A stretch of DNA of 64,000 nucleotides from Ischnura elegans (taxonomy: Eukaryota > Arthropoda > Insecta > Odonata > Coenagrionidae), in NCBI RefSeq assembly GCF_921293095.1, contig NC_060251.1, forward strand, positions 67,597,585-67,661,584, read 5' to 3'. Each line of letters opens with the position of its first letter. Within the stretch, counting starts at the first letter, position 1. The translations under genes were made by a program, and so were the position numbers. The notes beneath the pieces were generated by a model. The model saw only the letters and a list, made by a program, of their open reading frames with translations. It did not search any database and was not told where the DNA came from. This document shows positions 1 through 64,000 of this stretch, piece after piece.

Positions 1-171
1 AAAAAAATTGACTGACAATTTTGCGCAACGTTGTCAGTAAATTTTGTTCACCAGTATGCTAGATTTCCACAAAATAAAGACCAAAAACATTTTCTAACGA
101 GCGATAGGCGTACGAATAGTAACACATGTTCACATGACAGTAAAGCGTCTGTTCACACCGGGGCAACAACT

Positions 172-357
172 TCACCCCAAATTCGCGCAAACATTGCAGC
201 AAGTGTAAATACAAGCGCAGAAATACGCGCAGCAAGAAGCCACTCTGTCTTTACAGCCTGATGAACTCGGTGGCGGCTCAGGCTGCACTTCGGTGATCTT
301 GGCAGCAACCGGCTGCTGCGATACCACACCCTCAGGCAGCCCGCCTTCGTTCTCCAT
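172..357 (-). CDS. Small cysteine-rich protein, family member A (61 aa)
   Basis: Complete short ORF from ATG at 357 to TGA. I do not recognise the family. The protein starts MENEGG, has the motif VVSQQP at residues 11-16, a Pro/Glu-rich linker, then a cysteine cluster in the last 20 residues with spacing CC-x3-C-x-C-x3-CC-x2-C mixed with Tyr, Phe, Ala and Ile. The cluster is hydrophobic enough to sit in or on a membrane, and its Cys pairs are candidates for acylation or metal binding; that is inference. It is grouped with the ORFs at 3451-3639, 8841-9053 and 19871-20215 because all four are on the minus strand and share the early VV-x2-(E/Q/D)-(Q/E)-P motif and a late Cys cluster. A downstream GGG|GTGAAG could be a splice donor, so the true end may differ. 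Confidence 0.5.
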   Translation of the reverse strand: MENEGGLPEGVVSQQPVAAKITEVQPEPPPSSSGCKDRVASCCAYFCACIYTCCNVCANLG

Positions 358-416
358 GGCGCCTTCGCTGAAAACCCCCCGTCAAAGACACTTCTACACT
401 GACGTAAAGCCCCAAA

Positions 417-2005
417 GACCAAGGAAAACTCGTCTATTTCTATTTACGGAAGAGTGAACTGTACAGAAATGGGATACTGTGGAGTAGTGATATGCAGTCA
501 CGCCCTCCCTTACATGCACATCACATTAGTGATTTATCTCACGCCCACTCTTTGTTCAGGAATATCCCGCCTCGCGGTTCCATGGAGTTGGTGTCCTTGC
601 GTCTCCTTGCATTCACAACATACTTCAATCAATAGAAATAGGATATGATAGAAGATTTTTGGAAGTTATTTGGCAGTCACAGACACTCAATTTCAAACAC
701 GTCCGCAGAGATCACTCTCCCTTTCACTACTTAACCTTGGAGGAGGGTTATCTATGACTATTTAAATGCACGTAAAACTCGGAACACAATGAATGTGATG
801 TTCTTCGAGGCCTTCGGTTAGTGCTGTCGCGACCCCTCAAACATAAACACGAGTGCAGTGATCACTTTCCCTTTCCCAGATCTTGGCGTGGGGTTTCTGA
901 CTGCGTAAATCGCGAGAGGATTCGTGCACGCTTCCCAAAAATACAGCAACGCCCCAGAGGCCGGAGGAGGTCTTCGGGGAACCTCAGTTCAGCTGGGCTA
1001 CTCAAGCCATCTACCGGCTAAATATAAAAACTCATCCGAAAATGTTTGACCCTGACTTCTCTGCAAGAGTTCTGAACCTCTTTTGAATGTGCGTGCCCCA
1101 GAAAAAGTGAAACGTCCATTAATTATATGATTAACATTATATGTAAATAAATATTAGGATAAAAAAATGAGGAAGTTGGGCAAAATAATATGCCATAGTG
1201 AAATACAATCGAGAAAATGAAAAAAATCCCAGAATTTTTAATTTATTAAACATTTTCCATTGCCTTAAATTATACGAACAAATGAGGAAAACCAATATTA
1301 ATTACGCAGGTATCTACCAGATGAATTACAACGGCAAATGATCTTTTGCATAAATGGGCCCTCTTGAAAAATAGTCTTGAAACAAATAAATAGTTCTTTA
1401 TCTCCATGTTCAACTTTCTACAGCAATACCTACAAAAAAGTAAATCTTTTAACGTGTGCCAATTATCAATGAAATTATGGAAACTGATCTTTTTGAAAAA
1501 AAGACGACCTGTTGAAACCTTTATTCTCACAACTCGAACGAATTAAATGATTCAACATTTTATTTGGGCTTAGAAATGCGATTATTAGTTTCGATTCCGT
1601 AAAATAATTGCCGATTCCGGACGTTAAACAACGATTAAAATAGTATACTATGAACGGTAGTTTTCGGAAACCTTAATCCACTCTAACCAGCCTTGAAACC
1701 TGATTTGAAAAGGGTTTTGAATAATTTGTGAACGATCATGCTGTTAAATTATACCATACAGTTAGTAAGTAAGAATATACTTACTCTATGATTATACCAA
1801 TTGAGTGTGATGTAAGAAAGTATAAATTATCCACTTCGGAGAACGAGTTCACGATGGCACAAAATTGCACCCTTAGAAGAGCTCATTTGAGGACGAAAAA
1901 ATTGCTAAATTGCACTTGAAAATTTTTAACATGCCACCAAGGATTCTCAACAGCGTTAAAATTAAGTGATTCCTCGATTACACCCAACTAGAAAAAAGGG
2001 CACGT
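417..2005. other. No gene recognised
   Basis: AT-rich sequence with only short open frames that show no domain or composition suggesting a protein. Two loosely similar copies of a 'gatcact(t/c)tccctttc' stretch occur near 710 and 860. Nothing else can be supported. Confidence 0.5.
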
Positions 2006-2013
2006 CTTCATTC

Positions 2014-2270
2014 CAGTGGCGGATACAGATGGGGGGCGCGCCCCCCCCCCTTGCGGGTCCGCCTGTATTGCCGAACATTGCAAAACCACAATTGTAACTT
2101 TTTAATATCATAAGATGGCATTGTCTTTTACATGTTTATAATCACTTTAAATAAATTTTAATATACTTTGCCTGTGACTTGATCATCTTTTATTACGATT
2201 AAAGTAAAGACAACTCAAGATATGTTGCGCCCCCCCCCCCCCCCTTCAGTTTTTTCTGTATCCGCCACTG
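2014..2270. mobile_element. hAT-type MITE with 8-bp target duplication
   Basis: The element begins CAGTGGCGGATACAGA and ends with its inverted complement TCTGTATCCGCCACTG. It is flanked by a perfect 8-bp direct repeat CTTCATTC (2006-2013 and 2271-2278), the hallmark of hAT superfamily insertion. Both ends carry long poly-C runs just inside the inverted repeats. No coding capacity. Confidence 0.88.
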
Positions 2271-3450
2271 CTTCATTCCGAAGAATCGGTGAGTTAGAGA
2301 GGAACCATGGCTTGAGAACTTCAACATTGAATACCCACTAATCATATTAGATAAAAGTTCATGGCAACACTCGCATTTCAATTTTCGTCTACAATGCTTC
2401 TCGAGTAATGTTACTTTAAAATCATTTCTTTTTTCTTACAGGAAAAAAATCCAAGAAATTTTTATCCCGATTCGTCAATTCAATATTCACGGGTAACTGA
2501 TCATTTCAGAAAAAAAATATCATAGTAAATTTGAACTTAATTTTCTACTATGATACTTCGTCATTACTATTGAGCTTTACGAACTTTCCTTTCTAAAGGT
2601 AAAGTAATAAAGGGAAAATAATATTTATTTGCAAGTTCCGCAGCACAGCACTAAATCGGGACTAGACTTACATACTCTTCGCGCGAGCAAAAAAGTAGAA
2701 TCAAGTTTTGAGCAAGAGCGAAATAAGGGAGCACTCAAGGCTCACATCTCCGCAAGGGTTCTCCGTCTCGCAAGGGCTCCCAAGATAAAATCCTAATCGA
2801 TGTCAAAGACGGAGAAATCTACGGGAAAAGGAAAGAGAATATTGACCTGAGTTTTTGGACGGTCCCGCCACGGAATTTGCAAACCATGATTTAAGACTAT
2901 TTGTCAACCAGCACAAAGTTGTACTAAAAATTAATGCTATACTGAATACGTATCAAGATAATTATTTTTTGCTTTGCGGACATATAGCCCAAAATAATTG
3001 GCTAAGTCGACTTAAGACATCATTACGTGTGGCTAACTGGATCACATCTCTGACATAATGAATGGATTTATTTTCACTGCAATAAGATCACAACATTTAG
3101 AGAAAGAAAACAATACTGTTGCATGAAAAATATACTTTACTTAATACTGACTCGTTATCTTTTAACATTGCATTAATTATTGGCTCCTATCTCGAACACA
3201 ATATATGACTTTGCTGACTGTGTGGAGATAAGATAATGCGGAGAAAAAATGTTCTCGTATAAAAAATATATTTGAAGTAACAAAAACATTGTCCGCCCAA
3301 AACAACCATATCTCCTGAGAAATTAATCCATTCATAAACTCGGTACATATCTCCTTGCATCTTCACTGGTCACAGAAAACGTAAAACAACGCTTTTTAGC
3401 GTCTCTTTGATCGAAATCATCAATTTGTCACACATATTGCCGCAGTAGTA

Positions 3451-3639
3451 TTAATTATCCTTACCGATGGTCAGACACTCCGCTATGCACAAAATACAAT
3501 AACCACAGCACTCACAGAGTTCACAACACTCCAATATGTTAAGAGGCTCAGGTTCACTCTTATTTCCATTCTTCCGCGGCTGCTCGACAACTACTTCGTC
3601 GCACGCGTTCGGTGATTCTGATTCTTTAGCGTTTTCCAT
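3451..3639 (-). CDS. Small cysteine-rich protein, family member B (62 aa)
   Basis: ORF from ATG at 3639. It begins MENAKE, carries VVVEQP at about residues 16-21, a short basic/acidic linker, and a Cys cluster with spacing CC-x2-C-x-CC-x2-C-x2-C-x3-C embedded in Leu/Ile/Gly. The tail is short and charged (GKDN). The frame reaches TAA, but a consensus splice donor (GTAAGG at 3464 going down) lies four codons before the stop, so a spliced form cannot be excluded. The end aligns roughly with member C (GKDN against DRDD before the stop), which favours the unspliced reading. The Cys pattern faintly recalls I-mfa-type Cys-rich domains, but the match is too weak to use as a name. Confidence 0.55.
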   Translation of the reverse strand: MENAKESESPNACDEVVVEQPRKNGNKSEPEPLNILECCELCECCGYCILCIAECLTIGKDN

Positions 3640-4719
3640 TGCGCAAGCGCGAAGTTCTGTTTACGGTGTCCTTGGCTACCTCACCACCTCACTCATGTAG
3701 CTTGACAGCCATTGACAACGGTGGAGTTACGTCGTCAGCAACTAATTAACTGCGTTAGGTACTCGTAAATGGACACACTCCGTGTAACGTTCATTGCAGT
3801 CTGCTGAACACGAGTCTTCCTTCGTCCAAGTAGTTCCTTTCAATGGACTTGAGAATCCTTGTGACAGAGTCAACTTTCCCAAACATTCCTTCCATCGCCG
3901 TCCTTCGCGACTTAATCCCCCTGCGTGAAGGACGCTAGAACCCCCGAGCCATCTACCGGAATTGTGCCGAACCACGTCCTGCCACCTCGACCTGAAGATT
4001 TCCTGCACGTCTTTCAGCGAGGGAAATTAGAGCGAATTATGCAGTGAAACTATACTAAGGCACGTGGAAGAGATATTACACGGAAATTATAATGTAACTG
4101 AAAACATACGTAATTGGAGATCATATATTTTTCGACATTTCCTTTTAGTTAACTACTTTCAGTCTGTGAAGTAGAATTAAAGATTGCCTTAAGTTTCCCA
4201 ACCGGTACACTTTAAATTAAACGACAACCATTCGTTGATTAACGAGTTTGAAATTAAAATAATGATAAAATTCCAACAAAAAAATAATTATATAAATGAG
4301 GAATACTATACCATTAAAATTGATGGATTTGTTGTAAACAACGCAAATCTCTGCTAACTTCGATACCAATTGGTCAATTGAAAATTAAACAATGACAAAG
4401 ACTATATACAAGTCGACACCCAGGATCGGAGCAATAAAAGTTGTTGTGGAAAATTAATAAATGATTTATTTCGCACTATAGCAATATTCAAGAGGAGCGT
4501 CTCCGTCGCTGGTATACACAATACTTCGTAACTAACAATAAGCAATAGGGAAATTGCATACTTTTTATAGACAGTGTACTGATATACTACAGTGAATACT
4601 TAATACCGCAATATACTTTTTTCCGCTTAAAATTCAGTTTATACACTAGAAAATGACTCCCAAAAGTCTCCCAAGTATACCGCCCCCACTAATATTACGC
4701 CGTGACGTCATAATTCAGT

Positions 4720-4932
4720 ATGAGTCCAAGATCCAAGCCCAGTAACGTCGTAGCTGCAGGTTTAAAAGAGAACATGGGTGAAATAAGGAAAAACTACAAG
4801 TGGTGCATTATTCCTCTGTGCAATAACACCCCAAAAAAATTTTTCGTCGGCATTCCCACGGAGGAAATTAGAAGAAAAGCCTCGACGCATGCCGTCCGTC
4901 GGGATGAGCGTTACGGAAAAATAAGACTATAA
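4720..4932 (+). pseudogene. THAP-domain-like fragment
   Basis: A 70-aa frame contains KWCIIPLCNNT, a short spacer, then KKFFVGIPTEEIRRK. This resembles the first half of a THAP zinc-binding domain (C-x2-4-C, then a basic F-x-(I/V)-P segment before the expected Trp). The later Cys/His pair is not in frame, and the frame ends soon after. THAP domains occur in host factors and in P-element-type transposases; in this repeat-rich setting a degraded transposase or gene fragment is likelier. A further short open frame (5379-5654, acidic, not recognised) follows. Confidence 0.35.
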
Positions 4933-7206
4933 TAAACGGAATGATAAACCCGTGTGATTTGTGTGCGAAGATAACTCTAATATAAATAATATTTCCATAT
5001 TTCATCAACTGAATAACTTGAACCTGAGATTTTTCTATAATTCTGCCGCCGTAGAATAAAAACTTATAGAGATACAATTCTTTCTCGGTGGGTACGATAG
5101 ACTCGAACTATTTATGGCACTTCTTCAACTTCAATTACGGTAGGACATAGAAAATTGCATGATGATTAAAATCAAGGGAGGAAATATGAAAATAAAGAGC
5201 AACGTTGCTCCTCATACATTCGACTGCCAGCCAAGAAGACAGCGTTTTCTCCTACTATCGGCGTCAAAATAATGTGCCGCTGCAAAATTTATTTCTTGGC
5301 TAAAGAGATAAAGCAAGGATCCATTTAAAGGTTGTCAGGCCATCGTATAAAGTAGGACTGATTTGCACCACAGGGGAAATGGGGTGTTTGAGGGAAAGTC
5401 AAACCCAAGATTGCCCTAAGAATGTGCAGTTCTCTCATATGTTGCTCTTTCCCCAGTTAAAACCAAATAAGAAATTGGATCGGGATGGTATTTTCACCAC
5501 GGATTTCAGTGATAGTGAGGGTGCAGGTGAAGCTTATCTCTCTAGGATTTCCGATACGGAATTTTTAAGTGACAACGATCGCAATGACGATGAGCTCGTC
5601 TTGAGAGTAGGTTCCAGGATTGTGTTGGAAATTCGTGCATATTATCGCTACTAAATTGAAAATTAGTAGTCTGGCTCGCTCAGATTCCAGTGTTAAAGAG
5701 CTTCCTATCGCCTTCCAGGCAAGGTATTTTTAAGTTGAAAGCATCATTGACTGCTTCGAGGTGGAAAATAAGTTCACCAATATACTCTCGACCGGACTGC
5801 CAAAAGAATACACATTTCACATGAGTATACGCTTTCGCCAATGTTACTTGCAAGTCTCACTTTGTTATGAACTAAAAAACATTTCAGATGCACATCAGCT
5901 ACCTTTCCATATTTCGGCATCGACTTTCGGCGCCGACGAAGTCTACAGTTTCACTAAAATACCCTGCGGTATCATGATGGAATCAGTATAACAGGAAGCT
6001 AGGATCAGCCTTAGAATAACCATATTCCTTCATCTTTACGCAATCTGTCGCTTTCAATGGAGGAGAAATAGATCAAATAATAGCCCTGAAATCACAATGA
6101 ACAACTCCGATACGTCTGCACTTCAATAAATGAATCATAACCACGCCGTCGCTTGTATTCAAGTATGCACCACTACCATGGCCGTGCCTCCTCGTACTGA
6201 ATAATGACGTCACTTTTCTACCAGCCAATCATCGGGCGTTTTCGATTCTCACTCGTATTTGAAAATTCTCGTGAACTTTGATGAATTACACATCGCAAAC
6301 CACGTCATAAAATAATAAAAAAAAACTTCCACTGTGATATGAAAACATATTTTTATATAATTTTGGGGCTCTTGATTATATCTGAAATATATGATAGTTC
6401 CCTATTGTTAAGGAATAACAAAGACGGAAGAATGAAGAGAAATAATAATAAAGTACCGTAATATTTTTAGGGGCGGGCTCAGCATCAAATTTTGGGGGTC
6501 CATGGCCTTGGTCCGGGGAGTATATAATACGACAGGGGCGTTCTCCCGTGTAAAACCTTTTAGAATACATACATATTTTTTACGCATTTTGGAGCATAAA
6601 ATTTATTTTCATTCTTAATAAAAGATGAAATTGGACAATTTTAAACATTTAAGAAGTTTAGCAAGGGAGAATGAATAAATAGCCAACTTGAAATTTAGGA
6701 TTTGGGGGTCATAACCACTTTGACCCCCTCCTAAATCCGCCACAGAATATTTTATGCGTAGGAAAAGTTCTCGATCGAAGTAAATTTGGACTTTTTATGA
6801 AATATTTACTCAACGAGGGAAAAAAGGCGGACATGGTTACCAGACTTAAAGGTGTTTGACCCATAAGCTTCCCCTGACACCCTCGATTCTGAATCACGCC
6901 AAAAGAAAGATGGCAATTCACCGGAGAAATAAAATCCTCTGGTGCAAAAATATATTTTACTTGATAATGATTCGGTCTCTTTAAACATTACCTCAATGGG
7001 TCCCTATTTCGAAAACATGAATCAGTTGGGCCGCTTGAAAATATGATGATAAAAGGAGAAAAAAGGTCTCCTGCAAGAAATATGATTTACTTAATTTCAT
7101 CGTATTTGCGAAGCATTAATTTGAAAGAATTAAAATTAATTTGAATGGCATCTTCATAAGCTCTGAGCCACTGTAAACGTAATTACGAGAATCTGGGTGG
7201 GCAAAC

Positions 7207-7313
7207 ATTGGCCGAGGAGTGATGGAGGGCTGTCCACTGTCGCCGTTGATTTTCAAAGTGTACGCAAAGGAGATGCTAAGAGAGGCGTGCGATGAGTTGG
7301 TAGTTGGAGTAAA
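7207..7313 (+). pseudogene. RTE-like non-LTR reverse transcriptase fragment, 5' part
   Basis: The translation reads RGVMEGCPLSPLIF followed by VYAKEMLREA. This is the RG-x-x-QGCPLSP-type block found in non-LTR retrotransposon reverse transcriptases, just upstream of the active-site box. The frame is broken at 7314 by a MITE and resumes at about 7981 with FANDHGLI, where the catalytic F/Y-A-D-D box should be. The second Asp of that box is absent (AND), so the enzyme is dead. Confidence 0.75.
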
Positions 7314-7980
7314 AATAGGGTGGTTTCCTTCATCAAAGAAAACGAAAGGCATTGATTGCGATTCGTTACCCACCATTAGTGTATTCATAATATACAAATT
7401 ATTTTGTTTTAGAAATACCGGGTTAGACGAATGGCAATGGACCATTTTTATCCTCATTTGAAAAGGGCCAGATTGGCGCCCATGCGATGCCACTCCACGT
7501 GACGTCACAGGGACCTAGTTTCTATACGAGAAGATAGGAGTTATACGTCGTCTGAGGTTACCATTGCATGCATGAGGCGCAGAGCTCAGGGAAACATGTC
7601 TTAACAATCACTTATTAAAACTGGCTAAGGTCGGAAAGTTTTCCTCGTTTAATAAGTTATTAATAATCCTTATTTAAGCCAAGCGCTACCAGTCAGCAGG
7701 ATACTAGGCTAGCCGCTAGCAGCCTGCGTCGTATCACCGCTAAGCCTCGCCTCAAGGTCACCTCGCAGGGCGGGAGGGGGAACCAGAAATACGTCACGCG
7801 GAGAGACTTCCCGACATTCATACTTAAGCGTCGCGTTTTCGCGCGCTTGAAAATTTTCACTTTTCATTTAATCGCGAAAAATAGATATCGTCATTTAAAA
7901 ATCTAAAAGCGTGAAATACGTACTCCAGGAGTAATAATCTTTCGATTTAGGCAATTAAAAAAATAGGAAACCACCCTATT
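7314..7980. mobile_element. 667-bp MITE inserted in the RTE fragment
   Basis: Terminal inverted repeats AATAGGGTGGTTTCC and GGAAACCACCCTATT mark the ends. The insertion cuts one reverse-transcriptase reading frame in two: GVKI before it and GRMMFKS after it. A second full-length copy in opposite orientation lies at 35,220-35,874 and a third begins at 63,939. It holds no transposase. A 5-bp duplication ATAGG/ATTGG (one mismatch) would restore the host frame, but the duplication length is not certain. Confidence 0.8.
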
Positions 7981-8770
7981 GGAAGAATGATGTTTAAATC
8001 AGTGAGGTTTGCGAATGATCATGGGTTGATTAGCCAGTCAGCGAGGGGGCTGCACGATCTGGTGGATGATTTAGACAAGCAATGCGAGGAGTATTGCGTG
8101 AGTATTAATCACAAGAAAACCAAGGTCATGCGGTTTTGTAAATCCTTCACAGCTAGGAATGTGAGACTCGAGGTAAAAGTAGGTGGGGAAAATCTTGAGC
8201 AGATGAAGCAATTCAACTGCATGGGCAGCATTTTGTAGAAAAACTGATACTGCAGTAAGGGCATCAGGATGAGAATTGCATTAGCAAAGGAGGCGTTCAT
8301 GAACAGGAAGGAGCTTATGAGAGGATCGTAACGTAAAAGTTTAAAGAAAAGGTTAGTGAAGAGTCTGATCTTGAGTTTAACGCTCTACAGGGCGGAAACG
8401 TGGACACTGAGGAAGGAGGAAGAGAGAGGATTGGAGGCGTTCGAGATGTGGGCGTGGAGAAGAATGGAGAGGGTGAAAAGGACGGAAAGGAGGAGGAACG
8501 ACGAAGTACTGGACGTGGTGGGTAAGGATAGGCAGCATTTAGATGAGATACGGAGGAGACTTGCCATTTCTTAGCGGAGACGAGATACTGAAAACAGGGT
8601 TAGAGGGCAGAATGTTAACGAGGAAGGAAGAAAATAGGATGTTTAGATGGAATGCAAGCGAGTAGGCCTTGTTGAGAATTGAAGAGGTAAGTACTACATG
8701 AAGGATGGGGAGGCTCCCAGAATGCTTCTTCAGTACTCCATGGAAACCTACCTTAATCGGTAGAATACTT
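7981..8770 (+). pseudogene. RTE-like reverse transcriptase fragment, 3' part
   Basis: Three broken frames continue the element: SVRFANDHGLI with NHKKTKVM (reverse transcriptase core), LYRAETWTLRKEEERGLEAFE and RRMERVKRTERRRNDEVL (the typical conserved tail after the polymerase), then degraded sequence ending in 'ccatggaaacctacctta'. Related 3' fragments occur at 15,900-16,800 and 21,790-22,260, all on the plus strand. Stops and frameshifts show it is inactive. Confidence 0.75.
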
Positions 8771-8840
8771 CAATAATTGGATTATAATATCCACGCCATC
8801 ACATTCACTGTCGCAGCAGTCCACATTAACCATAAATTCA

Positions 8841-9053
8841 TTAATCGTCACGGTCGAAACAAAATTTGAAAGCCGACAATATGCACCAACAACAATCAAC
8901 GCAGCTCTCACAGAACCAACCACACATAACACAACAAAATTCCCCGGGACTCTCGTCTTTGACTTCTCTGTCCTTGCGTTCTCGCTTCTCCTCCGGCTCA
9001 TCGACAGCCACTACTCCCCCATTCGTATTTCCCCCTTTGGCCACGATTGCCAT
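8841..9053 (-). CDS. Small cysteine-rich protein, family member C (70 aa)
   Basis: ORF from ATG at 9053 to TAA. After a Gly/Asn-rich start it carries VVAVDEP at about residues 14-20, then a strongly charged Lys/Arg/Glu/Asp linker, then a Cys cluster with spacing CC-x2-C-x3-C-x2-C-x2-CC-x-C that includes Trp and Phe, and a short acidic end (DRDD). Layout and motif order match members A, B and D on the same strand. The 15 bases before the ATG also resemble those of member B (AACTTCGCGC upstream in both). The plus-strand open frame across this interval is an antisense shadow. Confidence 0.55.
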   Translation of the reverse strand: MAIVAKGGNTNGGVVAVDEPEEKRERKDREVKDESPGEFCCVMCGWFCESCVDCCWCILSAFKFCFDRDD

Positions 9054-9774
9054 TGTACCTGCGCGAAGTTATTCCGGGTACTCGTTTAACAATTCACTCC
9101 GTGTTGCGTTCCCTAATGTCCTCCACTCACTATCTTGTCCATAGAGTTCCTTTTGTTGACCGTCTCAGATCGAATTCACGTGAGACCGGTTTTATCATGA
9201 ACCTTCACCACCATCGTAGTGATCTTTAAAGCCCTCCTCACCTAATATAACTGAGCTACGGGGAATTTGGGCAGGGGACGTCCCAATGGCGGGACTTGAT
9301 ATTGAGCCAAATCGATAAGTGCTTGTTTATATTTTATCCTTAATAAAAACGAGTCTTTTCAAAGATTCAATCAATTTTTAGGGCGAAAATTATTCTTAGC
9401 AATTAACCAATTAAGGAATGATCATGTTATCTATCTCGCTCTTCGTCTTCCTCTATTCGCACCAACAACCAATCGTATTGTCCAGCTCACGTCCAATCAG
9501 CATTCGTTTCGGCAAAAAACAAGTTGGGAGCGGAGGAAAATAGTAGCCGATTCAGGAGACTTTATTCCACTAAGTCGCTTGCAGATTTATTCTTATGCAT
9601 TCTTACGTACGCTCATGCATAAATAAATCTTCTTGCAATAAAATGCGACGTCTTTCGCCGAAGGCCGCTGAGAATCAGTATTGATCAAACTTCAGTAAAA
9701 CAGAAAAATCGATACGTCAACATCGATACCGTATAGAGGTAGGTCTATAGGCTGATTTAAGGGGGGAGGATTTC

Positions 9775-9870
9775 GGGGGCACACCCCCCCCCCCCCCCCC
9801 CCCGAAGTTTCCACTCCTGGTTTTGGACCCACTTAAACGAAATTCCTGGCTACGCCACTGTCTTCGATAG
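9775..9870. repeat. Truncated hAT-like MITE end with a long poly-C run
   Basis: A run of more than 20 C is followed by a right end 'cctggctacgccactg', the same terminus as the intact hAT MITE at 63,000-63,278. The left terminus was not found, so this is a truncated or rearranged copy. Confidence 0.5.
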
Positions 9871-10464
9871 AAGCTTGGGATAGGCGACTGTGAAGGCGAT
9901 CATTTTTATGAGTTCACCCTATGTAACCCAGAACTGCTTATGAGAGAAATAAAATTTCAAGACTTCCCTTTAAAAAAAGTGCTCTATTCAATCATATTTA
10001 TTGTGGCAGCTACACATTTCGCCATTAAAATTTACAGCGCAATGGAAAACGTAGTTTAAATCTTTCCTGTATATAGCTGAACATTTATACACTTTCGATG
10101 TTACTCAATAGCAAGATTGGGTTATAATGGGTTAATAACAGCCTGGATTATCGTTTTCGCAGTCCCGCAACTGCTGAAATTATCCGCGAACACGAAGGTT
10201 GAAAATAATCGCGTGATTCAAGCTTTGGATTAACACATTATACGTGACTTTTCCAAGAACTCTGGGAGTTGAGCATGAAAACGCAGTCTGACCGAAAATG
10301 GGTTTTCTGTTCAAGTGATATAAAATATACACATGATTTTTAATACGGTTGTCATTACGTTCGTTTAGTTTTGTGTATTACGCAGCCTCCTTCATTTAAT
10401 CTCATACTAATAATTTGATTTGATATTAAAATAAAGAGAATATTTCGTACGGTAGTAGTTGTAT

Positions 10465-11238
10465 CCCACACAGCACGAAATGTCCACTGGATATCCATTG
10501 GATATCCACAATGTCCACCACATATCCATATCCATGGGAGATATCTAATATATATACAATGAATATCCATGGCTGGATATCCATAAAGAGTACAACAATG
10601 AACATCTAATGGATATCCATGGCTGGATATGCAATGGATATCCATGGGTGGATATCCATCAGAGTACACCCATGGATATTCATTAGACTTTCTATGATAG
10701 ATGTATTATTGAAAATATTGAAATTACGGCATATGGTAATTGTAGTATAAATGTAAAAATCGATTTCTGTACGTTTTAAAAATGTGGAAAATTATATTTT
10801 AATGACAATAGCAGTTTCGTAAGTTCGAAATTTATTCTGCAAATTAGGATTTCGTTCATATTTTCTACACGAGCATGTTGCGGCATGCGTGATAAAAGAA
10901 GACTGCGTAATTTAATTGATAACATGAGAGATCGAAGGCTTCCCTGACAAATACTTTTATTGATCTTCTCGGGTTTGGCACTGGGTTAGGTTGCGTAAGG
11001 CCTTAGCCGAAAAAGATTTTATCAATGAGTCACGTAATGGTAGACAACAATTCTTCCTGACGCGACGAATACAATAGGAGTCATAAATGTCCACAGAAAT
11101 CTCGAAGGATATCCAATGGATGTCTAATGTATATCCATGGTATGTCCAGATAGAGGACATTAGGATATCCATTGGATATCTAATGGATTCCATGGTTACC
11201 AACATGGATATCCAATGGATATCTTTGTGCTGTGTGGG
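10465..11238. mobile_element. MITE built of GGATATCC sub-repeats
   Basis: Ends are CCCACACAGCAC and GTGCTGTGTGGG. Just inside each end lies an array of degenerate 'atggatatcca' units (about 10,485-10,685 and 11,105-11,225), each palindromic around GATATC. The middle is AT-rich without a protein. It appears to split an older poly-C MITE, because the flanks (10,340-10,464 and 11,239-11,330) look like parts of the family also seen near 11,800 and at 62,703. Confidence 0.7.
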
Positions 11239-11479
11239 ATGTTATTTTTACTCTCAAATATGAGAATACCGTTTGCCTGTCAGACCTTGTACCCCCTCCC
11301 CCCCCAGAAATAAATCCTGGATGCGACCTTAGATATGTCGATTCATAAACCTTCTACCGAGGTAACTAAACTTCTATGTAACGTACGCGTGGCGATTACA
11401 CTAATGGAGACGAGCGTGTATCGTTACTTAGAAAAGCATTGAGTGCAGCTTGGGTATACGGCAAGATAAGCAACTAGTA

Positions 11480-11960
11480 AGGGGGGATCAGGGGGGAGGG
11501 CACAAGGGTCTCTCTAATCTTTTCATGCATGAGATTTAAAACAAAACGTAACAATTAGGTAATGCAGGATATATTCTCTTTATTTTTTATATGAAAGCTA
11601 TAAATATGAAGTTAAATGATTTAGGCTCCGTAATAAACAAAATAAAACGAACGTAATGATAACCGTATTAAAAATCTTGACTATTTTTTAAGCGTCTGGG
11701 GAGTAGGGGCACCTGCCCCCCCAAGTCCTCCTATGACTAGGATACATAATCAGAGTCAAGCGTTTGCATGGCCCACAGCATAGGCGGGGGCTCGTGCCCT
11801 CCCCCCCCCCCCCCCAGACCCTTAAAAAATAAGAAAGATTTTAATACGGTCCCATTGCCATTGCGTTCGTTTTGTTTTACGAGGTATCCTTGTGCCCCCC
11901 GAGATTAAAATCCTGGATACGGCCCTGGTCCACCGACTTAGGTTTCGACAAACTACGACC
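11480..11960. repeat. Poly-C/poly-G MITE fragments
   Basis: Overlapping fragments contain 'taatacggtcccattgccat' and 'cgttcgttttgttttacgag' blocks, poly-C runs and 'aaatcctgga'. The same blocks recur in opposite orientation in the intact hAT MITE at 62,703-62,913. Boundaries are unclear. Confidence 0.5.
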
Positions 11961-12319
11961 TTTTTTAGGATACAGGCTGCGCATCATCTGGTGTATCACA
12001 AAACAATGTGTTTCCGAATTTTCGCTCAAATCTGTGCAATATCAAGAAAACGCTGCGACTTCCTTAAGGGAAATACGTTCCATATCGATTGGTGGAATCT
12101 GTGTGGTACAGCCAGCGGCGCAGACAGGAATAGTGGCGCCTACAAGTTGGCGCCACTATTACTGTGAGGGGCGACACTCAGGGGATGATGAGTGCCAGGA
12201 TGTGGGGGATACGTACAGATTACCCGAAACTGCGTGACTTCTTGCACCGTTCGCTTCCCTTGTGTGGTAGTGGCGACAGGGATAATCTCCTCTCGGACTT
12301 GTCGGCATTCGGGTGGAGA

Positions 12320-12644
12320 CATGGGCGTGCCCAGCGAGGGGCAGGAGGGGGCAACTGCCCCCCTCTAGAAGCAAAATCGTATAAGCCTTTAAGGAAAATC
12401 AGGACTGGATTGAAACGAAAGTTTTCAGCAAATTTTCTTTAAACCCACAAAAATGCTATTAATATAAGACACGTGACTAAAATATTTTTTTTCAAGCAAA
12501 TAATTTTAAAGATTAATAAAGCGCTGTTATAGTTATCTTAAAATGATGGTTTTTATTCACCTTTTCTATGCCTAAATGCTACAACTTGAACAACCATGGC
12601 TTGCCCCCCCCCCCACCCTAGTTTTGATCCAGGGTACGCCCTTG
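12320..12644. mobile_element. hAT-type MITE with 8-bp target duplication
   Basis: Ends CATGGGCGTGCCC and GGGTACGCCCTTG form an imperfect inverted repeat. The flanks are a perfect 8-bp direct repeat GGTGGAGA (12,312-12,319 and 12,645-12,652). A poly-C run lies near the right end. No coding capacity. Confidence 0.8.
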
Positions 12645-12879
12645 GGTGGAGATCAAATGGATCCGGATAATCTTGTTTATAATATCTTACGCTTCAAAAT
12701 TCATCAATTTTCAAGTATTTACCTCTTAGCGTTTTAGTTCTCGGGCAACTTTTTCTGCCTTGATTTGTCAATCTCGCCATGTCCCATTCCCCGGCGAATA
12801 AAAAAACCCCTTTCTCTACCTACCTTTCCCCCTGTATTTTATTTTTGTCCTTTACTATTCTTAGCCTGAAACTAATCTT

Positions 12880-12980
12880 TGTTTTGATTGCTTACGTTTC
12901 CACTTTATGTTTATTAACGTGTCAATGTAAATTGTCAGAAATGCTGTATATGAGCAATTACCTAAATAAATAAATGAACC
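12880..12980 (+). repeat. Probable LINE 3' tail
   Basis: 'gtgtcaatgtaaattgtcag' followed by AATAAATAAATG resembles the A-rich 3' end of jockey/CR1-type LINEs. A similar tail closes the LINE fragment at 22,960-22,975. No reverse transcriptase frame is left here. Confidence 0.35.
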
Positions 12981-15363
12981 TCTCCGTGAGCCCCTTTTTG
13001 TGTGTGCCCTAGGATCAGGAATAACTGCCGTTAAGTTTGATTCTTACTTAACTCATTTTTTTCCAAAACTTTTTTATTTATTTCAACTTCTCCGCAAAGA
13101 ACCTAAGCAATCATTTTAATTCAATCTCTCTCTCTCCGAGTCTCAACCCGCACGTTGTTTAAGATGGGCAAGGGAAGAGCTCACGCCAGATAAAGCCAAA
13201 GGCGAACGTAATCCACTCAGATACATCCATTTATCTTTCCTTGCGAAAAGTGTTACCTACCATCATCGATGTAGTGAAGTATTGTATTCGCCTAATAGTG
13301 CCACCAATATCGATTTAGGATTCATGTCTACTCCCTCGAATATAAACTTATGCCAATATATTATTTTCCTCCTATTTAAAAACAGGAAATTCTCGAAAAT
13401 TAGGGTTAAAATTTTCGAATGGTTGAGGTAAGTTTACATGGAGCATTACGCGAATCACCCAAGCCTGTCTCCCTTCTCAAATTGGATTTCCTTCATTTAT
13501 TCGTAACCAGCAGGCCACCCGGCGTTGCACGGGAAGGATAGTAGTTCAAGAAAATTATTTCTCCGGAGAGAACAGTCGGGGATCAACACAGAATTCACCG
13601 CGAGGTTAGAAATTTTTATGTTGAGCATTTTAGTTAATTATTTTTTAAAACAAAATATTACCGAATAATTATGGTCTAGCAGTAATAAATGGTCGATATG
13701 TACGAAGAGTATTTTCCATGCCCATCGGGGCCAAAATACTTTCGCAGGTAGCAGAATGACTGGGGCATGCTTCGTGAAAGCTATTCTCTACCACGCAATT
13801 TCTCGTGCAATTTTTGAAGCACCTCCTTTTAGCTGAGAGCATCTTGAGGAGAAATCCTCACCCCATGGCATTCAGAAGCTCATGTAGCTCGTGGACCATC
13901 TAAGCTCGCAAGGTATCATTTACATGAAGTTAGTTCTGCATGTAACCCAAGCATTTTTAACAACCATTATTTCAATTACCCTATAAATCAATTATCAAAT
14001 CAGAGGTATTTTCCACACGTAACACAAAACGGGTAAATACGATATAAAGGATACCAATAAAAATAAAGAAACAAGGTATCAGAATAAAGCCTTTTTCACC
14101 ATTTTTTCCTACTTCAGGGGATTCTGGTAGGTAACTCAAATCCTGTTTCAAAGAAGACAGAAATATAACTAAATTCTTTCGTGGATTCCACGGCCCCGAG
14201 ATCAACGAGTACCACATTTTACTCATCTTTCCCTTCATCTAACATGGACCAAGTATTTAATCGGTGTATCAATATTGTTCGAACCGAAAAGAGAGCAAGG
14301 ACCAAATAATAACCAAAGGTGAATGTTCGAGCAAAATGAGGAAACAATATTGTTTCTTGCACTCAGAGAGTAGAGCACAAGTTTTCAACAATTTCTGCTC
14401 AACTTATTCGAACTTATTCCTTTAAAAAATCAGTATTTGCTGGTAAAGGGGCTTCAGGTGTTCGTGGAAATCTCATTTATGCGAAAATTGATCATTATCT
14501 GGCACTTGCACTTGAAGTCTTTAAATTAAATTTCAACCCCCTAAAGGATGAACCACCGTAACAGACAAGCCCAATGGCATTTCCTGATTTGAACGTGTCA
14601 TACCCATAGAGGTCCAGGGACATCTATGGTCATACCACTCGTCGAATGGTGACGATTTTGATGATGGAATCTACCTTTCGAAGAAATCCTATGGATTTCA
14701 AAACTGAAATTCGTGTTGAAAAAGTTAATAATACTAAGGATTGTAGTTACGAGGGGAGTAATTTCATAAAATGTTCACCAGGAACCATTCATCGTGAGGC
14801 CAAACCCTTTAATGTACATCTGCCAGGCGATAAAAAGCAACACTGCGCAACCGCAAAGTACGCAACGGGGTCATTCATTCTGACCCGATATCGCAACTAA
14901 TTGAAATAATTCGGTGTATGGATGGGAAATTTTTACGACGAATAACAACTCTTTCATCAATCCATGTTTGTAAAAAAACGCTAAGGTTACCACCCACTTT
15001 TCATAAGTTGGTGACGTCATTAGAGTTCCGGTCCGCTAAATAATTTAGGAAGAACACCTCAATGATGGTGTTCCTAAGGTTCTCAATAGTGTAAACAGCA
15101 ACAGACCGTGCGAGGCCGACGCGACGTGAGAAGAAGGGGAATAGCTGAAAAGCGGTGACCGAAGAGCATGACGTCATTAAATGATTTGAGAAAGAATTAA
15201 GTTCGTCGATTTTTCGCCGCGAATAGGACGAGAAGTGGACGACAGATCTAAACACAGAAAATACTTACGTCTCTTTATTTTTAAAATTCTTAAAACGACG
15301 GAAATTTTAAAAATTGAACTAACCCATAGAGTTTCCTAGTAGGCTTCCGCGGAGATTATGATG

Positions 15364-15443
15364 ATATTTAGCGATTTTTTCCGGGTATTCTTCTTCTTAT
15401 AAATGGATAAACGCGGAAGAATACCCGGAAAATCACTAAATAT
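15364..15443. repeat. Hairpin-forming inverted repeat
   Basis: Arms 15,364-15,393 and 15,416-15,443 are complementary with few mismatches (core TCCGGGTATTCTTC against GAAGAATACCCGGA), separated by a 22-base loop. The length would suit a pre-miRNA, but the short flanking repeat 'gaactaacccata' on both sides makes a foldback transposon relic equally likely. Confidence 0.5.
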
Positions 15444-15899
15444 CGAACTAACCCATAATTCAATACGGCTTAAGAAGTCTGTTTCTACGAAGATATTGTG
15501 AGGACTGAGTCATCGGTATTGAAAATTAAAAATCTAACTAACAGATTTCTTCCGAGGCAACACTAAATTCTCTCCCCTCCTCCTTGGCTTCCTTATCCTC
15601 ATCCTCCACCATTTCCACCCCATCTGCAAATGCAAATGAAGTGCGCTTTAAATGAAAAAAGGGATGCGAGTAGCGCGAGGTTTTTATTCCAGTTTCTTTC
15701 CACATAGCCGTGGACGAAAACCGCCCGTGTCCGGCTAAACGTCAGTTGTGTGCAACTTGCCAAGGTGGAAGTACGCCATGCTGACAAGTGCAATTCAAGC
15801 AATTGGGGGCGTCCATTACGCGGGGTGATTTTGGCGATTTTCGGACCCGCCTCCCTCCTTTGCGAGATATCGTGAGATTTGGCTTCTTCTTCTTCTTCT

Positions 15900-16120
15900 T
15901 CTTTGAAACTTATAGTTGAGATACGGAGAAAACAGAAGGTATGGATGGAGCGAGTAACTGGCGGGGAGGGGATGTTGAAGATAGAGGGTACAATGTTAGG
16001 TAAACGAGGGGGAGGAAGGAAAAGAGCAAGATTTTTTAGAAAGAATGAAAGAGAGTAGACCTTATTGGGAATAGAAGAGGGAAGTGCTTGAAGGAAGGGA
16101 AGGCTCCCGGAATGCTTCTT
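15900..16120 (+). pseudogene. RTE-like element 3' fragment, left part
   Basis: Matches the 3' part of the RTE-like fragment at 21,790-22,260 ('tggatggagcgagta', 'aggctcccggaatgcttctt'). It is interrupted after 16,123 and resumes at 16,746 with 'ttttccatgaaaacctacct'. Confidence 0.65.
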
Positions 16121-16123
16121 AAG

Positions 16124-16741
16124 GGCCTTTGGACACTAGGCCACCATGGAAGCGCCACTTTGGAAGCACGTTTGGTGGCGAGTAACCTTGAGTGGTGAGC
16201 CACTTCATCAGCCACCACACTTGCTTAGTTCATTGTTTTCTATTGATCGAGATGGATGTGGAATTAGCTTGTTGATTCGCTTTTATGTTTTTTTACTTGC
16301 GGAACAAAAGAAAAAAAACAGGAGAAAATACTGGATACACCCGTTTTTACGCTTTACATCTCTGTCCGAGTACACTTCACAATTCATGTCCCACAACGCT
16401 GGCCTGGTTTGCACTTCTAAGGTAAAACGTACCGCGTCAATCCTCACCACGATCGCAAGTTAGGTACACTGAAGAAAAACAAAACTTACAAAACTATTGG
16501 TGTCACCACGGAGTAGCGCTAGTGTGCAGTGCTCCATATGATTCAATGCTTTTCGGCTGGTAGCGCGTCAGTGGCGGTGAGCAGAGTCGGGGGAAACTCT
16601 GGCCACCGCAATTACGTCCGCGCTTCCAGGGGCGCGACCAAGCCACCAAAGAGGCCCAGTTTGCCGTTGCACATACAACTCAATGACTTTCGTGGCGGAG
16701 CTTCCTAGGCGCCACAATGGTAACCTAGAGTGCAAAGGTCC
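16124..16741. mobile_element. MITE inserted in an RTE-like fragment
   Basis: Inverted ends: GGCCTTTGGACACTAGGCC on the left, and CCTAGAGTGCAAAGGTCC on the right. Flanked by TAAG on both sides (16,120-16,123 and 16,742-16,745), a possible 4-bp duplication. The uninterrupted sequence is seen at about 8,720, which defines the insertion. No protein is encoded; the short ORFs inside are not convincing. Confidence 0.6.
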
Positions 16742-17158
16742 TAAGTTTTCCATGAAAACCTACCTTAATCGGTAGTATACTTTAGTAACAAAATAAAATA
16801 AATTCTCAACAATTCCTGTTCCTTTCCCCTTGGGTTTACAAGAGTGCGCGCCAAGTCCAAACAGTCTGGATAATTTCATCTTCGAGGTTCGATAATGCCA
16901 TATGGGAAATTTCAATTCATCATCTAGGTCACAGCAACATTATTAGGGACCGCAAGTGCATATATAAGAATATCAAGTTAACGATAAAAACCATGAGTCA
17001 CATATCAGAAGAATCCGTGCGAATCCCTTTACCGCTGATAATGGAGTGGGGAATAAAGTGTTTCATCGGCCATCAATGTCGCACTTTGGATTCTCTAACA
17101 ACAGAAGTCCGACCATTGGGTCAATTCAACTACTCGGTATTAGCAATGATAAGACTCT

Positions 17159-17990
17159 TTGTTATGTCCACAATATCCCTTTCAATTTTCTCTATCATCG
17201 GACTTAAACAACGTCCATTTGTGGAGCCAAGAGTGGGGACTCGAACTTAATCCGAGCAAATGCATGTCGGTATATTTCTTGCTAAATTCGCCCAACTATT
17301 ACGATGTTTATGCTGTGGACGGTATTAACGTAAAAGCAACCAACGAAGTGAAGTACCTGGGAATTACGATAACCTCGAACCTCTCGTGGGGAAATCATAT
17401 AAGGAATAATTGCGGCATAGCTCTGAAGAAATTAGGATTCGTCAAGCGTATTGTGGGAAGATTTTCGGATGAGAAAGTAAAAGAATGGTGCTATTTCGCA
17501 CTCGTCCCTCCGCCCCTTGAATATGCAGTGAGCGTATGAGATCTGGTGCAGGAAGACTTAATCCGAGAACTAAATAAAATACAAAGGAATGCTGCGCGTT
17601 TCGTCAAAAACTGCAACGGGCGTACAGACAGCGTTACACAGAATATGTTAAGCGAATTAGGCTGGGAGCCGCTGGAGACTCGGGAGGCTGCGCACTAGGC
17701 TTAGATTGCTTGAACAATTGAGAATGGATATCTTTAAGAGCGACACGGAGAACATGATATTAGAGTCACACGATATTTCCAGGTCCGATAGAAGTGATAA
17801 ATTAAGAGAGATGTTTTGCCGAACGGGTAGAATGGGAATTCGCTTATCCCCCGAGCCATAAAGGACTTTAATAAACGCTAGTCCCAACTTCGTTAGAGCA
17901 CTTCATTTTTATGCGTAAACGGCTGGTGTCCTAACACCCCCTGCCACACGCCTTTTAGACAGCTTGCGGGGTGTTATGTAGATGTAGATT
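17159..17990 (+). pseudogene. Jockey/CR1-like LINE reverse transcriptase 3' fragment
   Basis: The frame reads LNPSKCMSVYF, then VKYLGITITSNLSWGNHI, KKLGFVKR and LIRELNKIQRNAARFV. This is the C-terminal part of a jockey/CR1-type reverse transcriptase (the conserved KYLG-x2-(I/L) and Q-R-x-A-A-R-F blocks). Stops interrupt it near 17,539 and 17,697. The 3' end (17,925-17,990) carries 'ccctgccacacgccttttag' and GATGTAGAT repeats, a 3' UTR type common in arthropod LINEs. A second copy is at 20,799-21,350. Confidence 0.75.
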
Positions 17991-18073
17991 AATATAATCA
18001 AAAATTCCGACCGGTTTCGGAAGTTACGCCATTATCAAGTACATAAAATATCCCTATATATCCCTATATTATA

Positions 18074-18430
18074 TATAATTATGTAGCCGATCGAGGAGAA
18101 CGGACAAAATAAACACTAATAAAAACATAGAAACACGTAGAAAAGGACACTCACAAAGAATCTTGCAAACGTTTCAGCGGGTTGACCCGCTATCCTCAGT
18201 GCTTCTTCCACCCCCACTACTTCACCAAGGAGGACTACTGGAGGATCTGCCTGCAGCAGTTCACCTTCAGCACTGAGGATAGCGGGTCAACCCGCTGAAA
18301 CGTTTGCAAGATTCTTTGTGAGTGTCCTTTTCTACGTGTTTCTATGTTTTTATTAGTGTTTATTTTGTCCGTTCTCCTCGATCGGCCACATACTTATACT
18401 ATCGCGTAGTGCGCTTTCCTCAAAACCCTA
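18074..18430. mobile_element. Foldback element with ~119-bp inverted arms, possibly Penelope-related
   Basis: The left arm (about 18,085-18,203) and right arm (about 18,273-18,392) are near-perfect reverse complements around a spacer of about 70 bp. The arms contain 'aacgtttgcaagattctttg' and 'agcgggttgacccgct'. A near-identical direct repeat CCCTATATTATATAT lies on both outer sides (about 18,063-18,077 and 18,427-18,441), which looks like a target duplication. The flanking host sequence itself has GACCGGTTTCGG and its complement at 17,995-18,520, so this seems to be a foldback nested in another inverted repeat. Confidence 0.6.
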
Positions 18431-19119
18431 TATTATATATCATATACGTATATTGATAATGGCGTAACAGCCGAAACCAGTCGGAAATTTTAAATATATT
18501 GCGGAAGTAACAAAGTGACTTTTATTGCTAACATAGAGCCCTTCGGCCACGTACAAGTTTAAGTTTCGAATTAATCAAATACTCGGGATGCATTGTCAGT
18601 CATTCAGACCTCAGCGCAGAACAGCACTAACATCCAACATAAATATTGCTAGACCTCCCGCGACTGTATTCCCGTATTAGAGGAAGGCAATATTTTCATG
18701 CCCAGCGGTATGAACTTCAAATTGGCATGTCCCCGTGAGACGTAAATACCTGCATTCTCAAGCAATATTGTAATTATAAATAATAAGGTTAAATATTAAT
18801 AACACACACTCGAAAACTGACCATTTTTAATTAAGGAAACTTTGAGCCAAGCGGTCCGATCGGCCACGAGTTTGCCAGATGCTCTGAACTAAGGCAAAAG
18901 CAAATGCAGGCAAAGAATTCTAAGTCACGAGTTTTCCAGAACATTCGGCAACAGGACAAGCTCGCGGGCAATGGGAGCGCTTGGCTCAAAGTTTCTGTAG
19001 TTTAAAAATAGTGCGTATTCGACCGAAATAACAACAATAATTTTTGTTCGCACTGTTATCAGCTATTCAGGATTAATGTTTCGCGACGCCATTTTTCTCC
19101 ATCCTGTAAAATAGGCCCA

Positions 19120-19300
19120 CAGATTTTGGCTACCGAGCGCCAGGCTATTGGAGGCTTTCCGGGTTCAAATCCAAGGTTAAGCCTTCCGTTTCCCCAAAAC
19201 CATATCCTCGAGATGTACCAGAGAGAGTAACTACTCTTCCCACCCCGAATACCTTATATTCACGCGCCTCTGACTTTGTCCGGCGAGAGTTTTACCATCA
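19120..19300 (+). repeat. Possible tRNA-derived SINE remnant
   Basis: GGGTTCAAATCC near 19,160 fits an RNA polymerase III B box, but I see no good A box and no tRNA fold. Kept only as a weak possibility. Confidence 0.15.
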
Positions 19301-19870
19301 CCAACTCAAACTAACCCTCTAGATGAAACACCGACTGTGATTCGAGAATGCACAAGTCGGAAGTAAGAGCACTTTCAAGTAAATCCATTTTCAAATTCCA
19401 TATCATTAGAAGTCTGGGTTTAATCACCACAAATCACGACTACTTCACTACTAAAATTATATGGAAATGAAGCAGTAGCAATTTTGGTAAAATGTCCATA
19501 AAACCAAAGATGTAAACATAACCACTTCATAACATGCAATTTATTTTTTTTGATCGACCAACTACTTCTTCTACTACTTCAAAAAAAAATACTTTCCCCG
19601 ATCTTTTCGATTCGTCAGTTTAACAATTACTGGACGTTAACTTTCAGCCTTGATCATTAAAATTATAAATCTCTACAAGACACTGTCTTCATGAGCCAAT
19701 ATCCGAGAAACGGTAAATAAAATGTAGAATCGTTAGTTCTCTTTTGAAATCCATTTTACTTACATACCTACTAAACTGCCACCATCACCTAAACTTTGGC
19801 GATTTCACAAGGTCGTACTTTCTGTAACTCCCTAAAACATGTTACCAAAAAATTCGTACACAAATTATTT

Positions 19871-20215
19871 CTAAGCCTTCATGTAGCAAACGAACAAGTC
19901 CAAACAAAACATCGGTAGCACGAAAAACTCGCGGAGTTCACTGCGGAATCTGGAGCAACATGTCGAATGCTCGGTTCCATCGTCGTCTTGTCTTTCTTGA
20001 GGCTGTTCAGCAGGACCATTCACCCTTTTATTTCCACCACAACATGTGCACGAGCAATCGAGTGCATTCCACCAATAGTAAAAGCAGGCGCACCACTCAA
20101 TGTACGACCTTAAATTCGCACAACGTTTCCTCCCACGCCTTCCTTCGTATGGTCTTTCGCCATGCTTACTTGACGGTTGTTCGGTGACCACGTCCGCCCG
20201 TGCGTTGTCGGTCAT
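19871..20215 (-). CDS. Small cysteine-rich protein, family member D (114 aa)
   Basis: ORF from ATG at 20,215. It starts MTDNARADVVTEQP, so the VV-x2-EQP motif lies at residues 9-14, followed by a basic linker (GRRGRKR) and a Cys/aromatic cluster, WCACFYYWW then C-x-C-x-CC. Unlike the other members it continues past the cluster with a Gln/Asp-rich stretch and a second small Cys-containing hydrophobic end (FVLPMFCLDLFVCY). A possible donor AAAAGG|GTGAAT after the first cluster would instead end the exon near the size of the other members, so the last 45 residues are uncertain. No known family was recognised. Confidence 0.5.
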   Translation of the reverse strand: MTDNARADVVTEQPSSKHGERPYEGRRGRKRCANLRSYIEWCACFYYWWNALDCSCTCCGGNKRVNGPAEQPQERQDDDGTEHSTCCSRFRSELREFFVLPMFCLDLFVCYMKA

Positions 20216-20798
20216 TGCATGAGGACACCGTGGAGCGAAGTCCTACACCTACCCTCCTAGAAAACATGCAGGAAATAGAAACAGGTACGTCCAATTCGGG
20301 GGTGAAAACCACTCCAGTGCAAGAAATATACACACAATAGTAAAGAAAGGGGGTATCTCAAAGCATTTTTGTTTACTTCTTACCGGTTGTTGCCAATGCC
20401 ACGCCACAAGAAACATAAATTCATTGGGGGCGTACCCGGACTAAATGGGAGACGGACGACAAATTTAACCACAAGCTGTAAAAGAATGAATACTACTCAC
20501 GCTGGTCTCCTCTTTTCTCGATCGTAACGTAAAAATTTCGGATTGAAGGCGCGCATTTCATGAGTATTAACGCAGGCACGCGAATAAATTATCACATTTG
20601 AGTCAAAAACAGGTGACCATTTTTGTTGACGGTCAGTTTCATCACTTTTCCGTAAAGTGGACGCAACTTCTATTCAGATTCTACTGACAAGCTTAATTGT
20701 GAGTAAGCTTATCTCAAGTTCGTTGCTATGTACATCTTATCCGAAAATCGACAACAGCGGATAAGGCCATCAAAGACAAACGACAGGTGTGAGGGCTG

Positions 20799-21350
20799 TT
20801 GAGTACGAATATATCTTCAGCTATGGGTGGTATTAACATGAAGGCAACAGACGAAGTGAAGTACCTGAGAGTCACGATAACCTTGAACCTATGGTGGGGA
20901 ACACATATAAGAAAAATTTGCGGCATAGCCCGGAAGAAATTAGGATTCGTCAAGCGTATTGTGGAAAGATTTTCGGATGAGAAAGTAAAAGAAAGGTGCT
21001 ATTTACATTCGTCCGATCGCACCTTGAATATGCTGCGAGCGTATGGGATCCGGTGCAGAAAGACTTAATTCGCGAACTGAACAAAATACAAAGGAAGGCT
21101 GCGGGATTGGTCAAAAATCGGTACGGGCATACAGATAGCGTTACCCAGATGTTAAGCGTATTAGGCTGGGAGCCGCTGGAGACAGCATGCTAGATTTAGA
21201 TTGCTTGAACGATTAAGAATAGATATCTTAAAGAGCGATACGGATAACATAATCTTAGAGCCGCACTATATTTCCAGGTCCGATAGATGCGATAAATTAG
21301 AGAGATGTTTTGCCGAATGGATACATATGGGAATTCGTTTTTCCCCCGAA
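20799..21350 (+). pseudogene. Second jockey/CR1-like LINE fragment
   Basis: Closely repeats the 17.3 kb fragment: INMKATDEVKYLRVTITLNL, KKLGFVKRIVERFSDEKVKE and, in another frame, LIRELNKIQRKAAGLVKN. It is frameshifted near 21,000 and lacks the polymerase active-site region, so it is a 5'-truncated dead copy on the plus strand. Confidence 0.75.
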
Positions 21351-21789
21351 CCATATCGAGCATCAAAGACCGCATTTTCTGAGGTTTCCTCTCTCGTTTC
21401 TTTCGGACCTTCGTCCCGCGGGGGTCTACTCAACCTGGATGGAGTCATCCTGAAGAGTTTCATGTGCTTGACCTTGGAGTTGTCTTGTCGTCCACGCTTG
21501 GTTCCCGTGATCATATTTCTCACTGTATTGCATTAGGCAATGTATCTTGGGCTTTATTCAAAGATTTCCACTCTCCTCCTATTAGCCTATCGTACAGGGC
21601 ATTCTGGTTTTAAAGCGTTGATGCTTTTTTTATTTTACACACATTGGTAATTTATTGAACAATTTTATACCCATTTCTTTGGGTCCAATTTTAGCAGCTC
21701 TTGTACATACGTGATTGTAATGGATATCATTTTTTGACCTTGTACGGAATTAGTGCTGTCAAGTTTAAGGGTGAAATTCATAAATTATT

Positions 21790-22262
21790 GGCTTCACATT
21801 GATTAGCCAGGAAGGAGCTTCTGAGAGGTTATTAGTGAAGAATCTAATCTGGAGTGTAGCACTGTACGGTGCAAATAGCGGACACTTAGGAAGGAGGACG
21901 AGAGAAGACTCGAGGCATTTGAGAAGAGGGTGTGGCAAAGAATGGAGAAGGTTAAGTGTACAGAGAGGAGGAGGAATGACGAAGTACTGGGCATGGTGGG
22001 TGAGGAGAGGCAGCTTTTAGATGAAATACGGAGGAGACAGAATGTATGGATGGAACGAGTACTTTGGGAGGGGATGTTGAAAACAGTGATAGAGGGTATA
22101 ATGGTAGGTAAACGAGAGAGAGGTTGGAAAAGAATAGGATTTTCAGATAGAATGAAAGTGAGTGGGTCTTATTTTGAATTGAAGAGGGAAGTGCGTGAAA
22201 AAAGGGGAGGCTCCCAGAGTGTGCTCCATGGAAACCTACCTTAATCAGTTGAATACTTTAAT
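21790..22262 (+). pseudogene. RTE-like element 3' fragment
   Basis: Two overlapping frames give LVKNLIWSVALYGAN and WQRMEKVKCTERRRNDEVL followed by WMERVLWEGMLKTVIEG, the same C-terminal tail as at 8,300-8,760. It ends with 'ccatggaaacctacctta', shared with the other copies. Frameshifted and 5' truncated. Confidence 0.7.
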
Positions 22263-22480
22263 AATAATATTGATTAGTGCATGTGTATTTAAACCACCTA
22301 ATTAATTTAGTATTTTTTCTTATGATTTTTACTCATATTAACAATGTCTTGCTTGCTGCTTTTGGCTTTTTATTTGTGTTTTTCCTAAAGTTGCCATTTT
22401 GGAACATGGCTCCATTATGTATTTAGTCACTCTATCAGATAGGCCATGATAAATCCCTAAATTCTGTACGTATTAGGCTC

Positions 22481-22980
22481 TTGAGTCTCATAGGGTGTAA
22501 ACTGGGTTTTGACTACTTAAAAGTTCCTGTGGCAATGTTGGAGGCTCAGTTCGGGCTGCAGCCACCGAGGATCAGGCATGATAACTCATTTGTATTTAAA
22601 ACAGTGAATGGCATCATAGACTGCCATGATCTCCTGGTTGACATTAAGATACATACCTGCAATAACTCGTTCCAGGATAATCCTCTCCAAAAAATACAAA
22701 CCAGTTTTGGTATTAGTACTATCAAGTTTAAGGGTGAATTTTGTTAATTATTGGCTTTATATTCATTGGATCATCTGTACCTAAACCACCTGATTATTTT
22801 AATATTGTTATACACATTTTTACTTATGCTAACTTTCTGTTACTTGTAGAGTTAAACTTCATATTTTTTTGTGTTCTCCTGAAAGTTAATGGATTATTTT
22901 GCATTTGAATGTTTCTTATATGTATCAGTATGTTATTTTTCAAATGGTGGGTTCGCTTGCAATAAATAAATAAACTAAAA
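22481..22980 (+). pseudogene. CR1/jockey-like LINE 3' end with A-rich tail
   Basis: The frame near 22,580-22,700 (FVFKTVNGIIDCHDLLVDI) matches the 'F-x-F-K-x-(I/L)-(N/H)-G-x-I-D' block near the end of CR1/jockey reverse transcriptases. The sequence then runs through an AT-rich 3' region to AATAAATAAATAAAC at about 22,975. A fragment of the same 3' region is repeated at about 21,670-21,800. Confidence 0.55.
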
Positions 22981-22984
22981 GAGT

Positions 22985-25900
22985 AAGTATCAACCATGGG
23001 AATATACTCTATGGAAACTATCTGTAACTGGAACAATACATCAACTAATATTACTAAATCCAACAGCAAGTACACCAAACAGTCTAAATGTGCTTTTTCA
23101 ATACATCAAAGTCTTTTGGGAGCTTAAAAATGCAAAAATATACTTGGGTGATACATAAGTGGAATATCAAAACACAATGAAAGCAATTGAACTAAAAAAA
23201 ATCAGGGCCGCCCAGAAGGGCTGGGCGGGACAGTGTACTTGTAGACAGTGTGTCTTCATGAAAAGTTTGGTCTTCAGCTATGGGGTGATTTAAAACATTC
23301 AGGATATCATACGCCATTTTCCTAGAGAGCTAACAGCAGACATTTTACTTAGCATTTCCCCATTTCCAGTTATCGAAAATGAAAGTTTTGCAGTAGGGAT
23401 ATTACATGCCATTTTTCTTAAGAGCTAACAGCACAATGCTACACACACACCATTGCCCTGAAGTGTAATAGATCCCCTCGCAAAACAATTTTTTTAGGAC
23501 ATGAGTCTTCTTCTTGCACCAGGTATATACTTATTTCTAACCATTATCCTTTTAAAAAATAACCCTTGTTAATTTTGATACGAACAGTGCATTCCACCAT
23601 ACCATACAAGGTCAACAAAAATATCCATTACAATACTTTTAATATTACATTACAATTATATACATACAAGAGCTGCAAAATGGGGCCCAAAGAAATGGGT
23701 ATCAATTCTTCAATAAATTACCAGTGCGTAAAAAAAGCATCAATGCCTTTAAATTAGAACTGAAAAGGTATTTATAAAATATTCCGTTCTATTTCATAGA
23801 GGAATAACTCAATGGCTCGACCTCTTAACACAATTGTGTATAATATATGTTGGTATGAATACGTCGAGCCCATATATCTTTTCACATAAATATCAGATCA
23901 GATCTCCAGGCAAATAAAGATATTATTAATATAGTCAAGGAGTCCCTAAGAAGCAGCAATGTATTTCCCAGAGCTCACTTTTCATTTACATTATTGGTGT
24001 GACCGGATCCGTGCAGTGACATCCCTGAGGCTCGAACACAGATATATGGGATCTTGCCCTTGGCGTTGGGTATCAAAAATGGTACATTGATTGCATTTAA
24101 AAAAAAGAAAAAGGAACTCTAACTATGGATGTCTCTGGGCTCTCTCACGGGGTTAGGCATTCTCACAGAGGCTGCAGATGGACTGAGCTACTAAGTGCAC
24201 TAGTTGCCGTCGAGAGGGCTGCGTGGAATTTCCAAATTCCCTGAAGGGGATGGAAACCGATTGGAAGATCAGTATGCAATTTAGTTTTTGATATTTGATA
24301 ATGTTTGCTCAATAATACCCATTGCTTGGGTTTCAAGGGCGAGGAACCAGAAATTTCCTGAGTCTGCAATGAGAAGCAAGTGGGAATTTGTGATTCTAGA
24401 CATGGTAGGGCAATGTCATCAGGCACTCCCACATCAAAATACTAACTACGCTCCTTTTTCCTCGAGCTTAACCTCTATATATTCTTCCACTTGTTTGTAC
24501 CATCTTCTGAATGATGTAGAGACCGTCAAAACAGTGGAGGTGTTAACATATTCTTTTGATTGAAACAAATTTAAAATGAGGAAAAGTAGGGACCTGCAAG
24601 TGTTCCACTAAAGGTGTTGATCATGTGTCGATCTCAAACCTCCACTTCTATTCCAATACGTCAGCCCGATAATCGTCTTCCTCCTCCAGATCTCCTATTT
24701 TATGACAAACAGGGATGTTTGTGCTCCTTCCTCTACCTCACAACCAGCCCAGTTCTGCGCAACATATTTTTGCGCATGGCCTCTCGATTTTGAGGCCATT
24801 ACAATTTTGTACTCATTATTATCATCTGGGATCATTTGGCAGGATTGAGTTAACCAAACATGTAAGAGAAACACATGAAACAAACGACTACAACACAGTA
24901 TGCTCAAAAAATGTCACTCCACTTCAAAATCAATCAAAACCCACCCCAATTTGCCCATTTGTTTCACCCGGTGCCACACTAATTTTTTCTATGACCAGAG
25001 GGAACTATAACCTGAGGCCACGTTATCCATCTGGATAACTAATCCCTTTTAATTGAGTATAAAAAAGCCTTAGCTCTAAAAACAAGCATGAGTTAACATG
25101 GGAGAAATAGTTCGATCAAGACACATTCAGAGCAAAAAATGTTAGAAATGAAAGCGTGCACTAATCGCGTATGCCCCACTAACAATAGCAATTTATAAGA
25201 ATAAAATCAGAAATTGCACTGCAGATATTACTCACTCATGTCAAGGATAAAATTTTACCAGAAAAAAAAAAAACATTTGCAATGTTGAGATTAAATACCA
25301 CACCAATGAAGACTAAAATCATTGAAAGGATCAAATAGGGAGTGTACTCCACTCTGCAACCACCCCTGATGACACTTTTTTCATACCCTAATCCTGCAAT
25401 TCAGCACTTAGCTTACACCTAAGCATGCTGAAGTAATGTATCCATGGCATAGTCACATGCCAAATGGTTGTCAAGAAGAGTTGATTTTACTTACCAACAA
25501 CAAAGATGCCCGATCTTTCCTTTTGGCCACGTTTTATAGACCACTTTTATACTCTCAAACTTGGCAGATGAGCAACAACCCTGCTTCAGATTCAATAAAT
25601 TAAATAGTTAACAAATTTGAATTAAAAGATTGTTTTATTCTTCTGAGATTGAGAAATTCAATACATATATCTTTTTGAATACTACAACGGTACATAAAAA
25701 TACATAAAATTCACTTCTCACATATGTATTAGATCAACGTATGCCACCAAAGAAGCTTGTCTGTGTTATTCTCCCATGGTGTTACTCAGAAGGTTTTGAA
25801 TAGTCAACATATAACACATTTTTTAAAAATATGATCAAAATATACCATTAACATTCAGAAGGTAGTGAGGAGAAAAAGTTATCACAAAATAGCAACCATG

Positions 25901-27970
25901 CCATAATCCAGAGAGGAACACTAAAGTTACTTCACTTAATGCAAGTCACAATTGCATCAGACACATTCAACTATGCATCCCTTTACTGAGCTTGAATTAT
26001 CCTTGGTATGAAATACCCTTACCAATGAATTAAAGCTATAAAAATGTGTACCATCAAACATTTCACTAAGTTTCAGTAATGAATTTCTATATCCTAGACA
26101 GAATTTTGAATTTCTGGTTGGTTTATAAATGTACCTATCTTTTCCCCAAAAATGTTGAAATAATTAAACTATTTCACTACATACAGCTACACCAAGAGAC
26201 GATTTCTGAAATGACTATACAACACAAATGAATAACCTGAACTTATAGAGTAATTACCATCATGCATGAACATTGCTTTTAGACTGTGCTTCAAGATATA
26301 AGATTTTCTCTATTATCTTTCGCTACTGTTCTTCCAAATTTCACTAAAAATTTTCACCACACTAAAAAGATAGCCCAGTAGCATATCGATATTAATCTGA
26401 GATAGGTACACCTTAAAACAATATTCACCAAGACTACAACAAACACTGCATTTGTCTACAATCACATTTCATGGCAATGCAAGTTTTCATTCTCCAAGGC
26501 CAACTAAATCCTTGGGAAAACTTAGCTCAGTGAGTAAAACAAACTTGCTAAGGATTTTTAAATGTGATTGATGAATAAAATAATAAATGCATGAACATTT
26601 GTTTCACAAATACAACAAGGAAGACAATTCTTATAATTAAAAAAATGCATAAGTGATAACAAAACCCCCGCAATAGCACCAACCCAGTCACGCTGGTAAT
26701 CACAGCAGACCAACAACCCAGTGGGGTGTCTTTTTTTTCCTTTACAAGACAAATGCTATCTCCCATATCTAATTAATTACTACAATTTGAATAAAAATGC
26801 AACCAGAACCAAAACTTAATGCACTGCATACAATCATTTCTTTGCCGTTTAATTTCCCCAAGTTTTCAGGACTGAATTTTAATAAATTTGTCAAATACAT
26901 TTTTGACTTTGTATGTGCTACATTTAAGTCGAAAACAAAATGGTGCAATTCATTTCAACTCACTGATTACCCAAATTTGAAGGTATGACCCAGACTGTGC
27001 CCAGGTCGGGAGAGTACTAATTGTTCCACTAATGGGTGGATCAAAGTGAAAGTACAACAATATGAAATTCCTGATATGGATCAACGATATTCAAAATCCA
27101 CTAGAACTGACAAGAGTAAATTTTAAATAGATGGGAAAGATAATATCTCATAAAAAAAGATTAATACGAGTTTTCAAACATATCCAAGAGCCAAAATTCA
27201 TTTCTTAATGACGATGAATAAGCAGAAAAGAGGAAGCAGACTACCAGCAAGGCCCTCATTAGAACCACTCAATAGGTAATGAAAAAGTTAACCGTGTATA
27301 GGTGATGTTAAAGTTAATCTAGATTCTACAATACCACAAATTAACGTGAAAGGGTGTGAGAGGTAGCTGCAAAAGTAATGAAGGAGTCATTTATTTATAC
27401 TTGACAGTCTATGTACTAGCTATCAGGGTCAACTAAAATGGTTCTACACTGAGCAAATGAAAATTTTCATGTGAAGATGACACAAAAGACTGAGGCATGT
27501 AATGACTTGATACAGTTAAAAGTTTAATTCATATTTAAAACTTACCATGTTTAAAGAAACGTTACCGATATGTTTTATAACCTCTATCAGATTCAGTCCA
27601 AGTATTGAATACCGCAACATTTACTTTTGCTGGACTATTATCTATGAATGTTACTTCATAGATTAGATTCATAGAGAGGTGATTAATTTTCAACAACGGA
27701 AAATCTGATTTCTTATCAGAAATAATATTTGCTATTATTAAAAATGGATAGAATGAAGTCTTAAAAGTTTAAAAATACTGCCCTAGGAAGAACATAATTC
27801 AAGATGATTCTTTCATTAAAATGTGAAATAAGATTGATGCATAGGGGTCAAACGTAACCTGTTAAAAAACAATTTACAAAATATAAAAATGTTGGTCCCT
27901 TTACTTTGCCAACGTATAAGGGCAACAACTTTTAACTCTTTGCCCTAACTGCTAGGAGAAAATTAGGTCT
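22985..27970. other. No gene recognised; region downstream of the PRDM15-like gene
   Basis: AT-rich sequence with only short, unconvincing open frames on both strands. Part may be long 3' UTR of the minus-strand PRDM15-like gene. No RNA gene or bounded transposon could be supported. Confidence 0.5.
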
Positions 27971-27972
27971 CC

Positions 27973-27978
27973 TTTATT
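27973..27978 (-). terminator. Candidate polyadenylation signal of the PRDM15-like gene
   Basis: AATAAA on the minus strand, about 200 bases after the stop codon at 28,176. It is the first canonical signal downstream. AT-rich sequence makes chance occurrence common, so it is only a candidate. Confidence 0.35.
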
Positions 27979-28175
27979 TAAGATATTTCTTGATTTGAGA
28001 ACATTTGTGAGAGCTAGAGAATTGAGAACTTCCTTTACATTAAGCACATCCAACAGTCATTAATTCAAAGGACGAGAGGAGAAAGACAAAAGGAACAGTC
28101 CTGAAAACTGACCAATGCTATGCCAAAAGAAAAATTAAATTCATTAACCTTTTCAAGTCTCTTTATGACCTGGGC

Positions 28176-28294
28176 CTATACTAAATTGAGATCAGCTGTT
28201 TGGATTTCTCCTCCAAGTACGCAGAGAAGGATATCAGCATGCTGTGTGCCATCTTGTTGGATAATTGTCCCATCCTCCAGTATAAACGTAGGGC
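28176..28294 (-). CDS. PRDM15: PRDM15-like exon 21 (1068-1106), C terminus
   Basis: Encodes PTFILEDGTIIQQDG and ADILLCVLGGE, ending in TAG at 28,178-28,176. Acceptor TTTTTAG in phase 1 joins the previous exon exactly. Confidence 0.82.
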
Positions 28295-31200
28295 CTAAAA
28301 AGAGGTAATATCAAAATAAAAATTTAAGTATGTAAAAGCAGAAAATGTAACTCATTGGATGCATACAAAATATACGTCAAGATTAAATTAATAGCAATTG
28401 AATTCTCTGATTTGCATATTCCAAGGCAAGGGATTGTTAAATCCAGGCCAATAAAAAGGCTTTCGAGTTACATGCTCTTAGCCAAGGCCCTAGTGGTTCA
28501 TTTTTTTAGAACAGAAATGCACTTCATTGACTGTAGATAAGAACTGGGCATTCCATTCTCCATGTTACAAATACTGCATTCTAAGAAAAGAATTCCATGC
28601 CAGCTTTATTGGCAGTGCTGGTAGAAGCTTTGGAAAATATTAATTATAACAAGAATATTAATGCCATTGTGAAAATTTTAGTTTACTATATTTTCCATAA
28701 TAACCATGATCAAAACAAAATGTGAGTACTCCACCATACTCCTAATTGGGTTACATGCTAAAGGCAGCAGTAATTGAAGCCAGTTACATGAAAATGGAAC
28801 TATGATTGGCTAAAAGGATGATGAGTGTGTCATGTAGTTCAGCATTGAATTGTTTATAATAAATGTAGAGGTATTGGGGATAAACTATTCCAATCAAGTT
28901 AGTGCAGCTGCTATCGGTCTGAAAGATTATCAGTTTCTTTCTGATGCAACATTATTCAAACATGCCATTTTGCCTTCCACTCTTCACCATACAAATTGGA
29001 AAAAGTTAAAAACTCACGGGTTGCCCACCTAAAAGCAAGAGAGGAGAGTTGTAAGGTATGCAGAAAAGAGAGGTGGAAGAGAAAGTAAACAGGGATTTAT
29101 GATTAAAAACTTTTGGGCTATGTCGTCGCGTCAATGCTTTGGGTGGCCCCAACGTTTCCCGACCGATGCTGGTCGCTTTTTCAAGGGATTATGGAGAGAT
29201 GGGAATTTAAGATCTTTTATATAGGTGTCTGTGTCAGGAGGTGGAGGGAGGGGAGCCGGAGGTTGGGGGAGTGGGTTGCTGCTTGTTTCTTCTTATTACG
29301 GGTTGCCAAGTACGGCTAATTTAAATGCCGGTGTCTCTGTTGAAATTATTCTTATCTTCTTTGGATATTTCAATGGCTTCTCTTACGAGTCTCTGTTTAA
29401 AACCTTTAACTTTGGCAAGGATTTTGACTTCCTTGAGGTCGACGATGTGGCCAAGCGCTGCGCGTTCGGCTACCGCGGACTTTGTTGGTACACACCTATA
29501 TAAAAGATCTTAAATTCCCATCTCTCCATAATCCCTTGAAAAAGCGACCAGCATCGGTCGGTAAACGTTGGGGCCACCCAAAGCATTGACGCGGCGACAT
29601 AGCCCAAAAGTTTTTAATCATAATGACGAGCACCCGCGAAAGTTTTAACGAAGAATTATACAGGGATTTTTCAGCATGACAGTGAAATAGAACCTTTCAA
29701 AGGAAATAAATAAGGATTATCTTATGCACTGCAAATCATGCGACCAGGCCAAATTACCCTTTGGGCAGGAAAGCTGAATTGATTCCATCTGCAATTTGCA
29801 TGAAGAGGAAGACAACTCAATATGTTTGAATTACCCTAGTCAGAATTTGGCATTAGCTTAACGTGGCAACAGAAAGGAAAAACATTGTCTAGAAGGCAAA
29901 TTGTGACACCACAAACATTGTCAGGATACTATTTTCCCCCGTTGTACTAATACACAGTCATACCATCTTCCCATTTTCAACATCCCAGACTTTATCTAAG
30001 GGCAAAGCAGTCAAATATACAGATTTTAAGAAAAAATTCAGCGAGGTTTACCATGAAATAAAAGGGACTTAGTATAAGTATGTAGCAAAAATAGTCAAGT
30101 AATGCCTAATAGGTAGAGATCCGTGAAAACGGTTTTATTTTTTTCTAAAATTCGTTTTAAAACTGTGTGATTTTGGTGTTATAGAAAATCTTGGCGGTGT
30201 TATGTTACAATCTTGATATCGTAGCATCTGAGCTTCTCGGCAGTTGATGCGGCATTTTTTTAGAAAACAGGACATCAGGTTACAATTTACGAGTTATGCT
30301 ACAAGTCTCACTTGTCTGAGTTGCTAACGAAGCGATATCTTCTCAGGATATTTTGTTTCTCCCTACTCGCAATCTGGGGGGTGTTTCAGAGTCTCCCTTT
30401 CCGAGCGGATTCTACATCACTTACTATCGGCCAGGTAATCCAGGCGTTTCAGACTGGCTTCCTATCGACTCAAGGCCGGCTTTCCGATCAAAAATTTTAA
30501 AAATCAAATAGGACATTTTCTCACCAGAAAGGGGCACTTCATCAACTGCTGTCACTTGGGTTAGCAGTTCAGCCGAGGTCATGGCCTTGAGACATGAGAG
30601 GCTTCCATCATCACTCACAACCACACTGGTGCCAGCCCCTTGAGTACCAGTTATTGACAAGGACGCATCCCCATCCTCAACAATGGATGCCTCCATCACA
30701 GCCTCTCCTGAGTGCAAACCTCCAGCTGCGACCGTTAACAGTATCTCAGCACCTCGATTAAATAAACACAGGTGATATTATATTTTGCCAAAACCCAAGG
30801 ATAAAGTGACAGGACCTAAAGTACAGAGATCCCACATATACAGGAAAATGAGTGGAAATGAGAGTAAAATTGCTTTAGGATCTAGATTTATATATCCGCA
30901 GTGATGCAATAAATTCAAAGAAATTTTAAGTAGGAGAATTATGACCACCTGAGAAATTTACAAATTCAAAGACAGAGACATTTTAGAACATTACCTGTCT
31001 CAGTTCATAAATTCGACACAATGGAAGCAAAGAATCACTACCACCCTATTGAAAATCTCTATGGGATTTTGTTTTCCTATAGAAATTTGACGATGGGAAA
31101 TGATTGTTCCTACGGGAAACTTTTATGTTCCTATAGGAAAATTATATGTTCCTATAGGAAATTTTGAATATTTCTATAGGAAATTCAAATTTTCATATAA

Positions 31201-34200
31201 CAACATACAGTGGAAGCCCCTTATAACGAGTACGGGATATAGCGACAAGCTCGAATTAGCGACAGCTACCCAAGGAACCATTTTAAACCCTATGATTTAA
31301 ATGTAAAATAAATTCGTATTAGCGATAATGGCTCGATTCCTCTCTTGCGCCATTCGTAATTACGACAGGTTGACTTTTTGACCACGTGCCACATCTCTGG
31401 AATTCAATGCTTTTAAAACGGCATTTTATCCGCCAACGTCGACATGTTCCGTATTCTCCTATTCTTCTTTCCTTAATAAATTTCTCGAGTACACATTTCA
31501 TTGCTCTTTTGTTATCTCCCTCCCGCGCCTCCACAGTGAGGTTAAAAATTATTCCGCCCGTCTGCTAGCACCATGGCTGGTAAACACAAGTCCTTGGATT
31601 TAAAAACCAAAATGAGAATTATTGCAGATTGTGAAAGTGGAGAGTGTTCAAAGAGTGAAATAGCGAGGCGATTTGGAATTAATACATCGACATTGTTCAC
31701 TATTTTAAAGAAAAAAGAACAAAATCGTTCGGCAGTGCTTAAAGAAGGGCGTCCAAGCACTCAAAAACACCTGCGGCCCGGAGAGCATCCGCAGCTAGAA
31801 ACTGCTCTTTTATCGTGGTTTTGCCAGCAAAGAGCCGCAGGGATTCCTATCAGGGAATGATGAAGGCTAAAGCTGAGTATTTGTGTGAGAGGCTTGGTGA
31901 AGACAATTTTAAGTGCTCGGATGGATGGTTTGCACGATTTAAAAATAGGAAGGGGATATCCCTTCACAAACTATCCGGTGAATCATCAAGTGTTGACGTT
32001 AATGCTGTGGAAGGCTGGGCTCCGGTCCTTAAAGACTATTTGGACAATTACAGCCCCTGCGATATTTACAACGCGGATGAGACAGGCATATATTTTAACC
32101 TTCTCCCGGACAAAACTCTCGCCACTCGAACGGACCCCTGCAAAGGAGGGAAGAAAAGTAAAGACCGCGTAACTGTTCTTTTATGCGCCAATATGGATGG
32201 TTCAGATAAGTTAAAACCGTTCGTGGTGGGGAAATCCGCCCATCCCCGATGTTTTAAGGGAGTTAAAACTCTCCCTTGCACTTACGAAGCAAATAAAAAT
32301 GCTTGGATGACGGCTGCTATCTTCACGCAGTGGTTACGAGCGTTTGATGCCAGGATTGGTGGAAGGAATAAAAAAGTACTATTATTCATTGACAATTGCC
32401 CAGCCCACCCACCAATAGAACTAAGAAACGTTAAAATTGTGTTATTGCCGCTTAACACTACGAGCGTTCTTCAGTTCCAGTCAGCATTCCTATCAAAAAG
32501 TGTGCGCTACTGCCGCTAGAGGTCTCTACGTCCGCTGATATTGCGTCTGATTGCGTGAATCTCTACGAAACATGAATATTGCTAACAGACAGACAAAGAG
32601 TGGACTTCATTTATCATTTGTCCTTCTATTTATTTGAAACAGTTTTTCACCCTTTCCACCGAAGATAATTGATATGACTAATATGCTTTTAGATGCCGTA
32701 ATGCTGTTCGGTTTCATGATTCCGATAGCATTTGAGTCGGCTGTTTTGAAACACGATAGCAAACCATACAGGCAGACTTGAAGCATAAGAAGATTACTTC
32801 CACCTTTATTCCGCCGTTAACCTGAAAAAGGTAGAATTGCAATGCTCATGTGGAACCCTAAAATGTTATCACGCTCCTTTCGTCACCCAATTGCAGCAGC
32901 CACCCATCATTTTCACTACTACTCGGAAAGATAGAAGGTATGCATTTTTGAACAGATTCCGGAGTTCTAGCATTTAATAGTCTGATGCATAGCCATAACT
33001 GGTAGTTATGACATGCATATTTGGAGCATCTAAGAAATAAGGATAATAACAGCTCATAATGCACGTGCACTGTTCAGTACGAGTGAGTCTGAAGCTCGGA
33101 CTTTTAAAATCGACTTCTTAATGCCTCGGCATATAGCATCCTGCATAATTAGATATAATTTGATCATAGATTGCAAGTGAATATGATCAATAGTGAATTA
33201 AATGTTCAAAATAATGATTTAAAACGGCTATCATGCTGCAATTTTCGCCTCTCGGCAGAAACAGCCGTGGTGACGCCTGATGAGTGATTTTTTTGTGACG
33301 ATGTAATTGCATTCCGTAACAGCGACAACTCACTATAGCGACAGATTTCTCTGTTCCCAACAGCTGTCGTTATAAGGGGCTTCCACTGTAATTCCTATAG
33401 GAAATGTAGTTCCTATTTGAAAATTTAATTTTCCTATGGGAACATACAAATTTCCTATAGGAACAAACGTTTCCCATTGTCAAATTACTATAGGAAAAAG
33501 AAATCCCATAGAGACTTTTAATAGGGCAGCACTGACTTTCAATGAAAATTTCTCCTCTTGGTCACTCCGCAAGATAACATGCTATCCTCCGATAAAATAA
33601 TACTAAAGATGAAATAATTCATAATGCCTAGATGGCACATCATTTTAATACAGTATCATAGTGTCCTTATATGCACCAAAAATATCTGAGATTCACGCTA
33701 GGAAGTTTTAGAGCTTAAGCAAACAAGGGATTCTAAATGTTAACTCACTAACGATCCTAACCAATTGTTTTCCAGGGGTAAGTGAACTTACTTTCCGCCA
33801 TATCAACTGCTGCATCTCCTGCTTGAATGACAAAAGGAGCTGCACCAGCAGAGGTGTCCGAAGCTCCTGTTATTCCCTCAACAGCTCGCCTGGCATCATC
33901 ACTCATCATCCTCGTCACCAACATCAAATCAAGGGCACCTACAGTGTCCCATTCAGCACGCATCTCTGGATGTCGACCAGCCAAGTGACGACGAAGACTC
34001 TGCCGAAGCCGCATTGACTGTCCACAGTATCGGCAAGCATAAAGTTGATTGTTGTGATATTGGCGGTGGTGAGTTCGTAATAGATGTTCCTGCAATTAAA
34101 AAAAGCAACTTTAGTTTTATGCATAAAAATATGCAAATTAAAATTAAAATAAAGAATTAAAAATCCAGTTTTTTTTAAAGGATATCTTTCCGAAACACAA

Positions 34201-37200
34201 ACAAGTTTTTTCAATTTTGCCATAAGACAGTAGAGGCAATCAAAGCAAGAATGCTAACTGAACCATAGTTGACCATCTCTTTACCGCTACTGTTTCCAGC
34301 AGAAGGCTAAGAATTTGATAAGTGTCGGTAATATATTAAGTAAAGGGCATGGATAATAACAAGGTGAAAATATCTCACCATGAACCAAGCAATATATTGG
34401 GGTAAAGGTATGGGGAAGGTAGGAAAACAATGAGAGGAAGGTGCATAAGTGATTCAAACAGTGGGAGTGATTTTTAGTATTTTTAACGTTCCAAGTAAGG
34501 AGATGTCATCCATTCAATAGAATAAAGCACTGGAGAGACAGTAAACTGTAGGATCCAATTAATATACACAGAAATATCCCTCCTCCGTTATCAGTCATTT
34601 TTGGAGGCATATAACTGGCTTAAAACTGCAGCTATCATCCTGAAATTTTTAGTACGTATGAGTACACCCTACAACATCTGCCTTCATCTCAAATTCGAAA
34701 ATTCTAACTTGGTATTTTTATTTCAATTTTCTTCGACAATTTTTTATACAATGAAACGTTGAAAAAGTTCTACTCTGCATATACACCCTGAGTATTTTCA
34801 AGATTATAACTTATGAATATTTAACTATAAAATTTGAATGACCACCACCAAAAAAGAGTCAAGAAGCAGTGACCCACTATCTTAAATCATACGACTTACT
34901 TAGGCTCCACCACAACGTATTTCACACACTCAAGTGCATTTTAAATGAAAGAGCACCATGGTATCAAACAGATAGCATACGCAATATATGTACAACTTAA
35001 TACAACGTTTTGTCAAACAACAGCAAAAATAAGGCAGGCAGCAAATTCTTAAGACTTCTATCACCTCTGTTTCACATTTTTTTAAGTTGTAAACTGTTTT
35101 GGTAATGCTGTGGTGACAATATAAATCACTCAGCGACCGTAAACAGCATTGCATTGATATAGGCCCACTTTTGACTACATTAATCAATTATAACAATTAA
35201 CATAGCTTCGATTAAGGCCAATAGGGTGGTTTCCTATTTTTTTTTAATTGCCTAAATCGAAAGATTATCACTCCTGGAATACGTATTTCACGCTTTAGAT
35301 TTTTAAATGACAGTTTCTATTTTTTACGATAAAACGAAAAGTGAAAATTTTCAGGCACGCGAAAACGCGACGGCTAAGTATGAATGCCGTGTGACGTCAT
35401 TCTGGTTCCCGCTGCCGCCCTGTGAGGTGACCTTGAGGCGAGGCTTGAGTGCTGATACGACGCAGGATAATAGCAGGTAGCAGAGTACCTTGCTAGCAGA
35501 TAGCACTTGTCTTAAATAAGGATTTTTAATACCTAATCAAACCAAGGAAACTTTCCGACCATGAGCAGTTTTAATGGGTGATTACTAAGAGACGTTTCCC
35601 TGAGCTCTGTGCCTCATGCATGCATTGGTAATCTCAGACGATGTTAACTCCTATCTACTCGTATAGAAACCAGGTCCCTGTGACGTCACGTGGAGTGGCA
35701 TCACTTGGGCACCAATCGGGCCCTTATTCAAATGCGGTTGAAATTGACCATTGCCATTCGTCTAAACTAGGATTTCCATAACCAAATAATTTGTATATTA
35801 TGAATACACTGATGGTGGGTAACGAATTGCAATCAATGCCTTTCGTTTCCTTTGATTAAGGAAACTACCCTGTTTGAATTTTAAATCTCTAAAACCAAAT
35901 GAATTGAAAATACTGGTTGAGTGAATTGTTTATGGGTTAACGACAGGTGCTCTTTCTCTTAAGACCTTCCTTTTTCATTGTGCCAACCATCATCAAACAA
36001 TAAACCTGCACTATCTATCAAGAATGAATCATTAGCACAAAATAAGACCCTCCAAAACAGCTTCCAAGTTCTGTGAAATATTCTCTCTGAATCTGATTTC
36101 ACCACCTTTCACTTTTCCAGCTGAGATAAATCACCTTTTTCACTTAGTGAGGCTTAGGAGCTACTATGCGTCTCTTTACTATTTGTGGCTCATTTTATGT
36201 TCATTAAGCAATAAAAATAAAGTTTATTAAGATGCACAGGCTAAAATCAGTCCAGCAAATGCAAGGCAGAGAATTTCATTTTTTCCGGCAGTTTATGGCA
36301 ATAAGGCAGCTTTCCTTGGTAATGGCAAAATAAAAGGCTTTAATAACTTTTCTGGATGACTGAGGCGGATAAAAAAATAAAGGCATGTTTTTGTGACATA
36401 AATACCCAAGCATGGGTTGCTTTAGACGGCTTCTGACTTTTCAACCATCATCTATACACCGAATATTATGTCATTTTTGCCAATGAGCAATCGGATAAGC
36501 TATGGTACTGTATAGAATTGAAGTGTATGAAGTGGGCTACTAATGAGAGGCTGATAATTGAAGGAGCTTAAATGATGGAGTACGTAGTGGCCTAGAGAAG
36601 AAAAGCAAGTTTGGATAATGGTAGACATAGGTATCTCACCACTGGATACCACCCAGTAGACGATTACCATTACTCATTGCGCGAACACAACTGTTAATGG
36701 ACAAACAATGAGGAGCAAAGAGATTTCACATGAAATACTTCTAATCAGTACTTCATCCTTTCTAATTAAGGAAAAAAATAAGGAAATAAGACTTCCTTTA
36801 GTAAAATACTTGATGCCACATTTGGCAGCAACTAAGATAGATGGCGAAAAAGAGCCAGTAAAAACCACACACCTTGACAAAGGCCTTGCTACAAAGGGAA
36901 CACTGGTGCACCTTCCCCTGGGTATGCTCCAACAAATGAACAGCCAGGTAGTCCTTAGACATGAACATCTTGCCACAGTGGGGACAGGGATTCGACTTCT
37001 TTGACGTAGGTTCGTGTACAGCCATATGCTTCAGCAAGTTTCCCTTCTGATAAAACTCCTGCAGAGGAAGAGAAAATAAAAAGTAAGTAAACAATTCATT
37101 TCAGTATTGACCGTTTTTCCACTGCCGTGATTCCTACCCTTCTTCAGTGGCACTAAATTTCATTTAATGCACATTTCATTAAATTTCATGACATGTCATT

Positions 37201-40200
37201 ACGAAGACATATATTTCTACAATTATTATTCTCATAACATGGGCTAGCAATTATGACTACTGGGTAATCATTTAAAATTGGGAGAATAGTAAGGGGTGAA
37301 TCATACTCTGAGAATTGGACTACGGGCCATAGTCAGTTCACGCACAAACAATAAGTAGCTCCACAAACTGGAATAAATATTTTTCAGGAAGACTAAGGAA
37401 AGACATGTACAGTGGAACCTCGTTAAAGCGAGTACGGGCTATAGCGACACCCCCGCTATTACGAGAGATAGCCGATGCACCGTCAATTGACCCTATAATA
37501 AGCGTGTTAAAAAATTCGTTTTTACGAGACCCTTTCGGCGTTGGCTCTCGCCATAGCGAAGGTTTCACCGCCGGAAGACTTTCATCAAGACTCCTTAATC
37601 TCTGTAACTGCTAGCGATCTGTTAGAAATGAAGTTAATGGAGTGCTCAGTCTCAAATTTATGTGGTAAACTCTCGTTCGATAAATATAATGATTGACGAA
37701 ACAATGCTTTAAATGATTTTTATTCAGTGCGGCGCTTATAAATTGTTTGAATAGTTAGTCGTTATTTGAGTAAGGAAATTTAGTGATGCAAAAAAACATC
37801 GCCTTTCGTCTGGATTTATGCTTACGTTTATCGGATAGGTGTTTATCTGTCGCCGCACCACTCCTGTTCCTGTATATCTGTTCGCAACAGATATATTGGC
37901 TATTATTTGCTCCACCTCCGGTAAAGCGACAATTCGCTATAGCGAGTGTTTTTTAGTGCACCGTGGGGTGTCGTTATATCGAGGTTGCACTGTATATCTT
38001 TATTATTTATAGGAAGATGCAAATCATCAAACTAACATCTATGTTATTTTCTAAGCTAAGAGTTATTTCCAGAGAAGATATGATCTTTTATGCTAGCCAT
38101 TGCAGAACCAAACAGTGGGTTCTTGTATTTGCTACTCGTGTTTTACCATAAAGAATTTTGAAAATGACATTTTTTATAAAATGTAGCAAACTTAAGTTTC
38201 AACATCATGTTGGGCAAATTGATCACATTCTATGAATCCATATGTACAATGCATATTTAACTGAACAGGAATTTACTTCATGAGTTAGGGGACTCATTTT
38301 CAAGGCAATGCTTATCTTAAATTTGCAATTAGTTTCAAATTAAAGAAAACCATTGAGTACTATTTCCGCTCTTGCTGTTGAGCCCAATAATTCTAATTTC
38401 CATCTTTGTAGATAACAGTTTTGCATACAGCTGGTTTCTTTAGGTCATTGAAGTATGAGATCCCTAAACAGCAAAATAGGATGAAAGCTTTAACTAACCT
38501 TTCCACACTCATTACATTTGTAACGTCGCTCTCCTTTATGCAACAGCATATGGACCTCAAGGGACTTCTTGGTCTTCACTTTCTTATCACACACAGGGCA
38601 TGGAATCTGAATATGGAGAGGTTACAAATAATTACTGCACTCATACAAACCTGTTAGGCACAGACAGGCAACTTATTAGAGAATTCACAATAGGACAACT
38701 ACATACAAAAACAGAGAATGGAAATGAATTTCGGAAATCAAAATTAAATCATGAATGATCGCTGCATTCTCTTCGGGTTCGCGTTTCGCTGACTGCAATG
38801 TCAGCAAAACTGTTGTTGCCAAAAGCCAAAGGACACAGTGAAAACCCGAAGAGAATGCAGAGATTGTCTGATTGACACCGCAAAAATCTACGAACCTACA
38901 TAAAATCATGAATACTCTACAGCCATATACAAAAATAATAAGGATGTGCGAGTAGTAGTTTTTGATCTCGAGTTAAGAATCGAGTCGAGTTGAAAACTAC
39001 TTGCGAGTACATATATAGTAGAGTCGTGTATGGTAGTTTCTGAACCAGGCATTACAGCAATGCATGCTCCAACATGTTCTAATTTTTCCAATCCCCTTGT
39101 GAATTTCCTGTTCTGAATGCTTCGCCTGAATGAAAAAGTAAAAATTAATGAGGAATGTTAATGGTAATTGTGTCAGAATTAGGAGATGAATGAAAATTAA
39201 TAGTAATATGTTGACCATTTAATTAATGTATGTATCCCTAATGCTAGGAAGAGCCCTGAGTATAGGCAGTGGCACAATTGTCATGCAAAAAAACCAATAG
39301 AATAATCTTCCTCAGATAGCAGGTTTTGATATGTCCATGTCATAGTATTACTGCCTGCAGAAAATTCTTTCGTTACATACTTGTGCAGCTGAACAAGTAC
39401 TTTCTTGCCAAAAACACAACATTTGGAAACCTTGGGAATTATTAAAAATGATAACTATGATTTTTATGGTTCTTGGATCTTCATGTAATTTAAGCAGGGA
39501 CGCCGACTTGCAAAAATATTGTGGGGGCCCAACCGGGGATCTTGGCCCAGGAAATTTTATAGGTAGTGAGTTTTAAGTTTTTTAAGCATTTTAGAAGAGT
39601 CATATGATCAACATTAGAACCCTGATAACTCGAATCTCGATATCTGGACACTCCAGGGAAAATCAACAAGCCTGACACATTTTTTCCTCGCACCCATAAC
39701 GAATTTTTGAGGGGGCTCGGGCCCCCTCAAGCCCCATGGAGTTGGCACCACTGAATTTAAGTAGATCAAGCAATCAAAGAACTTAGCTTTATCTTTGTAA
39801 ACCAATAAAAAATTTTCTTTACTTCTAACTTCGTTTAATCAAGCCTAGCAATTCTTGTTTTATAAGTTCAAGATGGAAACTAAACACAATAAATGAGTAA
39901 AAGAAAATTTAACATCGGACATACATAGTACTAAAAAAGGCAAAAAGATGGCACCATTTGTAACATCAAACACCGTGAAAAACTGCCATTGCCTGCTAAA
40001 ACCTGAAAGTTAAATATACTTATCATAGAAATCTAAAAAGTTTTTACATATTCTCTTGACATCTGAGTAAATGAAGTAGTGTAGGATTCAAAAGTATCAT
40101 TTTAGAAAGAATGAGCGATACAGCCGTCCACTCCCGATTACTCCAAATATGCCACCGGGTTGGGAGATGGTCAGACGCCGCTGCTGACAAAAAGATATTC

Positions 40201-43200
40201 GGCACTCATGTCGAATACTATAATGGTTGACTACGTACACAGCAAGCTGAAACTCCTAGGCCAAGGCATTAGAATGACTTATCAACTTTAAGAACGATAT
40301 CATTTCGTGAGTTTTGCTTCTTGTTAGCAGATTTCTGAACTTACTGGCCTTTATAGCTCCGAAACAGGAACAACGACATGACATTCGTAATACTACTCAA
40401 GTCAAGTACCAACTACTCGACTCGAATTTTTGAGTACCCGCACATCCCTACAAAATCTAAATAAATAAATAAAATAAATGTACAAAAACAAATGCTATCA
40501 CCAAAATACAAATGAATTCAGCAGAAGGCAGAGTTATAGAAAACACAAAACAGGATTCAAGGAGATACAGTAGATTCAAGAACCAGAACATTAACACATT
40601 AGTGCAAGGATTACATTACAATAACGCCTAGTATGGAAGTTGGAATGCCAAATGGTAATGCCAATGTTAATAACACCCAAACTCTTATTATTTCCGAAGA
40701 ATACAATATCTATCCTTTATTTCATGGTCCTCAGTAATATCATTCACTACAGATATGAAATGAACTAATACAGTGTGTCCTCGTTTAACGTCGTCCCGTT
40801 TAACGTTGTTTCACGATAACGTTGTCCAAAAATTGAAACCCTTGATCATTTAATGTCGTTATTGCTTCGCGATAACGTTGTTCAAATTATGCGCGGCGAA
40901 AAAAAAATGAATGGCGAATAGGACGCAAGCGCATCTGATGTGAAGTAAATATTACTATTTTAATGCGATTGGTAATTTTCGTTCGACAGAAAAGGTTGGT
41001 GTGGGTAGCGTATGATAAATATGCGTCTGAGCGAATAATTATCGCCTCATTTACCCATTATCCGTTTATTTTTCTGATGCCAACCGAAAAAAATGTCCAC
41101 GAAGAAGAGTGGCTATCCTGGCGGTTCTTCAGACGTGAAGAAAAAACGGCGATATTAGAACAAAAACTTGGTATTATTAAAAGAATTGAAGAAGGTGCAA
41201 CTGCTGGAGAGATCGGTCGAGTTTTTACAATTAAAATTTCTTCTGTTACTGAAAATATCGATGTTTCGCCATTAAAATACTTTCTTTTTAGTTTTTATAT
41301 TTCATTTAATAATGCCTTCTTCCCAACCTTTTCGTTATGAAAATTCGTTTCGTTTCGAATGAATCGTTATCATGCTGAAGTGAATAATCGGTAATGAATG
41401 TTACTCGCGATTTCCGCCGGGTTAAAGAATTCATATCATCACGAAAATTGACACGCCCATCATCCTCGTGCTTCCGAGTGTCAGATTCAGATTTTTTTCG
41501 TTTTGGCCTGATTCAGGTGTCTCCCGATTGGTCACAAAGTCTGCTTAAAGTTACGGCTCCGATAATTGGCCTCCTTGGATTCTCGCCCGGGAAATTCTGG
41601 ATTCTTCACGAAGAAATGAATTGTTAGGAACGTGGCTAGGAACCAATTTAAATTTTTTACATTGTTTCTTATGGGAAACACTGCATCGTTTAACGTTGTT
41701 TCGCTTAACGTCGACTTTTTCAGGAACGAATCAACAACGTTAAACGAGGACTCACTGTACATTAATAAGCTTCTCAAGCTAGCAGCCATTTTTTACAAAT
41801 GAAATTCAGTAAAAATATTCTTTCATCCAAATTTATCCCAGATTCAATGAGTTACTTAAGTGATACCTAGTATGGATTGCCAAATGAAATTGTGGTTAAA
41901 TACATGAGCAAAATTCATAATTATAATCTAAGTTGCCTTCATTGTGTATGAGTTTAGCACCAAGTCATAATGCAATAATAAAACTAGAACTTTCAAGAAT
42001 ACTTATGTATATGATATCTCCCAATTGCATACCATGAATAAATTTTTGAAGGCTACCAATTACCTTTAATTCTTAAAACCATATCTTGAATATCATTTAC
42101 CTGAAAATGACACCTTGCATGGAAGTCCAGGTCATTTGTAAGAAAATGATCATTGGACTGAAAACATTTATTGTAAACCGATGTCACTCATATTAAAAAG
42201 TAAGCATAGAAAAAAAGGAAAAGTATAAAGTATGTATTGGCAGAGCATTAGGGAAAAACAGAGGTATCCATAACATCATTAAAAAATACCAGTGTGTATT
42301 CCAGAAAAGAGTAAATATTGAGAGATGAAAGAAAAATTGTACAAGCCTAGAAATGCTAAGTTCCTAATGACCTTCAAGGAAAAAGCATTTCTCGCTCGGG
42401 ATCCAATTAATATGCCAGCTTTAAAGGAAGATCCAATCAATGGACTTGACTGGATCTAGGGTGTGACTGGCCTCAACATCATAAATATCTAGATTGCATA
42501 CCAAGAATATACTGATCTGAGAGAGAAACAGTACAGCCTAACACTAAACTTAAGATAGTGAATTTAAAAATATGAAGAAAAAAATCCAGGCAAAAGCTTA
42601 ATTTTAGAAAAAATCATTGACGCAACCAAATATTCATACATTACAATCATAATAATAATAATAATACTTTTGTTCAACATTAAACACAATACAGTGTAAT
42701 AGCCTCCATCAATACATGCTACATACATCTAAATCGTATAGTTCAGAGTATTACTCTAAAAATTCATTCGGCGAATAAAAAGCTTGCCTTAATATCCACA
42801 AGCGAAGAGCATGTCATGTTTAAACTTCGGAATAGTACACTTTCTTGCATACATAGAAGACCACGTGAGCAGAGGCAATTATGTGCATTTCACACCATAC
42901 TAGAACTATCTGAAGACGTTGTATGCTAACTGCTACTGAATATTGAGGAAACAATTCAGTATTATAGCAACTGTCTAAATGGCCTAAGGCTACTAAGTCC
43001 AAATGGGAGCCATAGCTCCCAAAATAACGAAAACAAGTAGCCCAGTGGATATTAAAGGGATCATGCTTGCCAGCCAGCATGCAGGTTTTATTCTATACAA
43101 CACTTTAAGTGACCATGCAAGCTTCTATCCTTGGCCTTTTTCTTGATCTAGTAACATGCTATCAGGGATACTAAATTTTTAATAGACTCTTTGGAAAACA

Positions 43201-46200
43201 CATGTAGCACTGGCTGTTATTGTGATCATTCAGCAGCAAGAATAGGAGCTGACACATCACAGCTCACATTCCACAAACTTTAAGCAAAAATATACGAGTA
43301 TTAAGGTGTATTAGCTGACGACCTTCCAATTTACTGACTCCTTAACAAATTTTCCCACTTTTTCCTTGACTTTACTAACCAGTTTTAAAGTCCCTGACTT
43401 TCCCATGATGTAACTGTATTTAGAAAACCTGGCCAAACAAATTCAACAGTGACAATCACATAAAGCTGAAAACATATTGAAATTTTTATAAGTTGTAGAG
43501 AATTACATGAGTTCAATAATTTTGTCAGGAAAGGCAGCTGAAAGTGAACAGTGAAACATGGTAGAGAGAAACATGGCAAAGCCAAGAGGAGTACAGGAAT
43601 TTGCTTCTAGATTTAGTCAAAGCTAGCAAAACATGATAAATATTTGCCGATAAAGTATCAAGTATGCTATATAATGCAATGTCATCAAATAACTTTTTCA
43701 GGCCAGGTAGCCGAAAGGGAACAGTGGAAAATTTTGTTGCAATATTTGAATATAAAGGCACATTGACAGACGGTATTTAAAAATTTTCTGACTCTTCATC
43801 AAATTTTCCTGATTTGAGTAAGCAGTTTCAAACTTCCCGACTCCCCTATGACATGACTGAATTTAGTGACCTATAGCAATCCTGACAGAACTAGATGAAT
43901 GTCGTCACAATGAGCTGAACTATTTCAGGACCTTTTTTGGTTGCAATAAAAATCACTAAGTTATTCAAGTTAGGAAGCAATCAATCGATTAATGAATTCT
44001 TGGAAAGCAAAAGCAGCCACAGGAAATGTGAATGTACTCACCTGGGGATCTTGATGGACTGAAATATGCTCCTGCAGCACATCCTTGCGATGAAATCGCT
44101 TGTGGCAGATATCACACTCAAAGCGCCTCTCCCCTGTAACACAAATCCATGACAAATTAAATGTCTAATTTCTCCATGTAGAAACACATTAACACAAAAT
44201 GAACATAAAAAAAGACACGTCACATTTTTCACAAGTTGTATGGTGTTTTGGTAATGCTGGAATGATATTGTAAATCATGCAGCGACCGTAAACACCATTG
44301 AATTGTTTGATATTGGCCTAATTTTGACTACATTAACCACTAATGATGATTAAGATAGCTTCGATTAAGGCCAAATTTATTGAAAACACAAAACAAGTAA
44401 AATATAGGTAAAGCTGAATGGTTTAGGGCCTTCAATAGGTGCCCTGGGTCTTAAACCTGTCTTGAAGGGGACAAGGGTATCATCAGGATTGTACGAACAT
44501 TGTTAAATCTCAAAATCTCAACCCCCTGACCATTTCCAGATAAAAATCTTCAATCCATATGGCCAACCTTATGTTTATCCATCTAGCTGCTTGCAGAAAG
44601 GGGACAAGAGTATCATCAGGATTATACCAACAATGTTAAATCTTAACCCCCTGACCTTTTCCAGATAAAAATCTTCAATCCTCTGACTTTTTCACTATCC
44701 TTTTATTAGAAAATTCTTTTCAACAGTAATTGTGGATAAGATACAAAATTCTATCTACATGTATTTTGACCTTTTAAAACCTGTTTCTTTACTATAAACA
44801 CACAAAATATTTCATTGGGAACAAGATTTCAGTAGAATAAAGGTCAAACTACATTGTAAAATTGACAAAGACACATCAAACAATAACTAATTCGGGTCAT
44901 TCAGCATGGCATGCATTGCAGTCAAATTTTTAAGAGAGAAACACGGCAAATCCGAGAATGAAGCAAGGGAATTATTTGCTACTAGAATTAGTTGAAGCTA
45001 GAAAAATATTATAAATATTTAAAAATAAGGAATGCGGTACAATCCAATGTTATCAGAACCTCAATTTTCTTAAACTGTATCAGAGTCGAAGGCGCAAACC
45101 CTAAACCAGCCAACATTTTGACCTGCCCATAATGGCATAAAATTTCCCTGAAGCTGTGAAGAGATTCCCAGATTTCCCTGACCCATTTGAAATCCCCTGA
45201 CTTTTCCCTGAATTCAATTCAACTAAGTCCAGCCCCAATATTGCCCAATTTTGTTAATCTTACATGAAGCAGTTTTGTACTCGCAGATAGGCGAAGTGTT
45301 GCCAGGCTAATATGCCCCGCATGAGTCACTCTTAAAAACCACATGATAAACTTTTAGAGAACATAATAGAAAAAGTATTTTTCACCAAAACAGTACAGCA
45401 CACCATGGTTCTTAACTAGTTTCTACAATTTCTGACTATCAATGGGAGTACAGCACTGTAAGGCAGTAAGAATGTATACCAAGGAGATGGGGGAATGAAC
45501 AATTAAGGCTTGACAAATAATATGGAGAAAGCAATGTTCAATGGGTTGGAGAGGAAGAGAGAGAAGATGGAAACGACTGAGGATAATTCTGTTAGTTTAC
45601 AAGCCATTTATACCTCTACTTACCTTTTTTATATTTTCTTATAATTAAATATTTTAGTAACTTAACAATGCAGTACTCCTCATGATAACCAGACAAGGCT
45701 GACACCAGACAAGCATAATTGAAAACCAATGGAATTAACAAAGTACATACATACATTTTCTATAAAAAATTTGCACATAGCATCATGGGCTACAGAGGAA
45801 ATAAGTACATACCATGAAGCTGAACATGAGCTTTGAGGCTGTAAACAGTCTTGTACCGGGCACCACAAACTTCACAGATTAGATTGGTTTTGGAGGAGGC
45901 ATCACTTCCGACACCACTGCTGTCCCCTTGTCCCAACTCTTCCCCTCCCATCTCTTTCCCTTTCCGCTTCCTTCCCTTGTAATCACCTCGCCTGGCTGCT
46001 TGGCAGCCACTGCAATCATGATTCTCAAATGACTCCTGCAAGAGGGACATAAGGAGCATGTTACACATTAAATAAAACCCAACCAACCATAACAAGTGAG
46101 CAATCAGGAAAAATAGCATTTACTAAACATGACTGGCAATTTCTCTTGAAAGAAGGCCCTGTTAAGGCCTGTTTACATGGTACCTATACGAGTTACCACG

Positions 46201-49200
46201 CCTAAATGTATGAACACAAGAATGAACACAAAAATGTACCTAGGGTATGCATGAACGGAAAATAGAACCTGTTCTAATTTGGTTCATGCATTCGTACATG
46301 CTCCGTTACGGTCCACAACAAAAATTCACGCAAACAGACAGTAACTAGTACGTGTTAATGTAACGTGTAACCAGACTTTAGAAATGAAATACTTTTAATT
46401 TAGTATGTACTTAATTTAATGATTAAAGATGAGTGATGGCAACTCTACTGCATCAATAACATTAGTGCATTCATATAAAACTCCAATGAAACTGAAAATA
46501 ACATGAGGATCTCTTTGGAATGTTGTCCACCAATAGATTTACTAAGGTCTTCCTAAGTCTATAGTTCATTTGATCACTTATGTGCACTGTTTTGGTAATG
46601 CCAGTATGACAATAACATTCACCTAGCGACCGTTAACAGCACTACATCACTTAATTTAGGTCTACTTTTGACTACATTAACCACTGATGACGATTAACAT
46701 AGCTTCGATTAAGACCAATTTTTTCAACAGATAGCTAAGAGCTTAATTCCTAAGACTAGTTTGGAGAGAGGTAAAGAATAGATTATACATCGCCCTGGCG
46801 AATGAGATCTAAAAACATTTCACAGCCACTGACTGGTATTTTCTAAAAAAAGAAAACAGAAATCACCAGATGCTTTATCCCAATAAATTCCCTGAGTTTT
46901 CCACATTTCCTGGACAAGTGGCCATCCTGCATTCATTCGTTTCCACTTAGCATTCACACATGTAAAAACTACATAATTTGCCAGTGGGGCAAAAGCATCA
47001 GTTTTTCAAAACACAATTAATTTCGATAAATGCGATGGTGGTTGGCGTAACATGGTGAAACTCCTTCATGATGCACAAAGGTTAAGAAAAGACTTAGCTG
47101 TTTCACAAAATAAAATATATTTGCGACCGGTTTCGATACAGCGTATCATCATCTGGCCAGATGATGATACGCTGTATCGAAACCGGTCGCAAATATATTT
47201 TATTTTGTGAAACAGCTAAGTCTTTTCTTAACCTTTGTGCACAATTAATTTCAACAACTCCAATACCTAAGAAGGCTGAATTGAGAAAAGGAATAGGTTT
47301 ACTCACATTAAGAAAGAAGCTGACACTGCACTCAAAGCAGTGAAAGGTGGCAGTTCCGTGCTGGTCATGGTGAGTGAGGAGAGCTCGGTGAGATGGGAAA
47401 TCTTCCTGGCACACTTCACACTTGAGACAGCGGTCAAGGTCACACTTGTGACCAACTGAACAGTTGAAGGAAAAAAAAACAATTCAACCAACCGTGACTT
47501 CATAGAAGCAGCCATGCATTGTACCCCTTTTCTATTTAGACATGTTTGCATGTTCTTTTGGTATATCCTACATGATAAAGAAATGGGAATATCACAGTGA
47601 ATGATGCATGAAGAACAACTTGCACTAATGTCACTGGTGTTAAGCAACCCAATGCAGACCAAATGTTGCCAAAAAAGGTTAATTCTTGGGTTGCAGATCC
47701 CTTTTCCTGCTTAATTGGAGAGGAAATCTCAAACCTTCCTAGTGCAAGCCAAACTTGCAGCATCTGTCCATGTTTAGCTTCTTGTTGATGAAGAGGAATA
47801 ACAAAGATATAGGGTCTATACACTTCAAATAAAAAAAAAAAAACTTTTGTCCCTTTGGGTCTCAGATTTTGATGATGATTTCTGTAAAATTTTTACTATT
47901 AACCCTTTTACTGCCACCCGGCCGATATATCAGCCCTCGCTGGTTGAGTGAAAACTGCCAGGGGCCGATTTATCCGCCCGAATTATGACTTTTTTTTTTC
48001 GTGATTGTGGCCTTTATAACAGCTGTAATTTATGTAAACCCCCATAATCTATTTATGGTTATAAGATATAAATATATCTTAAGAATTGGGGAAAAAATCT
48101 AGACGTATTATATAAAATTAAGTAGCTGAAAAATTGTTTAATCTGAAATGTAGCAAATTCCGGTAAATAGCCTTGGCAGTCTTCGCATATCCCACCCGAA
48201 ATGGGCTGGCAGTAAAAAGGTTAAGATCCCCATTCCATCTGGTACTGTTGTGGTTGGAAATAACAGTAAGTTTTTCATGACAAACCATTAGTTATTTTCC
48301 AAATATATTGGCATCAGTGATTGGTATAACTCTGAAATTCAATTTTGAACCAATGGTGGCATAAAACCTTGAACAGTGAAAGGCTCATAACAATGGAATG
48401 TAAATAATGTTAAGTACAGGAGGAACTGGTTTGGGTAAGATGGCAAAATTACCATCACGCCCTCTAGGAAAACAGAAAGTGAAGATAAGCATCAGCTTAG
48501 TAAGTGTAAAGAGGAGTCCAAACCTAAAAATAAGTTGTCCCCATAGCTGCCCATTAAAACTGCCAATCAAATTTGCCGTTTATAGATATCTCCCAAAATT
48601 GGATCTAACTTTGATTTTCAAACTTGAAATGATCCCATTTTGATCCTGAAAAGCACTTTACATATAAACAAAAGGAAGCAGACAGTATGTTACACCCATG
48701 ATCAGGAAGCAGCGGAAAGAGCTACTGGGAATGTATTGGAAAAAGCTTTAATTTTCCAGAAGGAAGGATCACATTAATTAACATAGTAGTTCCATGCTTC
48801 ATAATAGACATGGACTACAGCAACTGATACAGATCTGACGATGTGTTAACAAGAAAATTAAGATCGCTTACAGCTAAAGGGTTAAAGAAATGATAATCCC
48901 AAAAAATTGACAAAGCATGGACTGGTGCATTATACAATGTATCGTTAGTAAATACACTCTAATGACCTAAATGAGAAAAAAATTTCTACACAACTGACTT
49001 TGAATAAAAAGTAAGCAGAGATTTACATGCTTACCTGACATTTTACGGCTCCTAAAACGGACACCGCAATGCTGACAGAAAAATGGGTGAGTATGGTCCC
49101 TCACGTGATTCCTAAAGGCAACTAAATCTTCAACAACTGACTCACATAAGGGACACATAGCTTTCTCACCATCTTGCAACTCCTTCACCTAAAGTAAAAA

Positions 49201-52200
49201 AAATCATACATAGAGAGCACGAAAAATACATATGGATAGGGGAAAAAAACACTCACTTAGTTTGTTGGTGCCACAATTTCATAACGTTCGAACCAGAACA
49301 TATACCTAAGGAATCAATTATAAAATAATTAGTAAGAAAACAAGTTTGAATCTTGCTCCCTTGCCCATAGGCTATCAAAATAAATGTGGAATAAGATACT
49401 TGACAGTGAGGATTAAAGTTTAAGCTAATAAATCAAAATCACATTACAAGAGGACCATGTGATTCATGCAATAGATTGTAACTTCAATCAGGAAGATGAC
49501 AATTTCATATTATTTTCCCCAAGTGATACATATATGTCCAAGGGTAGTGTCCATATTAAATGAAAAAAATAAGTCTCCATGCGATTTCATAAATTAAATT
49601 AAATTGTTATTCATTTAACTCCATTTCTGTATTTAACACTTCTTTCCTTAAGTCTGCCAACAAATAAGCTCATGAAAAAGTTTCTGTGATGCTAGGAGGG
49701 TTCTAATGTAGCACTAAGTGAGGAACAACAGTCGGCTATATTGAAAAATGGAGGGTGGAATGGAAGGTGAACAGATGATAAAGATTGCTACTGGGGAGAT
49801 AAAATATAGCTTCATACTGGGTGTATTAATTAAAGAAACCTCTACTAATTTGTTAATTGTGCAAATAAATAACAAATTTCAAAAAATTAGAGAAGCCAAA
49901 TTAAAACTAACACATTTATTTACTGTATTTCGAACTAGTAGGACTGCTACGACACAAATATTGCTTTTATTTTTTGGTTTCCGGGGTGAGGGGTTCCTTC
50001 CCCCTAAGGCCTACCATACAAGTTCAGTTTGGCCTCAAGGTCTGGACTGTTCAGTCCTGGACTGAAGGAAGAACTGACAGTGTGTGGTGATTCCTTGAGT
50101 TGGATCGTCAGCCGGATGGTAATCCAATGAGGTCTGGCCTCAAGGTCGCTTAGCATTGAGGCCGGACCTCATTGTTAGTTTGACCAGACCTTGAGGTCAA
50201 ACTGAACGTGTATGGTAGGCCTGAGGCTCCAGCCAAACTGTGCAGTTCCGGCCTACCCCTATAGTTACACCACTGCTAAGCTTTTAAACGCACTGATACC
50301 ATTAGGACTGACTGAACTGCTCTTTTCTATCTGCATCTCCATCATCCTTAAAAACACTCTAACATAGGTAGAACTTAGGAGCATACTTTGAGACAGCAGC
50401 GAAGATGTAAAAAGTTCCAAGCGACAAACCTGCTTGCAGAGAGACTGGTGCTCCTCAAGGGGTTGTGAGAGCAGAAAGCTCTTTTCACAGAACTCGCAGT
50501 TGTAGCTGAGGTCCTCGTCATCTGGATGGTGCTGGGAGTAATGGTTGCGCAAGTTATTCTGGTTGACGAATCCCTTACCACACACACTACAATTATACTT
50601 CTTGGTGCGACGAACAGAGCTCTTCTCATGTTTAACGCAATGGTGAGTATCCAAGGATGTCTTGGATGAGTAAACATGCTTGCAGATTTGACACGTAAAC
50701 TCGCCTGAAAATAAAACGCAACAATAAGAGATGGCAAACCACAATGCAGGGAGATCAGTAAGTTTCAAAAGTCTACATTATGAGTAGGCTTATAGCCATG
50801 GATATTCAAGCCAGAAACTACAACTCAACCCATTTTCAGCCATCAGCCCACAAGCACACATTTTAGAAGTTTGTAGCAATACATTTTACTTAAGTTATCA
50901 ATACCTTCCTAGAAATTTTTCATAAAACATAAAAGTTACCCGCAAGAAATTTTAGTTTTTTTTCCGGTGATTTATTATAAACTAATTTGTCAGTTACTCA
51001 GAGTAAAAGTGATGGAGATTCATCGATATAACTTTTTCTAACCATATTAATCATTTTAATGAAACTATTCATATTAAAATAATATTGTGTATGTTTCACG
51101 ATCACGTGAATTAATTTTGGTTACTTAAAATCAACGTTTCTTACAGGGGCTATTTTTTCAATAATATCACATAAAGAATGTGCACTCTAAGAATAACAAG
51201 CAATTACTTTAAAATGACAACAGTTATGATTACCGTGCAGAGAAAAACATGAAGGTTTTTTCAATGGTTAACAATATGAACAAAGAGAATAGGGTTGGGT
51301 TCATTGATTACGTGAGGTGATTTTGACAAATTTTGGATCCCCGCTTCACCCTTGATGAGATTTGGCTCAATCCCCTTCCCCCTCCCTCTAATCGCACGTG
51401 AGATTGTTCAAAATGCGTATTTTCAGCATAAATACGTTCATCTATGCTTCATTGCATTGGATTAATTTAGAGAAAAAAAAAACAAAAACAATTTGTTTGA
51501 TTATTTTTCATTAAGATTAGCTACGACTAGTACTTAAGGTTAATATCATAGTCGAGAATCACATTTTACACTGTTTCTTTCCGAAAAAAATTACGTGATA
51601 TTTTCCAAGACCCCCCTCTCCCATGCGAGATTAAAGGCACTACACACTCCACCAGACCAAACCACCCAACTTAGTTGCCAACGTAGTTGGTCCCGACAGT
51701 TGGAGGGTGTGCAGGCATGTCGATCGACAAAAACAGTCGAACCCGACGGTCGGGCGGTTGGTCCTGTCAGACAATCCAACCACTGACCGCCCTACCCCGA
51801 TTTCTGTGGCGTTGCAACGCCTGTAGCGTTATCGGCTATTTTTTCTAACATTTTGAGGTTTGATCTTGCCAAGCAACTCCATGAAACACACTTCACCCAT
51901 CCTAAAATAATTTCGGAATTAATTTCCTTCCAATTCTCGAAGGATATTCATGTGGGTGAAACTTCAAGCAGCCACTTCTTCGCCCATACTCATCTCTTTT
52001 TTTGGATGTCATCAATGAGAACCTAATCGGCTGAAGCCAAACCCATTTTTTGATTTTTCGACAAATGTGGAGCCATTGCCAACACAAGCCAAAACGAACT
52101 TCACTCCACGCGATCACGTTGTGTATTGAGGAATATTTGGTTAGCTGGTCGGGTCGATTGGCTTGGATGTCTGCAGAGTTGGCCCCGACAGGGATGGTCA

Positions 52201-55200
52201 TGGAGTTGGGTCGTGTCAGGTGATCAGGTTGGAACGTGTTTAGCACCTTTTAGAGGAGAATTGGCTTGACCCCCTTCCCTCCTGAACACCTCATGTAATT
52301 AATGGATGTCTTCTAACCAGTCACTATAAATCCACTTTATAACCACAAATGAACAAGCACTCAAAAGATTGCTTCCTATAGAACCTCAGCAAACCCGCAC
52401 ATTAAGGAGCCTACAAAGGAACTTAGCCGGTGACAGCCAGAGCACAACCGCAAAACCTTGAACTGATGCTAAGGCAGGCGGTGGGCCAAGGAGAAAAAAG
52501 AAAGATGCTTTGATTTCAAGGGATCCAAATTGCATATTTGAAAATAAGTACCTTTACCAAAAATCAAATGCAATAGCTTCAACCCAAACTTGAATTCAAA
52601 ATTTGAAATGACAAAAAACCCTCAAAATGCAATGAAGCTACTTTTTAACGGCAAGCAACTTTGATGAAGGATTTCATTATCTAGAAGAACATGACTCCCA
52701 AAGGTTTGGCTCACAAGCCTTGAAAGTCAAAGAAGAATGAAATGATGTTAACTTTGATTTGATTGTAGTTAAACTCACTTTTGTGCTTGGACATGTGCCT
52801 CTTCAGGAGCTTAGGAACTGTAAATACTTTGGGGCAATATGAGCAGGAATACAGGTTTGATGCAACACCACCCACACAAACATGAGTCTGAAGACTCTCT
52901 TTCCTGGCAAACACCTGAAATAAAAATAATTACCGTATAATATCGAAACTCATTCTACCTGGGATGTTATATTCATGAAAGCATTGATTTCAAATTTCGG
53001 ATTATTATTCAATTTCTTCAACAAATTTGGATCCGAAGTAAAAGGGCATTATCAGTGGATATTTGGATCAGAGGTATCCAATCTAAACATCCCTAGTAAG
53101 CATCATAAGGTTAAGACTACAAGTGAGTATCAACTATTCTCCAAGCACCACACATATTGTGAAAATTTAGCTGACAAATGCCTAGTAAATTTTTAGTATT
53201 GAAAGTGGAAATTTTGATGACTGTCGAAAGTCCAGGCATACGTCTGCAATGCTGTGTGATAGGATTTCAAAAAATGTTGCAAAAAATTATTTTCTGTAGC
53301 TTCAATGCTAAAAATAGGGGTGTGTTTCTTACACTCGTTTACGCAGTACACGTTTTTGATAGAATACAAGCAATTAGGTGAGCTTAGTAAATTGCATATT
53401 TGTAATTTCCTCAATAAAATTACCATACTTAGATATCTCAAAAAAAAAAAAACATGAAGCAAAATTCAGTTAACTTCTTTCTTGGGCATGTATTAACTAA
53501 TTATATTTTTGATAAGAAATCTCATTAATTTTTGAGGAAAAAAATGTAAACTAGTCTGGGAAAACATATTTGTACTATTTTCTTCTCATTTCCTAATCCA
53601 ATTAAGAACTACCTCAATATTTTCCCATCCATGATTGGTTACACAAAATATTAGTCATCTTAACATCCACACTACCTCATTGGTCAGTTTAATCAACAGT
53701 CTATGTTGTGTTCAACCGTACTCTCCTCATTATCACTAATGTTCTTCCTGTTATATGTGTAGGAGGGGTTTTCAATGAAGTGTAAAGGCCTGGTTACACG
53801 ATACATAAACACGTACAGGTTTATGTCTAAATGTATGAACGCGACAATGAATGCCAAAATGCACTTTGTAACCACCCAACTTGTGCAAATGCATACACAG
53901 AAAATAGAACCTGTTCTAATTTGGTTCATGCATTCGTACCTGTTCCATTCCACTAAAATCATTCACGCAAACATACATTAACTTGTGCGAGTTAATGTAC
54001 CGTGTAACCAGGCTTTAAGAAATTACAGCTAAAATACCAACTGGTTAATGTATGCAAGCTAAATACTCATGCAACAAGATGGTGTAGTGAGCTACTGCAA
54101 ACGCTCCAAATCTGCATCTTCCAAAATCAGAGATGAGGGGAAAGATTTTTTGCTAAAAACCATTATGATTGCCCTCACTTTGATGCAACAGATTAATAAT
54201 TTGAGTTATTATGAATTTTATTTGAGTAATATTAGCCTATTCTAGATCTTGAAGAGTCAATGATCTAGCTCTACACTAAAGAGCACAGGATATGAATGAA
54301 CTTCATTAAGTTCATTACATGTTTCAATGTATGCTGTTTTGGTAATGCCAGCATGAAAATAAAATATCACCCAGCGACCGTAAACAGCAATTTATTTAGG
54401 CCTACTTTTGACTATGTTAATCTCTTAGATGACTAACATAGCTTCGATTAAGGCCAGTAACAACAGAACATCACGTTAAGAAAATCATGAGCGGGCCTCA
54501 GTGAGTGCATTTGTTTTCCACCACTGTGAGACTCCGCAGTATTACCAATTTGGCATCAAGTCAGAACTTAAAAAAATTTTGGCTCTAAACTGGTAAGTTT
54601 TCCTGACCGGGGACTACACAATTAACTTTCTTAAGAATGCTGGATCTTAAGTTTAAAAAAAAATAAATCTTTTACAATTTTCTAAAATTTTATATGATAA
54701 ACTTCAACTTAATTTCTGTCACCTTTGCACAATCCATCACTATTATGAAGTCCCACATCACAATGGGCTGTACTTACACTGAAACCTTTGGATTTATTTT
54801 CTGAGTCTGCTTAACAAAATTTCAAATTTTGTTTATTTTGAAAATATTTATGTATAAGCAATTACTCACAAAATTTCACATGCAGTGTACCTGTCACATA
54901 GATTGAATTAATTGGCACTGATTGGGTAATCCTCATTGGTAAATACCGTATTCCTCCGAATATAGTCCCCCCCCCCTAATTTTGAGGCTTGAGTTTCGGG
55001 AAAAAATTAAAAAAATGGGTTTGAATATAGTCCCCCCCTTAACTTTTATCACTGGCATTTTTGGATAAAAAGGGGGGACTATACTCAGACACATAGGGTA
55101 ATTACAATTAAAAATATCAAAATATAATAGATTTCACTTTTCGATTGGTCCTCCAGAATGTAAAGTAAGAGTCTACTTTACATTTATATTTTGTCATACG

Positions 55201-58200
55201 CATTATGACTTCAAAACTCTCTAAAAGAATAGCCCTGGGGTGAGGAAATATTGGTGCCATTTGGCCTCATTCACTCTGGGTTTGAATGAAAAGAATAATT
55301 CACTATGGTAAAGTGAGCCACTTTGCTACTCAACCAACTTCTTACACTTACCGCCATGCAGGAGACGCAAGTGAATTCTCCAGTGTGTTTGCGCAGGTGG
55401 CGATAGACATACTCGGCACGATGAAACTCCTTACTACAAATGTCACAGATGTACGGTGGACCCAGTTCCACTCCACTAATAGGCTTGTCTGGCTTCACAG
55501 ATATTGTTACACAGCCAGCATCTTTCAGCATGGGATTCTGAAGAAAGTAGAAAAATTAAATTGACTTGCTAGCATCACAAAAGATCACAGAAATGAATGT
55601 ATTTAACTAAGTTCGACTAAATGCAACAATGTATGCTGTTTTGGTAATGCCAGCATGAAAATAATATTCACCCAGCGACCGTAAACAGCAATTTATTTAG
55701 GCCTACTTTTGACTATGTTAATCTCTTAGACGACTAACATAGCTTCGATTAAGGCCAGTCAAGAAGGAATTTCAAGTGCAGAGAACCATGATTTGGCCTC
55801 AAAGAAAACATTAATGGAGAGGTGTACATTCTCAGTGACCACAGACCTTATTAAATCAGGGAGAGAAAGTCCTTCACTGACTCATGAAGTGACAATGCAG
55901 AACTGTTTATTCCTTTCTTAAGGGAGAGAAAGAATGCATTTCAGTAGCCATCACACACCACATAGTTGATAAAATTTGCTGCACTACTGTATCAATTTCA
56001 TCGCATTGATATTTTATAAATCACTGGTTTTATCCCTAACATAATCCAGAAAAACCCTACACCCCTACTTTTCCCATTAAATGCCAATTCAAATCTGGTG
56101 TTCTAATCAGCATGCATAACAGCATTCTAATGCGATGAAATTTCAAAATTCCATAACTCAAGTCCAAAAGATAAAATGTATGGGGTTCCCTCAAATATGT
56201 TCACAAAAATCGATTTTGAAACACACAAGGGACATCCTCATCTAAACACATGAAAAATACATTCAAAAATTTTATGCGCTGAAATTTATAAGAAATGATA
56301 GAAAAAATTGTATGCTTAGCATGAAAATGTGCATTTTGAAAAAATTCCTCATGGTGCTGCTCAAAACTAATTATGCCCACCAAATATTTGGCACACCCAA
56401 CACAAGCCAATGCTATAGTAAAGAAAAAGCAAGCATCTTACATCCTGCCCTTCAGGTATCCTAGATATCACAATGCTAGTCGTCTTGGCTCCCTCTCCTT
56501 GCCACTCGATTCCTTCCTCTATATTCTGCGACACAGCTTCGCCACATTTCTGGGCCTCGGCATAATGTGTTTCCGACTCTTGCTTCATCCCCTGAAGACC
56601 CAAAAGCCTGGGACGCCTAATTGCCACTTTATGTTCTTTCACTTTGTGGTGGAGCAGCTCCTAAAAATGCAAGCAACTTCTTATTTACACATAAGTAAGT
56701 ACTTTGACCAATGAGGTGGAACATTCATCTACCAGATGAGCAATTTTCCAGTTTTTTGACAAAAGACAAAAAAAAAAATCAATCAGCAATAAGGCAATAG
56801 TTTTCAATAAAATAACACACACAAGGACATTGCACTTTACTACAACTTTTTACCCATTAGAAAGAAAACATACTACTCAACCCTTACATCACATGATTAT
56901 TAAACTCTTAAGGAAAACGATGAACAATGTTTTCCACACAATTGAGAGTAAAATAAAAACAATAAAATTCTTGCACAGTGAAAAAAATTAAACAGCAATT
57001 AAATCAAGGCAAAACGTTTGACTATTACCAATTTCATCGATTTAAGCTATTGTTCTTACCAATGAAATTGGTATTAGGCAGTCAAGGAGCTCATCATAAA
57101 TTATACTGTTCACAATTATTACAATATTTTTTATGAAAACATTATATTACACTCAGGTAATGCGTTGAAGATTAAAAAATTAATTTCTTAAAAAATGTGT
57201 TAAATTTTTAATTTAAAGATAAATAAATAGAGGGACTTTAACTGTGAATTGAATATAATTGACATTTGTACTTTTAATCCTCATAGTTCATGCTTTTTAC
57301 AACTGTTTTAAACACTACTGTACATGCTTATGTTTTTTATGTGCCATATACTTGGCTACTGATATTTAATGGTGGATTTATTACATGATGAAAAGTAAAA
57401 ACACTTAAAATCCACATGATTTTCTTAATTTTTTATAATTTCTTTAGGTACGACCAAGGTTTCGACATCACACATCATCATCTGGCTCATTCAAAATGAA
57501 GACAAAGAATATACGTACCCGATGATGACACACAAAGTCAAAGCCTAGGTCATACTTTAATAAATTCACACGGAATTACTTAGTTGTTTTTACTTTTCAT
57601 TGTGGTGAGTCGATTCCATGAAGTCATGCCTTATACAACAAATTGAATTAATTGGCACTGATGTTGATTTCTCATTCGTAAATAATTACAATTCAAAATA
57701 CAATGGATTTCACTAAAGGATTGGTCCTCCAGAATGTAAAGTAAGGGTCTACTCTATACAATTATATTTTGTCGTATGCATTATTGACTTCTTACCTTCT
57801 AACATGGAAAATAAACGTAATTAAAAACTCACCTTCTCACTCGAGAAGTTCTGGAGACAAAAATGGCATGGCCATGACTGTTGAGCTGCGCTGCGTCCCA
57901 GTCGAGGTTTATAGTGCTCCATCAGGTGCTTGGCAAACGTCGCCACCCCACTGCCTCCTCCCACACCCTCTTTCACAACCTCCTCACCACAAAGACGACA
58001 ACGCCACTTCTTCTTCGCACTCTCACTTCTAGCACCCAGCTGTTGGGGAGCCAGCTTCTCCACTATCTTCTCAGTCACTTCCTTGTCTTGAATAGAATAG
58101 AATACATATTCAAGGTATTTGGAGAATAAGGCCTGTTCCCTAAGGAGGAGACGTAAGATAGGTACGTCTCCATACATCCTTATGGCTTACACCTCACCCC

Positions 58201-61200
58201 TCAGAGTCTTGAACATGACTGCTGCCAGTGCTGTGTATTGCCAACCTGAAGTGAGTGGTAGGTAATTCACTTGTCCTCATTTTCCATACAATTTACAATT
58301 TCATGTTCCTAATTGACACATTCCGACTTTCATAAGCAAATTTAGAGTTTCAGACAGTCAAGACTGTCTGTAGCAACAAAATGCACTCAATTATCTAGCA
58401 CAGGAAATTGGATAAATATCTAGGAAATTTATGTTTGACTATACCAAATTCATTTTAAAGAAATCTGTAGGCAATATGTGCTTCTGGACTAATAAACAGT
58501 AAATAAATAAAAGTTAGTCCATGCATGGTGGCTCACAAAACTCAAACTGAGAAATTGAAAAAGATATAAGAAAGCATGGAATAACATCCTTCATCTATTA
58601 AAAAATTCAATTATATCTATAAGCAATATTTCAGGTAACTCTTTTATGAAAATTTTGAGTGACGGCATTTATTTTCCAAATTTGGACTTCATAGCCAGCG
58701 AGACAATTTCTAATGTTGAAGTTATCACCTTTCACTTCATCCATAACTGTATGCTGTTTTGGTAATGCCAGATTGACAACGATAATCACCCAGCGACCGT
58801 TAACAGCACTGAAGGACTTATTATAGGCCCACTTTTGACAGTGCTAACCACTAATGATGGTTACCAATGCTTCGATAAGGGTCACTGTTTAACAGCCAAT
58901 AATGGCAGCATAAACTCACTCAGCAATTCAAATCTAATGTTAGTACTAACAGATTCAAGTAGAACTCACACTAGGCCACAGGCAGGGCTGGGCAAAATGC
59001 AGGACAAGTAGTATTTGAAATGCAAAATTCCTTAGACTTGGGTATTTGAAATACAAACTACACATTAGTATTTTAAATACCTTTTAAAATACAGGATACA
59101 TTTGTACGGAAACTGAGAGATCTTAAAAATACCTTGGCTCGTTATGGATAGTTGCAAACATGAAGAAAACAAAGTAATCTCTGAAGCATAATGTTACAGA
59201 AGTGTTATCAGAGCTATTCAAAAGTATTTTACAAATGTATTTTTTTTATTTTAAAATGGGAAAATACCAAAAATCTGTATTAGAAATACAAAGTACATCC
59301 AGGTTGTTATTTGAAATACCATGTACAAATTACATACGTATTTCAAAATACTGGTATTTGAAATACTGCCCAGCCCTGGCCACCGGCATGGGAGAGCCAG
59401 AAAATCATAGTAGGGTGGTTGCTGCAATTTCCTAGGTACTCTGGAGCTAGAGGACTTTAGTTTGGGGTTTATGAAGGCTTCGGATTCGATTCTGGGATCC
59501 TTCAAATATAACTTCAATACCCGACTTACTGAGTACCAACCTACCCAACATAAGGAGGGAAATGCAGGCATTTTGGAAACAAGTCTATCCTAAAGGATAT
59601 CCTATGTGTCAAGTCATTTACTGAGAGAATACTTTTTCAGAAAGAGAGAGGTTAGCAATGAAAAAAGTTACACATTGAATAAGTAGCCAAAGAGACCATC
59701 ATATCAGTAAGTGCACTGCCATTTAGATGCTTTGAGGAAGTTCCAATGAAACACACAGTATTGACTGTGGCCCTGCTCACGGCCGACTTTTTAGTTGCCG
59801 CAACTAAATAATTGGGTCCGGAATTATTCCGCCATGAGTGAGTCAACTGTTGCTGGCAGGAATAGACCACGTGGGTTTTTAGCAACCTAATAGTTGCTTT
59901 AAAAAAGTTGCCAGTGCAGGGGGCCCTAAAAGTAAGGACCTGGATGTCATCATGGTAGATTTCATTTCTTATCAGACCTGGATGCAATTCCTTTAATAGA
60001 ATCTAATAGCAAAAGCACAACTATTTTCCAGAATAAAAACAGATGCAATGTGACAAACGGAATTCCTAGGTAGGATGAATAGATATGGAGAAGGTGAAGA
60101 ACACAATAATATGGCAGAAACAGTAACAGCCGTGGAGAGCTATCCAAATTAAATACCTCTTTGATTCATCTTTTATCAGAGACATTAACTAAGTCTTTAA
60201 TTGCCAATGAAAGGTATACTAACAAGTGGACAGTTGAATTTTGCAAACTAAATAAGACTGGCAATAGCATAATTTTTTAAACAGTGTGTAGCCAGAGGCA
60301 TAATTGTTTATCAATGGGCTTATCAATGAAATACAATTTAAGAAGTGCACTTACTGAGAAGCATATTCTGAACAACTTTCTTCTCCTTCCGGGGAGTTCC
60401 ATACACATGGTCAGTGAGAGCATCTATCTTCCTCTGGAAAATAAAAAGATCAATACATGCAACAAAGTGTTACAGACACAATTGCTTTAATATGTTTAAC
60501 CTTTGTATTATCGTGCATGTGCTGATCAAAGCTTGCTCACACTGTTGAGAGGGTTAAGGCTACAACTACAACGATGGCTGAAACACTATCACAATTTTAT
60601 ACTGCGGATTCGGAAAAACTTGATCCAACTGAATGAAAATTTGATTCAAACAATGCTGGAGAATTAATTACAAAATTTTCGCATGAGTTTGGTAGAGAAT
60701 TGGATCCATATTGACTTTAGCATACGTTCAGGCAATAATGTACGCGAAAATTTCCTTTAATCTGACCCATACTATTGTGTTTTTCAGAATAACTGGGCAA
60801 ATGGGCACAAGACATCAAACACTCCCAATAATGATTGTTTCCCCAGCAGACATCTAATCAGATTGGGTATTCTGGTACCCTGATTTCATGTGGGAATAAT
60901 CATTATAGCGAAATTCTAGTTCTAAAGGCACAGAATTTACGATCCATGCGAAAATTTGCAACAGGCTCCCAGCCTCCCTAACCGAAGAACGTTAGATTAC
61001 AGTGTGCGCAAGAATGACAAAATTGAAGGTATCATCCCTTCAAACCAAACATCACCAACCAAAAGCAATTAAAAAATAATAAGTATGGTGACGTGTACTT
61101 ACTTTAACTGGCTGATCAACTCCCATTTTTACAGCATAATACGGCGCATACCAAACTTTAAGCTGCTCGCCAGGTTGTATTGTTTTCATAACTGTATAGT

Positions 61201-62117
61201 AAATATCTTGCTTCATCTATAAGATAAAATGAAATCCATCAGTTAAAAATGCATTAAATAAAACTTCACTAGTAGAACTGAATGATATGGACCTGATAGC
61301 ACATCAAATTCTGCTCCTTAGCAGATGCAGCTGGAGCCACTAAACACATCCAATTGCAGTAATCTTCATCGCTCGTGTCTAAGTAATAGCATTCATCTGA
61401 ATCTTTACTGAATATCTGTAATTGAAATAGGAACACACCTCCATCAACTATACGAATTGATCCACAGAAAACTAGTCAAATAGTGTATATACAGACCTTC
61501 AATGGAAATTCTATAGAGAGTTCAAGTGTAGCAGCACGTTTCGCCTGAAAAGGCCCAAACTGAGTACCACGCTCGAAAACACTTCTAGCCACAACAGTAG
61601 GAGATCCATCTGCTAAATTTTGAACTTCCAAATTCGCAGGTAAAGTTAGTCGGGCTTTAGTCTTGGTTTTCGTATCCTGAACCTGAGAATACAAAAGTAT
61701 TTTACAACATTACGACATAAAACGAATTTCTTCAAATAAAAGGAGGAATAAGCAACTTACTGGAAGAAGATCACCCAGGAAAGGGCATGCCTCAGTACTG
61801 TGATTTTGTCCACATACATTGCAACCTGCACAGGCGACGTGAAAGTCAGTTTAGAATGCACGTAATCTATTAACCCTTTCATTAAGCAATTCTTATGGAT
61901 AACTATCAAATTCTTAAGATAAGAACGAACACACAAGACACGTTACAACATTGACAACGTGACAACTACTTTCCCGCCAATTCACCTTTTATGTTTCCTA
62001 TTTAAGTTTGAAAAGGTGAAAAGTGAGAGACGTACAAATATATTTACCTTTAAGATTAGGCTCCGGTCCAGCGGAGGCTGAAGGCAGTGAATTATCAAAT
62101 GAAGGATTTGAAATCAT
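28176..62117 (-). CDS. PRDM15: PRDM15-like PR-domain zinc finger protein (21 coding exons, 1,106 aa)
   Basis: Nuclear zinc finger protein of the PRDM10/PRDM15 family, expected to bind DNA and regulate transcription. I joined 21 exons with GT/AG ends and matching phases: 62117-62048, 61825-61761, 61682-61497, 61415-61293, 61216-61103, 60433-60355, 58086-57833, 56660-56442, 55537-55352, 52914-52779, 50704-50430, 49188-49035, 47455-47307, 46035-45813, 44133-44042, 42157-42101, 38606-38499, 37058-36873, 34089-33792, 30752-30525, 28294-28176. The total is 3,321 nt ending in TAG. Order: CCHC knuckle (C25, C28, H32, C37), PR domain (about 55-185; TQFGPF 85-90, CNWM 127-130, VWYA 169-172), 19 zinc fingers between 242 and 932, a basic GRKRKGK at 691-697, and an acidic, Ser/Thr-rich tail. 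PRDM15 is preferred over PRDM10 because of the TQFGPF(Q/E) form of the PR motif; this rests on recalled family features, not a search. Confidence 0.88.
29101..29619 (-). mobile_element. Penelope-like element 3' end between inverted arms
   Basis: Near-identical 128-bp arms in inverted orientation (29,101-29,228 and 29,492-29,619) flank a minus-strand frame from 29,491 to a TAA at 29,321. It reads STAVAER-like sequence: SAVAERAALGHIVDL, EVKILAKVKGF, RLVREAIEI and NFNRDTG. This matches the end of the GIY-YIG endonuclease region of Penelope-like retroelements, which often carry inverted terminal copies. Heavily 5' truncated; lies in PRDM15-like intron 20. Confidence 0.75.
29321..29491 (-). pseudogene. 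Penelope-like endonuclease C-terminal fragment
   Basis: A 56-codon open frame running into a natural stop, with the EAIEI-x12-NRD(T)G block that closes Penelope-like proteins. The GIY-YIG catalytic motifs and the reverse transcriptase are missing. The plus-strand ORF over the same place is its antisense. Confidence 0.7.
30525..30752 (-). CDS. PRDM15: PRDM15-like exon 20 (992-1067), acidic tail
   Basis: Ser/Thr/Val/Glu-rich sequence with no finger (for example VVVSDDGSLSCLKAMTSAE). Acceptor ATCGAG is weak but restores phase; donor GTGAGA. Confidence 0.78.
31208..33388 (+). mobile_element. Tigger/pogo DNA transposon (2.2 kb)
   Basis: Inverted ends CAGTGGAAGCCCCTTATAAC and TATAAGGGGCTTCCACTG with the TA target duplicated on each side (31,206-31,207; 33,389-33,390). 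It contains a damaged transposase gene at 31,573-32,519 and a non-coding remainder after it, suggesting an internal rearrangement. Lies in PRDM15-like intron 19. Confidence 0.9.
31573..32519 (+). pseudogene. Tigger/pogo transposase, frameshifted and truncated
   Basis: The first frame (31,573-31,860) is a CENP-B/psq-type helix-turn-helix: LDLKTKMRIIADCESGE, KSEIARRFGI, TLFTILKKK. One frameshift near 31,850 leads to the second frame, with a CENP-B-type DNA-binding part (DGWFARFKNRKGI) and the start of a DDE domain: IYNADETGIYF (first Asp), LLFIDNCPAHP (second Asp), then LLPLNTTSVLQ. The sequence diverges right after VLQ, where P-M-D-Q is expected, and stops, so the third catalytic residue is lost. 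Confidence 0.85.
33792..34089 (-). CDS. PRDM15: PRDM15-like exon 19 (893-991), fingers 18b and 19
   Basis: Completes finger 18 (H899, H904) and holds finger 19 (C911, C914, H927, H932), then an Ala/Asp-rich stretch. Acceptor TTGCAG, donor GTAAGT, phase 1. Confidence 0.9.
35085..35220 (-). ncRNA. Box H/ACA snoRNA, copy 1 (intron 18)
   Basis: Minus-strand order: 5' hairpin closed by GGCC/GGCC with an upper stem CTATGTTAAT/ATTAATGTAG held by G-U pairs; hinge with H box ATATCA; 3' hairpin CTGTTT/AAACAG with upper stem GCTG/CAGC and GTGA/TCAC; then ACA. Pocket strands are TTAATCGAAG, TCAAAAGT, ACGGTC and ATTACC. Same strand as the host gene, deep in an intron. A MITE begins at its 5' border (35,220). 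Target RNA not identified. Confidence 0.82.
35220..35874. mobile_element. 655-bp MITE, second copy of the 7.3 kb element
   Basis: Starts AATAGGGTGGTTTCCTATTT and ends GGAAACTACCCTGTT, the reverse orientation of the copy at 7,314-7,980. Internal sequence matches throughout (for example 'cgtatttcacgcttta' and 'gcctcatgcatgcattgg'). It starts right at the 5' end of snoRNA copy 1. Confidence 0.85.
36873..37058 (-). CDS. PRDM15: PRDM15-like exon 18 (831-892), fingers 16b, 17, 18a
   Basis: Completes finger 16 (H841, H845), then finger 17 C855, C858, H871, H875, and C883, C886 of finger 18. Acceptor CTGCAG, donor GTGTGT. Confidence 0.9.
37410..37992. mobile_element. pogo/Tigger-type MITE (583 bp)
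   Basis: Ends CAGTGGAACCTCGTTAAAGC and GTCGTTATATCGAGGTTGCACTG, flanked by TA (37,408-37,409; 37,993-37,994). No transposase frame. Lies in PRDM15-like intron 17. Confidence 0.85.
38499..38606 (-). CDS. PRDM15: PRDM15-like exon 17 (795-830), fingers 15 and 16a
   Basis: Finger 15 C797, C800, H813, H817, linker KGERRY, then C825, C828 of finger 16. Acceptor ATTCAG, donor GTTAGT. Confidence 0.9.
38940..40449. mobile_element. hAT-like element with GGATGTGCGAGTA ends
   Basis: The left end AGGATGTGCGAGTAGTAG and right end ACTACTCG...GAGTACCCGCACATCCCT are inverted. The 1.5-kb interior has no transposase and hosts a younger hAT MITE (39,495-39,753). A target duplication is not clear. Confidence 0.6.
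39495..39753. mobile_element. hAT MITE with perfect 8-bp duplication
   Basis: Starts CAGGGACGCCGACT, ends GTTGGCACCACTG, flanked by AATTTAAG (39,487-39,494; 39,754-39,761). The same family, in opposite orientation, is at 63,496-63,754. Confidence 0.88.
40771..41757 (+). mobile_element. pogo/Tigger-type element with transposase remnant
   Basis: Ends CAGTGTGTCCTCGTTTAACG and CGTTAAACGAGGACTCACTG, flanked by TA (40,769-40,770; 41,758-41,759). A frame around 41,130-41,260 reads TAILEQKLGIIKRIEEG followed by GEIGRVF, a psq/CENP-B-type helix-turn-helix start. The rest of the transposase is gone. Confidence 0.85.
42101..42157 (-). CDS. PRDM15: PRDM15-like exon 16 (776-794), half-finger microexon
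   Basis: A 57-nt exon with acceptor TTTTCAG and donor GTAAAT, phase 0 on both sides. It encodes NDLDFHARCH: a finger's His half (H788, H792) without a preceding C-x2-C. Either a headless finger or, less likely, a false exon; removing it would keep the frame. Confidence 0.65.
44042..44133 (-). CDS. PRDM15: PRDM15-like exon 15 (745-775), finger 14
   Basis: Begins with the classic linker GERRFEC and holds finger 14 (C751, C754, H767, H771). Acceptor TTACAG, donor GTGAGT. Confidence 0.92.
44234..44372 (-). ncRNA. Box H/ACA snoRNA, copy 2 (intron 14)
   Basis: Best-folding 3' hairpin of the set: lower stem GGTGTTT/AAACACC (changed on both sides relative to GCTGTTT/AAACAGC of the others), upper stem GCTG/CAGC plus ATGAT/ATCAT. 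Hinge H box ATATCA, ACA at 44,239-44,237. The 5' hairpin keeps GGCC/GGCC and pocket strands TTAATCGAAG and TCAAAA. The distance from upper stem to ACA is 16 nt, as expected for a guide pocket. Confidence 0.85.
45813..46035 (-). CDS. PRDM15: PRDM15-like exon 14 (671-744), fingers 12b and 13
   Basis: Finger 12 ends H676-D-C678 (also C681). A basic GRKRKGK stretch (691-697) is a candidate nuclear localisation signal, then a Gly/Ser/Asp linker. Finger 13 C724, C727, H740, H744. Donor GTATGT, phase 1. Confidence 0.9.
46162..46380. mobile_element. TA-target MITE with AAGGCCTG ends
   Basis: Ends AAGGCCTGTTTACATGGTAC and GTAACGTGTAACCAGACTTT are inverted, with TTA on both sides. Its interior 'aaatagaacctgttctaatt' recurs in the copy at 53,783-54,018. 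Confidence 0.75.
46578..46716 (-). ncRNA. Box H/ACA snoRNA, copy 3 (intron 13)
   Basis: The closing pair of the 5' hairpin is GGTC/GACC, a double compensatory change relative to GGCC/GGCC. H box AAATTA. The 3' hairpin lower stem GTGCTGTT/AACAGTGC is kept by two G-U pairs. ACA at 46,583-46,581. Pocket strands are unchanged (TTAATCGAAG, TCAAAAGTA, ACGGTC, ATTACC). Confidence 0.85.
47072..47241. repeat. Perfect 170-bp palindrome
   Basis: Two 85-bp arms are exact reverse complements with no spacer, centred between 47,156 and 47,157 (CATCTGG|CCAGATG). The arms include GCGACCGGTTTCGATACAGC and 'gatgatgatacg'. It lies in intron 13, 66 bases past the donor of exon 13. The 'gaaaccggtcgc' motif is common in Penelope-like and SINE-like arthropod repeats, so a foldback retroelement end is possible. 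Confidence 0.9.
47307..47455 (-). CDS. PRDM15: PRDM15-like exon 13 (621-670), fingers 10b, 11, 12a
   Basis: Finger 10 ends H623-K-C625 (CCH-x-C). Finger 11 C633, C636, H649, H653. Finger 12 starts C660, C663. Acceptor GTTCAG, donor GTGAGT. Confidence 0.9.
47903..48220. mobile_element. piggyBac-type MITE with TTAA target
   Basis: Inverted ends CCCTTTTACTGCCA and TGGCAGTAAAAAGG sit between TTAA copies (47,899-47,902 and 48,221-48,224). The CCC-(T)n-x-TGCCA end and TTAA are typical of piggyBac. No transposase. Confidence 0.85.
49035..49188 (-). CDS. PRDM15: PRDM15-like exon 12 (570-620), fingers 9 and 10a
   Basis: Finger 9 C581, C584, H597, H601. Finger 10 starts C607, C610. Acceptor TTTAG, donor GTAAGC, phase 1. 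Confidence 0.9.
50007..50222. mobile_element. MITE with AGGCCTACCATACA ends
   Basis: About 38-bp inverted ends: TAAGGCCTACCATACAAG with 'cctcaaggtctgg' on the left, and the complement 'ccagaccttgagg' with GTATGGTAGGCCT on the right. Lies in PRDM15-like intron 11. The superfamily is not clear. Confidence 0.7.
50430..50704 (-). CDS. PRDM15: PRDM15-like exon 11 (478-569), fingers 6-8
   Basis: Finger 6 C482, C485, H498, H503; finger 7 C516, C519, H532, H536; finger 8 is CCHC (C547, C550, H563, C567). Acceptor TTTCAG, donor GTTTGT. Confidence 0.92.
51632..52252. mobile_element. MITE-like element with AAAGG(C/T)(A/G)CT ends
   Basis: Left end AAAGGCACTACACACTCCA and right end GGAACGTGTTTAGCACCTTT are imperfect inverted repeats; inside are further paired blocks around 'ggtcgg' and 'ccgaca'. 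Possibly an old foldback. No gene. Confidence 0.5.
52779..52914 (-). CDS. PRDM15: PRDM15-like exon 10 (433-477), fingers 4b and 5
   Basis: Finger 4 ends H443-V-C445 with no second His at the usual place, a CCH-x-C form. Finger 5 is canonical (C456, C459, H472, H476). Donor GTGAGT, phase 1. Confidence 0.9.
53783..54018. mobile_element. TA-target MITE, second copy
   Basis: Ends AAAGGCCTGGTTACACGATA and TACCGTGTAACCAGGCTTT, flanked by TA. Same family as 46,162-46,380. Lies in intron 9. Confidence 0.78.
54325..54455 (-). ncRNA. Box H/ACA snoRNA, copy 4 (intron 9)
   Basis: Near twin of copy 5. 5' hairpin GGCC/GGCC with upper stem CTATGTTAG/TTAACATAG, hinge AAATAA, 3' hairpin TGCTGTTT/AAACAGCA, ACA at 54,330-54,328. 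The short flanks also resemble those of copy 5, pointing to a recent duplication into the neighbouring intron. Confidence 0.85.
54900..55215. repeat. Intronic repeat duplicated at 57,640-57,790, split by a MITE
   Basis: 'ttgaattaattggcactgat' and 'ggtcctccagaatgtaaagt' occur in both places in the same order. Here the repeat is broken by the insertion at 54,946-55,098; at 57,640-57,790 it is uninterrupted. Both copies sit shortly downstream of an exon of the PRDM15-like gene (exons 9 and 7). Confidence 0.75.
54946..55098. mobile_element. Small MITE with TATAGTCCCCCC ends, TA target
   Basis: Left CCGTATTCCTCCGAATATAG plus poly-C, right poly-G plus ACTATACTCAGACACATAGG; inverted and flanked by TA (54,944-54,945; 55,099-55,100). 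The related sequence at 57,680 shows the empty site with a single TA. Confidence 0.8.
55352..55537 (-). CDS. PRDM15: PRDM15-like exon 9 (371-432), finger 3 and 4a
   Basis: Finger 3 is canonical (C401, C404, H417, H421) with a HTGE linker. Finger 4 starts with C427 and C430. Acceptor TTCAG, donor GTAAGT. Confidence 0.9.
55627..55756 (-). ncRNA. Box H/ACA snoRNA, copy 5 (intron 8)
   Basis: 5' hairpin: GGCC, pocket TTAATCGAAG, upper stem CTATGTTA/TAACATAG, pocket TCAAAAGTA, GGCC. Hinge H box AAATAA, 14 nt below the upper stem. 3' hairpin: TGCTGTTT, pocket ACGGTC, upper stem, pocket ATTACC, AAACAGCA. ACA at 55,632-55,630. All hallmarks of the class are present and the strand agrees with the host intron. 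Confidence 0.88.
56442..56660 (-). CDS. PRDM15: PRDM15-like exon 8 (298-370)
   Basis: Completes finger 2 (H302, H307), then a Gln/Glu-rich linker. Acceptor TTTTAG, donor GTAAGA, phase 0. Confidence 0.85.
57640..57790. repeat. Intact copy of the duplicated intronic repeat
   Basis: Uninterrupted partner of 54,900-55,215; contains the single TA where the other copy took the MITE. Just upstream (57,440-57,580) 'tacgaccaaggtttcgacat' with 'catcatcatctgg' resembles the arms of the 47.1 kb palindrome. Confidence 0.7.
57833..58086 (-). CDS. PRDM15: PRDM15-like exon 7 (213-297), fingers 1 and 2a
   Basis: Finger 1 has an unusually long Cys-His span: C242, C245, then 20 residues with a Gly-rich insert, H266, H270. 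Finger 2 begins at C286 and C289 and continues in exon 8. Acceptor TTCAAG is weak but is the only one keeping the frame. Confidence 0.85.
58745..58884 (-). ncRNA. Box H/ACA snoRNA, copy 6 (intron 6)
   Basis: The most diverged copy. 3' hairpin is intact (GCTGTT/AACAGC, pockets ACGGTC and ATTACC, ACA at 58,750-58,748). H box ATAATA. The 5' hairpin keeps ATCGAAGC and GTCAAAAGT, but the closing stem is weakened and the upper stem (GTAACC/GGTTAGC region) carries mismatches. Confidence 0.75.
58983..59378. mobile_element. hAT-type element with CAGGGCTGGGCA ends
   Basis: Inverted ends CAGGGCTGGGCAAAAT and TACTGCCCAGCCCTG, flanked by GCCACAGG and GCCACCGG (8 bp, one mismatch). The interior is rich in 'gtatttgaaatac' palindromes. 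No transposase. Confidence 0.85.
59764..59928. repeat. Possible MITE with GGCCCTGC ends
   Basis: Left 'gtggccctgctcacggc' and right 'gccagtgcagggggccc' are loosely inverted, with 'agttgcc' and 'gcaact' blocks paired inside. Boundaries and type uncertain. Confidence 0.4.
60355..60433 (-). CDS. PRDM15: PRDM15-like exon 6 (187-212), basic linker
   Basis: Lys/Arg-rich linker (GTPRKEKKVVQNMLL). Ends in phase 1 with donor GTAAGT. snoRNA copy 6 lies in the following intron. Confidence 0.85.
61103..61216 (-). CDS. PRDM15: PRDM15-like exon 5 (149-186), PR domain end
   Basis: Encodes the last PR strands: IYYTVMKTIQPGEQLKVWYA then YYAVKMG. Acceptor TTATAG, donor GTAAGT. Confidence 0.92.
61293..61415 (-). 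CDS. PRDM15: PRDM15-like exon 4 (108-148), PR domain core
   Basis: Contains YYLDTSDEDYCNWMCLVAPA and EQNLMCYQ, the hallmark CNWM segment of PR domains. Phase 0, acceptor TTACAG, donor GTCCAT. Confidence 0.92.
61497..61682 (-). CDS. PRDM15: PRDM15-like exon 3 (46-107), PR domain start
   Basis: Carries RLTLPANLEV and SVFERGTQFGPF, the N-terminal strands of the PR/SET-like fold. Phase 0 on both sides, acceptor TCTCAG, donor GTCTGT. Confidence 0.92.
61761..61825 (-). CDS. PRDM15: PRDM15-like exon 2 (24-45), zinc knuckle
   Basis: Encodes C-x2-C-x3-H-x4-C (C25, C28, H32, C37), the CCHC knuckle that precedes the PR domain in this family, followed by CPFLGDLLP. Acceptor TGCAG|GT, donor CCA|GTAAGT. 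Confidence 0.88.
62048..62117 (-). CDS. PRDM15: PRDM15-like exon 1 (residues 1-23)
   Basis: Starts at ATG 62,117; I chose it because no upstream in-frame exon was seen and the short Ser/Pro-rich start joins in phase 1 to exon 2. Donor AAAG|GTAAAT. A further upstream non-coding exon is possible. Confidence 0.7.
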
Positions 62118-62228
62118 ACCAATTATTTATCATCAACATATAAATGTCAACTCATTAATTAAATCTAAGTAAACGAAAAACTTTTTCTATCGAGGCTACA
62201 CGGCTACACTTAAAACCCGACGCTTTTC

Positions 62229-62236
62229 AAGATGGC
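62229..62236 (+). promoter_or_regulatory. YY1-like AAGATGGC at a possible divergent start
   Basis: AAGATGGC matches the YY1 core that often overlaps the first ATG at TATA-less animal promoters. It lies 112 bp beyond the PRDM15-like start codon, in the interval that must hold that gene's promoter or 5' UTR. Confidence 0.35.
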
Positions 62237-62456
62237 AACGGCGAACTGCGCAAAGCGATTGCCATTTTCCGTTTTTATTTCCGTCTGCCCACTCAGCAAT
62301 TACATGAGGCTAGTAGAAACGCGGGCCGTTAATTTGTGCACAAGAGGAAACAAAGTAATGAAAACATTGAATAAGAAGAAAAGAGACCTATTCCTATATA
62401 TTAGGGCTAACATGAAAGATCATTTATTTTTAATGAGAATTTTGAATCCAAGGTGA
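62232..62456 (+). CDS. Possible first exon of a divergent gene (unrecognised)
   Basis: The ORF starts at the ATG inside AAGATGGC. It has a basic, Ala/Ser-containing start (MATANCAKRLPFSVF) that could be a mitochondrial targeting peptide, then a Lys/Arg-rich stretch (KTLNKKKRDLFLYIR). A fair donor CCAAG|GTGAAT overlaps its end. Only transposons follow within the window, so the rest of the gene is not seen. It may also be chance. Confidence 0.25.
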   Translation: MATANCAKRLPFSVFISVCPLSNYMRLVETRAVNLCTRGNKVMKTLNKKKRDLFLYIRANMKDHLFLMRILNPR

Positions 62457-62702
62457 ATAACCCTGAGTTAGAGCTTGAAAAGTATTGATGGGCATTTTCC
62501 CCAATGAAAAAATTGTATAAAACTGTTTCAAAATTTTATACAATTTATACAATTACCATGGCAATGAATTAACTAAGTTAGTTCATTTGAGGGAATCGTT
62601 CACCAATGCATAGTTTAATTAATTTAACTATTCAATCGAAATATTCATTTTGAGTAGGTACCCTTATCGTCGGGGATAATGTTCAAAATTATTCATAACT
62701 TC

Positions 62703-62913
62703 CAGGGGCGGTTCCAGGATTTCCTTCATGGGGGGGGGGGGGGGGGGGGTCACAAGCAAGGCTGTATTCAGGATTTTGTTCTGGGGGGAGGGGGGCATAA
62801 GGATACCTCATAATACAAAACGGACGCAATGATAATGGGATCGTATTAAAAATCTCGCATATTTTTAAGGGTCTGGGGTGTGCACGTGCTGCCCCCCCCT
62901 AGATCCGTCTATG
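62703..62913. mobile_element. hAT-type MITE with poly-G, 8-bp duplication
   Basis: Begins CAGGGGCGGTTCCAGG, ends AGATCCGTCTATG, flanked by perfect ATAACTTC (62,695-62,702; 62,914-62,921). Carries a run of about 20 G near the left end and poly-C near the right. Confidence 0.82.
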
Positions 62914-62999
62914 ATAACTTCTAATAGTAACAAGGCCACACCATCGAAACCTCCGCGTAAGATACCTACATTGTCTATGGAAAGACTTTCGATTCAGTA

Positions 63000-63278
63000 C
63001 AGTGCCGCAGCCAGGGGGAGACCAGGGGGTTCGAACCCCCCCGAAATATAAAAATACAATTATTTTCCTCCATAAAATAAAACAAAATGTTGAAAAATCA
63101 TGAATTTTCAAATTATTTCTTTAACAAATGTTTCTTTTCTATTGTGTAAAGTGTTCAAATTAGTTTAAAACCCATTAATTACATTACTTTACACAGTACC
63201 CTGCTTTTCAAAAAGATCCCCCCTGGTTTTGGACACCACTCTCTCTCTCCCGGAACGAAATTCCTGGCTACGCCACTG
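63000..63278. mobile_element. hAT-type MITE, CAGTG(C/G)CG ends
   Basis: Ends CAGTGCCGCAGCCAGG and CCTGGCTACGCCACTG, flanked by ATTCAGTA and ATTCAATA (8 bp, one mismatch). A tRNA-like 'ggttcgaacc' inside is a palindrome next to poly-C, not a tRNA. Confidence 0.85.
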
Positions 63279-63495
63279 ATTCAATACTTCCTCTTTTTCT
63301 ATTAAAAACTCTGGAAATGCATAAAATAGGCCCAAAAATACCGGAGATTATGGCTGAGATGATGAAAATGTGGAGAATCGTCTGCACCTCATCAATCAGG
63401 AAATGAGTTCCCTTAATATCCGAAAAGTAATATTTCAGGGTCGCACTCTGTCACCATTAGACATGGTTCTGTCTAGCAATAAACCCACAATCAAC

Positions 63496-63754
63496 CAGTG
63501 GCGCCGACTCCATGGGGCCTGAGGGGGCCCGAGCCCCCTCAAAAATTCGTTATGGATGAGAGGAAAAAATGTGTCAGGCTTGTCGATTTTCCCCGGAGTG
63601 TCCGGATATCGAGATTCGCTTTATCAGGGTTCTAATGTTGATCATATGACTCTTCTAAAATGCTTAAAAACTTAAAACTCACCTCTTATAAAATTTCCCA
63701 GGACAAGATCCCCGGTTTGGGCCCCCCAATATTTTCTGCCAGTCGGCGTCCCTG
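63496..63754. mobile_element. hAT MITE with perfect 8-bp duplication
   Basis: Ends CAGTGGCGCCGACT and AGTCGGCGTCCCTG, flanked by CAATCAAC (63,488-63,495; 63,755-63,762). Same family as 39,495-39,753, reversed. Confidence 0.88.
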
Positions 63755-63938
63755 CAATCAACTGTGGGTAAGAAATGTAACATCGAGCATAGGTTATATC
63801 TTAGGTTAAAATAGGATACCAGGATCGATCACATATGATGTTCATGAATGATCTGAAACTCGATGTCAAATCCAAGTAAAAACTTCTGGTATTTATCAAA
63901 ACAGCAAGAATATTTAGTGAGGATATACGTAGGTATGG

Positions 63939-64000
63939 AATAGGGTAGTTTCCTTCATCAAAGAAAACAAAAGGCAATAATTGCGATTCGTTACCCACCA
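63939..64000. mobile_element. Left end of a third copy of the AATAGGG MITE
   Basis: AATAGGGTAGTTTCCTTCATC onward matches the left end of 7,314-7,980 up to the window edge. Confidence 0.75.

Follow-up and report, generated by a model that had tools for sequence, protein, structure and literature searches.

Candidate SNORA16-like box H/ACA snoRNAs in six introns of a PRDM15-like zinc finger gene of Ischnura elegans

We analysed a window of 64,000 nt of the damselfly Ischnura elegans (NC_060251.1, positions 67,597,585 to 67,661,584) and found six related stretches of 133–142 nt on the minus strand, each in a different intron of a C2H2 zinc finger gene and all sense to this host. These are very probably intron-encoded H/ACA guides of the SNORA16 family for one uridine of the LSU rRNA, which were duplicated within the host, are redundant and raise the output. 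We examined sequence and structure, tested covariation and the conservation of the pockets, looked for pairing with the conserved LSU of other eukaryotes, and determined the host, its introns and, by BLAST, the copy number. From this we infer processing, protein binding, modification and a dosage role as follows. The host pre-mRNA would be spliced and each intron would then be trimmed to an RNA of 133–142 nt, and the H/ACA proteins dyskerin, NOP10, NHP2 and GAR1 would protect this RNA. The pocket of the 5' hairpin would pair with both sides of one LSU uridine near the peptidyl-transferase centre (the site of human 28S U4412), and dyskerin would convert this uridine to pseudouridine. The six copies would have arisen through duplication inside the host gene, and redundant copies would lead to more guide RNA per transcript.

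The Host Gene and the Six Copies

The host gene is located at positions 28176..62117 of the window (minus strand), with the start codon at 62117 and the stop codon ending at 28176. The exon model was protein-guided, with AG acceptors required and GT or GC donors permitted. It comprised 20 coding exons with a spliced CDS of 3264 nt, and its translation was identical, including the stop, to the protein P0001, recorded as "zinc finger protein 26-like [Ischnura elegans]". The host has an N-terminal PR domain (PF21549, E 1.5e-19 for a 90-aa piece) together with C2H2 fingers, as expected for a PRDM15-like protein, and PRDM10 has the nearest solved PR domain. Relatives from Hetaerina, Thrips, Penaeus and others carry the name PRDM15-like. 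Judged by PF21549 and the names of the relatives, the host is PRDM15-like. An earlier note on this DNA had named it so, and the exact 20-exon model, the PR domain and the relatives upheld this.

All six copies were present on the minus strand at the positions that the earlier note had given, and its claim of one copy per intron in sense orientation was true for each of them. Intron 6 contains copy 58745..58886, and 658 nt lie between this copy and the 3' splice site (H box 58819-58824, ACA 58748-58750). Intron 8 harbors copy 55627..55759 at a distance of 89 nt (H box 55693-55698, ACA 55630-55632), and intron 9 harbors copy 54325..54458 at 1410 nt (H box 54392-54397, ACA 54328-54330). Copy 46578..46719 lies in intron 13 at 542 nt (H box 46652-46657, ACA 46581-46583), followed by copy 44234..44375 in intron 14 at 100 nt (H box 44308-44313, ACA 44237-44239). 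Copy 35085..35222 is separated from the 3' splice site by 995 nt (H box 35155-35160, ACA 35088-35090); the exact model with 20 coding exons places it in intron 17 and not in intron 18 as previously assigned, while the other five intron numbers were correct. Pairwise identity of the copies was 72–84% overall, except for 54325 and 55627, which were 98.5% identical and differed at two substituted positions and by a single-base insertion. Since the six copies differ in sequence, small-RNA reads could tell which of the introns are productive, and with distances between 89 and 1410 nt the effect of splice site distance on H/ACA processing would thereby become testable within one transcript.

Boxes, Fold and Covariation

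The consensus fold of the six copies consists of two hairpins, a joining hinge and a tail. All six have an ANANNA H box in the hinge as well as an ACA. The H boxes read exactly as previously claimed (ATATCA, ATATCA, AAATTA, AAATAA, AAATAA and ATAATA, in order of increasing position). In every copy, exactly 14 nt separate the 5' pocket from the H box, and the ACA follows the 3' pocket at a distance of 16 nt; both distances lie in the range of about 14–16 nt by which the target uridine of an H/ACA guide precedes H or ACA. The ACA was taken as 3 nt from the 3' end, and the 3' ends of the RNAs are predictions from the sequence.

For five of the six copies, none of 200 dinucleotide shuffles folded as well as the real sequence (z −3.1 to −6.6; −6.59 for copy 44234). 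The fold of copy 58745 was weaker (z −1.63), with 12 of 200 shuffles equally good and three broken pairs in the 5' hairpin. Six pairs were changed on both sides, compared to 2.1 in shuffled alignments; none of 500 shuffles reached the observed value for four of five measures, and 3 of 500 did so for the fifth (further pair types). When the diverged seventh copy described below was included, there were nine double-changed pairs compared to 3.1 in shuffles, with 0 of 500 for the four measures and 1 of 500 for the fifth. The signal thus exceeded chance in the covariation check that the earlier note had named. A covariance model of the six scored 145–159 bits for these copies, which match their own model by construction, and at most 14.5 bits in the rest of the window. 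Shuffle folds, covariation and the model search rule out chance hairpins, with a reservation for copy 58745. By their sequence, we classify the six as candidate box H/ACA snoRNAs; hairpins, hinge, ACA, box spacing and covariation all agree with this class, which was also that of the earlier note. In a repeat listing, position 47535 gave a further 50-nt match of 60%, which the covariance model did not return and which we rejected.

Genome Copy Number and Probable Duplication

BLAST of the 1.72-Gb genome revealed the six copies and one diverged seventh copy, which lies near a cactus-like (I-kappa-B) gene; this count of seven is from BLAST only, and diverged copies beyond its reach are possible. 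Copy C4 as the query recovered only three of the seven. The earlier note had stated that hundreds of copies throughout the genome, in both orientations and outside introns, would make the element a SINE, and this was not what the search gave.

An H/ACA-derived SINE or a snoRNA retroposon (snoRT) inserted by chance in the host would be compatible with the BLAST homology of most copies, which stops about 40 nt or less from the snoRNA ends, and PMC8178906 regards retroposition as the more likely source of extra H/ACA copies in human. Against insertion by chance, BLAST gave only seven copies in the 1.72-Gb genome; six of these share a single gene, each sense to it, and the pockets are maintained. 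We found no convincing target-site duplication between the two 60-nt flanks of each of the six copies: in four copies the longest shared words were 8–9 nt and stood at different offsets in the two flanks, and no shared word of 7 nt or more was present in two. The snoRT reading is largely refuted and highly improbable, and we reject a SINE or retroposon origin on the copy number found by BLAST and the lack of convincing target-site duplications.

The flanks of five pairs of copies were compared, and only 54325 and 55627 clearly share both. For 58745 and 46578 there was a weak downstream signal, which 2 of 200 shuffles reached over 60 nt and 10 of 200 over 120 nt. When all 15 pairs were tested without gaps, a short downstream match of 35085 and 44234 scored above 100 shuffles; the global test showed no such excess.

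Relationship to SNORA16

The family, which was unnamed in the earlier note, looks like SNORA16 (RF00190). Four of the six copies were listed with a SNORA16 score; three of them (54325, 38.1 bits; 35085, 37.3 bits; 55627, 35.9 bits) reached the Rfam gathering score of 35 bits, and copy 58745 was below it with 33.1 bits. The seventh copy had the highest SNORA16 score, 45.1 bits. For copy 46578 the top Rfam match was snR46 (RF01253) with 28 bits (gathering 43), and for copy 44234 the top matches were TtnuHACA9 (RF02316), another H/ACA family, with 40.9 bits (gathering 100) and snopsi28S-3327 (RF00544) with 32.7 bits (gathering 70), all of them below gathering. Both snR46 and snopsi28S-3327 share the clan CL00021 with SNORA16. 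Presumably snR46, snopsi28S-3327 and TtnuHACA9 guide the equivalent LSU site.

The copies share with SNORA16/ACA16 the layout of hairpin, hinge, hairpin and ACA, the 5' pocket (CGAAG and GUCAAAA) and the putative target site, and depart from the Rfam SNORA16 consensus on the 3' side of the 3' pocket. Human SNORA16A is located in SNHG12; PMC3766210 lists 28S U4412 as its target. Unlike SNORA16, Ischnura has six copies in one zinc finger gene.

The 5' Pocket and Its Predicted LSU Target

In all six copies and the seventh, the 5' pocket is complementary, over 7+7 bp, to the conserved LSU site UUUUUGA-U-C-CUUCGAU, the context of the putative target uridine being UUUUUGA-U-CCUUCGAU. We take this site to be equivalent to human 28S U4412. 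The scanned rRNA was LSU from loci of other eukaryotes: L005 contains the LSU from roughly position 1990 of the model through to the end, and L003, L004 and L007 contain LSU 3' parts, L003 and L004 also SSU starts, with non-rRNA sequence besides. The two top sites of the scan were UUUUUGA-[UC]-CUUCGAU in L005 and UUUUUGA-[UU]-CUUCGAU in L007. None of 3000 shuffled arms matched the real score against L005, and all seven copies scored 26–27.6.

Among the six copies, 29 of 32 pocket columns were invariant, compared to 48 of the 101 gapless columns outside the pockets (Fisher p 9e-6, which is only indicative because the pocket borders were chosen after the alignment had been seen). These near-invariant pockets, despite the overall divergence of the copies (72–84% identity, 98.5% for one pair), and the H box, ACA and spacing intact in six of six argue against the view that the working RNA comes from just one or two of these copies, or from the seventh, and that the others are decaying duplicates. 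Such decay would account for the broken pairs and weak fold of copy 58745, for the best SNORA16 score being that of the seventh copy, and for the great variation in distance to the 3' splice site; we consider it rather unlikely. We prefer the reading that all six are redundant guides for the same uridine.

Known Parallels

The earlier note had called the six-fold expansion unusual, which holds in degree, that is for the copy number, but not in kind. The Drosophila gene lola encodes a zinc finger transcription factor. Together with Arpc2, dom and the Uhg genes it is among the Drosophila genes that likewise contain several intronic snoRNAs each (PMC13228274). For animals, PMC2653536, PMC8178906, PMC1821038, PMC5932544 and PMC13228274 document snoRNA paralogues or clusters that are spread over several introns of a single host. 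Since intronic snoRNA paralogues in one host are already known, the array is of a known kind, and its copy number is notable for H/ACA RNAs.

The Drosophila pseudouridine synthase gene mfl is likewise an insect protein-coding gene with related snoRNA isoforms, one per intron; PMC1821038 describes four isoforms of the C/D snoRNA DmSnR60 and the H/ACA snoRNA snoH1. It differs from the Ischnura host in that the multi-copy member is C/D and not H/ACA, and in that the host encodes pseudouridine synthase. PMC2653536 and PMC8178906 describe intragenic duplication as the source of vertebrate paralogues that occupy separate introns of a single host, and we propose the same origin here. In human, a shared host for all expressed members is the less common arrangement among H/ACA families and applies to 7.3% of them (PMC8178906). 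Titles and opening lines of abstracts on Ischnura elegans and snoRNA, or on PRDM15 and snoRNA, contained no match to this array. SNORA16 is an ancient small RNA that is expected to direct a chemical change at the catalytic centre of the ribosome, and the array would clearly exemplify the multiplication of an ancient rRNA guide within one protein-coding gene.

The 3' Hairpin

The 3' pocket consists of ACGGUCGC and GCAUUACCAAAAC, with 6 of 7 and 8 of 8 columns invariant in the six copies. This conservation, and the presence of the ACGGUCGC arm in the Rfam SNORA16 consensus as well, would suit a second, lineage-specific role of the expansion in which the 3' hairpin guides another target. No convincing target was found for it in L005, L003, L007 and L004 with eight pocket borders tried. 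The best score, 21.9, was outside the rRNA part of L007, and within the rRNA parts the 3' pocket reached at most 19.3 (both 3'-pocket scores without a shuffle control), compared to 26.8 for the 5' hairpin. In addition, GGU and ACC within the 3' pocket are able to pair with each other, and the seventh copy differs in this pocket. We regard the second role as unlikely.

We are more doubtful still about a wider scenario, in which the guide moved into a PRDM-type regulator in damselflies and was multiplied six-fold, the output of modification followed the transcription of this regulator with six guides per transcript, and the 3' pocket might guide a further site. Our preferred reading assigns guidance of the single LSU uridine to the 5' hairpin. 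As a separate observation, ACGGUCGC appears to be complementary, except for one bulged base, to the rRNA sequence GCGACGU just upstream of the target site.

Six intronic copies of a box H/ACA RNA

The six related stretches on the minus strand, placed by the earlier note at window positions 35085, 44234, 46578, 54325, 55627 and 58745, were borne out in the window. The snoRNA bodies were 133-142 nt long and showed pairwise identities of 72-98.5% (alignment, n = 6), and only one of the 15 pairs, 54325 and 55627, exceeded 85%. A covariance model built from the six copies gave at most 14.5 bits in the rest of the window; its scores of 145-159 bits for the six themselves are high by construction.

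The consensus fold of the six copies consisted of hairpin, hinge, hairpin and tail, and the previously listed H boxes matched exactly in all copies. The H box was 14 nt from the opening of the 5' pocket above it and the ACA 16 nt from the 3' pocket above it, in 6/6 copies each. Judged by their sequences, the six copies are box H/ACA RNAs. Five of them folded better than 200 of 200 shuffles. The fold of copy 58745, which has three broken pairs in its 5' hairpin, had a z of -1.63 and was equalled by 12 of 200 shuffles. Pair-keeping changes on both sides were seen for 6 of 33 pairs, where column shuffles predict 2.1. Of 500 shuffles, none reached four of the five covariation measures and 3 reached the number of further pair types. 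These counts are indicative and not probabilities, since the sequences are few and related. With a seventh copy from elsewhere in the genome, the equally indicative counts were 9 pairs versus 3.1, with four measures reached by 0/500 shuffles and the fifth by 1/500.

SNORA16 (RF00190) scored above the Rfam gathering threshold in three of the six copies and, at 33.1 bits, just under it (35) in copy 58745. The best Rfam matches were TtnuHACA9 and snopsi28S-3327 for copy 44234 and snR46 for copy 46578, all below gathering; snopsi28S-3327 and snR46 share an Rfam clan with SNORA16. All six copies have an intact core of the 5' pocket (AUCGAAG and UCAAAA).

Host gene and intron placement

The first protein match of the joined exons was 'zinc finger protein 26-like [Ischnura elegans]', and several relatives carry the name PRDM15-like. 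A model with 20 coding exons, AG acceptors and GT or GC donors translated exactly to the 1087-aa protein plus stop. Its PR piece matched PF21549, and the nearest solved structure by sequence was the PRDM10 PR domain. The copies lie one apiece in introns 6, 8, 9, 13, 14 and 17, on the strand of the host; their distances to the 3' splice site range from 89 nt to 1410 nt. The first five of these intron numbers had been assigned correctly before; the 35085 copy, formerly put in intron 18, is in intron 17 of the 20-exon model.

Intron 18 harbors a 258-aa ORF antisense to the host (31743-32516, plus strand), in which a DDE_1 domain (E 2.5e-32) and a DNA-binding domain of Tc5 type were recognised. 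Intron 13 contains a near-perfect inverted repeat without spacer (47065-47248; 92-nt arms, 97%), which gave sub-threshold matches to miRNA families, two of them on both strands, and is probably a MITE or fold-back element. A repeat pair with an inverted arm (46247-46380, 53889-54017 and 53785-53839; 82-90% identity) is located near copies 46578 and 54325 and looks like a short inverted-repeat transposon, not part of the snoRNA duplication.

Copy number and probable duplication

BLAST of copy 54325 or 44234 against the whole 1.72-Gb genome returned the six window copies only. Copy 58745 gave seven matches, the six and C4:80011998-80012130. The C4 copy as query recovered only three, and the reach of BLAST is therefore limited at such divergence; the queries comprised these four copies. 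This seventh SNORA16 copy (minus strand; L025:1498-1635 in the surrounding locus) had 61-68% identity to the six. The six-copy model scored it at 106.5 bits and the SNORA16 model at 45.1 bits, the latter exceeding the gathering threshold. Its 5' pocket arm and flank were identical to those of the intron 6 copy 58745. About 835 nt upstream of it, on the same strand, is an exon of a cactus-like (I-kappa-B) gene that codes for residues 358-438 in a protein of 441 aa, 'NF-kappa-B inhibitor cactus-like isoform X2'. The copy follows the ankyrin exons of this gene in sense orientation and is probably within its last intron. No further copies were found within 18.9 kb around it.

With pocket borders chosen after the alignment was viewed, 29 of 32 pocket columns were invariant versus 48 of 101 other gapless columns (Fisher p 9e-6), and in the comparison with the other unpaired columns the figures were 29/32 versus 13/32 (p 5e-5). 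The guide parts have therefore been mostly spared by divergence in every copy. The RNAs of 54325 and 55627 were 98.5% identical and their 60-nt flanks 62% and 80%, which fits a duplicated intron segment with the RNA kept alike by conversion or selection. The flanks of four other pairs showed nothing clear in three; 58745/46578 had a weak downstream signal (2/200 shuffles as high).

Paralogous snoRNAs across several introns of one host are an already documented kind. The accounts we draw on describe paralogues arising through intragenic duplication in chicken (PMC2653536), four C/D isoforms of Drosophila mfl, a single one in each intron (PMC1821038), and fly snoRNA clusters within single hosts (PMC5932544), lola among them (PMC13228274). 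Human H/ACA families with all expressed members in one host are given as the exception, at 7.3% (PMC8178906). The arrangement is thus of a known kind; what it adds is the copy number reached by an H/ACA guide, together with the family and host involved.

Predicted rRNA target

Targets were sought in rRNA of other eukaryotes, present as contamination in public contigs and located with a conserved eukaryotic LSU pattern. The top site of the 5' pocket was UUUUUGA-[UC]-CUUCGAU in contig L005, with 7 pairs on either side; UUUUUGA-[UU]-CUUCGAU in contig L007 was equally good. We take the predicted target uridine to correspond to human 28S U4412, presumably near the peptidyl-transferase centre. When the arms were shuffled, none of 3000 trials was as good in the LSU part of L005 (26.8 for the real arms, 25.1 for the best shuffle). 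U4412 is tabulated as the target of human SNORA16A (PMC3766210).

Beyond the observed structure, boxes, pairing to a conserved site, BLAST copy number and intron positions, established H/ACA biology suggests that the host introns would be spliced out and then trimmed to the snoRNP, in which dyskerin would isomerise the target uridine. Six copies per transcript could give a higher yield.

The 3' hairpin pocket was nearly invariant among the six copies, and it had no convincing target within the rRNA pieces scanned. Since its GGU and ACC are able to pair together in the consensus fold, the 3' hairpin may have no guide role at all. The 3' hairpins of all six (e.g., 54325-54458) contain ACGGUCGC, also present in the Rfam SNORA16 consensus. 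One bulged base aside, the LSU has the complement of this sequence, GCGACGU, a little upstream of the target uridine, a possible accessory pairing.

The conserved eukaryotic LSU rRNA stretch was present in six genome contigs labelled as prokaryotic (L002-L007), likely as contamination of those assemblies.
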